From: Halichondria panicea | Taxonomy: Eukaryota > Porifera > Demospongiae > Suberitida > Halichondriidae | Length of the DNA: 64,000 bases | Direction of reading: 5' to 3' | Assembly: GCF_963675165.1 (NCBI RefSeq) | Contig: NC_087390.1 | Coordinates: forward strand, 5,673,250-5,737,249 | In this document: in pieces, positions 1 through 64,000 of the stretch | Position numbering within the stretch: the stretch's first letter is position 1 | Layout: each line of letters opens with the position of its first letter | Translations under genes and position numbers: made by a program | Notes under the pieces: generated by a model | The model's input: the letters and a program-made list of their open reading frames with translations, nothing else | What the model was told of the DNA's origin: nothing | Databases searched by the model: none

Positions 1-235
1 AATAACAATAACAATCAGTTAGCAGTGGCGGATCCATGCAGGAATGTTGAGAGGGAGGTTCCAAAACAGTAATTATACCAAGGTCATCACTTTTCCTAAG
101 CAATGAGCATGCGCATTAGAGAGCCCTGCCCACGTATGAAATCAGCCTAGTGACTACAGATCACGATCATTCAAGCTGAGTTGATTTCCAGTGTGTTCTT
201 GTGTGGAACCACCGCCACTGGTTAGTAAGTGCAAA

Positions 236-470
236 AGGTACCAACATAAGGTATACTCCCAACATACAGTAATTAAGTGTTAAGGTACCAACATAATAAT
301 TATACTACATAAGGTATTCTCAACACACAGTAATTAAGTGTTAAGGTACCAACATAATAATTATACTACATAAGGTATTCTCAACATACAGTAATTAAGT
401 GTGAAGGTACCAACATAATAATTATACTACATAAGGTATACTCTCAACATACAGTAATTAAGTGTTAAGT
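236..470. repeat. Tandem repeat, about 62-bp unit
   Basis: About three and a half head-to-tail copies of a unit of roughly 62 bp that starts AAGGTACCAACATAATAATT and ends near CAGTAATTAAGTGTT. The first copy is shortened and copies differ by a few bases. No ORF spans it. It looks like a simple minisatellite; nothing else was recognised in bases 1-700. Confidence 0.85.
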
Positions 471-706
471 GCATAACGTTAAATATGAGGAAGTATAAAT
501 GGCACCAGAGAGTCTATAAGTCTAGCTCATTGTTCTTGAATAGACAGGCCTTGTGACAGATCTTGAATAGAACATTATAATAATTGTTACTCATGCCTGG
601 TACTAGTGCAGACTTCTCCCAGGCCACTTGTGCATGAATCACATGAATCGATTAGTGGGTCATCATAGGGCTATATATACATAGGCTGAGCTGTAGCATC
701 GTTGTC

Positions 707-827
707 GGCTGTCTGTAATCAGTGGACTGGACTACTGGACTGGACTGGACTTGTTATGCCAGGTCAAAGTTCAGTCCAGTAGAGTCCAGTCCAGTCCAGT
801 AGTCCAGTCCACTGATTACAGACAGCC
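707..827. repeat. Perfect inverted repeat with 45-bp arms
   Basis: Bases 707-751 are the exact reverse complement of 783-827, separated by a 31-base loop. The inner part of each arm is itself built from GGACT/AGTCC pentamers. Such a structure would form a long hairpin in single-stranded DNA or RNA. It may be a tiny MITE or a palindrome formed during replication; no target-site duplication is obvious. Confidence 0.9.
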
Positions 828-1032
828 ATCATTGTCTGTCAATGTGGAGCTCAAGAGTGCAATGTTGTGAAATCAATAATCATATTCACAGACAATTTGC
901 ACAACTCAAACAATAAACAGCTTTTAAACCACTAATGTATATTTCCAATCAAACAGTTTGACTCAGTGACGCATGGTTAGGTTCTAAATGCATATATGCT
1001 ACGCCTGTACACCATTTTGACCACACATGTGG

Positions 1033-1575
1033 TTATTCGTATAAACTTTCAAGCTCTGTATCAACTCTTTCAACTCGAAGGTGAGGGTAGTTTGTGTTCT
1101 GGTCTGTTGCATTCATTTCTTTAGAGAGATTGTTGATGTTCTTACGCTTTTCGTCTCCTTTACATTTCAATTCGTCTACTCTTTTGACAGTGTGCTCATT
1201 GACAAGCTGAGTTGCATTGTTAGCTCCCTGTGTTTCCAGCTGATGAAACGAATCACAGGAAATCTTAGAAGAGATGTTTTGTCGACTCATGCTGACTTCT
1301 TGCTGTGAAGAAACCTCAGTTGTATTTGGCTGAAGCTTTGCATTATAGACTGCACTCACCACAAATAGCAAAAATATTACTACTGTAGCTATTCCAGCTA
1401 GCCGATTAAAGTGTTGCACCTTGTTAAGAATTCGCTTCATAGTATCCATTGCAAGTCGCTTGAATTGGGATATCTGTTCTGATTCCTTGTCTTCCATTAC
1501 AAGAATGATATGCTGCAGCTCTCCATTGCTAGTGTTCTCCCTAGTCAGCTTAGTGTAGTCAGTAGCTTGAGTCAT
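1033..1575 (-). CDS. Type II single-pass membrane protein, unknown family
   Basis: Unrecognised protein of 180 residues from one exon. The N-terminal 55 or so residues are hydrophilic and contain DYTKL, which fits a YxxPhi sorting motif and resembles a tyrosine signalling motif. Residues about 58-78 form one hydrophobic helix (AGIATVVIFLLFVV). The remainder is polar, with NTT, NIS, NAT and NNLS-type N-glycosylation sites and a Lys/Glu-rich stretch that could be coiled coil. No signal peptide precedes the helix, so a cytoplasmic N terminus with an extracellular stalk is inferred. The start ATG is followed by MTQATDY, shared with the paralogue at 3003-3475. Further 3' exons are not excluded. 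Confidence 0.6.
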   Translation of the reverse strand: MTQATDYTKLTRENTSNGELQHIILVMEDKESEQISQFKRLAMDTMKRILNKVQHFNRLAGIATVVIFLLFVVSAVYNAKLQPNTTEVSSQQEVSMSRQNISSKISCDSFHQLETQGANNATQLVNEHTVKRVDELKCKGDEKRKNINNLSKEMNATDQNTNYPHLRVERVDTELESLYE

Positions 1576-3002
1576 TTTGAGTGACTATCTCGTGTGGTGC
1601 AGGCATGCTGTGGTTTTTGATAATAATTATTATAAGTATATTCAATGGCTGACACAAGCAAAGATTGAGGCTTCATCTATTGGATTCATTGGTAGTCCTA
1701 TTGCATCATGTGACAGGAAATGAAATGCCATACTTAACTCCTAACACACCATAATTTAACCTAGTTCACATGGAAACCTCTAAACATGGATTCATTGCAA
1801 AGCCTCCCCCTTCCATTTATTATAGGTCAATTTTTCCCCCCAAAATAGGAGAAAAATTGGTTTGGAATGAGGCAGAATCTTGTTACGTAACGATTCACGT
1901 TACAAGTACTTCCCTCATTGTCCAAAGTCCAGTTGATACCATCTTCAAAGGAAATGCGGCCTGTGGGTGATCGAGGCTAGTATGTGTAGTACTTTTGTTA
2001 TGAAAAATGAAGGTTTTTTAATGAGCAATTCATTCATTGTCAGTGTACAGCTAAGCTGCATGGTAAAGATCATTAATGGAGCAACTTAAGATTGATGGAG
2101 TATCTTAAAATGTTTCTGCACCTCCTCCTATAATTATAGAATGTTCACTCTAACTCTTGTCTGTGATCAGTTGACATTAGGGTTCGTGTTTTAATTGTTA
2201 GTTGGCATGATGCCGTAACACATCAACCTGGACTAGAAACACAATGCAGATAACATAAACAAGTTAGTATGTACTTCTCGTCTGTGAACTGACAATAGAT
2301 CCACAGACATCGTCGTGTCATGCTTCTGTCTGCAAATCTTTTATCCATAATTCAGTGGTAGGACTCAGAGGCTTGAGCACCCCTCGGCCTGCATGCATGG
2401 CCTCACAGACAACCATGAAACTAATTGATTATCAGCACTGGTCTAGCTAGCTATAACTGCACAGCTCTATATCGTATTCTGTATGCACACTATATACACT
2501 TGTAACGCAATGCTGGCTCTATCCTCAGTCCCAATTCAAGTCAATTTTCTAGAAATACCCCAGCCTGTCTAAATTGCATGGCACAACAACAGACACAAAT
2601 CAGCAATAAATCTGATAAAACAATCAGCAACATCATACCGCATGCGAAAAACGGTACGATAAATGCCGTTACTTCCACATGCGAAAAACGGTATACGGTA
2701 AAACGTACGGTAATAAAACGTTGCACGTTGCTAAAAACAGTACACATGTAAACGTGCGTAGTACGTAAACAGGACGGGAACTTTACTAACTACAATTTAA
2801 TCGTAAAGTTATATATGGTTCCAGTGGCTCACATTTCTATTTGACCTAATATATAGTCATTAAGTCTATGGCCATGAGCATTAGTTTTCTCCTTAAGGTA
2901 GACTTGTTTTTCATCTGTTTCAGTTTGATTTTATTATCATGATAATCAAGACGACTCATCTTTTGCTATAAATGTTTCAATTTCTTTGTTTTAACCATGT
3001 TG
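1576..3002. other. Intergenic, no gene recognised
   Basis: No supported gene. Bases 2640-2720 contain short irregular repeats of GCGAAAAACGGTA. The remainder is AT-rich unique-looking sequence. Confidence 0.5.
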
Positions 3003-3475
3003 TTATTCGTATAAATTTTCGAGCTCTTTATCGACTCTTTCAAATCGTTTGTGAGGGTATTTTGTGTTCTGGTCTGTTCTGTTCACCTCTTTAGAGAGAT
3101 CCTTACGCTTTTCGTCTGTATTAGATTTCAATTCGTCAACTTTTTGACAGTGTGCTCAAGTCGAGTTGCATTGTTAGCTACCTGTGTTTCCAGCTGATGA
3201 AACGAACCAATTCCAGTCTGATTATGGTAGTCATTGAATTTCTCTCTCAAAGCAGCTTCAGTGTGCACTTCACTTGAAGAGACTGCACTTATTACTAACA
3301 CAGTTACTAACACCGTTACTGCAGCTATTCCAGCTATTTTTCTTCGATTATTCTGCACCTTGTTACGTTCAGATTCCTTGTCTTCCATTACAAGAATGAC
3401 ATGCTCCAACTCTCCATTGCTAGTATTCTCCCTATCAGAGAGTGTCAGCTTAGTGTAGTCAGTAGCTTGAGTCAT
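3003..3475 (-). pseudogene. Frameshifted paralogue of the 1033-1575 type II membrane protein
   Basis: The reading frame 3475-3128 (115 residues) begins MTQATDYTKL and shares the GELEHVILVMEDKESE segment and the FHQLETQ..ANNAT segment with the gene at 1033-1575. A hydrophobic helix lies at about residues 47-64. Relative to the paralogue one base is missing just after HTVKK, giving a stop two codons later; the paralogous C-terminal part (ending LENLYE) is still readable in the next frame down to 3003. Residues between the tyrosine motif and the helix are also shorter. It could still make a truncated protein, so calling it a pseudogene is a judgement. Confidence 0.6.
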
Positions 3476-3854
3476 TTTGAGAGGTTGTCACAGCTTAATA
3501 TTCTGCTAGTCAATCATCACATTTATCAATGCAAATACACTGCATGTTATAGCTTATAAAGTGGTTGGATATTCCCCTTAAATTTACCTGAGTGTATTCA
3601 ACGGCTGAAACAGGCAAAAATTATTGTGTGGTACTTGTGTTATGTAAGACAATGACTTGACAAGACAAATTCATTGTGTAGACAATCATGTGTTATGCCC
3701 AATTTGAGCTATGTTGGTAAAGGTCATTAATAGAGAAAATGAATTTAAGGATCATTAATGGCTATGGATGAGTAACTTAATTAACTGCAGTTTTAGTGAG
3801 ATGCCTTTTCTGGTTTAAAATTTTAGTTCCAGTCAGTTTAAATTACATAACTCA
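3476..3854. other. Intergenic spacer
   Basis: AT-rich spacer between the small type II gene and the 3' end of NLL1. No conserved element recognised. Confidence 0.4.
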
Positions 3855-5964
3855 TCAACGAGGACTAGAAGTTGGCTGTATACTGCTCAGTTTCTGTGCA
3901 TCGTCATACACAGGTACTAGGTGTCTCATAGTCTGATATTGCAGGGGCCAGTTCATAAGATACGTCCTCGAAATCTGCATCTCCATAAATTGGATTGACG
4001 AATTCTGCATCGTTGAGTGATTCCTGGCTGCCATATATTGGGTTGTCAAACTCAGCTGTTTCTGAAGTGATTGTATTTGTTCTGTTAGTCCTGTTCTCAG
4101 GAATCCATACACTGGGTTGTCTCCAGGTATGTAGGAAATGGTGTCTCCTGTGGAAACAACAGAATGAATGTATTAGCAAATATCCTTTCATGAGCTACTG
4201 AAACATGTTTACTCACCATTCTCAGGTATCTTTGTAAAGAAAGTAAACAGTGTGTGTAGCTACTTCCATGTTAGGTGGACAAACAGCTTACCTTGCGAGT
4301 GAGTGTCTTGAATGGTCTTCCCCTGAACTCTCCTCCGCACACACACCACCACGACCACTATTGGGAGCAGGAGTATCAGCATCAGCACTAGGAGACATCC
4401 CACCATTCCTCCTATCAGATTCCATGGAGCACCACTCAATGCTGCAGGAGGTATATATACAGAGTACATAATTATATAATCAGTTAGAATACCTGCGGAC
4501 AGTGTAGTGTTGCACATCTCTCCAGTGAAGTCAGACTCACATTCACAACTGAACGAGTTGACACCATCCACACACACACCATTTCCACTGCAGTTCCTAT
4601 TCACACAATCATTAATGTTGGTCTCACAATCAGCACCAGTGTAGCCAGGTTCACAGTCACATAGGAACATGTTTACCATGTCAACACAACCACCATTTCC
4701 ACTACAGTTTATTCCATCACATTCATCAATGTCAGTCTGGCAAATAGTATCAGTGTAACCAGGGAAACAATCACAATCAAAGCCGTTAACTCTGTCAGTA
4801 CAGTTGCCTTGTCCACTGCAGTTTACGTTCACACAATCATCAATGTCAATCTCACATCTCTGTCCAGTGTACCCAGGATCACATGAGCAGGTGAAGGAGG
4901 CTATTCCATGAGAGCAGTTACCGTGGCCACTGCACATCCTCTCTATTAGCAAGCACTCATCAATACCATCCTCACAATCAGCACCATTATAACCAGCATT
5001 GCAGACACAGGTGTAAGAGTTGACCTCATCCATACAGACACCATTTCCACTGCAGTTCTGCCCCTCACAATCATCAATGTCCTCACAATCAGCACCAGTA
5101 TAGCCAGCATTGCATACACAAGTGTAGGAATTAAGGCCATTTGTACACGTTCCTCTCCCATTGCAATTTCTGTTGATACAAAAGTTTTGGCGCTCACAGT
5201 TGTCACCGATATAGGGAGGGATACAGTTGCAAGTGAAACTAGTAAGTCCATTCACACATGTTTCTCGTTCACTGCATGTGACAGCATTGGACTCACAGTG
5301 ATTGAAGATATCACAACTTCTTCCAATGTAGAATGGAGCACATAACACAGTAGCACTCAGAGTGATAGAAGGCCCGATAGTTGATGACCTAAATAATGGG
5401 ATTGTTATTCCCACTGAAAGACTCAGAATGTCAAATCGATACTTTACAATAACATCATCTGATGTATAGCTATCAGAATCAACCACTGGTATATAAAGCT
5501 GAGCTCCCTGCAACAACAAAAGACAGTAAATTGAAATGCAATAAAGTCATTACCTCCCAGGCTGTCGATATTCCAGTCAGATTGAATGGATTAGGGAGTC
5601 CAAAAACATTAAGTTGTGAGAAGTCAATTTCTGCCCCATCCCTGATAATACTACTGACTAGAGTAAATCCAGGAGCAGTATTGGGACACACTTCAGCAGT
5701 ACTGGCACGTGGCAACAGGCAGTAGGTGAAGAAGGTGTCACAGTTACTGATTGGATCACAAGATAGACCGTCAGAGTGTATGTTGGATGGATTACTGTAG
5801 GAGACCATCTCCACTTGTAGCACATAGTCTGCAGACACCAGTACACTGAGCTGCAAGCATTGTGACTCTCAACTGCAGCTACTGACTATTATACCACTCA
5901 CCTTCCCCAGCCATAGACACAGGCAGCTCATACACAATACAAGGACACTCATTCTCAGCAGCAT
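3855..5964 (-). CDS. NLL1: Notch-ligand-like EGF receptor, type A, 7 EGF repeats, tail frameshifted
   Basis: Exons 5964-5902, 5850-5554, 5507-4493, 4441-4292, 4147-3855, all with GT-AG introns. Exon 1 is a signal peptide (MLLRMSVLVLC...LGK). Exon 2 and the start of exon 3 form an MNNL/C2-like module: CDTFFTYCLL matches the Notch-ligand CxxFFxxCL signature, followed by FGLPNPFNLTG and a C2-like strand GAQLYIPVVDSD. VLCAPFYIGRSC resembles the first half of a DSL domain. Seven EGF repeats follow, most with the calcium-binding DIDDC/DIDEC start and CxDxxNSYxC. Exon 4 holds the helix (LLVLMLILLLPIVVVVV). In exon 5 one base is missing in the codons for VYGIP, so the tail leaves the NPxY frame after the first NPVY and runs in another open frame to 3855; the ancestral frame would stop at 3904. 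Ectodomain intact; tail function doubtful. Confidence 0.85.
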
Positions 5965-6950
5965 GCAGTAGTTCAACGTAGCTGGGCTAGTGTCTATCTT
6001 GCTTGAGATGTTAAGCAGTTAACAGCTATATTTGTGATGTGATGTGATGATCCGATTCACATGCATCCTGCTAGCATTCTATGCTTATTGTTTGATCTCA
6101 CAAGATATAGAGAAGGAAAGACACTCAAAACAAACTTGTGTCTTCACAGGATGTTCATTCATGTAGCCAGCACATTCATTGATAGCCATAGCTACATGAC
6201 CATTGCATAGTCTCCCACATCACTTAAACTACAAGCAAACACTTGTCACTGAGCTATCAAGAGGTACCAACCTATAAGCTAGATTTAGATCTACGCATTG
6301 TGTTAGAGACAAAAATATGGACCCCAGAGTCTCCCATGAAGCCACTTAAATTACAAGCAATGAGATGAGATAACAAAAGCAGTTGTCATGACATCACAAG
6401 ATGAATTAACACAATACAGATTCGTAATAATAAACACAAGCACTTTTACACACTTACACTAGCTAGTGTCCAGTTAACCGGTTACTAAAGCCATATGATT
6501 CGTCGAGTGTTCCCTAGTAATAGTTACAATGCTATTATCACCATCGGTCAAATTCTCTCGAGTGATATAAACCCTAATTACTATAAAGACTGTATTCCAT
6601 AATTATGTTCTCTACTACATTTTTTGAAATCAGATCATTTTCGTGGAATTGCGATTTTTTTTTAAAGCTTGCAGATTACCTCTCAGGCTTTACTTCTCTT
6701 ACCTAGACAATTCCACCATCTTTAAATTGTCACAATACGTTACCTCGTGGTCACTATAATCATCAGGATGTAGTCAAGCATTACAGTATAACAATGTATA
6801 CTGCTGATTGGAAGGATGTGCACAATTACCATTACAAGCTTCTCACTTGCGTATGACTACACAGAGCTAACAAGATTGATGTAATGGGAAAACTGATCGG
6901 ATCAGTGAAAACTAAGCTCACCAAATAAAAGAATTGTGCACAAATAAAAG
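5965..6950. repeat. 1-kb upstream spacer, near-identical to 8817-9807
   Basis: Upstream region of NLL1 that is almost base-for-base repeated upstream of NLL2. It contains a segment (about 6380-6545) that recurs upstream of NLL4, NLL6 and NLL10, including CAGTTGTCATGACATCACAAG and CCGGTTACTAAAG, so it may be regulatory. Close to the start codon, GTTAACAGCTAT at 6018-6029 is also shared by most NLL genes. No ORF of note. Confidence 0.7.
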
Positions 6951-8816
6951 TCATTGCCTCATGATGACATCATCATAGACATCACTTGTCTGTCCCAGTT
7001 CATCCTCACGCTCGGCAACGGTTGCATAGCTAACATTTACATTTATCATGAGTTTATCATCCTTTTCATCCACACTCTCATACACTGGTGGGAGGGGCTC
7101 CAACACATTACACAGTGAGTAGTCATATTCTAGCTCATGTAGAGGTAGGCCAGTAGCGAGGGTGTTGGTTTGAGTGTTCATCTCACACACACCATACACC
7201 ACGTTGTTCTGACATGGTATGTCATTGTTGGCTGTTCCCCCTCCTCTAACTGCACCTCCATCAACTGTATGGAGAGCATCAAGTTATTGTACACACACAC
7301 TGAGATTGACCTACCATTACATTTAGACGACTCTTGCTTGTTCTTGACGATAATCACTATGACAATAACTATGACTACAATTATTACAATCCCTACCAGC
7401 CCCCCCCCGACCACTCCACCTGCTACAGTAGCTGTTGTATTATCTGATCTCATCTTTGCTGTACAGAAAGCAAAGAATTGTACAGCATATATTCTCAATG
7501 AATCTAAATAAGCTGTTTAATGTGGCAGAGAAGTTAGTGTTTACCTTGTGTCTCCACACTGCACATCTCTCCAGTGAAGCCAGACACACATTCACAACTA
7601 AACGAGTTGACACCATCCACACACACACCATTTCCACTGCAGTTCCTATTCACACAATCATCAATGTTGGTCTCACAATCAGCACCAGTGTAGCCAGGTT
7701 CACAGTCACATAGGAACATGTTCACCATGTCAACACAACCACCATTTCCACTACAGTTTATTGCATCACAATCATCAATGTCAGTCTCACAATCAGCACC
7801 AGTGTAGCCAGGATCACATGAGCAGGTGAAGGAGGCTATTCCATGAGAGCAGTTACCATGGCCACTGCATACCCTCTCCATTAGAAAGCACTCATCAATA
7901 TCATCCTCACAATCAGCACCAGTATAGCCAGCATTGCAGACACAGGTGTAAGAGTTGACCTCATCCATACACAAACCATTTCCACTGCATCTCTGCCCCT
8001 CACAATCATCAATATCCACCTCACAATCAGCACCAGTATAGCCAGCATTGCAGACACAGGTGTAAGAATCAAGGCCGTTTGTACACGTTCCTCGTTCACT
8101 GCATGTGACAGCATTGGAATCACAGTGATTGAAGATGTCACAACTGCTTCCAATGTAAAATGAAGCACATAACACAGTAGCACTCAGAGTGATAGCAGGC
8201 TCGGTACTAGAAAATAGCCTTGTCAATTCCACTGAGAGACTGAGATCAAATCGATACCTTACAATAAGATCATCTGGTGAACTGCCATCAAAGTCAAACA
8301 CTTGTATATAAAACTGAGCTCCCTGCAATAACAAAATTAGGGCAGTAAATTGAAATGCAATAAAGACAGTGATCACAGTACCTCCCAGGTTGTCGATATT
8401 CCAGTTAGATTGAATGGATTAGAGAGTCCAAATACATTAAGTTGTGAGAAGTCAATGTCTGCCCCATTCCTGATAACGTTACTGACTAGAGTAAATCCAG
8501 GAGCAGTATTGGGACACACTTCAGCAGAACTGGCACGTGGCAACAGACAGTAGATGAAGTAGGTGTCACAGTGGTCCCCTCCGCTACATTCTTCACGATT
8601 TATTGAATCACAGCATCGGCCATCAGAGCGTGTGTTGGATGGATTACTGTAGGAGAGCATCTCCACTTGCACCATATAGTCTGCAGACACCAGTACACTG
8701 AGCTGCAAGCATTGGGACTCTCAACTGCAGCTACTGACTATTATACCACTCACCTTCCCCAGCCATAGACACAGGCAGCTCATACACAATACAAGGACAC
8801 TCATTCTCAGCAGCAT
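6951..8816 (-). CDS. NLL2: Notch-ligand-like EGF receptor, type B (ITIM-like tail), 5 EGF repeats
   Basis: Exons 8816-8754, 8702-8382, 8322-7545, 7458-7315, 7249-6951; phases agree and the frame is open throughout (about 534 residues). Signal peptide, MNNL/C2-like module with CDTYFIYCLL, degenerate DSL (CASFYIGSSC), then five EGF repeats, four of them calcium-binding. EGF 1 has CSERGTC, matching the O-fucose consensus CxxxxTC. Exon 4 encodes a Gly-rich start and a long Val/Ile helix, then KNKQESSK. Its glycine run is coded by nine consecutive G bases. Exon 5 is the type B tail: VVYGV, EYDYSL, PPVYESV, the ITIM-like VSYATV and SDVYDDV, ending IMRQ. It lacks NPxY and the -TCV end of type A. The intact member of a very recent duplicate pair with NLL3. 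Confidence 0.88.
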
Positions 8817-9807
8817 GCAGTAGTTCAACGTAGCTGGGCTAGTGTCTATCTTGCTTGAGATGTTAAGCAGTTAACAGCTATATTTGTGATGTGATGTGAT
8901 GATATCCGATTCACATGCATCCTGCTAGCATTCTATGCTTATTGTTTGATCTCACAAGATATAGAGAAGGAAAGACACTCAAAACAAACTTGTGTCTTCA
9001 CAGGATGTTCATTCATGTAGCCAGCACATTCATTGATAGCCATAGCTACATGACCATTGCATAGTCTCCCACATCACTTAAACTACAAGCAAACACTTGT
9101 CACTTAGGCTATCAAGAGGTATACCAACCTATAAGCTAGATTTAGATCTACGCATTGTGTTAGAGACAAGAATATGGACCCCAGAGTCTCCCATGAAGCC
9201 ACTTAAATTACAAGCAATGAGATGAGATAACAAAAGCAGTTGTCATGACATCACAAGATGAATCAACACAATACAGATTCGTAATAATAAACACAAGCAC
9301 TTTTACACACTTACACTAGCTAGTGTCCAGTTAACCGGTTACTAAAGCCATATGATTCGTCGAGTGTTCCCTAGTAATAGTTACAATGCTATTATCACCA
9401 TCGGTCAAATTCTCTCGAGTGATATAAACCCTAATTACTATAAAGACTGTATTCCATAATTATGTTCTCTACTACATTTTTTGAAATCAGATCATTTTCG
9501 TGGAATTGCGATTTTTTTTTAAAGCTTGCAGATTACCTCTCAGGCTTTACTTCTCTTACCTAGACAATTCCGCCATCTTTAAATTGTCACAATACGTTAC
9601 CTCGTGGTCACTATAATCATCAGGATGTAGTCAAGCATTACAGTATAACAATGTATACTGCTGATTGGAAGGATGTGCACAATTACCATTACAAGCTTCT
9701 CACTTGCGTATGACTACACAGAGCTAACAAGATTGATGTAATGGGAAAACTGATCGGATCAGTGAAAACTAAGCTCACCAAATAAAAGAATTGTGCACAA
9801 ATAAAAG
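8817..9807. repeat. Second copy of the 1-kb upstream spacer
   Basis: Matches 5965-6950 with only scattered differences (for example a 2-base insertion near 8906 and isolated substitutions). Together with NLL2/NLL3 it defines a tandem duplication of about 2.86 kb. Confidence 0.9.
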
Positions 9808-11672
9808 TCATTGCCTCATGATGACATCATCATAGACATCACTTGTCTGTCCCAGTTCATCCTCACGCTCGGCAACGGTTGCATAGCTAACATTTACATT
9901 TATCATGAGTTTATCATCCTTTTCATCCACACTCTCATACACTGGTGGGAGGGGCTCCAACACATTACACAGTGAGTAGTCATATTCTAGCTCATGTAGA
10001 GGTAGGCCAGTAGCGAGGGTGTTGGTTTGAGTGTTCATCTCACACACACCATACACCACGTTGTTCTGACATGGTATGTCATTGTTGGCTGTTCCCCCTC
10101 CTCTAACTGCACCTCCATCAACTGTATGGAGAGCATCAAGTTATTGTACACACACACTGAGATTGACCTACCATTACATTTAGACGACTCTTGCTTGTTC
10201 TTGACGATAATCACTATGACAATAACTATGACTACAATTATTACAATCCCTACCAGCCCCCCCCGACCACTCCACCTGCTACAGTAGCTGTTGTATTATC
10301 TGATCTCATCTTTGCTGTACAGAAAGCAAAGAATTGTACAGCATATATTCTCAATGAATCTAAATAAGCTGTTTAATGTGGCAGAGAAGTTAGTGTTTAC
10401 CTTGTGTCTCCACACTGCACATCTCTCCAGTGAAGCCAGACACACATTCACAACTAAACGAGTTGACACCATCCACACACACACCATTTCCACTGCAGTT
10501 CCTATTCACACAATCATCAATGTTGGTCTCACAATCAGCACCAGTGTAGCCAGGTTCACAGTCACATAGGAACATGTTCACCATGTCAACACAACCACCA
10601 TTTCCACTACAGTTTATTGCATCACAATCATCAATGTCAGTCTCACAATCAGCACCAGTGTAGCCAGGATCACATGAGCAGGTGAAGGAGGCTATTCCAT
10701 GAGAGCAGTTACCATGGCCACTGCATACCCTCTCCATTAGAAAGCACTCATCAATATCATCCTCACAATCAGCACCAGTATAGCCAGCATTGCAGACACA
10801 GGTGTAAGAGTTGACCTCATCCATACACAAACCATTTCCACTGCATCTCTGCCCCTCACAATCATCAATATCCACCTCACAATCAGCACCAGTATAGCCA
10901 GCATTGCAGACACAGGTGTAAGAATCAAGGCCGTTTGTACACGTTCCTCGTTCACTGCATGTGACAGCATTGGAATCACAGTGATTGAAGATGTCACAAC
11001 TGCTTCCAATGTAAAATGAAGCACATAACACAGTAGCACTCAGAGTGATAGCAGGCTCGGTACTAGAAAATAGCCTTGTCAATTCCACTGAGAGACTGAG
11101 ATCAAATCGATACCTTACAATAAGATCATCTGGTGAACTGCCATCAAAGTCAAACACTTGTATATAAAACTGAGCTCCCTGCAATAACAAAATTAGGGCA
11201 GTAAATTGAAATGCAATAAAGACAGTGATCACAGTACCTCCCAGGTTGTCGATATTCCAGTTAGATTGAATGGATTAGAGAGTCCAAATACATTAAGTTG
11301 TGAGAAGTCAATGTCTGCCCCATTCCTGATAACGTTACTGACTAGAGTAAATCCAGGAGCAGTATTGGGACACACTTCAGCAGAACTGACACGTGGCAAC
11401 AGACAGTAGATGAAGTAGGTGTCACAGTGGTCCCCTCCGCTACATTCTTCACGATTTATTGAATCACAGCATCGGCCATCAGAGCGTGTGTTGGATGGAT
11501 TACTGTAGGAGAGCATCTCCACTTGCACCATATAGTCTGCAGACACCAGTACACTGAGCTGCAAGCATTGGGACTCTCAACTGCAGCTACTGACTATTAT
11601 ACCACTCACCTTCCCCAGCCATAGACACAGGCAGCTCATACACAATACAAGGACACTCATTCTCAGCACCAT
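9808..11672 (-). pseudogene. NLL3: near-identical copy of NLL2 with a frameshift in the membrane exon
   Basis: Exons 11672-11610, 11558-11238, 11178-10401, 10314-10172, 10106-9808. The ectodomain is almost identical to NLL2 (one Ala to Val seen near 11389) with the same five EGF repeats, and the type B tail is intact in sequence. The homopolymer in exon 4 has eight C (plus strand, around 10257-10264) where NLL2 has nine. That shifts the frame inside VVGGG and gives a stop at once, so the spliced product would lack the helix and tail. The result could be a soluble ectodomain, an mRNA removed by decay, or an artefact of homopolymer sequencing or assembly. Exon 1 starts CACCATG on the coding strand side (MVLRM) and differs from NLL2 upstream of the duplication limit. 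Confidence 0.8.
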
Positions 11673-12039
11673 GCAGTAGTTCAATAGCTAGCCACTATCT
11701 TGTTTGAGATGATAACAGCTATCTTGAGAGATGTGGATCTATATATATAGCTAGTTCTGAACCCACACATCCTGTTACTTTCATTTTATCACATGATGCA
11801 TAATAGTGCTTGCAACCCCACAAGGAGGGAAGTCACTCAAAGATATCAATATAATTATGTCTTCATATACAGAACATGACCAGCAGCCATTCATTCCATG
11901 ATAGACTATAGGCCCTAGCTACACGACCATATAGTCCCCACACAACTTAAACTACGAGTTAGCAGATATCAAGAGCAACCTATATAATTATAGTAATTGT
12001 TTTAGTGGAAAAAATTAATTTATATATGTTAAAATTAAG
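11673..12039. other. Short spacer between NLL genes
   Basis: About 370 bp. Similar spacers separate NLL8 from NLL9 and several NLL genes from the solitary B tails, sharing TGATGCATAATAGTGCTTGC and CACTCAAAGATATCA. No gene. Confidence 0.6.
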
Positions 12040-13566
12040 TCATTGCCTCATGTTGACATCATCATAGATATCACTAGTCTGTCCCAGTTCATCCTCACGC
12101 TCGGCAACGTTTGCATAGCTAACATTCACATTTATCATGAGTTTCTCATCCTTCTCATCCACACTCCCGTACACTGGTGGGAGGGGCTCCGAAACATTGT
12201 ACAGGGATAGTCATATTTCAGCTCTTGTAGAGAGGAGGGAGGTGGACCAGTAGAGAGGGTGTTGGTTTGAGGTTGAACTGTGTTCATCTCACACACCATA
12301 CACCACGTTGTTCTGACAAGGTATATCATTGTCGGCTGTTCCTCCTCCACTAACTGCAGGGGGAGCAACAAGTTTGTGCACAGTACACACATGCTAAAAT
12401 AGACCTACCGTTGTATTTAGACGACTCTTGCTTGTTTTTGACAATTACTATGACAATGACGATGACAACAATCAGCACAACGCCCACTAGTCCCCCGACC
12501 ACTCCACCTGCTATAGTAGCTGTTGTATCATCTGATCTCATCTCTGCTGTATAGAAAGCAAACATGATGAAAGACTTATACAGCTTTCACAATGAATCAA
12601 AATGAACTGTCAAGTGTGATGTTTACCTTGTGTTTCCACACTGCACATCTCTCCAGTGAAGTCAGACACACATTCACAACTGAACGAGTTGACACCATCC
12701 ACACACACACCATTTCCACTGCAGTTCCTATTCACACAATCATCAATGTTTGTCTCACACTCGGCACCAGTGTAGCCAGGTTCCCAGTATAGCCAGCATT
12801 GCAGACACAGGTGTAGGAATCAAGGCCTTTTGTACACGTTCCTCGATCACTGCATGTGACAGCATTGGAATCACAGTGATCGAAAATCTCACAACTGCTT
12901 CCAGAGTAGAATGGAGCACATAACACAGTAGCACTCAGAGTGATAGCAGGCTCGGTACTAGAAAATAGCCTTGTTGATTCCACTGAGAGACGAGATCAAA
13001 TCGATACCTTACAATATGATCATCTGCATCACTATCAACATCAAACACTGGTATTTAAAGCTGAGCTCCCTGCATTAACAAAATTAGGGCAGTTAATTGA
13101 AATGCAATAAAGACAGTGATCACATTACCTCCCATGCTATCGATATTCCAGTTAGATTGAATGGATTAGGGAGTCCAAATAATATATTAAGTTGTGAGAA
13201 GTCACTGTCTGCCCCATTACCGAATAACGCTACTGACTAGAGTATCTCCGGGCTCACTATTGGGACATCCTCTATCAGTACTGGCACGTGGCATCAGGCA
13301 GTAGGTGAAGTAGGTGTCACAGCAGTCAAATCCGCTACATTCTCAAGACTGCTTGAATCACAACATCGACCATCAGAGCGTATGTTGGATGGATGACTGT
13401 AGGAGACCAGCTCCACTTGTACCACATAGTCTGCAGACACCAGTACACTGAGCTGCAAGCATTGGGACTCTCAACTGCAGCTACTGACTATTATATCACT
13501 CACCTTCCCCAGCCATAGACACAGGCAGCTCATACACAATACAAGGACACTCATTCTCAGCAGCAT
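12040..13566 (-). pseudogene. NLL4: decayed type B Notch-ligand-like receptor
   Basis: All five exon positions can be aligned: 13566-13504, 13452-13129, 13069-12627, 12546-12409, 12353-12040. Lesions seen: two compensating single-base indels in exon 2; TAA in place of a Tyr codon six codons into exon 3 region (LY to L-stop near 13055); a missing base in the DLSLS segment; an internal deletion that fuses the first EGF directly to the last one out of frame (CNAGYTG then NLATLVPS); a CA contraction in exon 5 that stops the tail after VVYGV; and a further missing base at EYDYP. The transmembrane exon itself is still open. Clearly non-functional as a full receptor. Confidence 0.85.
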
Positions 13567-14552
13567 ACAGTAGTTCAATAGCCAGCAACTATCTTGTTTA
13601 AGATGTTAACAGCTCTTTGTGATGTGATGTGATAGTACTGATTCACATGCATCCTGCTAGCATTCTATGCATTTAGTATATATTTTGATCTCGCAAGAGA
13701 AGGAAAAACACTCAAAACAAAGCATGTCTTCATACAGGATGTTTAGTCATGAACTGTATAGCTTGTATATAGAGCACATAATTATTTCATTGGTAATCAC
13801 CCCCATAGCTACATGATCATTGCATAGTCTCCCACACCACTTAAACTATGAGAGAGCAAATACTTGTCACTGAGGCTCAACCTAAAGCTAGATTTTAGAT
13901 ATACGCAGGTGTTAGAGACAAAAATATGGACCCCAGAGTCCCTCATGAAGTCACTTAAGATAACACAAGCAGTTGTCATGACATCACAAGATAAATCAAC
14001 ACAATACAGATTCGTAATAATAAACACAAGCACTTTTACACACTTACACTAGCTAGTGTCCAGTCAACCGGTTACTAAAGTCATGTGATTCCTCGAGTGT
14101 TCCCTAGTAATAGTTACAACGCTAGCAATAAGATGTTACGCAGTTAACAGCTATCTTGTAATGCTCTCTGTTCTTCCTGCTAGCACTCTATGCATAATAT
14201 TATATCTCGCAAGAGAAGGAAGACACTCGTATCATCCTCACAATCAGTACCAGTATAGCCAGCATTGCAAACACATACAGATGTAAGAGTTGATATTCGT
14301 TCTACCGGAATACATGCAATAAGCAAATAAAACTGATATATAGGGTCATTCTAATGTTGTTTAACTGCACTTTTAGTCTTTTCTGGTCTAGATTAATAAA
14401 CACTTAGTATACCAGTCGTGTGTGTATGAGGGGGGAGGGGCATCAGGTTTTGTGAACTGTCATAAATCATCGTCAGAATTAATGTACCCGTTTTGTAAAC
14501 TGTCATAAAACTCATCAAGGAGGACTAGAAGCTGGTCAGTTTCTGTACATTG
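13567..14552. repeat. 1-kb spacer, copy shared with 25923-26942 and 42472-43455
   Basis: Spacer upstream of NLL4 and downstream of NLL5, nearly identical to the spacers between NLL6/NLL7 and NLL10/NLL11. It includes CAGTTGTCATGACATCACAAG and CCGGTTACTAAAG also present in the NLL1/NLL2 spacers, plus an EGF relic annotated separately. No ORF of note. Confidence 0.75.
14231..14297 (-). pseudogene. EGF-exon relic in spacer
   Basis: On the minus strand the stretch aligns to the second half of an NLL EGF repeat (NSYxCxCNAGYTGADCEDD region) but lacks splice context and the conserved cysteine codons are partly out of frame. Matching relics sit at 26622-26686 and 43134-43195. Confidence 0.7.
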
Positions 14553-16391
14553 TCATACACAGGTACTAGGTGTCTCATAGTCTGATACTGCAGGGGCCAG
14601 TTTATAAGGTACGTCTTCGAAATCTGCATCTCCATAAATTGAATTGATCAGTTCTGCATCGTTGAGTGATTCTTGGCTGCCATATATTGGGTTGTCAAAC
14701 TCAGCTTCTGTTTTTGAAGTGATGGTATTTGTTCTGTTCTCAGGAATCCCATACACTGGGTCGTCTCCTGGAATGTAGGAAATGGTGTCTCCTGTGGAAA
14801 CAACAGAAATAATTATTAGCTCATGAGCATACTGAAAGAACACACTCAGAGATCTTGTTGTAAAGTAAACTACAGTAATTATAGGTATAAGTAAACATGC
14901 AGTGTGTGTAGTATACACTTCCATGTTTAATAGGTTCTATCAAGAAAACACTCTGTAAAGTAAACTACGTAACTAAATAGTGTGTGTAGCTACTTCCATG
15001 TTAGGTACACAAACAACTTACCTTGCGAGTGAGTGTCTTGAATGGTCTTCCCCTGAGCTCTTCTCCGCACACACACCACCACGACCACTATCAGGAGCAG
15101 GAGTATCAGCATCAGCACTAGGAGACCTCCCACCGTTCCTCCTATCAGATCCCCTGGAGCACCACGCAACGCTGAAGGAGGTACACAGAATAAATATCCT
15201 CAGTTATAATTATTAAGTATATTGTAATGCCTGCGGACAGTGTAGTGTTGCACATCTCTCCAGTAAAGTCAGACTCACATTCACAACTGAACGAGTTGAC
15301 ACCATCCACACACACACCATTTCCACTGCAGTTCCTATTCACACAATCATCAATGTTGGTCTCACAATCAGCACCAGTGTAGCCAGGTTCACAGTCACAT
15401 AGGAACATGTTCACCATGTCAACACAACCACCATTTCTACTACAGTTTATTGCATCACAATCATCAATGTCAGTCTCACAATCAGCACCAGTGTAGCCAG
15501 GATCACATGAGCAGGTGAAGGAGGCTATTCCATGAGAGCAGTTACCATGGCCACTGCACACACTCTCCATTAGCAAGCACTCATCAATATCCACCTCACA
15601 ATCAGCACCAGTATAGCCAGTATTGCAGACACAGGTGTAGGAATCAAGGCCGTTTGTACACGTTCCTCGTTCACTGCATGTGACAGCACTGGACTCACAG
15701 TGACTGAAAATCTCACAACTGCTTCCGGAGTAGAATGGAGCACATAGCACAGTAGTATTCACAGTGATAGCAGCAGTCATGGTACTTGATGAGGTAGAAA
15801 ATGTGATTGTTGATCCAACTGAGGGACTTGGATTAATTTGATACTGCACAATAAGATCATCTGGATTGCCATCAGAATCAAACACTTCTACATAAAGCTC
15901 AGCTCCGGCCTGCAATAACAAAAGACAAATTGAAAAACAGTTATCGTTTTAATAATTACCTCCCAGGTTGTTGTTATTCCAGCCAGATTGAACGGATTAG
16001 AGAGTCCAAATACAGTAGGTTGTGAGAAATCAATGTCTGCTCCACCATTCCAGATAACGTTACTGCGTGTAGTAAGTTCATTATTGGAACACTCTGTAGC
16101 AGTACTGGAATGTGGCAACAGGCAGTAGATGAAGTAGGTGTCACAGCGCTCCCCTCCCCTACATGGTACTACACCATTGAATCCCCATGGTGAATCACAA
16201 CATTGACCTTCAGAGACCGTGTTGGATGGATGACTGTAGGAGACCATCTCCACTTGCACCACATAGTCTGCAGACACCAGTACACTGAGCTGTAAGCATT
16301 GGGACTCTCAACTGCAGCTACTGACTATTGTACCACTCACCTTCCCTAGCCATAGACACAGGCAGCTCATACACAATACAAGGACACTCAT
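14553..16391 (-). CDS. NLL5: Notch-ligand-like EGF receptor, type A, 4 EGF repeats
   Basis: Exons 16391-16341, 16289-15960, 15909-15231, 15171-15022, 14791-14553; about 482 residues. The usual first ATG is absent, so the start is the internal one (MSVLVLCMSC), giving a 17-residue first exon. The C2-like module is a divergent sort (AGAELYVEVFDSDG, then INPSPSVG). Four EGF repeats follow: one plain, three calcium-binding. The donor of exon 3 is GC rather than GT (GCAG/GCATT); if used, phase is kept into the membrane exon ALRGAPGDLIGG. The tail has NPIYGSQE plus DDPVYG and NSIYGD, where the first and third NPxY have become DPVY and NSIY, and ends STCV. Complete if the GC donor works. Confidence 0.83.
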
Positions 16392-16735
16392 TCTCAGTAG
16401 TTTAATATAGCCAGAAACTTTCTTGGGTTTGATCTGTTAACAGCATATATATAGTAATAATATAGTCCTGTCACTTTCATTTCCTCAACATGATGCATAA
16501 TAGTGCTTGCAACCTCACAAGGAAGGAAGTCACTCTAAATAAAAGTATGTTGTCATACCAGGATGTTCATTCATTACACCCCTACGCCCTATTACATGAC
16601 CATATTATAGTCTCCCAATTAATCACAATAAATTTTTATGAGTATTATCAAGAGGGACCAACCTATATATAATTATAGACTATTAATATTGTATTAGTGG
16701 AAAAAATTACAATACATTTATACCTTAAAATAAAG

Positions 16736-16930
16736 TCATTGCCTTCTGTTGACATCATTATAGATTGTCCCAACCCATCCTCACGCTCGGCAACAGTTGC
16801 ATAGCACACACCTTCTATTTTAAACTCGGACTCATGAAATTCACAAATTTTGGTGTATACGTCCATTTTAGCAAATTTTACTATGAAATTCCAAGTTTCT
16901 TGTATGTCATTGTGGTTACACCTCCACTAA
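16736..16930 (-). pseudogene. Solitary B-tail exon, badly decayed (S1)
   Basis: The acceptor region (TTGTTACTCCCCCTGCAG then TTAGTGGAGG) and the CYATVAERED..LGQS end of the type B tail are recognisable, but the middle is replaced by unrelated sequence and no EGF or membrane exon lies upstream. It sits about 345 bp upstream of NLL5, the same place where other modules hold a whole B gene. Confidence 0.7.
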
Positions 16931-18091
16931 CTGCAGGGGGAGTAACAATTAAGTTAGTGTATATGCACACACAATAAGGATGCCCTATATTGAGTCACTT
17001 TGGAGTCCCCTGTTATATAATAGTCTTATTACCATTACATGACCACAGTCCCCTATTTTCCTTTGAGCTTAATACCACCGGTTGGCTGGGAACCCAACGG
17101 CTATAGTGTTAACCCCTGCATAGCCTAAGTTGTTCGCCCCCTGCACAGCTTGAGTTGTAGCCCCCTACGCTAGATATTAGTGTGACCCCTGTGTATATGG
17201 TGTTGTAACCCCCTGTGTTGTAACCTCCTTCTATATAGTGTTGTAGCCCCCTGCGTATATAGTATTGTAACCCCCTGTGTGAATAGTGTTGTCGTCTCAC
17301 TGTGGTAGCCCGTACAGTAGTTAGCACTTGCATGTGTAGTAAGAGTCAGACCATGTCAGAGAAGAAGACTCATCAGAGGGAGTCTCAAAATGGCTCTTCA
17401 AAGGCTCTGTATAATTACGTGAAGCAATAATATACAATTATACTGATTCCCAAAGCCAGTTAATGGCTGAAACCAATGAGAACCCATGCACATCCTGGAA
17501 AACCTCATTATCAGTGTTTGCACACACAGTCTGTCCACATTAGGTAATATATTCCATTCACTCAATTTATAGGCAGAGTGCTTGTCATGGGAACTAGCTA
17601 TAGTGGAGAGGGAATGACAGCAACGGCCATTGTATAGTTGCATGTGGTGCGATGGGTTCTGATAGGACCGGCGATAGTAGGAGGAGGACTTGCATGAAAA
17701 CTAAGTCTGCATGGTGGAGTTTATTTTCGTGTGCTCTAGCAGAATGTGGTCAGAGCCAATGAAATGAATATCCTGATTTTTAACCCAATGAAATGGGAGT
17801 ATTGCCTCCAGACCTAATCCTAGCTCTCTTGATTTGCCCCCGAGCTATTAGGTCTGGCCCCCAGACTAGTAAAATACTGGTGCGTGGGAGTTTCTCCCAA
17901 ATTTTTGCACCCTCACAAAAAAATTTATTGTATAGATCCTATAGCACAGCCCAGTTGTCAAATGGAGGTCATGATTGCATGTGTTCTGCATGATATTAGC
18001 CACCACTATAGTGCATGCATTCCATGTGTTCTGCACATCATGTATAAGCTATAGCCACTTAAACCAGATGGTGTGAACAACAAAGACAGTG
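16931..18091. other. Conserved block C, copy 1, with degenerate tandem repeat
   Basis: Contains (a) 17101-17300, loose tandem copies of about 26 bp around TGTAGCCCCCTG; (b) 17340-17560, a block repeated at 29277, 38105 and 46470 that includes TGGTTTCAGCCATTAACTGG on the minus strand; (c) 17590-17690, minus-strand NYTMAVAV-coding sequence repeated at 29520, 38345, 46700 and 54345. Splice-like sites exist but no complete gene could be assembled. Confidence 0.5.
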
Positions 18092-18100
18092 TATATAAAA
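18092..18100 (+). promoter_or_regulatory. TATA box candidate
   Basis: TATATAAAA in the context ACAGTGTATATAAAAGTAC. The same context occurs at 39545-39553 and, changed, at 54716-54724. It lies about 200 bp before a conserved signal-peptide-like exon. No direct evidence of transcription. Confidence 0.35.
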
Positions 18101-18173
18101 GTACACACATACATACATCCATATAATTATAGGATCTAACTCATCACTTATACAACTGCAGAACGCTACTCAC

Positions 18174-18348
18174 TGTACTATAGCGGTATAAGAGTGACCG
18201 TGCAGTCTGATGTGTATTGCAATTGTGAAGAGATGGGTCGGAGAGTAAAAATGAAACAAGTACTCGGCTGATATCTGCAGCTGCTTAATCTCTCGATGGT
18301 CATCATCCTCTGTGCCAGGACTCTCTTGTGTATAGGTAAGTGCTACAC
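18174..18348 (-). pseudogene. Candidate exon E, copy 1 (minus strand), frameshifted
   Basis: Bounded on the minus strand by a GCAG acceptor and a GTGAGTAG donor. It codes for VALTYTQES..TEDDDHREIKQL in frame, then loses two bases at the EYTC segment relative to the copy at 39634-39813. Because that other copy is open end to end, this one is called broken. A competing plus-strand reading exists (18296-18335). Confidence 0.3.
18296..18335 (+). CDS. Candidate signal-peptide exon, copy 1
   Basis: ATG opens a 13-codon hydrophobic stretch (MVIILCARTLLCI) followed by a GGTAAGTGC donor. Copies at 30253, 39758 and 54914 keep the ATG, frame and hydrophobicity. Against it: an upstream ATG lies about 70 bp 5', no following exon was found, and the same DNA can be read as an exon on the other strand. 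Low confidence. Confidence 0.25.
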
Positions 18349-19250
18349 CTGCATGTATGCTGGCTAGTATATATTGCTGTGATCAGAGTGGTATAGTAGC
18401 TGCTGAAGGTGTCTGTTCTAATCACCACCCTGCATGCATGGGGTCCATTCTTAATTATTTACGTAAATGTATCTCTTGAATTTAGTTTTCTTGCAAAGCG
18501 TTACAGTAATTATTGAGATTGTCTAGAATGGGATTACATGCATGCACTGAAGAATGTTTTTGTTTTATTTTCACTGCAATAATACTGTTACTAAAACAAC
18601 ATCTGACACACAAATTTCCAAAAACTACTAATTAACAGTGACAGAATAGGTTTCACATTTGTTTTGTTCATTCTGAGGGTAATCTATATTCCGGAGGGCA
18701 CATCGCAGCTTGTACTTGACAAACCATATTTACAACTGATCGAGTAGGGGCTCATTCACTTCTCGGAAAAGTAGATCTATGAATTCACTTCCATTCTTAA
18801 CTTCCACTCTTGGAAGGTACTTCTCTATATCTCCCCACATGCACAGTCAATTGTACCATTGTACTTGTTAATACAATCTTCCATTATTCTGATCTTAGCA
18901 TTAATTATTGTTCACTTGTAAGAGTCTGCGTCTTGTACATGTGGGTACGCGGTGAGGGGAAAGAGAACAATTGATTACACGTCACCATGCATGGAGCAAT
19001 CTATAAAGTCAGTACTGTATTAGATGATGAACTCAATATTCTCCTATTTCAACATTCCATGGCACGCAACAGCTTCAGACTTCATGCACTCTGAAACTGG
19101 TATAATAGCCTAGCATAAAATGTACAACCTTGGACTTAACTATGAAGAACTTACGTTGATTCTAATACCATGTCATGCACTTTCTTTTGATTGCAAGCTC
19201 TTACAAATTTGCAGGCTACTGCAAGTAGATGGACTCATCGAAATGTTTAA
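18349..19250. other. Intergenic; start of a segment duplicated at 48230-49470
   Basis: No gene recognised. From about 18685 (CCGGAGGGCACATCGCAGC) the sequence is paralogous to 48245 onward and continues past the piggyBac insertion to the cysteine-rich peptide gene. Confidence 0.5.
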
Positions 19251-20180
19251 CCCTTTAACCGTCGGATTCTTAATTCAGTAACAGTGAAGTGAAATGTCTG
19301 TAAATTCTCTATCGGGTTTCCAGAGCAATAAAATGCCTAGCAACCATATACCAATAGAATGCCCATACAACAAGGAATAAAATGGTGCAACATGTGTTGC
19401 CATAACAACCACGGTTATTACGTTCACCCGTTTTTATCATTTTAAATGCTCGGCCAGCGGTGAGATAAATACAAAAAAAATTTTTTTATGGATCAGCCTA
19501 TCATATGGTATAAAGGCTTGACTAAGCTTGATTTTCACATCATATGAATGTAACAGTGCTAAGATATATCAATTTGAAGTACAATACGTACATGTATTAC
19601 TATATCGGTGAACGATCTATGAAATTTACAAGTTCACATAAAGACTGTTCATTACTGTTAATTCTATTTTAGCTATACTATACTCACTACTGATATTCTA
19701 GCTATACTATACTACTTGCCAGAGTCACACAGTGAGCCCTCTCCTGGTTTTTCACCGTCCTGGTCCATAGCGCTAGCGTCTAGGTCCATGTCATGCATGT
19801 CCTCAGTCCCAGACAGTTCATCAGCGTCTGGCATAAAGCTGGTAGCCTTTGGGAGGTATCCTACTATCCCCTCTCCTTCATAGGCACTGTCATCACCAGA
19901 GGAGACATCGCCATTGCTGTCCTCAAGCTGTTCAAGCACATCGGCACAAGTAAACAACCTAGCCATAGCTATAAACTTCGTGCGGTAAGATGCTAATGAA
20001 ATTTTAACATAGCAACGTGGCTTGGGAATTTCTAGACTAAATTGCACGTGATTCTACAGCTCTTCCTCTATACAGGGATGTGCGTAGTTCGAGCTACTTC
20101 CTAAGTATATCGCAGAATTAGAATTTCGCAAAAAAAGTCACTATTGCGGGCCACGATCGTGGCCCGTGACAGTTAAAGGG
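19251..20180. mobile_element. piggyBac-type element, internally deleted
   Basis: Left end TTAA then CCCTTTAACCGTCGG; right end, reverse-complemented, CCCTTTAACTGTCACGGG followed by TTAA. TTAA targets (19247-19250, 20181-20184) and CCCTTT termini are the piggyBac hallmark. The paralogous segment at 48880-48900 has the uninterrupted site ATGTTTAAACCACC, an empty site. Only the N-terminal part of a transposase-like ORF remains (19712-19966), so the copy is non-autonomous. Confidence 0.85.
19712..19966 (-). pseudogene. piggyBac transposase-like N-terminal fragment
   Basis: An 84-residue frame beginning MARLFTCADVLEQLED and rich in Asp, Glu, Ser and Gly. Acidic N-terminal regions like this precede the catalytic DDD domain in piggyBac transposases. 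No catalytic domain follows: the frame stops and the rest of the element has no matching ORF. In-frame codons continue upstream to 20047 but the ATG at 19966 fits better. Identification rests mainly on the surrounding piggyBac termini. Confidence 0.55.
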
Positions 20181-20302
20181 TTAAACCACCAAATCATATA
20201 CAGGAGCCCCACTCTGTATGCATTGATAGGGACTCATTCAGTTCTAGGAATTCATAACTTCCACTTTGGAAGGTATTACCGAGAAGGTGACACTGTCAGG
20301 TA

Positions 20303-20600
20303 CAGTAGAACCTCGATTATCCGGACACCTTGGTTCCAGAAGCAGGCCGGATAAGTGAATATGCCGGATAATCAAATAGATAAACCACGCCTTGATCCAC
20401 CCACTTTATTGTAAACAGCAGTGCCACATGGTTGTCTGCGCATGCGCAGAAGATAAGCAGGCATGTCTCCATGGTAACAGCTGCAACGTGCATGCGCGTT
20501 TGAGGGACACGCCCATTTTCTGATCTGATAACAAGAAAACTGCCAAGCCGGATAATCAAGGTTCCGGATAATAGAGGGCCGGATAATCGAGGTTCTACTG
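20303..20600. mobile_element. pogo/Tigger-type MITE
   Basis: Terminal inverted repeats CAGTAGAACCTCGATTATCC at both ends, flanked by TA on each side (20301-20302, 20601-20602), as expected for Tc1/mariner-pogo elements. About 298 bp with no transposase ORF. The paralogous site near 49011 lacks it and has a single TA. Confidence 0.88.
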
Positions 20601-20696
20601 TACTTCCATATAAAGAGGACCTGAAGGTATAACTTTCCACAGTCCGAGCTGACTACTATAGTGACTATATATATCAGGTTCTTTGATTTTGAAGAG

Positions 20697-21109
20697 ATGA
20701 AATTGCTTGCTGTCCTGTTTTTGGTGGCTGCCGTGGTTACTGCGTCTCCTGTGCAACAGGTAAAAGTTACTACTTGTCATTCTTTGATGTAATATATATA
20801 TAGACACATAAGCAAGACACTGCTTATAATTATGCAGGAGGAAGATGTAGCAGTTGCATCTAGCTCAGGCTTCTGTCGCAACGCTGGTAAGTACAGCAGC
20901 ATTATAGGAAGACCCCCTTTTTGTTCGCGAAACTGTGGCCGTGGCTGTTCTGGCCAGTTATACCGCTGCTAACAAGTTATGGACCGATTATGGATCCGAG
21001 TGCTGGACTGGGATGAAGATCTGCTGTTGCGGTGAGTATATAGGTCATTTGATTAGGAACAATGTGTCGATAATGTGTTTCTTTTGCATATACAGCTCCC
21101 TATAATTGA
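20697..21109 (+). CDS. Small cysteine-rich secreted peptide gene 1, with apparent frameshift
   Basis: Exon 1 (20697-20759) is a clean signal peptide (MKLLAVLFLVAAVV...) ending at a GTAAAAG donor in phase 0. Exon 2 (20838-21031) carries cysteines in two readable parts: FCSRNCGRGCSGQL, then, after a 2-base deletion relative to the copy at 49065, NKLWTDYGSECWTGMKICCC. Exon 3 (21096-21109) would end APYN. Without the missing two bases translation stops at YRC. TATATATA lies about 35 bp before the ATG. Length would be near 90 residues with about nine cysteines. No named family was recognised; a defence or signalling peptide is only a guess. Confidence 0.5.
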
Positions 21110-22398
<1,289 letters not shown>

Positions 22399-22504
22399 AT
22401 GGGTGTGGGGTGTGGATGTGTGTGTAAAAAGCAAGTCATACTTAACACTTGGTATGGAGAAGTGAGCGCCTCAATCCTCAAAATTGTAATTGCACAATCA
22501 CCAA

Positions 22505-22930
22505 TTATTACTTTTAACTCACTGAGCTGGTTCATAATAGGTACCATAATCATTACTAGAATATTTTGCGGGTGAAAAAACCTTTGCAAAAATTGATCTT
22601 TTGCGATCTAACTATTGCAAGGATCGTGTGTATTTATACTAGTACTAATTTAGGTTTTGCGATTTAACCCTCATAAAGTTCGCATATGTTTGACACTCGC
22701 AAAACATTATAGTTGCTCGGTGCAGCTGGTTTCATACAAGCTCCATTCCGCTGTCTGGTCTCACATCTCACAAGATCTCCTCTGACACATGCAGTTGGAC
22801 GGATTGAGCCCTATTTCTATGGCTGCTGTTTTGAAATGTAATGACGAAGCTACAATCCCATGCACGCAGAGATACTAGTATAGAGTACGTGACGATTACT
22901 AGCACACAGGTGGACAGCCCTTTAGTAGAC
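22505..22930 (-). pseudogene. Decayed copy of the cysteine-rich exon at 55567-55772
   Basis: The minus strand shares GATTGTAGCTTCGT, CCGTCCAACTG and AGGAGATCTTGTGAGA with the exon at 55567-55772, but many indels (for example a duplicated GAGATGTGAGA) break the frame. Confidence 0.6.
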
Positions 22931-23511
22931 TGCATATGCTTCTTTAATTGCCAGACAGTGTGGCTCCAGTCATTACAATAAATTATGGATCAAATGGCAG
23001 CTCTATATATTTTCTAGCAAGCACTATACTGTATAATATAGTAGGTAGTTCTGCACTTTCATGAGCTTAAACATGATGTTGATTGAAAGTAAAAGTGACA
23101 CCAGCTGTACAGTAAGCAATCGATTCATTCACACATACATACATAATTATATACAGAGAATATAGGTTTTTGAGTTCAAATTCAGAGGAACATTTTGCAC
23201 AATGCTAGCATCACTCTGAGTGACTGACTGCAATGTTCCAACTTATAATTTTCCTCTGAATATTCGGCCCAGTATCTAAAAATGGGAGGTTGTCAGGAGG
23301 TGGGTGTTTACCTTTTTTGATGCCTGGATGGATGGACTATGTATGCCTGTGCTGTATTAGGGAACATCATCTCAAACCATGCACTCAATACATTCAGACA
23401 ATACTTGTACAAAATGCACGATCATAATTATAATTACGTCCCACAAATTGTCCCCCAAAATGCATGTACATGCAGTATGTAGGGAATTGAACATCCCCCA
23501 CCAGCAATGTA

Positions 23512-23712
23512 CGTGCTAGGAGGATTGGCCGGGAAAATCACCCGGAAATTGCATGGGAAAACTACCAGCGAAAAACAAAAAAATGTACATGTGAATGACG
23601 TTGTAACGGATTGGAGTCATGCTCTCGCCGGATTTCTTGCTTCCACGTTTTTTGGTGTTTCCCCCCGGCCAATCCTAGCAACTTTATACATTGCAAAAAT
23701 GTTTCTAGTCGG
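23512..23712. repeat. Palindromic dispersed repeat (copy 1)
   Basis: Ends are inverted: GCTAGGAGGATTGGCCGGG at the left and CCCCGGCCAATCCTAGCAAC at the right. Further copies at 49863-50062 and, partly, 36952-37045. Probably a MITE; the superfamily is unclear. Confidence 0.7.
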
Positions 23713-24238
23713 TTTTACATATATACAATCTTCAATCATAAGCAGGTAATAAAAATATGTTGAAGAGTTGGTATAGGATCATAATTTAATGGAGTAACTT
23801 AATTATGAATGCTAGTATAGGGTCATTAAGTATTATTTAGAACACACCTAGCCAAGATTAAGTGTTTTAATCTGCGTGCCGAGGATGGCCTCAAGGTTAA
23901 TTAGTATAGGGTCAATAATGAGTGAGACGTCTATTCTGATCTAGAATAATAGTACTATTGGTGTGTGTTGGAGGGAGCATCAGGTTTTGTAAACTGTCTA
24001 CTCATCAATATAATTATGTCTCACGGCAGCAAACTACAGATCAGTTGCAAATCTTAGTGCATTTTCTTAAAATTTTAATGGCTACATGCAGATGAGAAAC
24101 TAATAATTCACTTTGCTTGGCCTTAGTGAGATGCCTTTTAGAATTAATGTACCAGTCGGTTTTGTAAACTGCCATAAAACTCATCAACGAGGACTAGAAA
24201 CTGGATGTACAGCTCAATTTATATATAATTATGCATTG

Positions 24239-25922
24239 TCATACACATGTAGGTACTACAAGTGTCATAGTGTCAGGGGACAGTTCATAAGGTATGTCCT
24301 CGAAATCTGCATCTCCATAAATTGCATTGACGAATTCTGCATCGTTGAGTGATTCCTGGCTGCCATATATAGGGTTGTCAAACTCAGCTGTTTCTGAAGT
24401 GATGGTGTTTGTTCTGTTAGTCCTGCTCTTAGGAATCCCATGCACTGGATTGTCTCCTGGAATGTGGAACTTTTATTATTATTATAGCTCATGAGCATAC
24501 TGAAAAAAACATTCTTGTAAAGTAAACTACAGTAAATAGGTAAACAGTACGTATGTGTAGCTACTTCCATGTTAGGTGCAAAAACAGCTTACCTTGAAAC
24601 TGAGTGTCTTGAATGGTCTTCCCCTGAGCTTTCCTCCGTGCACACACCACCACGACCACTATCAGGAGCAGGAGTATCAGCATCAGCACTAGGAGACCTC
24701 CCACCATTCCTCCTATCAGATCCCCTAGAGCACCACGCAACGCTGCAGGAGGTATACAGAAGGAATATCATCAGTTAGAATACATATCTCTCCAGTGTAG
24801 CCAGATCGACCCACATTCACAACTGAACGAGTTGACATGCATGCATCATCCACACACACCATTTCCATTGCAGTTCCTACAATCATCAATGTCAGTCTCA
24901 TATCTCTGTCCAGTGTAGCCAGGATCACATGAGCAGGTGAAGGTTGCTATTCCTTGAGAGCAGTTGCCGTGACCACTGCACACCCTCTCCATTAGCAAGC
25001 ACTCATCAATATCATCCTCACAATCAGCACCAGTGTAGCCAGCATTGCAGACACAGGTGTAGGAATCAAGGCCGTTTGTACACGTTCCTCTCCCATTGCA
25101 ATTTCTGTCAAAGCAAAAGTTTTGACGCTCACAGTTTGCACCGAAATAGGGACAGTTACAGTTGCAAGTGAAACTAGTAAATCCATTGATACACGTTCCT
25201 CGGTCACTACATGTGACAGCATTGGATCCGGACTCACAGTGATCGAAGATGTCACAACTGTTTCCAGAGTAGAATGGAGTACATAGCACAGTAGCTCTCA
25301 GAGTGATAGAAGGCCCGGTATTTGATGTACTCATTAATGTGTTAGTCAATCCAACTGAGAGACTTAGATCAAATCGATATCTTACAATAACATCAACTGG
25401 TCCATTATCATAATCCAGCACTTGTATGTAAAACTGAGCTCCCTGCAGTACAAGAGATGGTGCATGAATGGAAATACAATGTCAAGCAGATCATTACCTC
25501 CCAGGCTGTCGTTATTCCAGTCAGATTGAATACACGAGGATGTAAGGAATCAATGTTATCCCCATCATCAATCAAGGTACTAACTACAGTAAATCCGGGA
25601 TCAGTAACTATATTGGGACACCCTGTAGCAGTACTGGTACGTGGCATCAGGCAGTAGATGAAGTAGGTGTCACAACGCTCCCCTCCCCTACATGGTACAC
25701 CATTGCCTGGATCACAACATTGACCATCAGAGCGGGTATTGGATGGATGACTGTAGGAGACCAGCTCCACTTGTACTACATAGTCTGCAGACACCAGTAC
25801 ACTGAGCTGCAAGCATTGGGACTCTCAACTGCAGCTATACTGACTATTATACCACTCACCTTCCCCAGCCACAGACACAGGCAGCTCATACACAATACAA
25901 GGACACTCATTCTCAGCAGCAT
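24239..25922 (-). pseudogene. NLL6: type A Notch-ligand-like receptor, truncated in the last EGF
   Basis: Exons 25922-25860, 25806-25498, 25442-24784, 24742-24593, 24456-24239. Signal peptide and MNNL/C2-like module (CDTYFIYCLM, GAQFYIQVLDYD) are open. Three EGF repeats read normally; the third has Tyr for its last Cys (GQRYE). The fourth breaks at NGNGVCG followed by a stop, where a GT contraction shifts the frame, and the usual MCNTTLSAG end of exon 3 is missing. Exon 4 is intact. Exon 5 uses an acceptor 24 bases further in, loses DTISYIPG, and the first motif reads NPVH instead of NPVY; it keeps NPIYGSQE and ends PTCV. It may encode a soluble ectodomain or be a pseudogene. Close copy of NLL12. 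Confidence 0.75.
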
Positions 25923-26942
25923 GTAATAGTTCAATAGCTAGCAACTATCTTGTTTGAGATGTTAACAGCTATTTGTGATGTGATGTGATGATCTTTGTTA
26001 GTACTGATTCACATGCATCCTGCTAGCATTCTATGCATTTAGTATATATTTTGATCTCGCAAGAGAAGGAAAAACACTCAAAACAAAGCATGTCTTCATA
26101 CAGGATGTTTATTCATGAACTGTATAGCTTGTATATAGAGCACATAATTATTTCATTGGTAATCACCCCCATAGCTACATGATCATTGCATAGTCTCCCA
26201 CACCACTTAAACTATGAGAGAGCAAATACTTGTCACTGAGGCTCAACCTATATAATTTATAATTAAAGCTAGATTTTAGATATACGCAGGTGTTAGAGAC
26301 AAAAATATGGACCCCAGAATCCCTCATGAAGTCACTTGAGATAGCACAAGCAGTTGTCATGACATCACAAGATGAATCAACACAATACAGATTCGTAATA
26401 ATAAACACACGCACTTTTACACACTTACACTAGCTAGTGTCCAGTCAACCGGTTACTAAAGTCATGTGATTCCTCGAGTGTTCCCTAGTAATAGTTACAA
26501 TGCTAGCAACTATCTTGTTTAAGATGTTACGCAGTTAACAGCTATCTTGTAATAATCTCTGTTCTTCCTGCTAGCACTCTATGCATAATATTATATCTCG
26601 CAAGAGAAGGAACACACTCATATCATCCTCACAATCAGTACCAGTATAGCCAGCATTGCAAACACATGCAGATGTAAGAGTTGATATTCGTTCTACCGGA
26701 ATACATGCAATAAGCAAATAAAACTGATATATAGGGTCATTCTAATGTTGTTTAACTGCACTTTTAGTCTCTTTTCTGGTCTAGATTAATAAACGTTAAG
26801 TACCAGTCGTGTGTGTGTGAGGGGGAGGGGCATCAGGTTTTGTGAACTGTCATAAATCATCGTCAGAATTAATGTACCCGTTTTGTAAACTGTCATAAAA
26901 CTCATCAACGAGGACTAGAAGCTGGTCAGTTTCTGTACACTG
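25923..26942. repeat. 1-kb spacer, copy shared with 13567-14552 and 42472-43455
   Basis: Nearly identical to the other two spacers, including the EGF relic at 26622-26686, CCGGTTACTAAAG and CTCGAGTGTTCCCTAG. No ORF. Confidence 0.8.
26622..26686 (-). pseudogene. EGF-exon relic in spacer (copy 2)
   Basis: Same fragment as 14231-14297: a piece of the NLL EGF exon stranded in a spacer without splice signals. Confidence 0.7.
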
Positions 26943-28770
26943 TCATACACAGGTACTAGGTGTCTCATAGTCTGATATTGCAGGGGCCAGTTTATAAGGT
27001 ACGTCTTCGAAATCTGCATCTCCATAAATTGAATTGATCAGTTCTGCGTCGTTGAGTGATTCTTGGCTGCCATATATTGGGTTGTCAAACTCTGCTGTTT
27101 CTGAAGTGATGGTATTTGTTCTGTTCTCAGGAATCCCATACACTGGGTTGTCTCCTGGAATGTAGGAAATGGTGTCAACTGTGGCAGAATTAGCTCATGA
27201 GCATACTAAAAGAAAACACTCAGATCTCGATGTAAAGTAAACTACTACAGTATAATTATAGGTATAAGTAAACATGCAGTGTGCATGTGTAGTATACACT
27301 TCCATGTTTAATAGGTGCTTACCTTGCAAGTGAGTGTCTTGAATGGTCTTCCCCTGAGCTCTCCTCCGCACACACACCACCACGACTACTATCAGGAGCA
27401 GGAGTATCAGCATCAGCACTAGGAGACCTCCCACCACTCCTCCTATCAGATCCCCTGGAGCACCACGCAACGCTGCAGGAAGTATATATACTTGCATAAT
27501 AAATATCATCAGTTAAATGCCTGTGCATGGACAATGTAGTGTTGCACATCTCTCCAGTGAAGCCAGACACACATTCACAACTGAACGAGTTGACACCATC
27601 CACACACACACCATTTCCACTGCAGTTCCTATTCATACAATCATCAATGTTGGTCTCACAATCAGCACCAGTGTAGCTAGGTTCACAGTCACATAGGAAC
27701 ATGTTCACCATGTCAACACAACGACCATTGCCACTACAGTTTATTCCATCACAATCATTAATGTCATCCTCACATCTCTGTCCAGTGTAGCCAGGATCAC
27801 ATGAGCAGGTGAAGGAGGCTATTCCATGAGAGCAGTTACCATAGCCACTGCACACACTCTCCATTAGCAAGCACTCATCAATATCATCCTCACAATCAGC
27901 ACCATTATAACCAGCATTGCAGGCACAAGAGTAAGAGTTGACCTCATCCATACAGTCACCATTTCCACTGCAGCTCTGGCCCTCACAATCATCAATATCA
28001 TCCTCACAATCAGCACCAGTATAGCCAGCATTGCAGACACAGGTATATGAATCAAGGTCGTTTGTACACGTTCTTTGGTCACTGCAAGTGACAGCATTGG
28101 ACTCACAGTGATTAAAGATTTCACAACTGCTTCCAATGTACAATGGAGCACACAGCACAGTAGTATTCACAGTGATAGAAGGCCCAGTAGTTGAGGAGGC
28201 AGAAAATGTGATTGTTAATCCAACAGAGGGGCTTGGGTTAATTCGATACTGCACAATAAGATCATCTGAATTTCTATCAAAATCAAACACTTGTACGTAA
28301 AGCTCAGCTTCTGCCTGTAATAACAAGAGACAAATTGAAAAACAGTTTTCGTTTTAAAATAAGTACCTCTCAGGTTGTTGTTATTCCAGCCAGATTGAAT
28401 GGATTAGGGAGTCCAAGTTGTGAGAAGTCAATTTCTGCCCCATTCCTGATAACGCTATTGCGTGTAGTAAGTTCATTATTGGAACACTGTGTAGCAGTAC
28501 TGGAATGTGGCAACAGGCAGTAGATGAAGAAGGTGTCACAGCGGTCCCCATCGCTACATTCTTCACTGTTTGAATCACAACATCGACCATCTGAGCGTGT
28601 GTTGGATGGATTACTGTAGGAGAGCATCTCCACTTGCACCACATAGTCTGCAGACACCATTACACTGAGCTGCAAGCATTGGGACCTCAACTGCAGCTAC
28701 TGACTATTATACCACTCACCTTCCCCAGCCATAGACACAGGCAGCTCATACACAATACAAGGACTCTCAT
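26943..28770 (-). pseudogene. NLL7: type A receptor with nonsense codon, 5 EGF repeats
   Basis: Exons 28770-28720, 28669-28367, 28314-27521, 27472-27323, 27178-26943. The first ATG is lost as in NLL5, so the start is MRVLVLC. At the end of exon 2 the invariant Trp (TTWE in relatives) is TGA, a stop (plus strand CTCTCAGG where relatives have CTCCCAGG). The exon 3 donor is GC and preceded by a 4-base insertion (TCCATGCACAG/GC), which also shifts phase into the membrane exon. Otherwise it has five good EGF repeats, an intact helix exon and a tail with NPVYG, NPIYGSQE, NSIYGD and STCV. The second acceptor reads VDTIS instead of GDTIS. Probably a recent pseudogene. Confidence 0.8.
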
Positions 28771-29121
28771 TTTCAGCAGTATGTAATAGTTCAATAGCTG
28801 TAGCAACTATATCTTGTTTGAGATGTTAACAGCTATCTTGTATAGCTAGTTTGAACACACCACCTTTATTTCTTCAAATGATGCATATAGAGTCTATAAA
28901 TATAGTGCTTGCAACCCCACAAGGAGGGAAGTCACTCAAAGATATCAAAACAAAACTATTATGTCTTCATACAGAACATGACCAGCAGCCTTTCATTCCA
29001 TAATTGACTATAGGCCCTAGCAACACGACCACAGTCCCCATACTACTCAAACTACCAGTTAGCAGATATCCTATATAATTATAGTAATTGCTTTATAATA
29101 TAGGGGAAAAATGAAATTAAG
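28771..29121. other. Short spacer upstream of NLL7
   Basis: About 350 bp, same kind as the NLL8/NLL9 spacer. No gene. Confidence 0.6.
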
Positions 29122-29276
29122 TCATTGCCTCATGTTGACATTATATCATAGATATCACTAGTCTGTCCCAGTTCATCCTCACGCTCGGCAACGGTTGCAT
29201 AGCACATTTATCGTAAATCTCTTGTCATTCTCATCCACACCCTCATACACTGGTGGGAGGGGCTCCGACACATTAC
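29122..29276 (-). pseudogene. Solitary B-tail exon, 3' half only (S2)
   Basis: Codes for SEPLPPVYEGVDENDKR, then the CYATVAERED..LGQTSD end with a deletion at INV and other indels. The 5' half of the exon is gone, cut at the start of block C. Confidence 0.75.
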
Positions 29277-30994
29277 TCGTGCAGTATTTGGCAAAAAGAC
29301 TCATCAGAGGGTGTCTTAAAAAATGGTTCTTCAAAGGCTCTGTATATGTGAAGCAATTATACTGATTCCCAAAGCCAGTTAATGGCTGAAACCAATGAGA
29401 ACCCATGCATATCCTGGAAAACCTCCTTATCAGTGTTTGCACACACATGCAGTCTCTCCACATTAGGTATTATTCCATTCACTCAATTAGGCAGAGTGGC
29501 TTGTCATGGGAACTAGCTTAGTGGAGAGGGAGTCACAGCAACGGCCATTGTATAGTTGGTGTGGTGGGTTCTGTTAGGACCGGTGATAGTATATATAGGA
29601 GCGAGCATTAATGCTAAACGTACTAGATGGCTTGTACACACAGAGGGGGTCTGTAGCGTTTCTCTCAGTGTTGTGTGTGTACATATTCCAATTTGAATAG
29701 CATATAATTATAGCAAATAACAGGGGAAATGCTGGCATTATAATTATTATACTGTGTGTAGCGTGTTTTAAGGGTATAAACTTCGCCTAAGGACTGTTAG
29801 AAAGGTTTTCGCAGAATAGAACTGAGCCTTTTCCTTTTTGCATGCATGCAATGTTAAATTCGTGGGTATAATGTTTGGGGTACATCTTTACACCCTCGAA
29901 GTATACTCACTATACCGTATGGCGGGAAATGTTTGTGGGTGCACATAATTATATTTTGCTATTAATTGGTACGAGAGCCTCCTCATAAGAACTTTTTGCG
30001 ATTGTAATATTCACGGTTTAATGCCATGGAGGAAACCACATCCACCAAGAGCTTTGCATGTAAAATACTGGTGCGTGGGAGTTTCTCCCAGTTTTAATTT
30101 TTTCGTTAGCTGCTCTGCCTTTGAAATACACGAAATACAAAAATAGATCCTACAGCACAGCCCATGATTCCTGTTGTCAAATGGGAGTCAAGGGTCGGAG
30201 AGTAAAAATGGAACAAGTACTCGGCTGAGATCTGCAGCTGCTTAATCTCTTGATGGTCATCATCCTCTGTGCTGTGACTCTCTTGTACATAGGTAAGTGC
30301 TACACCTGCATATACTGACTAGTATATAATTATACTGCTATGATCAGAGTGGTATAGTAGCTGCTGAAGGTATCTGCTCTAATCACCACCCTGGGATCCA
30401 TTCTTAATTGTTTACGTATTCTCGTTTTCTTGCAAAGTGTTACAGTAATTATAGATTGTCTAGAATGGGAGTACATGCATGCACTGAAGAATGTTTTATT
30501 TATTTTCACTGCAATAATACTGCCGGCTGTTACTGACTGACACAAATTTCAAAACTACTAACAGCTTATTTGGTGACAGAATAGGTTTCACGGTTGTTTT
30601 GTTCATTATCAGTTAGAACCTGGGACATCTATAGTGCATCAGTAGAGTACAGGTTCCTCTGTAACTTGAACATGCATGTGATTGCTGTTAATGTGGTGGG
30701 TTTTGATGTCACATGACATACACATCGGACTATGGGTGTGGGTGTGATGAAAATTACCCGCTATACAGTAGAGAAACTTGAACTATGTTGAAGAATTGGT
30801 ATAGGATCATTAATGGAGTACCGTATATCTTCTAATTTATCGGACACTTCTAATTACCCCGGACACTCTTTTGGGAAATTTTCGTTGTTCTAATACAACA
30901 GACACTCCATGCAGTACTTTAATATTACAAATATCCAGACAATACCTTGAAAAGTTGAGTTACCATTCATAGACGGCAAGTAAGACTCAGAGTG
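29277..30994. other. Block C copy 2, then dispersed repeats and candidate exon copies
   Basis: Block C sequence runs to about 29600. Bases 29755-30060 hold two adjacent MITE-like elements (CGAGGGTATAAA inner ends; TATACCGTATGGCGGGAAATG), repeated at 38990-39300 and 46995-47340. Bases 30190-30305 are a broken copy of exon E. Bases 30820-30980 hold another short element starting TACCGTATATCTTC, also at 40328. Confidence 0.5.
30253..30292 (+). CDS. Candidate signal-peptide exon, copy 2
   Basis: MVIILCAVTLLYI then G and a GTAAGTGC donor. See copy 1 at 18296 for the arguments for and against. Confidence 0.22.
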
Positions 30995-31025
30995 CTGCAG
31001 TTAGATAGCTTTGATCTAACTGCAG
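30995..31025. other. 12-bp stem-loop downstream of NLL8
   Basis: CTGCAGTTAGAT and ATCTAACTGCAG separated by AGCTTTG. An identical structure lies at 40500-40530 in the same position after NLL10. It may sit in the 3' UTR of both genes. Confidence 0.7.
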
Positions 31026-31079
31026 TACTGATTAAATAAAAACTAAAAGCTGGTTGTACTGCTCAGTTTCTGTACATTG

Positions 31080-33614
31080 TCATACACAGGTACTAGGTGT
31101 CTCATAGTCTGATATTGCAGGGGCCAGTTTATAAGGTACGTCCTCGAAATCTGCATCTCCATAAATTGAATTGACCAGTTCTGCATCGTTGAGTGATTCT
31201 TGGCTGCCATATATTGGGTTGTCAAACTCAGCTTCTGTTTCTGAAGTGATTGTATTTGTTCTGTTAGTCCTGTTCTCAGGAATCCCATACACTGGGTTGT
31301 CTCCTGGAATATAGGAAATGGTGTCTCCTGTGAAAACAACAGAAACATAATTATTAGCTCATGAGCATACTGAAAGAACACACTTGTTGTAAAGTAAACT
31401 ACAGTAATAGTATAATTATAGGTATAATTAAGTAAACATGCAGTGTGTGTAGTATACACTTTCATGTTTAATAGGGTCTTACCTTGCGAGTGAGTGTCTT
31501 GAATGGTCTTCCCCTGAGCTCTCCTCCGCACACACACCACCACGACCACTATCAGGAGCAGGAGTATCAGCATCAGCACTAGGAGACCTCCCACCACTCC
31601 TCCTATCAGATCCCCTGGAGCACCACGCAACACTGCAGGAAGTATATATAATTATGCATAATAAATATCATCAGTTAAATGCCTGTGCATGGACAATGTA
31701 GTGTTGCACATCTCTCCAGTGAAGTCAGACTCACATTCACAACTGAACGAGTTGACACCATCCACACACACACCATTTCCACTGCAGTTCCTATTCACAC
31801 AATCATCAATGTTGGTCTCACAATCAGCACCAGTGTAGCCAGGTTCACAGTCACATAGGAACATGTTCACCATGTCAACACAACCACCATTTCCACTACA
31901 GTTTATTCCATCACAATCATTAATGTCAGTCTCACATCTCTGTCCAGTGTAGCCAGGATCACATGAGCAGGTGAAGGAGGCTATTCCATGAGAGCAGTTA
32001 CCATGGCCACTGCACACCCTCTCCATTAGCAAACACTCATCAATATCATCCTCACAATCAGCACCAGTATAGCCAGCATTGCAGACACAGGTGTAAGAAT
32101 CAAGGTCGTTTGTACAAGTTCCTTGGTCACTGCATGTGACAGCATTGGAATCACAGTGATTAAACATCTCACAAGTGCTTCCAGAGTAGAATGAAGCGCA
32201 TAGCACAGTAGCACTCAGAGTGATAGCAGGCTCGGTACTAGAAAATAGCCTTGTTGATTCCACTGAGAGACTCAGATCAAATCGATACCTTACAATAAGA
32301 TCATCTGCATTACTATCAAAGTCAAACACTGGTATATAAAGCTGAGCTCCCTGCATTAACAAAATTTGTTACCCAGTGAGTGGGCGGATCATAGCAATCC
32401 AGTGCTCTGTATAGCATGTTGCATCACTACCATAGCAACCAGTGGCGTAGCCAGGGGGTGCCAAAGGGGGCAAATGCCCCCCCCTTTTCTGGATCTCTAC
32501 TTACCAGTCAGCTAGGTAACAGGCTAGCTACGTTCTTTGTGTCTCTGTTGGTAATTATTGAATTAACAGTTACACTGCATGTGCAAACAAATATGGGTGG
32601 GGCATTGCAGAATCTGAGAATGGGTGGGTGTGATTGCATGCTCACATTTGGCCACAAGTATGCAATATTGGAATATTGGGTCCATGTGGCACGACCAAGG
32701 ATAACATTCACAAACCAGAGATTGCTCTTCAATCTCTGCTCAAACTCTGGATAATTTAAGCCACAGAGCTAACTCTCAATCAATATCAAGTATCAAGTAT
32801 CCAACTTTCGACAATAACCTCCACTGAAATTATAACACGAAGTGAAATTGAAACGCAACTAATTAAAATGGGTATGGCTTCCGGCCAACATTTTTTTGGG
32901 CACACTAAATCCTGGCTACGCTCCTGGCAACCATAATATATTGCACTGTATTATATGGCATAATGCACTGGGATTATATGCACTTTCACTGTGTGTAAAT
33001 GCAGTATTGAGAAAGAAATCTACTTTTGGGACTTATGTGCCCCACCAGCCCACTCAATAACCCCTTTAACAGGCTACTACCTAGTTGTGGGAATAAAACC
33101 TAAGAATTTACTATGGAATTTATGAATACACTAAAAACACATGTCTTTTATTAGCAATAACAAACAGATCACATTACCTCCCAGGCTGTCGATATTCCAG
33201 TTAGATTGAATGGATTAGGGAGTCCAAATACATTAAGTTGTGAGAAGTCAATGTCTGCCCCATTCCAGATAACGCTACTGACTAGAGTAAATCCAGGAGC
33301 AGTATTGGGACACACTTCAGCAGAACTGGCACGTGGTATCAGACAGTAGGTGAAGTAGGTGTCACAGCGCTCCCCACTGCTACATTCTTCAAGACTGAGT
33401 GAATCACAACATCGACTGCTTGGGAGCATATTGGATGGATGACTGTAGGAGAGCATCTCCACTTGTACCACATAGTCTGCAGACACCAGTACACTGAGCT
33501 GCAAGCATTGGGACTCTCACAACTGCAGCTACTGACTATTATACCACTCACCTTCCCCAGCCATAGACACAGGCAGCTCATACACAATACAAGGACACTC
33601 ATTCTCAGCACCAT
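31080..33614 (-). CDS. NLL8: type A Notch-ligand-like receptor, 4 EGF repeats, phase problem at exon 3/4
   Basis: Exons 33614-33552, 33498-33178, 32350-31683, 31632-31483, 31327-31080. Signal peptide MVLRMSVLVLC, MNNL/C2-like module (CDTYFTYCLI), degenerate DSL CASFYSGSTC, four EGF repeats. Intron 2 is 827 nt instead of about 50 because of element insertions (see 32441). As in NLL7, exon 3 ends TCCATGCACAG with a GC donor and four extra bases, so splicing to exon 4 would leave the helix frame and give a short Ser/Asp/Gly-rich end. Exon 4 and the tail (NPVYG, NPIYGSQE, NSIYGD, STCV) are otherwise intact, suggesting the shift is recent or that another junction is used. Could be a secreted form. 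Confidence 0.75.
32441..32926. mobile_element. MITE-like element in intron 2 of NLL8
   Basis: Ends AGTGGCGTAGCCAGG and CCTGGCTACGCTCCTG are inverted repeats; GCAACC flanks both sides (32435-32440, 32927-32932). No transposase ORF. NLL9 intron 2 holds a shortened version (about 35320-35470) at the same place. The preceding 32366-32440 also matches 60650-60725 in reverse, so an older element underlies it. Confidence 0.75.
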
Positions 33615-33990
33615 GCAGTAGTTCAATAGCTAGCCACTATCTTGTTTGAGATGTTAACAGCTATCTTGATGAGAGATGTGATGATCTATATATGTAGCTA
33701 GTCCTAAACCCACACATCCTGTTACCTTCATTTTATCACATGATGCATAATAGTGCTTGCAACCCCACAAGGAGGGAAGTCACTCAAAGATATCAAAACA
33801 AAACTCTATGTCTTCATACAGAACATGAAATGCAGCCTTTCATTCCATAATCGACTATATAGGCCCTAGCTACACAACCATAGTCCCCACACCACTTAAA
33901 CTACGAGTTAAGATAATTATTAAGAGTAACCTATACAATTATATAGTAATTGCTTTAGGGGAAAAAATTAATTTATACGTTAAAATTAAG
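33615..33990. other. Short spacer NLL8/NLL9
   Basis: About 375 bp, with GTTAACAGCTATCTT just upstream of the NLL8 start and TGATGCATAATAGTGCTTGC shared with other short spacers. Confidence 0.6.
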
Positions 33991-35964
33991 TCATTGCCTC
34001 ATGTTGACATCATCATAGATATCACTAGTCTGTCCCAGTTTATCCTCACGCTCGGCAACGGTTGCATAGCTAACATTTACATTTATCATGAGTTTCTCAT
34101 CCTTCTCATCCACACTCCCGTACACTGGTGGGAGGGGCTTCGACACATTATACAGGGGATAGTCATATTCCAGCTCTTGTAGAGAGGAGGGGGGTGGACC
34201 AGTAGGGAGGGTGTTGGTTTGAGGTTGAGCTGTGTTCATCTCACACACACCATACACCACGTTGTTCTGACATTGTATGCCATTGTCGGCTGTTCCTCCT
34301 CCACTAACTGCAGGGGAAGCAACAAGTTTGTGCACAGTACACACACACACTAAGATAGACCTACCGTTGTATTTAGACGACTCTTGCTTGTTTTTGACAA
34401 TAATCACTATGACAATGACTATGATCACAATCCCTACCAGTCCCCCGACTACTCCACCTGCTATAGTAGCTGTTGTATCATCTGATCTCATCTCTGCAGA
34501 ATAGAAAGCAAAGGCTTGTACAGCATTCACTGTCTAATGTGGCAGAGAAGTTAGTGTTTATACCTTGTGTCTCCACACTGCACATCTCTCCAGTGAAGCC
34601 AGACACACATTCACAACTGAACGAGTTGACACCATCCACACACACACCATTTCCACTGCAGTTCCTATTCACACAGTCATCAATGTTGGTCTCACAATCA
34701 GCACCAGTGTAGCCAGGTTCACAGTCACATAGGAACATGTTCACCATATCAACACAACGACCATTTCCACTACAGTTTATTCCATCACATTCATCAGTGT
34801 CAGTCCCACATCTCTGTCCAGTGTAGCCAAGATAACATGAGCAGGTGAAGGAGGCTATTCCATGAGAGCAGTTACCATGGCCACTGCACACCCTCTCCAT
34901 TAGCAAGCACTCATCAATATCCACATCACAATCAGCACCAGTATAGCCAGCATTGCAGACACAGGTGTAAGAATCAAGGTCGTTTGTACACGTTCCTTGG
35001 TCACTGCATGTGACAGCATTGGAATCACAGTGATTAAACATCTCACAAGTGCTTCCAGAGTAGAATGGAGCACATAGCTCAGTAGCATTCAGAGTGATAG
35101 CAGGCTCGGTACTAGAAAATAGCCTTGCCGATTCCATTGAGAGACTGAGATCAAATCGATACCTTACAATAAGATCATCTTCATTACTATCAAAGTCAAA
35201 CACTGTTATATAAAGCTGAGCTCCCTGCATTAACAAAATTTGTTGCCCAGTGAGTGGGCGGATCATAGCAATCCAGTGCTCTGTATATACCATGTTGCAT
35301 CACTACCATAGCAACCAGTGGCGTAGCCAGGGGGTGGCAAAGGGGGAAAATGCCCACACCCCTTTTCTGGATCTCTATTTACCAGTCTTAGCTCTAGCTA
35401 GGTAACAGGCTAGCTACGTTCTTTGTGTCTCTGTTGGTAATTATTGAATTAACAGTAACAGGCTACTACCTAGTTGTGGGAAGAAAACCTAAGAACTTAC
35501 TATGGATACACTAAAAACACATGTCTCAATAACAAACAGATCACATTACCTCCCAGGCTGTCGATATTCCAGTTAGATTGAATGGATTAGGAAGTCCAAA
35601 TACATTAAGTTGTGAGAAATCAATGTCTGCCCCATCAAGTATAACGTTACTGACTAGAGTATCTCCAGGTCCACTATTGGGACATCCTCTATCAGCACTG
35701 GCACGTGGCAACAGACAGTAGGTGAAGTAGGTGTCACAGTTACTGGTTAAATCACAAGCTCGACCGTCAGAGCGTGTGTTGAATGGATGACTGTAGGAGA
35801 GCATCTCCACTTGTACCACATAGTCTGCAGACACCAGTACACTGAGCTGCAAGCATTGTGACTCTCAACTGCAGCTACTGACTATTATACCACTCACCTT
35901 CCCCAGCCATAGACACAGGCAGCTCATACACAATACATGCAAGGACACTCATTCTCAGCAGCAT
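33991..35964 (-). CDS. NLL9: Notch-ligand-like EGF receptor, type B, 4 EGF repeats, signal peptide disrupted
   Basis: Exons 35964-35898, 35846-35550, 35224-34564, 34493-34365, 34307-33991. From exon 2 onward the frame is open: MNNL/C2-like module (CDTYFTYCLL), degenerate DSL CAPFYSGSTC, four EGF repeats (the second with CSCYLGYTG and the third starting TDTDEC), a Val/Ile helix, and a full type B tail with EYDYPL, PPVYGSV, VSYATV and SDIYDDV ending NMRQ. Exon 1 has four extra bases (ATGC around 35937-35940 on the plus strand), so the normal first ATG is out of frame; a later in-frame ATG (MSCLCLWLGK) would give only a short hydrophobic leader. The exon 4 acceptor is shifted by one codon compared with NLL2. 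Signal targeting is therefore uncertain. Confidence 0.8.
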
Positions 35965-36183
35965 GCAATATAGTTCAATAGCTATAAGCAACTATCTTGT
36001 TTGAGATGATAACAGCTATCTTGATGAGAGATGTGATGATCTATATATGTAGCTAGTCCTGAACCCACACATCCTGTTACCTTCATTTTATCACATGATG
36101 CATATAATAGTGCTTGCAACTTCACAAGGAGAGAAGTCACTCAAAGATCTCAAAACAAAACTCTATAACTTTATACAGAACAT

Positions 36184-36834
36184 CAGGGCCATACGAAGAT
36201 TTTTTAGGTGGAGGGGCAGAAAAAAGGAATGGACCCTCTCCTTGCGATGCAGGGTGTGGGTCCGGGAGGGGGAAATTCCCTCTCCCGCCCCGCCGGAGGT
36301 GAACTTTTTACATTTTGTATGTTCTCAGAGATAAACAGGAGAAAGATACATAAATGAAATAATCTGCATGTGAGAGCTATAGCAAAATAGTTTATTCGAC
36401 GTGGAAGCAAAGTCACGAGCAACTGCTTCAAAGTCAGTTAGCAAAACTTGTGTATATATAGACGCTGGGGATTCATCGAGCTTCGTAAGAAGAAGGTCCT
36501 ATACTTTCTTCATCATGGGCAAGCTGATGTACTGAAGAGAAAAAATAATGAATATTGTGCCATAGTGAGCTCTAGCTATATAAATTTCAGCTGCATGTGG
36601 ATTAACTTACTTTAGTTACTGTACAGTGTTGTTGCAACAAACCATGCACATGCATTTAACCAATGTGGTTAGATTAAAAGGCACTAAATATAATATCAGG
36701 ACTGTGATCTGCTAGACTCTGCAGAGGAGTGCCCCACCCCATTTCACAGTCTGAAAACCAGGGGGGCTCTGCCCCCCTAGGTTTTCAGAGTGGGGGGCAA
36801 CTGCCCCCCAGCCCCCCTGGTTCTTACGGTCCTG
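36184..36834. mobile_element. 651-bp terminal-inverted-repeat insertion
   Basis: Begins CAGGGCCATACGAAG and ends CTTACGGTCCTG, imperfect inverted repeats, with AACAT duplicated on both sides (36179-36183, 36835-36839). Related spacers at 33810-33830 and 45745-45765 show the empty site (CAGAACATG). A G/C-rich palindromic segment lies at 36757-36822. No transposase ORF. Superfamily uncertain (hAT-like ends, but a 5-bp duplication). Confidence 0.8.
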
Positions 36835-36951
36835 AACATGACATGCAGCCTTTCATTCCATAATCGACTGTAGGCCCTAGCTACACGACCACACCCACAC
36901 ACCCACACCACTTAAACTACCAGTTAGCAGATATCATATATCCGACTAGAA

Positions 36952-37045
36952 AAACATTTGCAATGTGAAAAATTGCTAGGATTGGCCAGGGGAACCACAA
37001 AAAAGCGTGGAAACAAGAAATCAGACGAGAGCATAACTCCAATAA
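36952..37045. repeat. Partial copy of the palindromic dispersed repeat
   Basis: CCGACTAGAAAAACATTTGC through GGATTGGCCAGGGG and CGAGAGCATAACTCCAAT matches the reverse complement of the right half of 23512-23725. The rest of 35965-37529 holds only the 651-bp insertion, spacer sequence and an (ACTT)n run near 37203-37222. Confidence 0.65.
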
Positions 37046-37529
37046 TTGTCTAGGTAAAAGAAATAGAGACTGAGCGGTCATCTGCCTCGTGGAAGCAATC
37101 GCAAATCTGAAAAAGCTTTGTAATCTAGGTTGTATTCGTTTGGAAACCCTGTGCAGAATGTCCTGGAGATGGCTGTACTTGGAGCAAATGCTGGGGAAGA
37201 AACTTACTTACTTACTTACTTAGTCAGTCAGACAAAGAGCGGTGAAACGTCGAAATAGTACAATTTTTAAAATGACAATATTCATTCATTAAAATGTTCA
37301 TGGATTATGAAATGAGAGATAAAAAGAGAGAAAAGGCTAGATAAACTATCTGTTTAGCCAGTTCCTTGATATGGCCTTTCCCTGCAGAGATAGAACAGTT
37401 TGAACATGACTCAAAATAATTGAAATATTGCTAAACACGGCAAACCCACTGCCAAACCTACTGGTTTTACTAATAATTATAGTAATTGCTTTAGGGGGAA
37501 AATTATAGTACATAATTTATACGTTAAAA

Positions 37530-37846
37530 TTAAGTCATTGCCTCATGCATGTTGACATCATCATAGATATCACTAGTCTGTCCCATGCAGTTTATCTTCA
37601 CGCTCTGCAACGATTGCATAGCATTTACATTTATCATAAGTCTCTTGTCATTCTCATCCACACTCTCATACACTGGTGGGAGGGGCTCCGACACATTCCA
37701 TAGGGGGTAGTCATATTCCAGCTCTTGTAGGGAGGGAGGTGGACCAGTAGCGAGGATGCTAGTTTGAGGTTGAGCTGTGTTCATCTCACACACACCATAC
37801 ACCACGTTGTTCTGGCATGGTATGTCATTGTCGGCTGCTCTACTAA
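37530..37846 (-). pseudogene. Solitary B-tail exon, nearly full length (S3)
   Basis: From a good acceptor (CTCCCCCTGCAG) it codes for a type B tail: NNVVYGVCEMN, ELEYDYPLWNV, PPVYESVDEN. A 4-base deletion after INVN removes the ITIM-like VSYATV and shifts frame, though QTSDIYDDVNM is regained later through another indel. No transmembrane or EGF exon lies upstream; block C follows instead. It could be the last exon of a different gene. Confidence 0.7.
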
Positions 37847-39633
37847 CTGCAGGGGGAGTAACAAGTTAGATATAATTATATACACAGTAAGATAGACCTA
37901 CTGGGATATCGGAGTCACCTGTTATAGTCTTATTACCATGACAAGACCACATACAGTCCCCTATTTTCCTTTGAGCTTGTTTAATTCACCATGCACCGGC
38001 TGGCTGGGCACCCAACGGCTACGTTGTTACCCCTGCATATCCTGAGTTGCGGTCGCCCCCTGTGTTGTCACCCCCTGTGTGTATAGTGTTGTCGTCTCCT
38101 CTGTGGTTGCTTGTGCAGTATTTGGAAAAAAGACTCATCAGAGGGGGTCTTAAAATGGTTCTTCGAAGGCTTTGTATATGTGAAGCAATAATATACTGAT
38201 TCCCAAAGCCAGTTAATGGCTGAAACTAATGAGAACCCATGCACATCCTGGAAAACCTCCTTATCAGTGTTTGCGCACACAGTCTGTCCACATTAGTCAT
38301 TCACTTAATTAGACAGAGTGCTTGTCATGGACTAGCTAGTGGAGAGGGAGTCACAGCAACGGCCATTGTATAGTTATTTGGTGCGATGAGTTCTGTTAGG
38401 ACCGGCGATAGTAGGAGGACTTGCATGCAAACAAAGTCTGGCTGGTGGAGTTTATTCGAGTTATTGAAGGACTGCTGTGTCAGCATTAATGCTAAACGTA
38501 CTAGATGGCTTATACACACAGAGGGGGTCTGTAGTGTTTCTCTCAGTGTTGTGTGTGTACATATTCCAAAATACATTTATTTAAATAGCATATTAATAGT
38601 ATGGCTAAAAGTGCAATAGGGATTAACTGATAGAACGCAATGGCAAGGATACTAATTGCTTGAGGCGTAGCCGAGTGCTATTAACCTTGCCAGTGCTTGT
38701 TATGAGTGCTATTAATCCCTTATTGCACGAGTAGCCATACTATTGATTGTTAATCGTTTGTGAATCTGATGCAGTTTTAAGGACATTTTTAGCTGCAGTT
38801 TCAGTAAAAAAATTAGCCGCGGCCGTTATTCGAACGTGGTCAAGGCAGTAATTGCACGTCGTTAATGACAACGTGCAATTACTGATACGCGATATCACTG
38901 TACGAATCCCAGTGAATAATAGGACAAAATGTGATTATAGCAAATAACAGGGGAAATGCAATCACTAGCTGGCATTATAATTATTATACTGTGTAGCGTG
39001 TATACTTCGAGGGTATAAACTTTCGCCTAAGGACTGTTAGAAAGGTTTTCACGGAATAGAACTAAGCCTTTTCCTAATTTGCATGCATGCGATGTTAAAT
39101 TCGTGGGTATAATGTTTGCGGTACATCTGCAAAAATTTTACACCCTCGAAGTATATACTCACTATTATACCGTATGGCGGGAAATGTTCGCGGGTGCACA
39201 TTTTGCTATTAATTGGTACGAGAGCCCCCTCATAAGAACTTTTTGCAATTGTAATATTCACAGTTTAATGCCAGGAAACCACACCCACCAAGAGCTTTGC
39301 ATGTAAAATACTGGTGCGTGGGAGTTTCTCCCAGTTTTAATTTTTTCGTTAGCTGCTCTGCCTTCGAAATACACGAAATACAAAAATAGATCCTACAGCA
39401 CAGCCCATGATTCCTGTTGTCAAATTGTGTTCTGCATGATAGTATCCACCACTGTAGTAGTGCATGCATCCCATGTGTTGTGCACATGTATAAGCTATAG
39501 CCACGACTTAAACCAGATCAGTGGTATGAACAACAAGGACAGTGTATATAAAAGTGCAGTCACACATACATCCATATAATTATAATTATAGGATCTAATT
39601 ATCACTTATATTCGACTGCAGATCACTACTCAC
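37847..39633. other. Block C copy 3 and dispersed elements
   Basis: Block C runs to about 38420. A palindromic MITE lies at 38596-38744, and a 13-bp-arm palindrome at 38847-38883. Bases 38990-39300 repeat the two MITE-like elements seen at 29755-30060. TATATAAAA at 39545-39553 matches the TATA candidate at 18092. Confidence 0.5.
38596..38744. repeat. Palindromic MITE
   Basis: Ends ATAGTATGGCTAAAAGTGCA and TGCACGAGTAGCCATACTAT are inverted repeats with GGGATTAA/TTAATCCC inside. A related element lies at about 47985-48135 (TATGGTTAAGAGTGCAATA). Confidence 0.7.
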
Positions 39634-39813
39634 TGTATACTAGAGGTATAAGAGTGACCGTGCAATCTGATGTGTATTGCAATTGTGAAGAGATGGGTCG
39701 GAGAGTAAAAATGGAACAAGTATACTCGGCTGAGATCTGCAGCTGCTTAATCTCTCGATGGTCATCATCCTCTGTGCTGGGACTCTCTTGTGTATAGGTA
39801 TATAGTGCTACAC
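39634..39813 (-). CDS. Candidate exon E, open copy (unknown receptor family)
   Basis: Bounded by a TGCAG acceptor and a strong GTGAGTAG donor; 180 bp, phase 1 at both ends, as is usual for shuffled extracellular modules. The 60 codons are open and include TEDDDHREIKQLQ, AEYTCSIF and SDCTVTL. Copies at 18174, 30190 and 54794 keep both boundaries or the frame in part. It lies upstream of the solitary B tail S3, so it may belong to a receptor sharing that tail. The opposite strand has a competing signal-peptide-like reading (39758-39797). Not recognised as a named domain. Confidence 0.3.
39758..39797 (+). CDS. Candidate signal-peptide exon, copy 3
   Basis: MVIILCAGTLLCI then G and a GTATATAG donor (weaker than GTAAGTGC in other copies). 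Alternative to the minus-strand exon E reading of the same DNA. Confidence 0.2.
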
Positions 39814-40584
39814 CTGCATGTATACTGACTAGTATATATTGCTGTGATCAGAGTGGTATAGTAGCTGCTGAAGGTGTCTGCTCTAATCACCACCCTGGGG
39901 TCCATTCTTAATTATTTACGTATTCTCGTTTTCTTGCAAAGTGTTGCAGTAATTATTGAGATTGTCTAGAATGGGAGTACATGCATGCACTGAAGAATGT
40001 TTTATTTATTTTCACTGCAATAATACTGCCGGCTGTTACTGACTGACACAAATGTCCAAAAACTACTAATTAACAGCTTATTTGGTGACAGAATAGGTTT
40101 CACGTTTGTTTTGTTCATTATCAGTTAGAACCTGGGACATCTGGTGAATCAGTAGAGTACAGGTTCCTCTGTAACTTGAACATGCATGTGATGCGGTTAA
40201 TGTGGTGGGTTTTGATGTCACATGGCATACACATCGGACCATGGGTGTGGGTGTGATGAAAATTACCCGCTATACGATAGAGAAACTTGAACTATGTTGA
40301 AGAATTGGTATAGGATCATTAATGGAGTACCGTATATCTTCTAATTTATCGGACACTTCTAATTACCCCGGACACTCTTTTGGGCAATTTTCGTTGTTCT
40401 AATACAACAGACACTCCAGTACTTTAATATTACAAATATCCGGACAATACCTTGAAAAGTTGAGTTACCATTCATAGACGGCAAGTAAGACTTAGAGTGC
40501 TGCAGTTAGATAGCTTTGATCTAACTGCAGTACTGATTAAATAAAAACTAAAAGCTGGCTGTACTGCTCAGTTTCTGTACATTG
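39814..40584. other. Spacer paralogous to 30306-31079
   Basis: No gene. It contains a short element beginning TACCGTATATCTTC at 40328, the CACATCGGACCATGGGTGTG segment homologous to the (GT)n site, and a stem-loop at 40500-40530 identical to that at 30995-31025. Confidence 0.6.
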
Positions 40585-42471
40585 TCATACACAGGTACTA
40601 GGTGTCTCATAGTCTGATATTGCAGGGGCCAGTTCATAAGGTACGTCCTCGAAATCTGCATCTCCATAAATTGAATTGACCAGTTCTGCATCGTTGAGTG
40701 ATTCCTGGCTGCCATATATCGGGTTGTCAAACTCTGCTGCTGTTTCTGAAGTGAATGTATTTGTTCTTTTAGTCCTGTTCTCAGGAATCCCATACACTGG
40801 GTTGTCTCCTGGAATATAGGAAATGTTGTCAACTGTGGAAACAACAGAAACATAATTATTAGCTCATGAGCATACTGAAAGAACACACTCAGAGATCTCG
40901 TTGTAAAGTAAACTACAGTAATAGTATAATTATAGGTATAAGTAAGTAAACATGCAGTGTGTGTAGTATACACTTCCATGTTTAATAGGGTCTTACCTTG
41001 CGAGTGAGTGTCTTGAATGGTCTTCCCCTGAGCTCTCCTCCGCACACACACCACCACGACCACTATCAGGAGCAGGAGTATCAGCATCAGCACTAGGAGA
41101 CCTCCCACCATTCCTCCTATCAGATCCCCTGGAGCACCACGCAACACTGCAGGAAGCATATATATATAAAAAGTACATATAATCAGTTAGAATTACCTGC
41201 AGATAGTGTAGTGTTGCACATCTCTCCAGTGAAGTCAGACTCACATTCACAACTGAACGAATTGACACCATCCACACACACACCATTTCCACTGCAGTTC
41301 CTATTCACACAATCATCAATGTTGGTCTCACAATCAGGACCAGTGTAGCCAGGTTCACAGTCACATAGGAACATGTTCACCATGTCAACACAACCACCAT
41401 TTCCATTACAGTTTATTCCATCACAATCATCAATGTCAGTCTCACATCTCTGCCCAGTGTAGCCAGGATCACATGAGCAGGTGAAGGTGGCTATTCCATG
41501 AGAACAGTTACCATGGTCACTGCACACCCTCTCCATTAGCAAGCACTCATCAATATCATCCTCACAATCAGCACCAGTGTAGCCAGCATTACAACCACAG
41601 GTGTAAGAATCAAGGGCGTTTGCACACGTTCCTCTCCCATTGCAATTTCTGTCAAAGCAAAAGTTTTGACGCTCACAGTTTTCACCGATGTAGGGAGGGT
41701 TACAGTTGCAAATGAAACTAGTAAGTCCATTCACACACGTTCCTTGGTTACTGCATGTGACAGCATTGGATCCGGACTCACAGTGATCGAAGATGTCACA
41801 ACTGTTTCCAGAGTAGAATGGAGCACATAGCACAGTAGCTCTCAGAGTGATAGAAGGCCCGGTATTTGATGTACTCATTAATGTGTTTGTGAATCCAACT
41901 GAGAGACTTAAATCAAATCGATATCTTACAATAACATCAACTGGTCCGTTATCATAATCCAGCACTTGTATGTAAAACTGAGCTCCCTGCAGTACAAGAG
42001 ATGGTGCATGGATGGAAATACAATACAAGCAGATCATTACCTCCCAGGCTGTCGTTATTCCAGTCAGATTGAATACACGAGGATGTAAGGAATCAATGTT
42101 ATCCCCATCATCAATCAAGGTACTAACTACAGTAAATCCGGGATCAGTAACTATATTGGGACACCTTGTAGCAGTACTGGTACGTGGCATCAGGCAGTAG
42201 ATGAAGTAGGTGTCACAGCGGTTCCCTCCCATACATGCTACACCATTGTTGGTTGGATCACAACATTGACCATCATCAGAGCGGGTATTGGATGGATGAC
42301 TGTAGGAGACCAGCTCCACTTGTACCACATAGTCTGCAGACACCAGTACACTGAGCTGCAAGCATTGGGACTCTCAACTGCAGCTATACTGACTATTATA
42401 CCACTCACCTTCCCCAGCCATAGACACAGGCAGCTCATACACAATACAAGGACTCTCATTCTCAGCAGCAT
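40585..42471 (-). CDS. NLL10: intact type A Notch-ligand-like receptor, 5 EGF repeats
   Basis: Exons 42471-42409, 42355-42041, 41986-41197, 41146-40997, 40832-40585, all GT-AG with consistent phases; about 521 residues. Signal peptide MLLRMRVLVLC; MNNL/C2-like module with CDTYFIYCLM and GAQFYIQVLDYDNG; degenerate DSL CAPFYSGNSC; five EGF repeats, the first two non-calcium type (RQNFCFDRNCNGRGTC with an O-fucose consensus), the last three calcium-binding. Exon 4: VLRGAPGDLIGG then a Leu/Ile/Val helix and CVRRRAQ stop-transfer. Tail: NPVYG, NPIYGSQE, NSIYGD, VPYELAP, SDYETP and a C-terminal STCV, a class I PDZ ligand. Intron 2 is 54 nt, in frame and free of stops, so retained transcripts would still be translatable. 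Best reference gene of the A type. Confidence 0.92.
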
Positions 42472-42485
42472 GCAGTAGTTCAATA

Positions 42486-42520
42486 GCTAGCAACTATCTT
42501 GTTTGAGATGTTAACAGCTC
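42486..42520 (-). promoter_or_regulatory. Conserved element just upstream of the NLL start
   Basis: GTTAACATCTCAAACAAGATAG on the minus strand (given here in two parts: GTTAACATCTC and AAACAAGATAG) lies about 20-40 bp before the NLL10 ATG and recurs, with small changes, before NLL1, 2, 4, 6, 7, 8, 9, 11 and 12. It could be core-promoter or 5' UTR sequence; conservation may also just reflect recent duplication. Confidence 0.4.
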
Positions 42521-43455
42521 TTTGTGATGTGATGATCTCTGTTAGTATTGATTCACATGCATCCTGCTAGCATTCTATGCATTTAGTATATATTTTGATC
42601 TCGCAAGAGAAGGAAAAACACTCAAAACAAAGTGTGTCTTCATACAGGATGTTTATTCATGAACTGTATAGCTTGTATATAGAGCACATAATTAGGTAAT
42701 CACCCCCATAGCTACATGATCATTGCATAGTCTCCCACACCACTTAAACTATGAGAGAGCAAATACTTGTCACTGAGGCTCAACCTAAAGCTAGATTTTA
42801 GATATACGCAGGTGTTAGAGACAAAAATATGGACCCCAGAGTCCCTCATGAAGTCACTTAAGATAACACAAGCAGTTGTCATGACATCACAAGATGAATC
42901 AACACAATATAGATTCGTAATAATAAACACAAGCACTTTTACACACTTACACTAGCTAGTGTCCAGTCAACCGGTTACTAAAGTCATGTGATTCCTCGAG
43001 TGTTCCCTAGTAATAGTTACAACGCTAGCAATAAGATGTTACGCAGTTAACAGCTATCTTGTAATGCTCTCTGTTCTTCCTGCTAGCACTCTATGCATAA
43101 TATTATATCTCGCAAGAGAAGGAAGACACTCGTATCATCCTCACAATCAGTACCAGTATAGCCAGCATTGCAAACACATGCAGATGTAAGAGTTGATATT
43201 CGTTCTACCGGAATACATGCAATAAGCAAATAAAACTGGTATATAGGGTCATTCTAATGTTGTTTAACTGAACTTTTAGTCTTTTCTGGTCTAGATTAAT
43301 AAACACTTAGTATACCAGTCGTGTGTGTGTGAGGGGGGAGGGGCATCAGGTTTTGTGAACTGTCATAAATCATCGTCAGAATTAATGTACCCGTTTTGTA
43401 AACTGTCATAAAACTCATCAAGGAGGACTAGAAGCTGGTCAGTTTCTGTACATTG
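42521..43455. repeat. 1-kb spacer, copy shared with 13567-14552 and 25923-26942
   Basis: Nearly identical to the NLL4/NLL5 spacer, with an EGF relic at 43134-43195. No ORF. Confidence 0.8.
43134..43195 (-). pseudogene. EGF-exon relic in spacer (copy 3)
   Basis: Same stranded EGF fragment as at 14231 and 26622. Confidence 0.7.
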
Positions 43456-45547
43456 TCATACACAGGTACTAGGTGTCTCATAGTCTGATACTGCAGGGGC
43501 CAGTTTATAAGGTACGTCTTCAAAATCTGCATCTCCATAAATTGAATTGATCAGTTCTGCATCGTTGAGTGATTCTTGGCTGCCATATATTGGGTTGTCA
43601 AACTCAGCTTCTGTTTTTGAAGTGATGGTGTTTGTTCTGTTCTCAGGAATCCCATACACTGGGTTGTCTCCTGGTATGTAGGAAATGGTGTCTCCTGTGG
43701 ATATATATTAGCTCATGAGCATACTGAAAGAAAACACTCATATGCAGATCTTATATTATGAAGTAAACAACAGTAAATAGGTAAACACAGTGTGTTTGTA
43801 TAGCTACTCCATATGTTAGGTGCATAAACAACTTTAAGTTACCTTGCGAGTGAGCGTCTTGAATGGTCTTTCTCTGAGCTCTCCTCCGCACACACACCAC
43901 CACGACCACTATCAGGAGCAGGAGTATCAGCATCAGCACTAGGAGACCTCCCACCATTCCTCCTATCAGATCCCCTGGAGCACCACCACGCAACGCTGCA
44001 GGAGGTATATATACAGAGTACATATAATCAGTTAGAATACCTGCGGACAGTGTAGTGTTGCACATCTCTCCAGTGAAGTCAGACACACACTCACAACTGA
44101 ACGAGTTGATACCATCCACACACACACCATTTCCACTGCAGTTCCTATTCACACAATCATCAATGTTGGTCTCACAATCAGCACCAGTGTAGCCAGGTTC
44201 ACAGTCACATAGGAACATGTTCACCATGTCAACACAACCACCATTTCCACTACAGTTTATTCCATCACATTCATCAATGTCAGTCTGGCAAATGGTATCA
44301 GTGTAACCAGGGAAACAATCACAATCAAAGCCGTCAACTCTGTCAGTACAGTTGCCTTGTCCACTGCATTTTATGTTCACACAATCATCAATATCAGTCT
44401 CACATCTCTTTCCAGTGTAACCAGGATCACATGAGCAGGTGATGGTGGTTATTCCATGAGAGCAGTTACCATGACCACTGCATACCCTCTCCATTAGCAA
44501 GCACTCATCAATATCCACCTCACAATCAGCACCAGTATAGCCAGCATTGCAGACACAGGTGAAAGAGTTGACATTATCCATACAAACACTATTTTCACTG
44601 CAGCTCTGCCCCTCACAATCATCAATATCATCCTCACAATCAGCACCAGTGTAGCCAGCATTGCAGACACAGGTGTAAGAGTTGACCTCATCCATACAGT
44701 CACCATTTCCACTGCAGCTCTGCCCCTCACAATCATCAATATCCACCTCACAATCAGTACCAGTGTAGCCAACATTGCAGACACACGTGTAAAAATCAAG
44801 GTCGTTTGTACACAATCCTCGGTCACTGCATGTGACAGCATTAGACTCACAGTGATTGAAGATGTCACAATTGCTTCCTGAGTAGAATGGAGCACACAGC
44901 ACAGTAGCCCTCAGAGTGATAACTGCCTCGGTACTTGATGAGGCAGAAAATAACTCTGTCGATTCCATTGAAAGACTAAGGTCAAATCGATATCTTGCAA
45001 TAAGATTATCTGATCTGCTATCAGAATCACTCACTTGTATGTAAAGTTGAGCTCCCTGCAAAGGACAGTAAATTGAAATGCAATAAACACAACAGTATAT
45101 TGAAATGCAGTACCTCCCAGGCTGTCAATATTCCAGTCAGATTGAATGGATTAGGGAGTCCAAATACATTACGTTGTGAGAATTCAATGTCTGCCCCATC
45201 AAGGATAACGCTACTGACTAGAGTATCTCGGGCTTCATTATTGGGACATCTTCTATCAGTACTGGCACGTTGCATCAGGCAGTAGATGAAGTAGGTGTCA
45301 CAGCGCTCCTCTCCGCTACATTCTTCACGACTTCTTGAATCACAACATTGACCACTAGAGCGTGTATTGGATGGATGACTGTAGGAGACCATCTCCACTT
45401 GTACCACATAGTCTGCAGACACCAGTACACTGAGCTGCAAGCATTGGGACTTCAACTGCAGCTACTGACTATTATACCACTCACCTTCCCCAGCCATAGA
45501 CATAGGCAGCTCATACACAATACAAGGACACTCATTCTCAGCAGCAT
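43456..45547 (-). CDS. NLL11: intact type A Notch-ligand-like receptor, 7 EGF repeats
   Basis: Exons 45547-45485, 45434-45114, 45055-44041, 43995-43843, 43694-43456; about 596 residues, all GT-AG and in phase. Signal peptide; MNNL/C2-like module (CDTYFIYCLM, GAQLYIQVSDSD); degenerate DSL CAPFYSGSNC; seven EGF repeats, six of the calcium-binding DIDDC/DIDEC kind, including one found elsewhere only in NLL1 (GFDCDCFPGYTDTICQ). Exon 4 has one extra Gly codon (LRGGAPGD). The tail has NPVYG, NPIYGSQE, NSIYGD and ends STCV. The longest intact member, lying 0.98 kb downstream (on the minus-strand map) of NLL10. Confidence 0.92.
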
Positions 45548-45901
45548 ACAGTAGCTCAATAGCTAGCAACTATCTTGTTTGAGATGATAACAGCTATCTT
45601 GATGAGATATGTGATGATCTATATATTATGTAGCTAGTCCTGAACCCACACATCCTGTTACCTTCATTTTATCACATGATGCATAATAGTGCTTGCAACC
45701 CCACAAGTCACTCAAAGATATCAAAACAAAACTCTATGACTTCATACAGAACATGGCATATGCAGCCTTTCATTCCATAATCGACTATAGGCCCTAGCTA
45801 CACGACCACAGTCCCCACACCACTTAAACTAACAGTTAGCGGATATCATAGTTTGCTTTAGGGGGAAAATTATAATACATAATTTATACGTTAAAATTAA
45901 G
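45548..45901. other. Short spacer upstream of NLL11
   Basis: About 355 bp with the same motifs as the NLL8/NLL9 spacer. No gene. Confidence 0.6.
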
Positions 45902-46208
45902 TCATTGCCTCATGTTGACATCATCATAGATATCACTAGTCTGTCCCAGTTCATCCTCACGCTCAGCAACGATTGCATAGCATTTACATTTATTATAAGT
46001 CTCTTGTCATTCTCATCCACACTCTCATACACTGGTGGGAGGGGCTCCGACACATTCCACAGGGGGTAGTCATATTCCAGCTCTTGTAGAGAGGAGGGAG
46101 GTGGACCAGTAGGGAGGGTGTTGGTTTGAGGTTGAGCTGTGTTCATCTCACACACACCATACACCACGTTGTTCTGATGTGGTATGTCATTGTCGGCTCC
46201 TCCACTAA
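45902..46208 (-). pseudogene. Solitary B-tail exon (S4)
   Basis: Acceptor and first two thirds intact (NNVVYGVCEMN, ELEYDYPLWNV, PPVYESVDEN). The same 4-base deletion as in S3 removes VSYATV and moves the reading to another frame that stops at 45910. Because S3 and S4 share the deletion they descend from one already damaged copy. Block C follows upstream. Confidence 0.75.
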
Positions 46209-49064
46209 CTGCAGGGGGAGTAACAAGTTAGATATATACACAGTAAGATAGACCTACTTGAATATCAGAGTCACCTGATATAGTCTTATTCCCATGACAT
46301 GACCACACACAGTCCCCTATTTTCCTTTGAGCTTGTTTAATTCACCACCGGCTGGCCGGGCACCCAATTGCTACGTTGTTACGCCTGCATAGCCTGAGTT
46401 GCGGTCGCCCCAGTGTTGTAACCCCCTGTGTGTATAGTGTTGTCGTCTCCTCTGTGGTTGCTCGTGCAGTATTTGGCAAAAAGACTCATCAGAGAGGGTC
46501 TTAAAATGGTTCTTCAAAGGCTCTGTATATGTGAAGCAATAATAATACTGATTCCCAAAGCCAGTTAATGGCTGAAACCAATGAGAACCCATGCACATCC
46601 TGGAAAACCTCCTTATCAGTGTTTGCACACACATGCAGTCTATCCACATTAGGTTCCATTCACTCAATTAGACAGAGTGGCTTGTCGACATGGGAGCTAG
46701 CTTAGTGGAGAGGGAGTCACGGCAACGGCCATTGTACAGTTGGTGCGATGGGTTCTGTTAGGACTGGTGATAGTAGGAGAAGGACTTGCATGCAAACAAA
46801 GTCTGGCTGCATGGTGGAGTTTATTTGAGTTATTGAAGGACTGCTGTGTCAGCATCAATGCTAAATGTACTACATGGCTTATACACACAGAGGGGGTTTG
46901 TAGCGTTTCTCTGTTGTGTGTGCATGTTCCATGAACAATACGTTAATTGAATAGCATAATTAATTATATAACAGGGGAATGCAATCACTATAGCTGTACC
47001 GTATAGCGTGTATATTTTGAGGGTATAAACTTTCGCCTAATGACTGCATGTAAAGGTTTTCGCGGAATAGCACTGACAGTGAGCCTTTTCCTTTTGCAAG
47101 CATGCGATATTAAATGTGTGGGTATAATGTTCACGGTACATCTGCAAAACATTTACACCCTCGAAATATACCCGCTATATCGGTAGACCCAACATTGTAA
47201 TACCGTATGCATGGCGGGAAATGTTCACTGTGGTGCACATATTCTGCTATTAATTGGTACGAGAGCCCTCATAAGATATTTTCGTGGTTGTAATATTCAC
47301 ACGGCATTTGAATGCCAGGAAACCACATCCACCAAGAGCTTCGCATGTAAAATACCGGTGCGTGGGACTTAATGCATTTCTCCCAAATTGTTGTGTTAAC
47401 TGCTCTGCCCTCGAAAAAAACAAAATGTTGCACCCTCACGAACAAATTTTATTGTAGATCCTACAGCACAGCCCATAGATTCTTGTTGTACGCCCTGATA
47501 AATTATGCTCGTTAGCATAATAGGTGTCTAAAGATAATTGGGCATCAATGTTAATTTTTGGTAAAGATCATTACATTAAGTTTTGCATAACGATGTTGTC
47601 ATAGCTGAAGGTTGGATCAGTTCAAGTCAGCAAGATAACACTGAGAACCATGATATTATGCAAAACACATGCAATCATGACTTCCATTTGACAACAGGGT
47701 AGGCCTAGCCTCGATCCCAGGCCGCACTTCCCACTTCACTTAGGGAAGTGGGTAATCATGCTTTTTTTCCACCCATTATTCTATTCTTTAATTCTTACCT
47801 TTTATTCTCATAAAAAATCCGATTATTCTCTCATAAAAAATCTGAAAATGTGTCATAATAATTACAGACAAAATTAAATGTAGACATAACACAGCACACA
47901 ACTGACACACGACATAAAATTAATACATGAGGATGTCCCAAAAAGTGATGTCGTTTTAAAGACACCCACGGAAACTAACTATAGTATGGTTAAGAGTGCA
48001 ATATCATTACAGGATTAATAGCACGAGTAACAAACAATGGGCAAAGCCTCTAATTGCATACACAAGGCGAAAATAAGCCCCGATTACAATTACTTGTTTG
48101 ATGATGTGCAATAAATAATTACTCGCTTACGATGTGCAATTACAGCCTTGATGGCATGCAATCACATGACACTGGTCCAGATATGATACCATGCATGGAT
48201 ATCTATTATGTGTTGGATTTTAACCTGAGGGTAGTTCTATGTATTCCGGAGGGCATATCGCAGCTTGTACTTGACAAACCATATTTACAACATGATCGAG
48301 TAGGGACTCATTCACTTCTCGGAATAGTAGATCTATATATAATTATTGAATTCACTTCCATTCTTAACTTTCACTCTGGAAGGTACTTCTATATCTCCCC
48401 ACTGCACAGTTAATTGTACCATTGTACTTGTTAATACAGTCTTCCATTATTCTACATAGAAGATCTTATTGTTCACTTGTTGTAAGAGTCTGCGTCTTGT
48501 ACATGTTCATCTTGAACATAGCTAAATGAAAAAAAGCAACAGTTGAACGCTTGCTGCTTTTCATTTTAGCTTCTTGCATGAGGGTACGGTGAGGTGAAAG
48601 AGAACAATTGATTACACGTCACCATGCATGGAGCAATATAAAGTCAGTACTGATAGATGATGAACTCAATATTCTCCTATTTCAACATTCCACACAACAG
48701 CCTCAGACTTCATGCACTCTGAAACTGTATTCATGGTATAATTATAACCTATAGTATAAAATGTACAACCTCGGACTTAACTATGAAGAACTTACGTTGA
48801 CAATGTCATACACTTGTAGTATGCCCTTCTTTTGATTGCAAGCTCTTACAAATTTACAGGCTACTGCATGTAGATAGGCTCATCGAAATGTTTAAACCAC
48901 CGAATCATAATAATTATACAGAAGCCCCACTCTGCATGCATTGATAGGGACTCATTCAGTTCTAGGAATTCATAACTTCCACTCTGGAAGGTATTTTCGA
49001 GAAGGTGACACTGTACTTCCCACAGTCCGAGCTGACTACTAGTGACACTATAATACTTGAAGAA
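46209..49064. other. Block C copy 4, repeats, and segment paralogous to 18685-20696
   Basis: Block C to about 46800; two MITE-like elements at 46995-47340; an unrelated insertion at 47490-47660 followed by 47660-47697, which is inverted relative to the other modules; a MITE-like element at 47985-48135; an imperfect hairpin at 48520-48571 absent from the paralogue; the piggyBac empty site near 48893. No gene before 49065. Confidence 0.5.
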
Positions 49065-49455
49065 ATGAAATTGCTTGCTGTCCTGTTTCTGGTGGTTGCC
49101 GTGGTTACTGCGTCTTCTGTGCAACAGGTAAAAGTTACTATACTTGTCATTCTTTGATATAATATATATTAGACACATAAGCAAGACACTGCTTATAATT
49201 ATGCAGGACAAAGATGTAGCAGTTGCATTTTGCTCAGACTTTTGTCTCGCAACGCTGGTAAGTATACAGCAGCATTATAGGAAGACCCCCTTTTTATTCG
49301 GGAAACTGTCGCCGTGACTGTCCTGGCCAGTTATGCACCGCTGCTAACAAGTTATGGACCGATTATGGATCCGAGTGCTGGGCTGGGATGAAGGTCTGCT
49401 GTTGCGGTGAGTATATAGTTCATTGGATTGTGTCGACAATGTGTTTCTTTTGCAT
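49065..49455 (+). pseudogene. Small cysteine-rich secreted peptide gene 2, frame disturbed
   Basis: Paralogue of the gene at 20697. Exon 1 (49065-49127) is an intact signal peptide MKLLAVLFLVVAVV with a GTAAAAG donor. Exon 2 (49207-49406) has the cysteine-rich C-terminal half complete (CPGQLC, then SECWAGMKVCCC) but two 2-base insertions near its start (TCTCGC where the paralogue has TCGC; GTATACAG where it has GTACAG) break the link to the signal peptide unless splicing differs. Together the two copies suggest an intact ancestral peptide of about 90 residues. Lacks the pogo MITE and piggyBac insertions of the paralogous segment. Confidence 0.5.
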
Positions 49456-50498
49456 ACAGCTCCCCTGTGATGTGCCAACTTATAATTTTCCTCTAATATT
49501 CGGCCCAGTGTCTAAAAATGGGAGCTTGTCAGGAGGTAGGTGTTAGCCTTTTTTGATGTGTCCAAATTGAGGAATTATAATTATAGGAAGAGGTATAGCT
49601 ATATATATAGACTGCGTTCCAGGTTCATGTACCAGCTGTTTCCATCCACCACATCATTTCCATGTTAACATGCCTGGATGGATGGACTATGTATGCCTGT
49701 GCTGTATTAGGGAACATCATCTCAAACCATGCACTCAATACATAATTCAGACAACAATACAAAATGCACAATCATAATTATAATTACGTCCCACAAATTG
49801 TCCCCCAAATGCATGTACATGCAGTATGTAGGGAATTGAACATCCCCCACCAGCAATGTACGTGCTAGGAGGATGGCCGGGAAAATCACCCAGAAATTGC
49901 ATAGGAAAACTACCAGCGAAAAACAAAAAATGTACACGTGAATGACGTTGTAAAACGGATTGGAGTCATGCTCTCGCCGGATTTCTTGCTTCCACGTTTT
50001 TTGGTGTTTCCCCCCGGCCAATCCTAGCAACTTTATACATTGCAAAAATGTTTCTAGTTGGTTGTACATATATACAATCTTCAATCATAAGTAGGTAATA
50101 AAAATATTATGTTGAAGAGTTGATATAGGATGATAATTTAATGGAGTAACTTAATTATGAATGCTAGTATAGGGTCATTAATGTGAGTGAGACGTCTTTT
50201 CTGATCTAGAATAATAGTACCATCGGTGTGTGTTGGAGGGAGCATCAGGTTTTGTAAACTGTCTACTCATCAATATAATTATGTCTGCAGCAAACTACAG
50301 ATCAGTTGCAAATCTTAATGCATTTTCTTAAAATTTAATGGCTACATGCAGATGAGAAACTAATAATTCACTTTGCTTGGCCTTAGTGAGATGCCTTTTA
50401 GAATTAATGTACCAGTCGGTTTTGTAAACTGCCATAAAACTCATCAACGAGGACTAGAAACTGGATGTACAGCTCAATTTATATATAATTATGCATTG
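49456..50498. other. Spacer nearly identical to 23230-24238
   Basis: Contains a second copy of the palindromic dispersed repeat (49863-50062). No gene. Confidence 0.6.
49863..50062. repeat. Palindromic dispersed repeat (copy 2)
   Basis: Same element as 23512-23712, here inherited with the large segment duplication that also carries NLL6/NLL12. Confidence 0.7.
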
Positions 50499-52184
50499 TC
50501 ATACACATGTAGGTACTACAAGTGTCATAGTGTCAGGGGACAGTTCATAAGGTATGTCCTCGAAATCTGCATTTCCATAAATTGGATTGACGAATTCTGC
50601 ATCGTTGAGTGATTCCTGGCTGCCATATATAGGGTTGTCAAACTCAGCTGTTTCTGAAGTGATGGTGTTTGTTCTGTTAGTCCTGCTCTTAGGAATCCCA
50701 TGCACTGGATTGTCTCCTGGAATGTGGAACTTTTATTATTATTATAGCTCATGAGCATACTGAAAAAAACATTCTTGTAAAGTAAACTACAGTAAATAGG
50801 TAAACAGTACGTATGTGTAGCTACTTCCATGTTAGGTGCAAAAATAGCTTACCTTGAAATTGAGTGTCTTGAATGGTCTTCCCCTGAGCTCTCCTCCGCA
50901 CACACACCACCACGACCACTATCAGGAGCAGGAGTATCAGCATCAGCACTAGGAGACCTCCCACCATTCCTCCTATCAGATCCCCTAGAGCACCACGCAA
51001 CGCTGCAAGAGATATACAGAAGGAATATCATCAGTTAGAATACATATCTCTCCAGTGTAGCCAGATCGACCCACATTCACAACTGAACGAGTTGACATGC
51101 ATGCACCATCCACACACACACACACCATTTCCATTGCAGTTCCTACAATCATCAATGTCAGTCTCACATCTCTGTCCAGTGTACCCAGGATCACATGAGC
51201 AGGTGAAGGTTGCTATTCCTTGAGAGCAGTTGCCGTGACCACTGCACACCCTCTCCATTAGCAAGCACTCATCAATATCATCCTCACAATCAGCACCAGT
51301 GTAGCCAGCATTGCATACACAAGTGTAGGAATCAAGGCCGTTTGTACACGTTCCTCTCCCATTGCAATTTCTGTCAAAGCAAAAGTTTTGACGCTCACAG
51401 TTTGCACCGATATAGGGAGGGTTACAGTTGCAAGTGAAACTAGTAAATCCATTGATACACGTTCCTCGTTCATTGCATGTGACAGCATTGGATCTGGACT
51501 CACAGTGATTGAAGATGTCACAACTGTTTCCAGAGTAGAGTGGAGCACATAACACAGTAGCTCTCAGAGTGATAGAAGGCCCGGTATTTGATGTACTCAT
51601 TAATGTGTTAGTCAATCCAACTGAAAGACTTAGATCAAATCGATATCTTACAATAACATCAACTGGTCCATTATCATAATCCAGCACTTGTATGTAAAAC
51701 TGAGCTCCCTGCAGTACAAGAGATGGTGCATGAATTGAAATACAAACAGTGATCATTACCTCCCAGGCTGTCGTTATTCCAGTCAGATTGAATATACGAG
51801 GTTGTAAGGAATCAATGTTATCCCCATCATTAATCAAGTTACTAACTACAGTAAATCCGGGATCAGTAACTATATTGGGACACCCTGTAGCAGTACTGGT
51901 ACGTGGCATCAGGCAGTAGATGAAGTAGGTGTCACAGCGGTCCTGTCCCATACATGATACACCATTGTTGGTTGAATCACAACATTGACCATCAGAGCGT
52001 GTGTTGGATGGATGACTGTAGGAGACCAGCTCCACTTGCACCACATAGTCTGCAGACACCAGTACACTGAGCTGCAAGCATTGGGACTCTCAACTGCAAC
52101 TACTGACTATTATACACTCACCTTCCCCAGCCATAGACACAGGCAGCTCATACACAATACAAGGACTCTCATTCTCAGCAGCAT
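50499..52184 (-). pseudogene. NLL12: type A receptor with degenerate last EGF, copy of NLL6
   Basis: Exons 52184-52122, 52071-51760, 51708-51044, 51002-50853, 50716-50499. Signal peptide, MNNL/C2-like module (CDTYFIYCLM) and three EGF repeats are open. The fourth EGF is damaged but still open (NGVCVCGWCMHVNSF) and runs to the donor in phase 2 rather than 1, so exon 4 would be read outside the helix frame. Exon 5 has the same shortened acceptor and NPVH as NLL6, but keeps NPIYGSQE and NPIYGN and ends PTCV. Intron 2 (51 nt) is in frame and stop-free. Either a pseudogene or a soluble ectodomain with a Ser/Asp-rich end. Confidence 0.75.
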
Positions 52185-52569
52185 GTAATAGTTTAATAGC
52201 CAGCAACTAGAGTCTATATCTTGTTTGAGATGTTAACAGCTATCTTGATGAGATCTTTATTATAGCTATAGTTTTGAACGCATGCATCCTGCCACCTTCA
52301 TTTCGCATGATGCATTATAGAGTCTATAGTGCTGCTTGCAACCTCACAAGGAGAGAAGTCACTCAAAGATATAAATTATATGTCTTCATACAGGATGTTC
52401 ATTCATGACATGCAGCCTTTGATTCCATAATCAATTATAATAATTACCCCTAGGCCCTATAGCCACATGACCAATAGACTAAGTCCCCCAAATCACTTAA
52501 ACTACGAGTTAGCAGATATCAAGAGCAATCTTATAGTAATTGCTTTAGGGGCAATACATTTATACAAAG
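52185..52569. other. Short spacer upstream of NLL12
   Basis: About 385 bp, same kind as other short spacers; no gene. Confidence 0.55.
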
Positions 52570-52855
52570 TCATTGCCTACATCATTATAGATTTTCCCAA
52601 TCCATCCTCATGCACGCTCGGTAACAGTTGCATAGCTAACATTTACTTTTATCACAAGTTTCTCATCATTCTCGGCCACACTCTCGCACGTGATATATCA
52701 CACGGGGGTAATCATACTCATGCTATTGTAGAGAGGAGGGAGGTGGACCAGTAGGGAGGGTGTTGGTTTGAGGTTGAACTGTGTTCATCTCACACACACA
52801 CCATACACCACATTGTTCTGACATGGTATGTCATTGTCTGCTGCACCTCCACTAA
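52570..52855 (-). pseudogene. Solitary B-tail exon, decayed (S5)
   Basis: The acceptor, NVVYGV and a TNTLPTGPPPSSL-like stretch are recognisable, then the tyrosine region is scrambled by indels and substitutions. No EGF or helix exon upstream. Confidence 0.65.
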
Positions 52856-53702
52856 CTGCAGGGGGAGTAACAAGTTAGCACAGTACACACACAGTAAGGA
52901 TGCCCTTTGATGATCACTTTGGATTATAGTCTTACTACCATTACATGACCACAGTCCTCTATTTTCCTTTGAGCTTAATTCACCCCGACTGGCCAACGGC
53001 TACGCTGGTACCCCTGCACGGCCTGAGTCGTGGTTGGCTAGTCGTCCCCTGCATAGCCTGAGTTGTACCCCCTGCGTAGATAGTGCTGTTGTTTCCTCTG
53101 TGGTTGCCTGTGCATGCAGTTGTTTCCTCTGTGGTTGCCCGTGCATGCAGTACCATATTATAGCGGGAAATTTTTGCGGGTGCACATTTTCGCTATTTGG
53201 CTCCAGAGCCCTCAGCAGACATTTTCGTGGGTTCTAATATTCGCGGTTCAATGCCCGGAAACCACACCGACTAATAGCTTTGCATGTGAAATATCGGTGC
53301 GTGGGAGTTTATCCCAGTTTTAATAGGAAAAGACTCATTAGAGGGGGTTATCAAGAATGGTTCTTTATGGAGCGGTATCCGTGCCAGTATTGCCCGCAAG
53401 CCAGGACAATAACTGAGCCAACAACTAAGCCAATATAAGTGAGCCATTAAGTGAGCCACGCCCTTACTGAGGCACAATCTAGGGTATGATTCGAGGTTGT
53501 TTTATTAAATTTTCTAACAATACTACGACTATCCACATTAGGTAATACCATTCACTCAATTAGGTAGAGTGAACAAAAGTCTATAGGATTGTTACACGAA
53601 AGCATTCTGTCGAAAATGAACTCCAGTTTCAAATCAATACAACTGTACAAAACTCACTCTTTGTGTGTCCGTCCTTCCTCACACAAGCACTGGGACAGAG
53701 GA
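52856..53702. other. Block C copy 5 (partial) and repeats
   Basis: Fragments of block C to about 53080; a 29-bp direct duplication around TGTTTCCTCTGTGGTTGC (53090-53150); a MITE-like element from 53155 (TATAGCGGGAAATTTTTGCG). No gene. Confidence 0.5.
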
Positions 53703-53855
53703 TCACATCCGCACACCCCACTCCCTCACAAGCTGAGGGGGCAGGAACTCGTTACTGGTAACCAGAGGGTCCCAATCGGCAGCTAACACATTCATGCACC
53801 TGTTTCTCACATTAGGGTCAAAGTCAGCCACCAGAACCAGCAGCTTGAGGCCATC
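53703..53855 (-). CDS. Terminal exon of an unknown gene, HEAT-like
   Basis: After a clean TACAG acceptor, 50 codons and a stop are open: DGLKLLVLVADFDPNVRNR is reminiscent of a HEAT repeat helix pair (the DPNVR turn), followed by WDPLVTSNEF. No upstream exon was identified in the window. It is flanked by MITEs, so it may be a fragment carried here. Family assignment is tentative. Confidence 0.35.
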   Translation of the reverse strand, partial: DGLKLLVLVADFDPNVRNRCMNVLAADWDPLVTSNEFLPPQLVREWGVRM

Positions 53856-53879
53856 CTGTATGGAGAAGTACATCAGTGT

Positions 53880-54076
53880 ACCGTATATAGCTCGTAATTT
53901 CAAGGGGGGAATATTCGTGGTGTTCGTGCATGGTTGAACACTGGACCACGAATATTTTACCACGAATGAAGCGACAACCTTGACTACCTTTGCCTGCAGC
54001 AATCATGAAAATAAAATCACAAACTGACTAAATATTTCTTAACCACGAATATTTTGCCTCCAGAAAATTACCCGCT
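53880..54076. repeat. MITE-like element
   Basis: Left end ACCGTATATAGCTCG and right end ATTACCCGCTATACAC are inverted, with CACGAATATTTT repeated inside. Related ends occur at 29915, 39165, 47205, 53155 and 58862. Confidence 0.6.
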
Positions 54077-54793
54077 ATACACAATGAAGCTCAGAACATA
54101 ATTTTGTTTACTGATACTATACCCTTCACCTTCCACTGATCTTCACTGAGTGTGAGTGGATTAATTACTGAGTCTCTCTCGTTGGCTCCAGATCATTCGA
54201 TCAGGCAAACTATAAGTCTGTCGAAGCTCCTCTCCTTCAGATAAAGAGCCCGCAGTGGTGCATGTGTGTTTGTCAGGAGAGGAGACAAAGAGTGAGAGCG
54301 TTGTTGTAGAGGTCGAGGTGGCATATAATGTAGTAGCTAGTGGAGAGGGAGTCACAGCAACAGTCATTGTATAGTTGGTGCGATGAGTTCTGTTAAGACG
54401 ATAGTATATATAGGAGGAATTGCATGCAAACAAAGTCTGGGTGGAGCTTAAAACACGAATATTTGCACCTCACGAACATTTCTCGCTATACGGTATTGCA
54501 TTGCAGTTGTAAATCCTACAGCACAGCCCATAAATTCATGTTGCAACATAACCTTTGTAATTCAGTACTGATATTATTTGTCAAATGGAGGTCATGATTG
54601 CATGTGTTCTGCATGATATTATCCACAACTATAGTGCATGCATCCCATGTGTTGTGCACATGTATAAGCTATAGCCACAACTTAAACCAGATGGTGTGAA
54701 CAATAAAAGACAGTGTATATATAGTACAAATGCATCCACTGATAATTATATAGGCTCTAACTATCACTTACGACTGCATATATTGATACTCAC
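54077..54793 (-). other. Block C copy with a 90-codon minus-strand frame
   Basis: Bases 54433-54161 are open on the minus strand: NRTHRTNYTMTVAVTPSPLA, then a Ser/Thr-rich stretch, SPDKHTCTTAG, and SLPDRMIWSQRERLSN. The first part is repeated in blocks C1-C4 and part of the end matches 21950-22090. It could be an exon of the unknown receptor family; no boundaries could be fixed. Confidence 0.3.
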
Positions 54794-54966
54794 CCTGTAC
54801 TAGAAGTGGTGACCGTGCAATCTGATATGTTATCGCAATTGTGAAGAGATGGGTCGGAGAGTAAAAATGGAACAAGTATACTCGACTGAGATCTGTAGCT
54901 GCTTTATCTCTCGATGGTCATCATCCTCTGTGCTGGGACTCTCTTGTGTATAGGTAAGTGCTACAC
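54794..54966 (-). pseudogene. Candidate exon E, copy 4, with stop
   Basis: Acceptor GCAG and donor GGTGAGTATC are good and the EIKQLQISVEYTCS part is in frame, but a TAA interrupts soon after SSQL. The overlapping plus-strand signal-peptide reading is at 54914-54953. Confidence 0.3.
54914..54953 (+). CDS. Candidate signal-peptide exon, copy 4
   Basis: MVIILCAGTLLCI then G and a GTAAGTGC donor, identical in protein to copy 3. Same caveats. Confidence 0.22.
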
Positions 54967-55566
54967 CTGCATGCTGACTAGCTAGTACTGCTATTAATCA
55001 GAGTGGTAGTAGCCGTGCATGCATTGAAGGTGTAGCCACTTGGCTGCTCTTAGTAGTCCACCCTGGGGTCCATTCTTAATTGTTTATTTATATCTCTTGA
55101 ATTGCAAAGTGTTACAGTAATTATTAGGATTGTCTAGAATGAGATTATATACATGCATGCACTGAAGAAATGTTTTGTGTTATGTCACTGCAATAATACA
55201 TCTGACACAAATTTCCAAAAACTTACTAACAGCTTATTTGATGTAAACTGAATAGGTTTCACGGTTGTTTTGTTCATTATCAGTTAGAATCTGGGACATC
55301 TAGTGCATCAGTAGAGTACACTGCAGGTTTCTCTGTAACTTGTCGATATAAAACCATGTGATGCTGTTAATGTGATGGGTTTTAATGTCACATGACATGC
55401 ACATCGGACCATGGGTGTGGGTGTGGGCGTGTGTGTATGCATGCATGCATGGCCGGGTGTGGAGTGTGGGTGTAAAGCTGTAATCAACACTTGGTATGGA
55501 GAAGTGATCCCTCAATCCTCAAAATTGCAGTTGCATAATCACCAATAAATTATACTTTTAACTCAC

Positions 55567-55772
55567 TGAGCTGGTCACAGGTACTTGCTCGGTAGTGCAG
55601 CTGGTTTCATAAGCAAGCTCCCTTCCGCTGGTCTCACAAGATCTCCTCTCGCTGACACAGTTGGACGGATTGACCCCTATTTCTATGCATGCATGGCTGC
55701 TGTTTTGGAATGTAATAACGAAGCTACAATCCCACGCAGAGATATTAGTAGAGTGATACACAGGTTGACAGC
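55567..55772 (-). CDS. Cysteine-rich extracellular exon of an unknown gene
   Basis: Open on the minus strand from an AG acceptor to a strong GTGAGTTA donor. It codes for about 68 residues with CQPVY, NIS and NSS glycosylation sites, SNCVSERRSCETS and YETSCTTEQ. The C..RRxCE....YxxxC spacing resembles the C-terminal domain of the type II protein at 59351-60266 (CDTSVRRTCEL, YSACETIEY), suggesting a shared domain. A decayed copy is at 22505-22930. Neighbouring exons were not identified; it may lie upstream of exon E copy 4 in one gene. Confidence 0.4.
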
Positions 55773-56213
55773 CTTTTAGTAGACTGCATGCGCTCTTTTG
55801 TCAGACAGTAAGGCTCCAGTCATTGCAATAAATTGTGGATCAAATGGCAGCTCTATATATTTTCTAGCAAGCACTCTGCTATTATTAGTATATGTATATA
55901 TATATAATTATAGGTAGTTCTGCACTTTCATGAGCTTAAACATGATTTATAATTTAAGTAAAAGTGACCCCAGCTGTAAGCAATTAATTCATGCACACAC
56001 ATGTAAAATATGCTTTCGTTTTTAAGTTCAAATTCAAATTCTAGTTGACCTCAAAAGTAGTCTCAGTGATGATGCATGTGAATTGCAGTGTTTGGGACCT
56101 TTTGCATGAGCACAGACAATATGGAGATGGTTCTTCACCACTTTCTTCCATCAGTGTAGCCGTGCACGTACTACCTTCGATGGTATCGACTGGCGTGACT
56201 CGCATGCTGCAAC
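55773..56213. other. Intergenic
   Basis: No gene recognised; partly homologous to 22930-23200. Confidence 0.4.
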
Positions 56214-56333
56214 CTAGTGGGTGTGGTTGTGTGCCATTGTAGTCTAGTGGGTGTGGTTGAGTACCATTGTAGCCGAGTGGGTGTGGTTGAGTACCATTGT
56301 ATTCTAGTGGGTGTGGTTGGGTTCCATTGTTTC
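56214..56333. repeat. 30-bp tandem repeat, four copies
   Basis: Unit CTAGTGGGTGTGGTTGAGTA plus CCATTGTAGT, four diverged copies at exact 30-bp spacing. The plus-strand frame over it is an artefact of the period being a multiple of three. Confidence 0.9.
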
Positions 56334-56441
56334 CTTCTGATTCCTGAATGGGAATTGAATCATGGGTACGTTTTTTACATAGGTTTTTTAGCAGATAAGG
56401 TTTCCATTAAATTTTTGCCTCCTCAGTCAATATTCCTCTAG

Positions 56442-59306
56442 CTAAGCTAACCTATAGCTTATAATTATAGTGTTATAACTATTTTCCCTATATAGGAGTA
56501 TCGTCTCTAAATTACGTACCTTTGATTCCATAAAGTCTTTTTGCCCACATTTTTGACTGACTGTCGTTGACGCTAAAGTCGAGTTTCGTACTACATCCAC
56601 ACTGCATTCATTCACTATTCTAGTGCTGAGTGTTGTGGCTCTGTCTTTGTAGTGCTCAAACGAAGTTATTGCAAACACCGCTGTGATTAAACTACCAATG
56701 GAGAGAACCAAACACACGATTATAATGGACAACAAAAGACACACAACTCGCGAGTTATCTGATGAATTCTCACGCTTAAATTGCACCGTGTTTTCATAGA
56801 TACTGGCTTCACTATCGTCTGCTTGCTGTAGGTGAGCATTGCCCTTGCGCATCTTTCTTTTTCTCTTTGCTCTCTCTCGAAGATTTTCCTTTCTTTGTAT
56901 TTGTAGCGGCTTCAAGCTAGCATACTCGTTGACCTCTGCATCAGCTGATAGTGCACTGTACTTATTCCCCGTCAATCTCTGAGGAGGGTCATTTTGCACA
57001 ATGCTAGCATCACTCTGAGTCACCGACTGTGAAGTTCCAACTTGTAATTTTCCTCTAATATTCGGCCCAGTGTCTAAAAGTGGGAGATTGTCCGGAGGTG
57101 GGTGTTTGCCTTTTTTGATGCGTCCAAGTTCTAACGGCGTCTCGGCCATTTTGTTTGCCGGGGTGCCGGCTCTTCTTTTATGTTGCGGCTTGTCTAGTTT
57201 TGCATTGTGGGGGAGCGTTTGTATGCCCCTGGGCAGAGGCATTGGTTTTGTAGGGGGCGGTCTCGCAGGTGGTCTGCTGGGGACTTGTGGAGGGGGTGAG
57301 GATTGACCTGCGTGTGTGTGATTGTGTTTGGTTATTCATAACTGAGATTAGAGTTAAGATAAATTATGCTGTGTGTATTATGTAGATACGTACACTTAAA
57401 GAATATAGCAGAGTCCCTAAGCTGGCCATTTCAGTCAACATCATTCTCTATTTCTCTAAAAGTATACGTTATCTAAACATAATAATAATACTCTTAATTA
57501 ACAGTGTTTCCCAACAGCTTCAAAATGCTTTTTTGAACTACTCTAAACACAATCATGGGCTATCAAAGGTACAATTACAATGACTTGTTTTGAGCGCAAA
57601 TACCTATATAGATAGCAATGTCTGCTGATTTTACTCCTTCACAAAGACTTTTCATTTTCAAAACATTGCATAGCATGGTAGTTTTGTGCAGGGCCCCCTA
57701 TTTAAGCACAGCAAAACCATTCAATGTGGAAGTTACAAGAGATGGCCTTTGTTTAAGCGTTGCATGGTCGTTATTATTACATCACAGTTATGTAAGCCTT
57801 TCATCGTGGGCGGCCATTAGGGCAGGGGCTATAGGGGTTCTACTGCATGTATTTGACTACATCTTCACATTTTAAGGGAATATGACTTGGTATAGTAGGT
57901 ACGGGGTGGAGCCGTTGTCATGCATATGGGTGGCTTAAGAGCTAGGGTTTCCACTATAATTATTACATGATTTATTCATACTGGCTTTAAGCTCACCTCT
58001 AGGAGGAACTTTATTGGGTACTAGGTACGCGGTGGGGCCATTGGTTATCTCCACATATTCTTCGTACTCGTCCCCCTCAATGGAAGAGTAGATGGCACTG
58101 AATCTGTTATCCTCACCACACGCCATTACTGGAGATTGTTTCTTTATGGCTGTGTAGTTAAATGGCAAGATAAACATAATTCAATATTAGTCTAAGACAT
58201 GCACACTTTAATCTTTCTGTCAGGTATTTAAAATTCATAAGCTTCCATCGGCTACTAACTGTACGGTGTATAGTAAGTGGCTATAGATCTACTAACTAGT
58301 AATAGTCGATCTGTCCTAGATTGAGGTTTACTTGAGAGAACTCAGAGATCATATACTTCTTACCAAGAGCATGCACTACTGTTCTTACCTCTTACACCAG
58401 ACTCCACTCCGGTCTATATAGCTACGTTTTATTCCCACTCAAGAGCTTAAGCTGTATATAGTATAATTATCTCTTAGCTTTAGGAAAGATCTCTCTGCAA
58501 AATGAGGTGATATAAAAATGCATGTGTGCAGTGTTTTTCTTTAGATAATTGTAATGTTGTTGAAAAGTATGCCTTGCATTTATTTTCAACATGAAATAAA
58601 GAGAAATTTTTGTAGCATATGAATAGTGTCATGGCAATGCAATGCATGCAGCTAGTGAGTGATGCATGAGTGCATGGGATGTGTGATAATCAAAGCATTT
58701 CAGACCTATAGCTTTAATTTGTGTGTGTTGCAATTGGTCGATTTTAGCCTTTCCCAGAATATTTATACTATTATGAGCTATAACCATTTCCATGCATGAG
58801 CTAGAGAATGCCTACTAGTAAAGGTAGCTACATAGGTGTTTTTGGAAGCTATAGCGATAGATACCGCATATGTAGCGGGTATAATTATTTCGAGGGTATA
58901 AATTTTCGCGGAAATGCCTTTAGAAAGGTTTTCGTGGATTTAATTTTTGTGGAATAGCAAGTTATTTTAAACTCGCGATTATAATGTTCGCGGTACATGC
59001 CTAATCCACGAAAACTACAAACATTTTTATGCACTGGGTCCCATGACCATGTCATGAATCTAGTTCATAATTATGACATGCATAACTCAAATTGAACACC
59101 TGCATGCACCTAGAAACCATAATTAAATGTACATGCACCAGATAATTTCTAAGACACGGTATGCAAACAAAACAGGGATACAGATATTGCTAATGACAGC
59201 TTGAATGGTCTGAACAGTGATAGAAACTTAAGCAGCTCTTTACTTGGAATAGTGGTACATGCTGTCACAGTCACACATGACTGCACATACCTTGTTTCGT
59301 TTCCAT
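56442..59306 (-). CDS. Type II membrane protein with multiple tyrosine motifs (T1)
   Basis: Proposed exons 59306-59291 (METKQ), 58149-57997, 57307-56442; phases agree (1 and 1) and give about 344 residues. The third exon's acceptor joins VPPRG to QSSPPPQVPSRPPARPPP, a proline-rich SH3-type ligand. The cytoplasmic part has YSSI, EYEEYVEI, KYSAL, EYASL and SIYENTV (YEN fits a Grb2 SH2 site), then a basic stretch (RERAKRKRKMRK). One helix follows (VVCLLLSIIIVCLVLS), then a short ectodomain with NST and two cysteines. A strong donor (TCAAAG/GTACGTAA) at 56520 suggests the true C terminus continues in further exons, in which case 56442-56519 is intronic. The first exon is the least certain; MACGED at 58126 is an alternative start. 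Family not recognised. Confidence 0.6.
58860..59010. repeat. MITE-like element in the first intron of T1
   Basis: GTAGCGGGTATAATTATTTC, GAGGGTATAAATTTTCGCGG and CGCGATTATAATGTTCGCGG match the family also seen near 29760, 38995 and 47000. Confidence 0.6.
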
Positions 59307-59350
59307 GGTGCTTGTTATTGTGTACACACTTAGATCGGTAGGGACTACAG

Positions 59351-60266
59351 AACCAGTTCAGTTGACTATTTCAAGAACCAAGACAGTGGTGGTGGAACAG
59401 TTGTAAGCTACGCCACCTCTGGCTACAGATCTAATGCAAGTCAAGGAGTTCCCGATACAGACTTTGACGATAAGCAAGGTGACGCGTATGAGAGTATAGA
59501 GACATTTCAACGTGATCGACGTGTTGTGGTAACTCCAATTCGCAGCGGTAGTTGTCCACCCTCGAGCACTATGCTTGAAGTGAGACAAGCAGGATATATC
59601 GATATGCCCGATTATGTTACCAAGAAAAGCTGGGCCTCTCTTCGAAAGTGTTTGTGTTTCTTTATAATTCTCTCACTGGTAACACCGCTAGTGTCTGTGG
59701 CTGGTGCTCTTGTTGGAGTGTATGCGTTTCTCACGGCTTTTGATGGTGGAAGGATTCTTAGAGGTTCCTCGGTGACAATGTCTAGTACTGATACACCTGT
59801 TTTGATGCTACAAACTCAACTCGTGGCATCACAGAATCTTATTGAGCAACTTCGAGCTGATCTCTCCATACAAGTCAACAGTTTTGAAGTGCTTTCACTG
59901 CAAGTAGCTTCACTCATCTCACCTGCTACAAATGTTACAAATGAAACTGCAGTAACCAATGGAAACAGCGGATTCTCATTGGATAATTGCGATACCTCGG
60001 TTCGCCGTACTTGTGAATTGAGCCCATTCCCTGGAATGCCGCCATATTCAGCCTGTGAAACTATCGAATATTCTCTGAATCAAACAGACATTCACATTGC
60101 AGATATTTATTGCAGTATTGAGAACAGAAACGGAGAACTTAATCCGATATCCTCAACCCTCAATGTTTATGACGGGGCGGCGTCTTGTTCCTGTTCACTC
60201 ATCCACGTGATAGACGTAACGGCCAGCATTACTTGTAACCTCAATGTGAAGACCTGCCCCATGTGA
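59351..60266 (+). CDS. Type II membrane protein with YxxM motif and Cys-rich ectodomain (T2)
   Basis: A long exon open from a CTACAG acceptor to a TGA, followed at once by AATAAA (60274). The first exon was not found, so the 5' end is partial. Cytoplasmic part: VDYFKN, VSYATS, DAYESIE, GYIDMPDYVTK; YIDM fits the PI3-kinase p85 SH2 consensus YxxM. A single helix (FFIILSLVTPLVSVAGALVG) follows at about residues 100-128 of the exon. The ectodomain begins with a Leu/Gln-rich stretch that could be coiled coil, then NVT and NET glycosylation sites and a C-terminal domain with about ten cysteines ending KTCPM. It is head-to-head with T1 and repeated, inverted, at the window end. Confidence 0.7.
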
Positions 60267-61109
60267 CAAGATTAAATAAACTGAACACTTTATAAATTTT
60301 GGGCGACCAAAATTCAAATTTTCAAGCAAACATTCTCAGGTACATCGAGCCATTCATTTTTATTCCCCTGGATCTTTTTTTTCCCGGTCTGATTTACACT
60401 TTGTGAGTGTTTATGTAACAAAGAAACTGTACGTGTTAAAAATAGCAATTACTGGTATTATTTATTAATATTAATTTCTGCAAGTCACAGTCTATATATC
60501 AGTCTATTTATATATTTATTACAGTATGAAATAATTCATTGTTCATTTAAAATTCGGAATGTCATGCACGGAATGGAATGGCTATAATTAAATTACATTA
60601 TAATTATGGCATAATGCAGTGCAATAATTATAATTGTTATGGTTGCTATGGTAGTGATGCAACATGCCATATACAGAGCACTGGATTGCTTTGATCTGCC
60701 CACTCACTGCATGGGCAACAATCCATGCTAAGTTATGTATGGCCTCTCAAAGTTAACTATATTGTATGTACCCCATAATTATCATCAACAAGTCAAATCA
60801 AGCCGTTCCCGTGCAAATAGAAAGTTAACGCTCCATTATTAATTTTTGTTTGTGTATAGCCGTTGCCATGCTTGGAATTGGCACCATTCTTTGTTTGTGT
60901 TCTCGTTAAACTAATGTTGACTTCCTGTTTAACCCCGTGACCTAATAAGTGTCTGCCACATGTCCTACAAAGCATGTAAACAAACAAATTGAATTGTACG
61001 TCTTATCGAAATGCTTCCACATTCTAAATAATATGTGATAGTGTCAGTGAAGCCTGCCATTATTAAAGTGGCCTATTATTTTAGTGGGAATGGTGAGAGT
61101 GTGAGGGGG

Positions 61110-61320
61110 GGCACGACTAGTACGTCAGTGAATATTAGGGGGGCACGGGTAGTACATCAGTGAATGTTGGTGGGGCATGACTAGTACGTCAGTGAATGTT
61201 GGGGGGGCACAGGTAGTACATCAGTGAATGTTGGTGGGGCACGACTAGTACGTCAGTGAATGTTTGGGGGGGGGCACGGGTAGTACATCAGTGAGTGTGA
61301 GTGTTGGAGGCATGGCGCAT
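61110..61320. repeat. G-rich minisatellite, about 32-bp unit
   Basis: Alternating units GGGCACGACTAGTACGTCAG and GGGCACGGGTAGTACATCAG, each followed by TGAATGTTGG. About six copies with variable G-run length. Confidence 0.85.
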
Positions 61321-61599
61321 GGTTAGTACATCTATAGTCTGAGGGAGGAGATGTTGTTGAAGTATTTGGTTGTAGTGGCTTGAGAAGTACCTCATCAACC
61401 TTATTAGCCTTTATCTTGATTGGGAGGGACATTAAACTAATCACACACGTCTTTTATTGTGGCCATAACAAGCACCCTTTATTGATACTCCTGTGAAATG
61501 CTGTAATTGACTCTGAATAATCCCTATAGTTACTTGGTTTCTTGAATCTTAGGTATCGGCACTGAATATTCTGCACGTATACAGTGAATTCAAACCTAA

Positions 61600-61875
61600 G
61601 ACATGCTATGGAGACTTTGGGGCCCTTAACCTGGCTGTATTATAGAGGGTGGTCTGCTAACACAGGTCCAAACACATGCTATAGAGACTTTGGGGCCCTT
61701 AACCTGGCTGTATTATAGAGGGTGGCTTGCTAACACAGGTCCAAACACATGCTATGGAGACTTTGGGGCCCTTAACCTGGCTGTATTATAGAGGGTGGTC
61801 TGCTAACACAGGACCTTCCAAACACATGCTATGGAGACTTTGGGGCCCTTAACCTGGCTGTATTATAGAGGGTGA
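61600..61875. repeat. 74-bp tandem repeat, four copies
   Basis: Unit containing ATGCTATGGAGACTTTGGGG, CTTAACCTGGCTGTATTATA and GAGGGTGGTCTGCTAACACA; four nearly identical copies, the last diverging at its end. Confidence 0.92.
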
Positions 61876-63737
61876 CCTGCTTATAGGGTGACCACAGGCT
61901 TCACTGTAACTAGGTGCACTGTCATAGTGTTTTGTCACAGTGTTTGAGAATGCATGATGTACAAAATTAGACTCTATCCCAGGCCTCACTTCTTCTCAGA
62001 GATGGAATTCCGCTTTCATGCTCCGTGACATCTACATGTGTAGTCTTAGCCCTGGAGCCAATGTGACTACTTTAGACATAGTATTATGGCACGAGGGTAA
62101 TCTGGAAGACCCGTGCATTAAAGCTAGTATTATTGAATTATAATTGGTAGTTGTGCATGCATGCTCATTCCATACATTACATAACCTCTCAGCAGCCCTT
62201 AGCGAAATCTTAACACCTACTAAACATCTGTCCTGTTGTGGTGTACTTATGCATTTCCCACATCAGCCATCGAACCCACCATAGTCCAAGCTGTGTACAC
62301 TTGTGGAATTGTGGTGACCCAGTGACCCACTAGAATGGTCTTATAGCTCTGCATGTATCTGCATGCATGTTTATGTGGTAGAAGTGACAGAAAAGTGCTT
62401 ATTATCGTACTCATGCAGTACTATAGGCCTCCCTTCAAATTGCTTTATTCATATGGTCACAATAGTATTGTCTTCCGTGCAGTTACGCATTGAAAGTGAT
62501 TCAACAAGGAGACTCACTCCCTACACAGAGTGGTGTGTACACAATAACAAGCACCATGGAAACGATACAAGGTATGTGCAGTCATGTGTGACTGTGACAG
62601 CATGTACCACTATTCCAAGTACAGAGCTGCTTAAGTTTCTATCACTGTTCAGACCACTCAAGCTGTCATTAGCAATATCTGTATCCCTGTTTTGTTTGCA
62701 TACCGTGTCTTAGAAATAATCTGGTGCATGTACATTTAATTATGGTCTGTAGGTGCAGGTGTACAATTTGTGTTAGCATGTGAGATGATTCATGACATGG
62801 TCATGGGACCCTGCAGTGCATTCTTGGTGCCATGGTGTACTGCGTGGAAATATGCTGTGAATACACTATGCACTCTAGTGTTTGAGTGTCTATAGCGTAC
62901 CTAGGTATAAACAAAGATTAATTCTTATTCACAATCCACTGATACATTTGATTCTTCTGTCTCTACAGATCTAAAGACAAAGAGGATGTTGAAGGTAGCA
63001 TTTGACTAAATGGAGTGAACTTTATTGTACACTGATCCGGAACTTTTATCTCTTATTGTGAGAGCTGCTGTGATGAAAGTCATAGATATTCATAATGACT
63101 CTGACAGTTGTATCATTGGTTCCCGTCATGCATGCATGCACACTGCAGGTCAGTGGTGGTCTGCACTAACCACCTCTAGACATCATCTTGTTTACTACTA
63201 GTATATGCATATCATGGTAGGCTATAAAAGAAACAATAATTAATTGACAATTGAATTTTGGAAATAGCCATGCAGTACCACTTGAATGGTTCTTGTGCTA
63301 ATTAAATGGTTCTGTGGTTCTGTACATATGATATAATTATTGATAAAGGTTCAATATTAAGGCATACCCTATAAGGCTTAATAATGCATTTCCATAGGAA
63401 TTAATTTAATTATAGCCATTCCATTCCGTGCATGACATTCCGAATTTTAAATGAACAATGAATTATTTCATACTGTAATAAATATAGACTGATATATAGA
63501 CTGTGACTTGCATAAATTAATAAATAATACCAGTAATTGCTATTTTTAACACGTACAGTTTCTTTGTTACATAAACACTCACAAAGTGTAAATCAGATCG
63601 GGAAAAAAAGATCCAGAGGAATAAAAAAAAATGAATGGCTCAATGTACCTGAGAATGTTTGCTTGAAAATTGGAATTTTGGCCGACCAAAATTGATATAA
63701 ATTAAAGTGTTTAGTTTATTTATTATTATTTCTCCTG

Positions 63738-64000
63738 TCACATAGGGCAGGTCTTCACATTGAGGTTACAAGTAACGCTGGCCGTTCCGCCTGTCAAGTC
63801 GATGAGTGAACAGGAACAAGACGCCTCCCCGTCATAAATATTGAGGGTTGAGGATATCGGATTAACGTCGTTTCTGTTCTCAATACTGCAATAAATATCT
63901 GCAATGTGATTGTTTGTTTGATTCAGAGAATATTCGTGAGTATCACAGGCTGAATATGGCGGTATAGCCATTCCAGGGATTAGCCTCAATACACAAGTAC
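63738..64000 (-). CDS. C-terminal part of a T2 paralogue (T3), cut by the window end
   Basis: Open from the window edge to a stop at 63738. It shares PPYSACDT, EYSLNQT, HIADIYCSIENRN and the KTCPM end with T2, with substitutions and one small indel (GMAIPP against GMPP). AATAAA lies just after the stop on the minus strand. Orientation is opposite to T2. Confidence 0.8.
   Translation of the reverse strand, partial: TCVLRLIPGMAIPPYSACDTHEYSLNQTNNHIADIYCSIENRNDVNPISSTLNIYDGEASCSCSLIDLTGGTASVTCNLNVKTCPM

What the first reader, a model, noticed from the sequence alone, without database searches (positions are those of the whole stretch)
3855..52184. Twelve-gene array of Notch-ligand-like receptors with two interchangeable signalling tails
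One ectodomain plan (MNNL/C2-like, degenerate DSL, EGF repeats) is joined to two unrelated transmembrane/tail exon pairs: A with NPxY motifs and a PDZ ligand, B with an ITIM-like motif. Both joins use the same phase-1 junction, so tails can be swapped by recombination. This resembles paired activating/inhibitory receptor clusters, but built on a Notch-ligand scaffold. I know of no description of such a cluster. A recognition or adhesion role is inference.
Basis: partly seen in the sequence, partly recalled or inferred. Interest (0 to 1): 0.9.

Follow-up and report, generated by a model that had tools for sequence, protein, structure and literature searches.

The report
Sponge receptor array with swappable tails
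A sponge genome carries tandem arrays of cell-surface proteins built on the front end of Notch ligands, and recombination has repeatedly exchanged two unrelated tails among them, which makes them candidate recognition receptors although no function has been tested.

Summary
Twelve minus-strand units lie at 3,907-52,184; 8 end in tail A, 4 in tail B, with phase-1 junctions for both. Three have clean ORFs, two need a relaxed assumption, seven are damaged.

The ectodomain is a Notch-ligand C2/MNNL domain. DSL stays below Pfam's cut-off, so these are relatives of Delta/Jagged, not members. The genome looks like a demosponge's and holds about 42 close exon-2 copies on seven contigs.

Tail exchange is visible. 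A 98.9%-identical duplication ends in tail B in one copy and tail A in the other, parting at the last EGF. Tail type needs at least 9 changes on the ectodomain tree. Tail B is grafted onto a divergent ectodomain. TM and tail types agree in 35 of 35 units.

dN/dS is 0.93 in exon 2 and 0.39-0.41 in tails. Repeated NPxY in tail A exceeds chance; the tail-B ITIM alone does not (30% of shuffles). I read this as a paired-receptor-like recognition family; function is inferred.

The parts
3907..5964 (-). Unit N1, tail A: exons 5964-5902, 5850-5554, 5507-4493, 4441-4292, 4147-; tail frameshifted
6951..8816 (-). Unit N2, tail B, intact: exons 8816-8754, 8702-8382, 8322-7545, 7458-7315, 7264-6951
9811..11672 (-). 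Unit N3, tail B, near-copy of N2 with a 1-base loss in the TM exon
12043..13566 (-). Unit N4, tail B, pseudogene (stops in exons 2, 3 and the tail)
14556..16391 (-). Unit N5, tail A, open only with a GC donor after exon 3 and the second ATG
24242..25922 (-). Unit N6, tail A, damaged (scrambled last EGF, TM out of frame)
26946..28770 (-). Unit N7, tail A, damaged (TGA in exon 2, altered donor)
31083..33614 (-). Unit N8, tail A, damaged (donor altered by extra bases; 827-base intron 2)
33991..35964 (-). Unit N9, tail B: exons 2-5 at 35846-35550, 35224-34564, 34493-34365, 34307-33991; open from a downstream ATG in exon 1
40585..42471 (-). Unit N10, tail A, intact: exons 42471-42409, 42355-42041, 41986-41197, 41146-40997, 40832-40585
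43456..45547 (-). Unit N11, tail A, intact: exons 45547-45485, 45434-45114, 45055-44041, 43995-43843, 43694-43456
50502..52184 (-). Unit N12, tail A, damaged (scrambled last EGF, TM out of frame)
16739..16860 (-). Orphan tail-B relic
29145..29307 (-). Orphan tail-B relic
37542..37835 (-). Orphan tail-B exon, frameshifted over the ITIM
45905..46209 (-). Orphan tail-B exon, frameshifted
52578..52850 (-). Orphan tail-B exon with stops

Best explanation
This is part of a lineage-specific family of type I membrane receptors in what looks like a demosponge. Their outer part is a Notch-ligand C2 (MNNL) domain, a degraded DSL remnant and EGF repeats.

Shown from sequence: two unrelated TM-plus-tail cassettes sit behind one ectodomain plan. 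Each cassette travels as a block from the last EGF to the 3' flank. The pattern fits exchange by non-allelic homologous recombination or conversion in the near-identical membrane-proximal EGF-coding DNA. Five-prime flanks are alike in A and B units, so shared regulation is likely.

Inferred: the variable loops of the MNNL domain bind ligands on other cells. Tail A (repeated NPxY, in part a C-terminal PDZ motif) recruits PTB and PDZ proteins for uptake, adhesion or positive signalling. Tail B (a conserved YATV ITIM-like site and other YxxV sites) recruits SH2 proteins, perhaps a phosphatase. Swapping the tail would give one binding specificity the other output, as in paired receptors. Allorecognition or immune recognition is the most likely use.
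For: MNNL: 29 genome hits, 3 of the 12 window units over Pfam's cut-off; MNNL is the only Pfam family found for exon 2, in 9 of 11 members. Fold search: ranks 1-23 are entries of Jagged, Delta-like or Serrate C2-DSL structures, best E 4.5e-8. Recent swap on C6, 7,493 bp at 98.9% with different tails. At least 9 tail changes on the ectodomain tree of 35 units, 5 forced by well-supported branches. TM type equals tail type in 35 of 35 units where both were found. Tail B on divergent ectodomains at C15 and C17, with the end of the C15 ectodomain (about 150 bases) 92-95% identical to N9/N10 DNA. dN/dS: exon 2 0.93, C2 part 0.70, tail A 0.39, tail B 0.41. Mean A-B identity of 5' flanks 0.785 against 0.402 for 3' flanks.
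Against: No expression, splicing, protein or population data. 7 of 12 window units are damaged. Exon-2 dN/dS does not exceed 1 (z -0.43), so relaxed constraint fits as well as diversification. One ITIM is expected in 30% of shuffled B tails. No ITAM seen in tail A. MNNL was not listed for three full-length models nor for the joined N9 piece. The fold model is poor (mean pLDDT 48.5), and its Notch-ligand matches have TM-scores of only 0.34-0.42 by query length. Closeness of the C6 copies could in part be an assembly effect.
Confidence: 0.6

Rival explanations
1. They are extra Delta-type ligands that act on the sponge's own Notch receptor in development; the two tails only set ligand trafficking.
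For: MNNL/C2 plus EGF plan; LNR Notch-repeat matches on C10 and C17; Amphimedon Deltas have tails with predicted PDZ, PTB and SH2 sites (PMC3482393 passages).
Against: DSL scores 8.7-14.8 bits in 4 of 4 window segments (N2, N9, N10, N11) and is not listed for the divergent C15 segment, against 60.3 bits for a canonical gene of this genome and a cut-off of 24.2. The PRDD...GHY stretch of that gene is absent. MNNL and DSL hits lie together at other loci. About 42 close copies against five Deltas in Amphimedon.
Confidence: 0.12
2. Adhesion or scavenger/uptake receptors without opposing outputs; A and B differ in endocytosis and anchoring.
For: Repeated NPxY and C-terminal TCV in tail A; 2 of 18 B tails also carry NPxY.
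Against: Does not by itself explain why B keeps a site with a canonical ITIM in 16 of 18 copies, nor the contrast of variable exon 2 and constrained tails.
Confidence: 0.2
3. A neutrally expanding and decaying tandem family; tail exchange is a by-product of unequal crossing-over at EGF repeats and has no selected role.
For: 7 of 12 units damaged; five orphan tail-B relics; exon-2 dN/dS near 1; near-identical membrane-proximal EGF DNA in 7 of 12 units.
Against: Both tails are constrained (dN/dS 0.39, z -2.55; 0.41, z -3.67), and both are kept on several contigs.
Confidence: 0.2
4. The near-identical copies are haplotypes placed side by side by the assembler.
For: The C6 blocks are 98.9% identical and about 33 kb apart.
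Against: Tail type is also mixed among clearly divergent copies; the C15 chimera does not depend on near-identical copies. If allelic, the pair would still show a tail exchange.
Confidence: 0.08

Closest known systems
DSL ligands (Delta/Jagged), in particular the five Amphimedon Deltas (PMC3482393, passages read)
   Same: Signal peptide, MNNL/C2 domain, EGF repeats, one TM, tails with PDZ and PTB motifs
   Different: No DSL match above threshold; about 42 close copies; two tail cassettes exchanged among ectodomains
Mammalian paired receptors, e.g. CEACAM, Siglec-11/16, CD300A/C (search listing and abstract starts only)
   Same: Similar ectodomains with different tails, recombination or conversion between members
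   Different: Not Ig; the ITIM is weak evidence; the other tail carries NPxY instead of an ITAM or an adaptor-binding TM charge
Botryllus fester co-receptors (53 loci; ITIM, hemITAM or core motifs; motif exchange by alternative splicing) and Hydractinia Alr candidates (PMC12065747, passages read)
   Same: Large clustered invertebrate families with tyrosine-motif tails and exchangeable signalling ends
   Different: Botryllus co-receptors have Ig/sushi ectodomains; here C2 and EGF; here the exchange is in germline DNA; no link to allorecognition has been tested
Sponge SRCR expansion (PMC10855680, title and abstract start only)
   Same: Massive expansion of a surface-receptor family in a sponge
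   Different: Unrelated domain; whether it has two tails was not looked at

Membership tests
DSL ligand (Delta/Jagged) | MNNL / C2 N-terminal domain | tested here: met
   sequence scores modest (19.9 to 25.8 bits for the window units reported, cut-off 22.5), not listed for some longer pieces; the fold model is weak but its first 23 matches are Notch-ligand entries
DSL ligand (Delta/Jagged) | DSL domain | tested here: not met
   none of 26 genome hits lies at a family locus; 4 window segments score 8.7-14.8 bits against the 24.2 cut-off; control 60.3
DSL ligand (Delta/Jagged) | EGF repeats between DSL and TM | tested here: met
   5 to 7 EGF (PF00008) stretches in N2, N10, N11
DSL ligand (Delta/Jagged) | Binds and activates Notch | not testable with these tools
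   needs binding and reporter assays
Paired activating/inhibitory receptors | Closely similar ectodomains on different tails | tested here: met
Paired activating/inhibitory receptors | ITIM in the inhibitory member | tested here: inconclusive
   16 of 18 near-complete B tails, but 30% of shuffles have one
Paired activating/inhibitory receptors | ITAM, or a charged TM residue for an ITAM adaptor, in the other member | tested here: not met
   read by eye from the A tails and TM exons: no ITAM and no charged residue in the hydrophobic core
Paired activating/inhibitory receptors | Opposing functions | not testable with these tools
   no functional data
Allorecognition receptor | High polymorphism linked to fusion or rejection | not testable with these tools
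   one genome only

The most novel reading that the evidence does not exclude
Sponges have a germline-diversified recognition system built from Notch-ligand parts. Ectodomain specificity and signalling output are separate modules, re-paired by recombination in the EGF-coding DNA. A neighbouring gene with two ITAM-like motifs may supply the activating arm. It would be a paired-receptor-type allorecognition or immune system that arose independently of immunoglobulin domains.
Probability: 0.25. Interest if true: 0.95.

Novelty: new variant of a known kind. Interest (0 to 1): 0.78.

Why it matters
Sponges reject grafts with high specificity, and a study of grafting in Amphimedon states that an underlying polymorphic genetic system is indicated (PMC5450542, passages). 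A multi-copy receptor family with variable outer domains, constrained tails and observed tail exchange gives testable candidates. It would also show that the ectodomain/tail modularity of paired receptors can arise on a Notch-ligand scaffold, and that a developmental ligand was turned into a receptor repertoire by decay of its Notch-binding DSL domain.

Tried and rejected
Pfam scan of three full-length models did not list MNNL; exon 2 alone did, so I put the first result down to HMMER's filters, which is a guess. For the joined exon-2/3 piece of N9 (protein 8) MNNL was again not listed, only an unrelated family and weak C2 (E 0.21); this counts against the strength of the sequence match. A single-sequence PDB search matched EGF modules, mainly of Notch and clotting factors. 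That one gene splices to A or B alternatively was considered because orphan B exons follow some A units; no TM-B match was found at the window orphans, all five are broken or partial, and the C6 remnants looked at are fragments, so I read them as scars. That tail A derives from a canonical sponge Delta tail was looked at in seven loci: the one clear TM exon of a DSL gene was unlike it and no NPxY was flagged, but most tails lie outside the stretches held, so this is open. Positive selection over exon 2 was not shown (z -0.43); windows at five of 22 sampled positions, in two stretches, have pN over 1.5 times pS, untested. A smaller window-only set gave exon-2 dN/dS of 1.29 (A-A), 0.68 (B-B) and 0.97 (A-B) and C2-part values of 0.65, 1.40 and 0.66 (one last-EGF row there was mis-anchored, so its last-EGF figures are not used). 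In one search, distinct stop-free copies entered: exon 2 28 of 32, C2 part 29 of 32, tail A 15 of 15, tail B 8 of 11. In one search, 35 units entered; the very divergent C15 and C17 units and those without an assigned tail were left out, two labels (C6_3989659 A, C9_6579501 B) were set by hand across gaps in the held DNA, and one row (C12_5770137) was short. In that tree the labels are slightly clustered: 25 to 37 of 500 shuffles needed as few changes. The random control held overlapping pieces (maximum 1.0), so only its mean is used. In one search the two matches L072 and L075 were not looked at, and the reversed control pattern gave 2 matches.
Full report
ORGANISM AND SETTING. The window is contig C14:5,673,250-5,737,249 of a 131-Mb, 39-contig genome. 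A motif search gave 8 matches (reversed control 2). Six, read by eye, encode cathepsin-like stretches with Ser where the catalytic Cys is expected (CGASYAF or CGSSYAF, then LSEQNIIDCS or similar), the mark of silicateins (recalled), on C2, C6 and C13; the other two were not examined. I take the animal to be a spicule-forming demosponge; the species is not known.

ANATOMY. Twelve units on the minus strand share a signal-peptide exon, an MNNL exon, a long exon with the second half of the C2 domain, a DSL remnant and EGF repeats, a TM exon and a tail exon. Eight end in A, four in B. Exon 4 is symmetric, phase 1 on both sides, in A and B. Three units are clean (N2, N10, N11), N5 and N9 need a relaxed assumption, seven are damaged. 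Five tail-B exons or relics stand alone.

WHAT THE ECTODOMAIN IS. Pfam MNNL gives 29 hits in the genome, three of them window units (N2, N3, N7) at 25.3-25.8 bits against a cut-off of 22.5. In a scan of 11 family exon-2 sequences, MNNL was the only family, matched by 9 (best E 6e-8); N10 itself scores 19.9, below cut-off. Longer pieces did not list it. A model of 252 residues of N10, from the start of exon 2, has low confidence (mean pLDDT 48.5; block means 46-75 for residues 11-100 and 55-75 for 121-180, lower elsewhere) and contains read-through of intron 2. In PDB its first 23 matches are entries of Notch-ligand C2-DSL structures (E 4.5e-8 to 1e-5, TM-score by query 0.34-0.42), and C2 domains follow. 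DSL is different: segments of N2, N9, N10 and N11 score 8.7-14.8 bits against 24.2, and DSL is not listed for the divergent C15 segment, while a canonical gene of the same genome scores 60.3. The genome-wide DSL list of 26 has no member of this family. The remnant keeps C-x8-C with FYxG but not PRDD..GHY.

GENOME-WIDE FAMILY. An exon-2 query gave 61 matches, of which 42 are close copies or parts of them, on C5, C6, C9, C10, C12, C14 and C15 (lower bounds). Tail A matched 30 places and tail B 49, fragments included. MNNL and DSL hits lie together at other loci, and LNR Notch repeats were found on C10 and C17.

TAIL EXCHANGE. (1) On C6, blocks 3,977,728-3,985,214 and 4,011,042-4,018,522 are 98.9% identical over 7,493 bp. 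The last unit of one ends in tail B and of the other in tail A; they align from the 5' flank to the last codons of the last EGF, with one EGF-sized indel (114 bases), and then part. (2) On a tree of 35 ectodomains (18 A, 17 B) the label needs 9 changes, 5 forced by well-supported branches; shuffled labels need 11.9 on average, and 25 to 37 of 500 shuffles are as low. (3) TM type equals tail type in 35 of 35 units where both were found (17 A, 18 B). (4) At C15:40,560-42,260 an ectodomain 36% identical in exon 2 carries an open tail B; about 150 bases at the end of its ectodomain are 92-95% identical to N9 and N10 on C14, while upstream DNA aligns to these units only in short, mostly EGF pieces. 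At C17 an MNNL protein with no EGF repeat seen carries tail B at the same phase, the tail end broken. (5) Some C6 A units have the 3' end of tail B a few hundred bases after tail A. (6) Five-prime flanks (-200 to -1) are alike in A-A, B-B and A-B pairs (means 0.758, 0.751, 0.785); three-prime flanks only within a type (0.622, 0.628, against 0.402 between; random mean 0.371). The moved block therefore runs from the last EGF to beyond the stop codon. The likely site of recombination is the EGF DNA: a 300-base stretch of N8 is 96-98% identical in N2, N3, N5, N7, N9 and N10, A and B alike; N1 and N11 have 87%, N4 62%, and N6 and N12 are not in that repeat family.

SELECTION. dN/dS: exon 2 0.93 (28 copies), C2 part 0.70 (29), tail A 0.39 (15), tail B 0.41 (8). 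Two stretches of exon 2 have pN over 1.5 times pS. This fits a variable recognition face on constrained tails, but relaxed constraint on exon 2 is not excluded.

MOTIFS. All 18 A tails counted have NPxY, 16 have two or more, 10 end in TCV within the matched piece. Of 18 B tails (two orphans and three with stops included), 16 have a canonical ITIM at the conserved site, the two others being a frameshifted orphan and GNYATV (the printed pattern hit another site first in two copies, read by eye). Shuffles: two or more NPxY in 3 of 10,000, an ITIM in 3,013 of 10,000. In 12 stop-free B tails the ITIM columns average 0.92 conservation against 0.80 for the tail.

MECHANISM. Shown: anatomy, traces of exchange, constraint. 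Inferred: ligand binding by the MNNL loops, PTB/PDZ output of A, SH2 output of B, shared expression, recognition role.

LITERATURE. The listings showed no description of such a family; subscription papers and most preprints are not covered, and most listed papers were not opened. Amphimedon has five Deltas, all with DSL (PMC3482393, passages). A term search of the main text of the Amphimedon graft study found no Notch, Delta, EGF, receptor or ITIM (PMC5450542). The Botryllus review describes ITIM and hemITAM co-receptors and such motifs on Hydractinia candidates (PMC12065747, passages). MNNL and DSL also occur together in a choanoflagellate protein (PMC6040629, passages). PMC2770060 and PMC4810162 were seen in passages.

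Noticed in passing
window 56520-58126, minus strand: Two predicted exons (58126-57997, 57307-56520) join without a stop and encode a proline-rich N-terminal region with two ITAM-like motifs (YSSI-x7-YVEI and YSAL-x8-YASL) before a TM segment. A 117-aa piece of the second exon has one match in the genome, itself. ITAM patterns arise in 113 and 13 of 10,000 shuffles of the two pieces. It lies about 4.3 kb from the array: a possible activating partner.
   Followed up: partly
window 1033-1584 and 3128-3487, minus strand: Two related ORFs (MTQATDYTKLT...) that look like N-terminal parts of type II membrane proteins; no Pfam match over cut-off.
   Followed up: partly
window 59334-60266, plus strand: 310-aa open frame with a hydrophobic segment and tyrosine motifs; no Pfam match at E up to 0.1.
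   Followed up: partly
G000:C12:1.815-1.870 Mb: A second array of MNNL proteins with EGF repeats, no DSL hit there, and a different TM exon in the two loci looked at.
   Followed up: partly
G000:C4:5457205-5457588 and 5594023-5594406: Three DSL domains in a row within frames of 275 aa, in two places; resembles the DSL-only genes reported for cnidarians (PMC2770060, passages).
   Followed up: no
G000:C2:656915-667884, C6:200201-204450, C13:25289: Six silicatein-type exons, used here to place the organism.
   Followed up: partly
window about 22240-22450: Long (CA)n/(TG)n microsatellite between N5 and N6, seen as repeat-coding frames.
   Followed up: no
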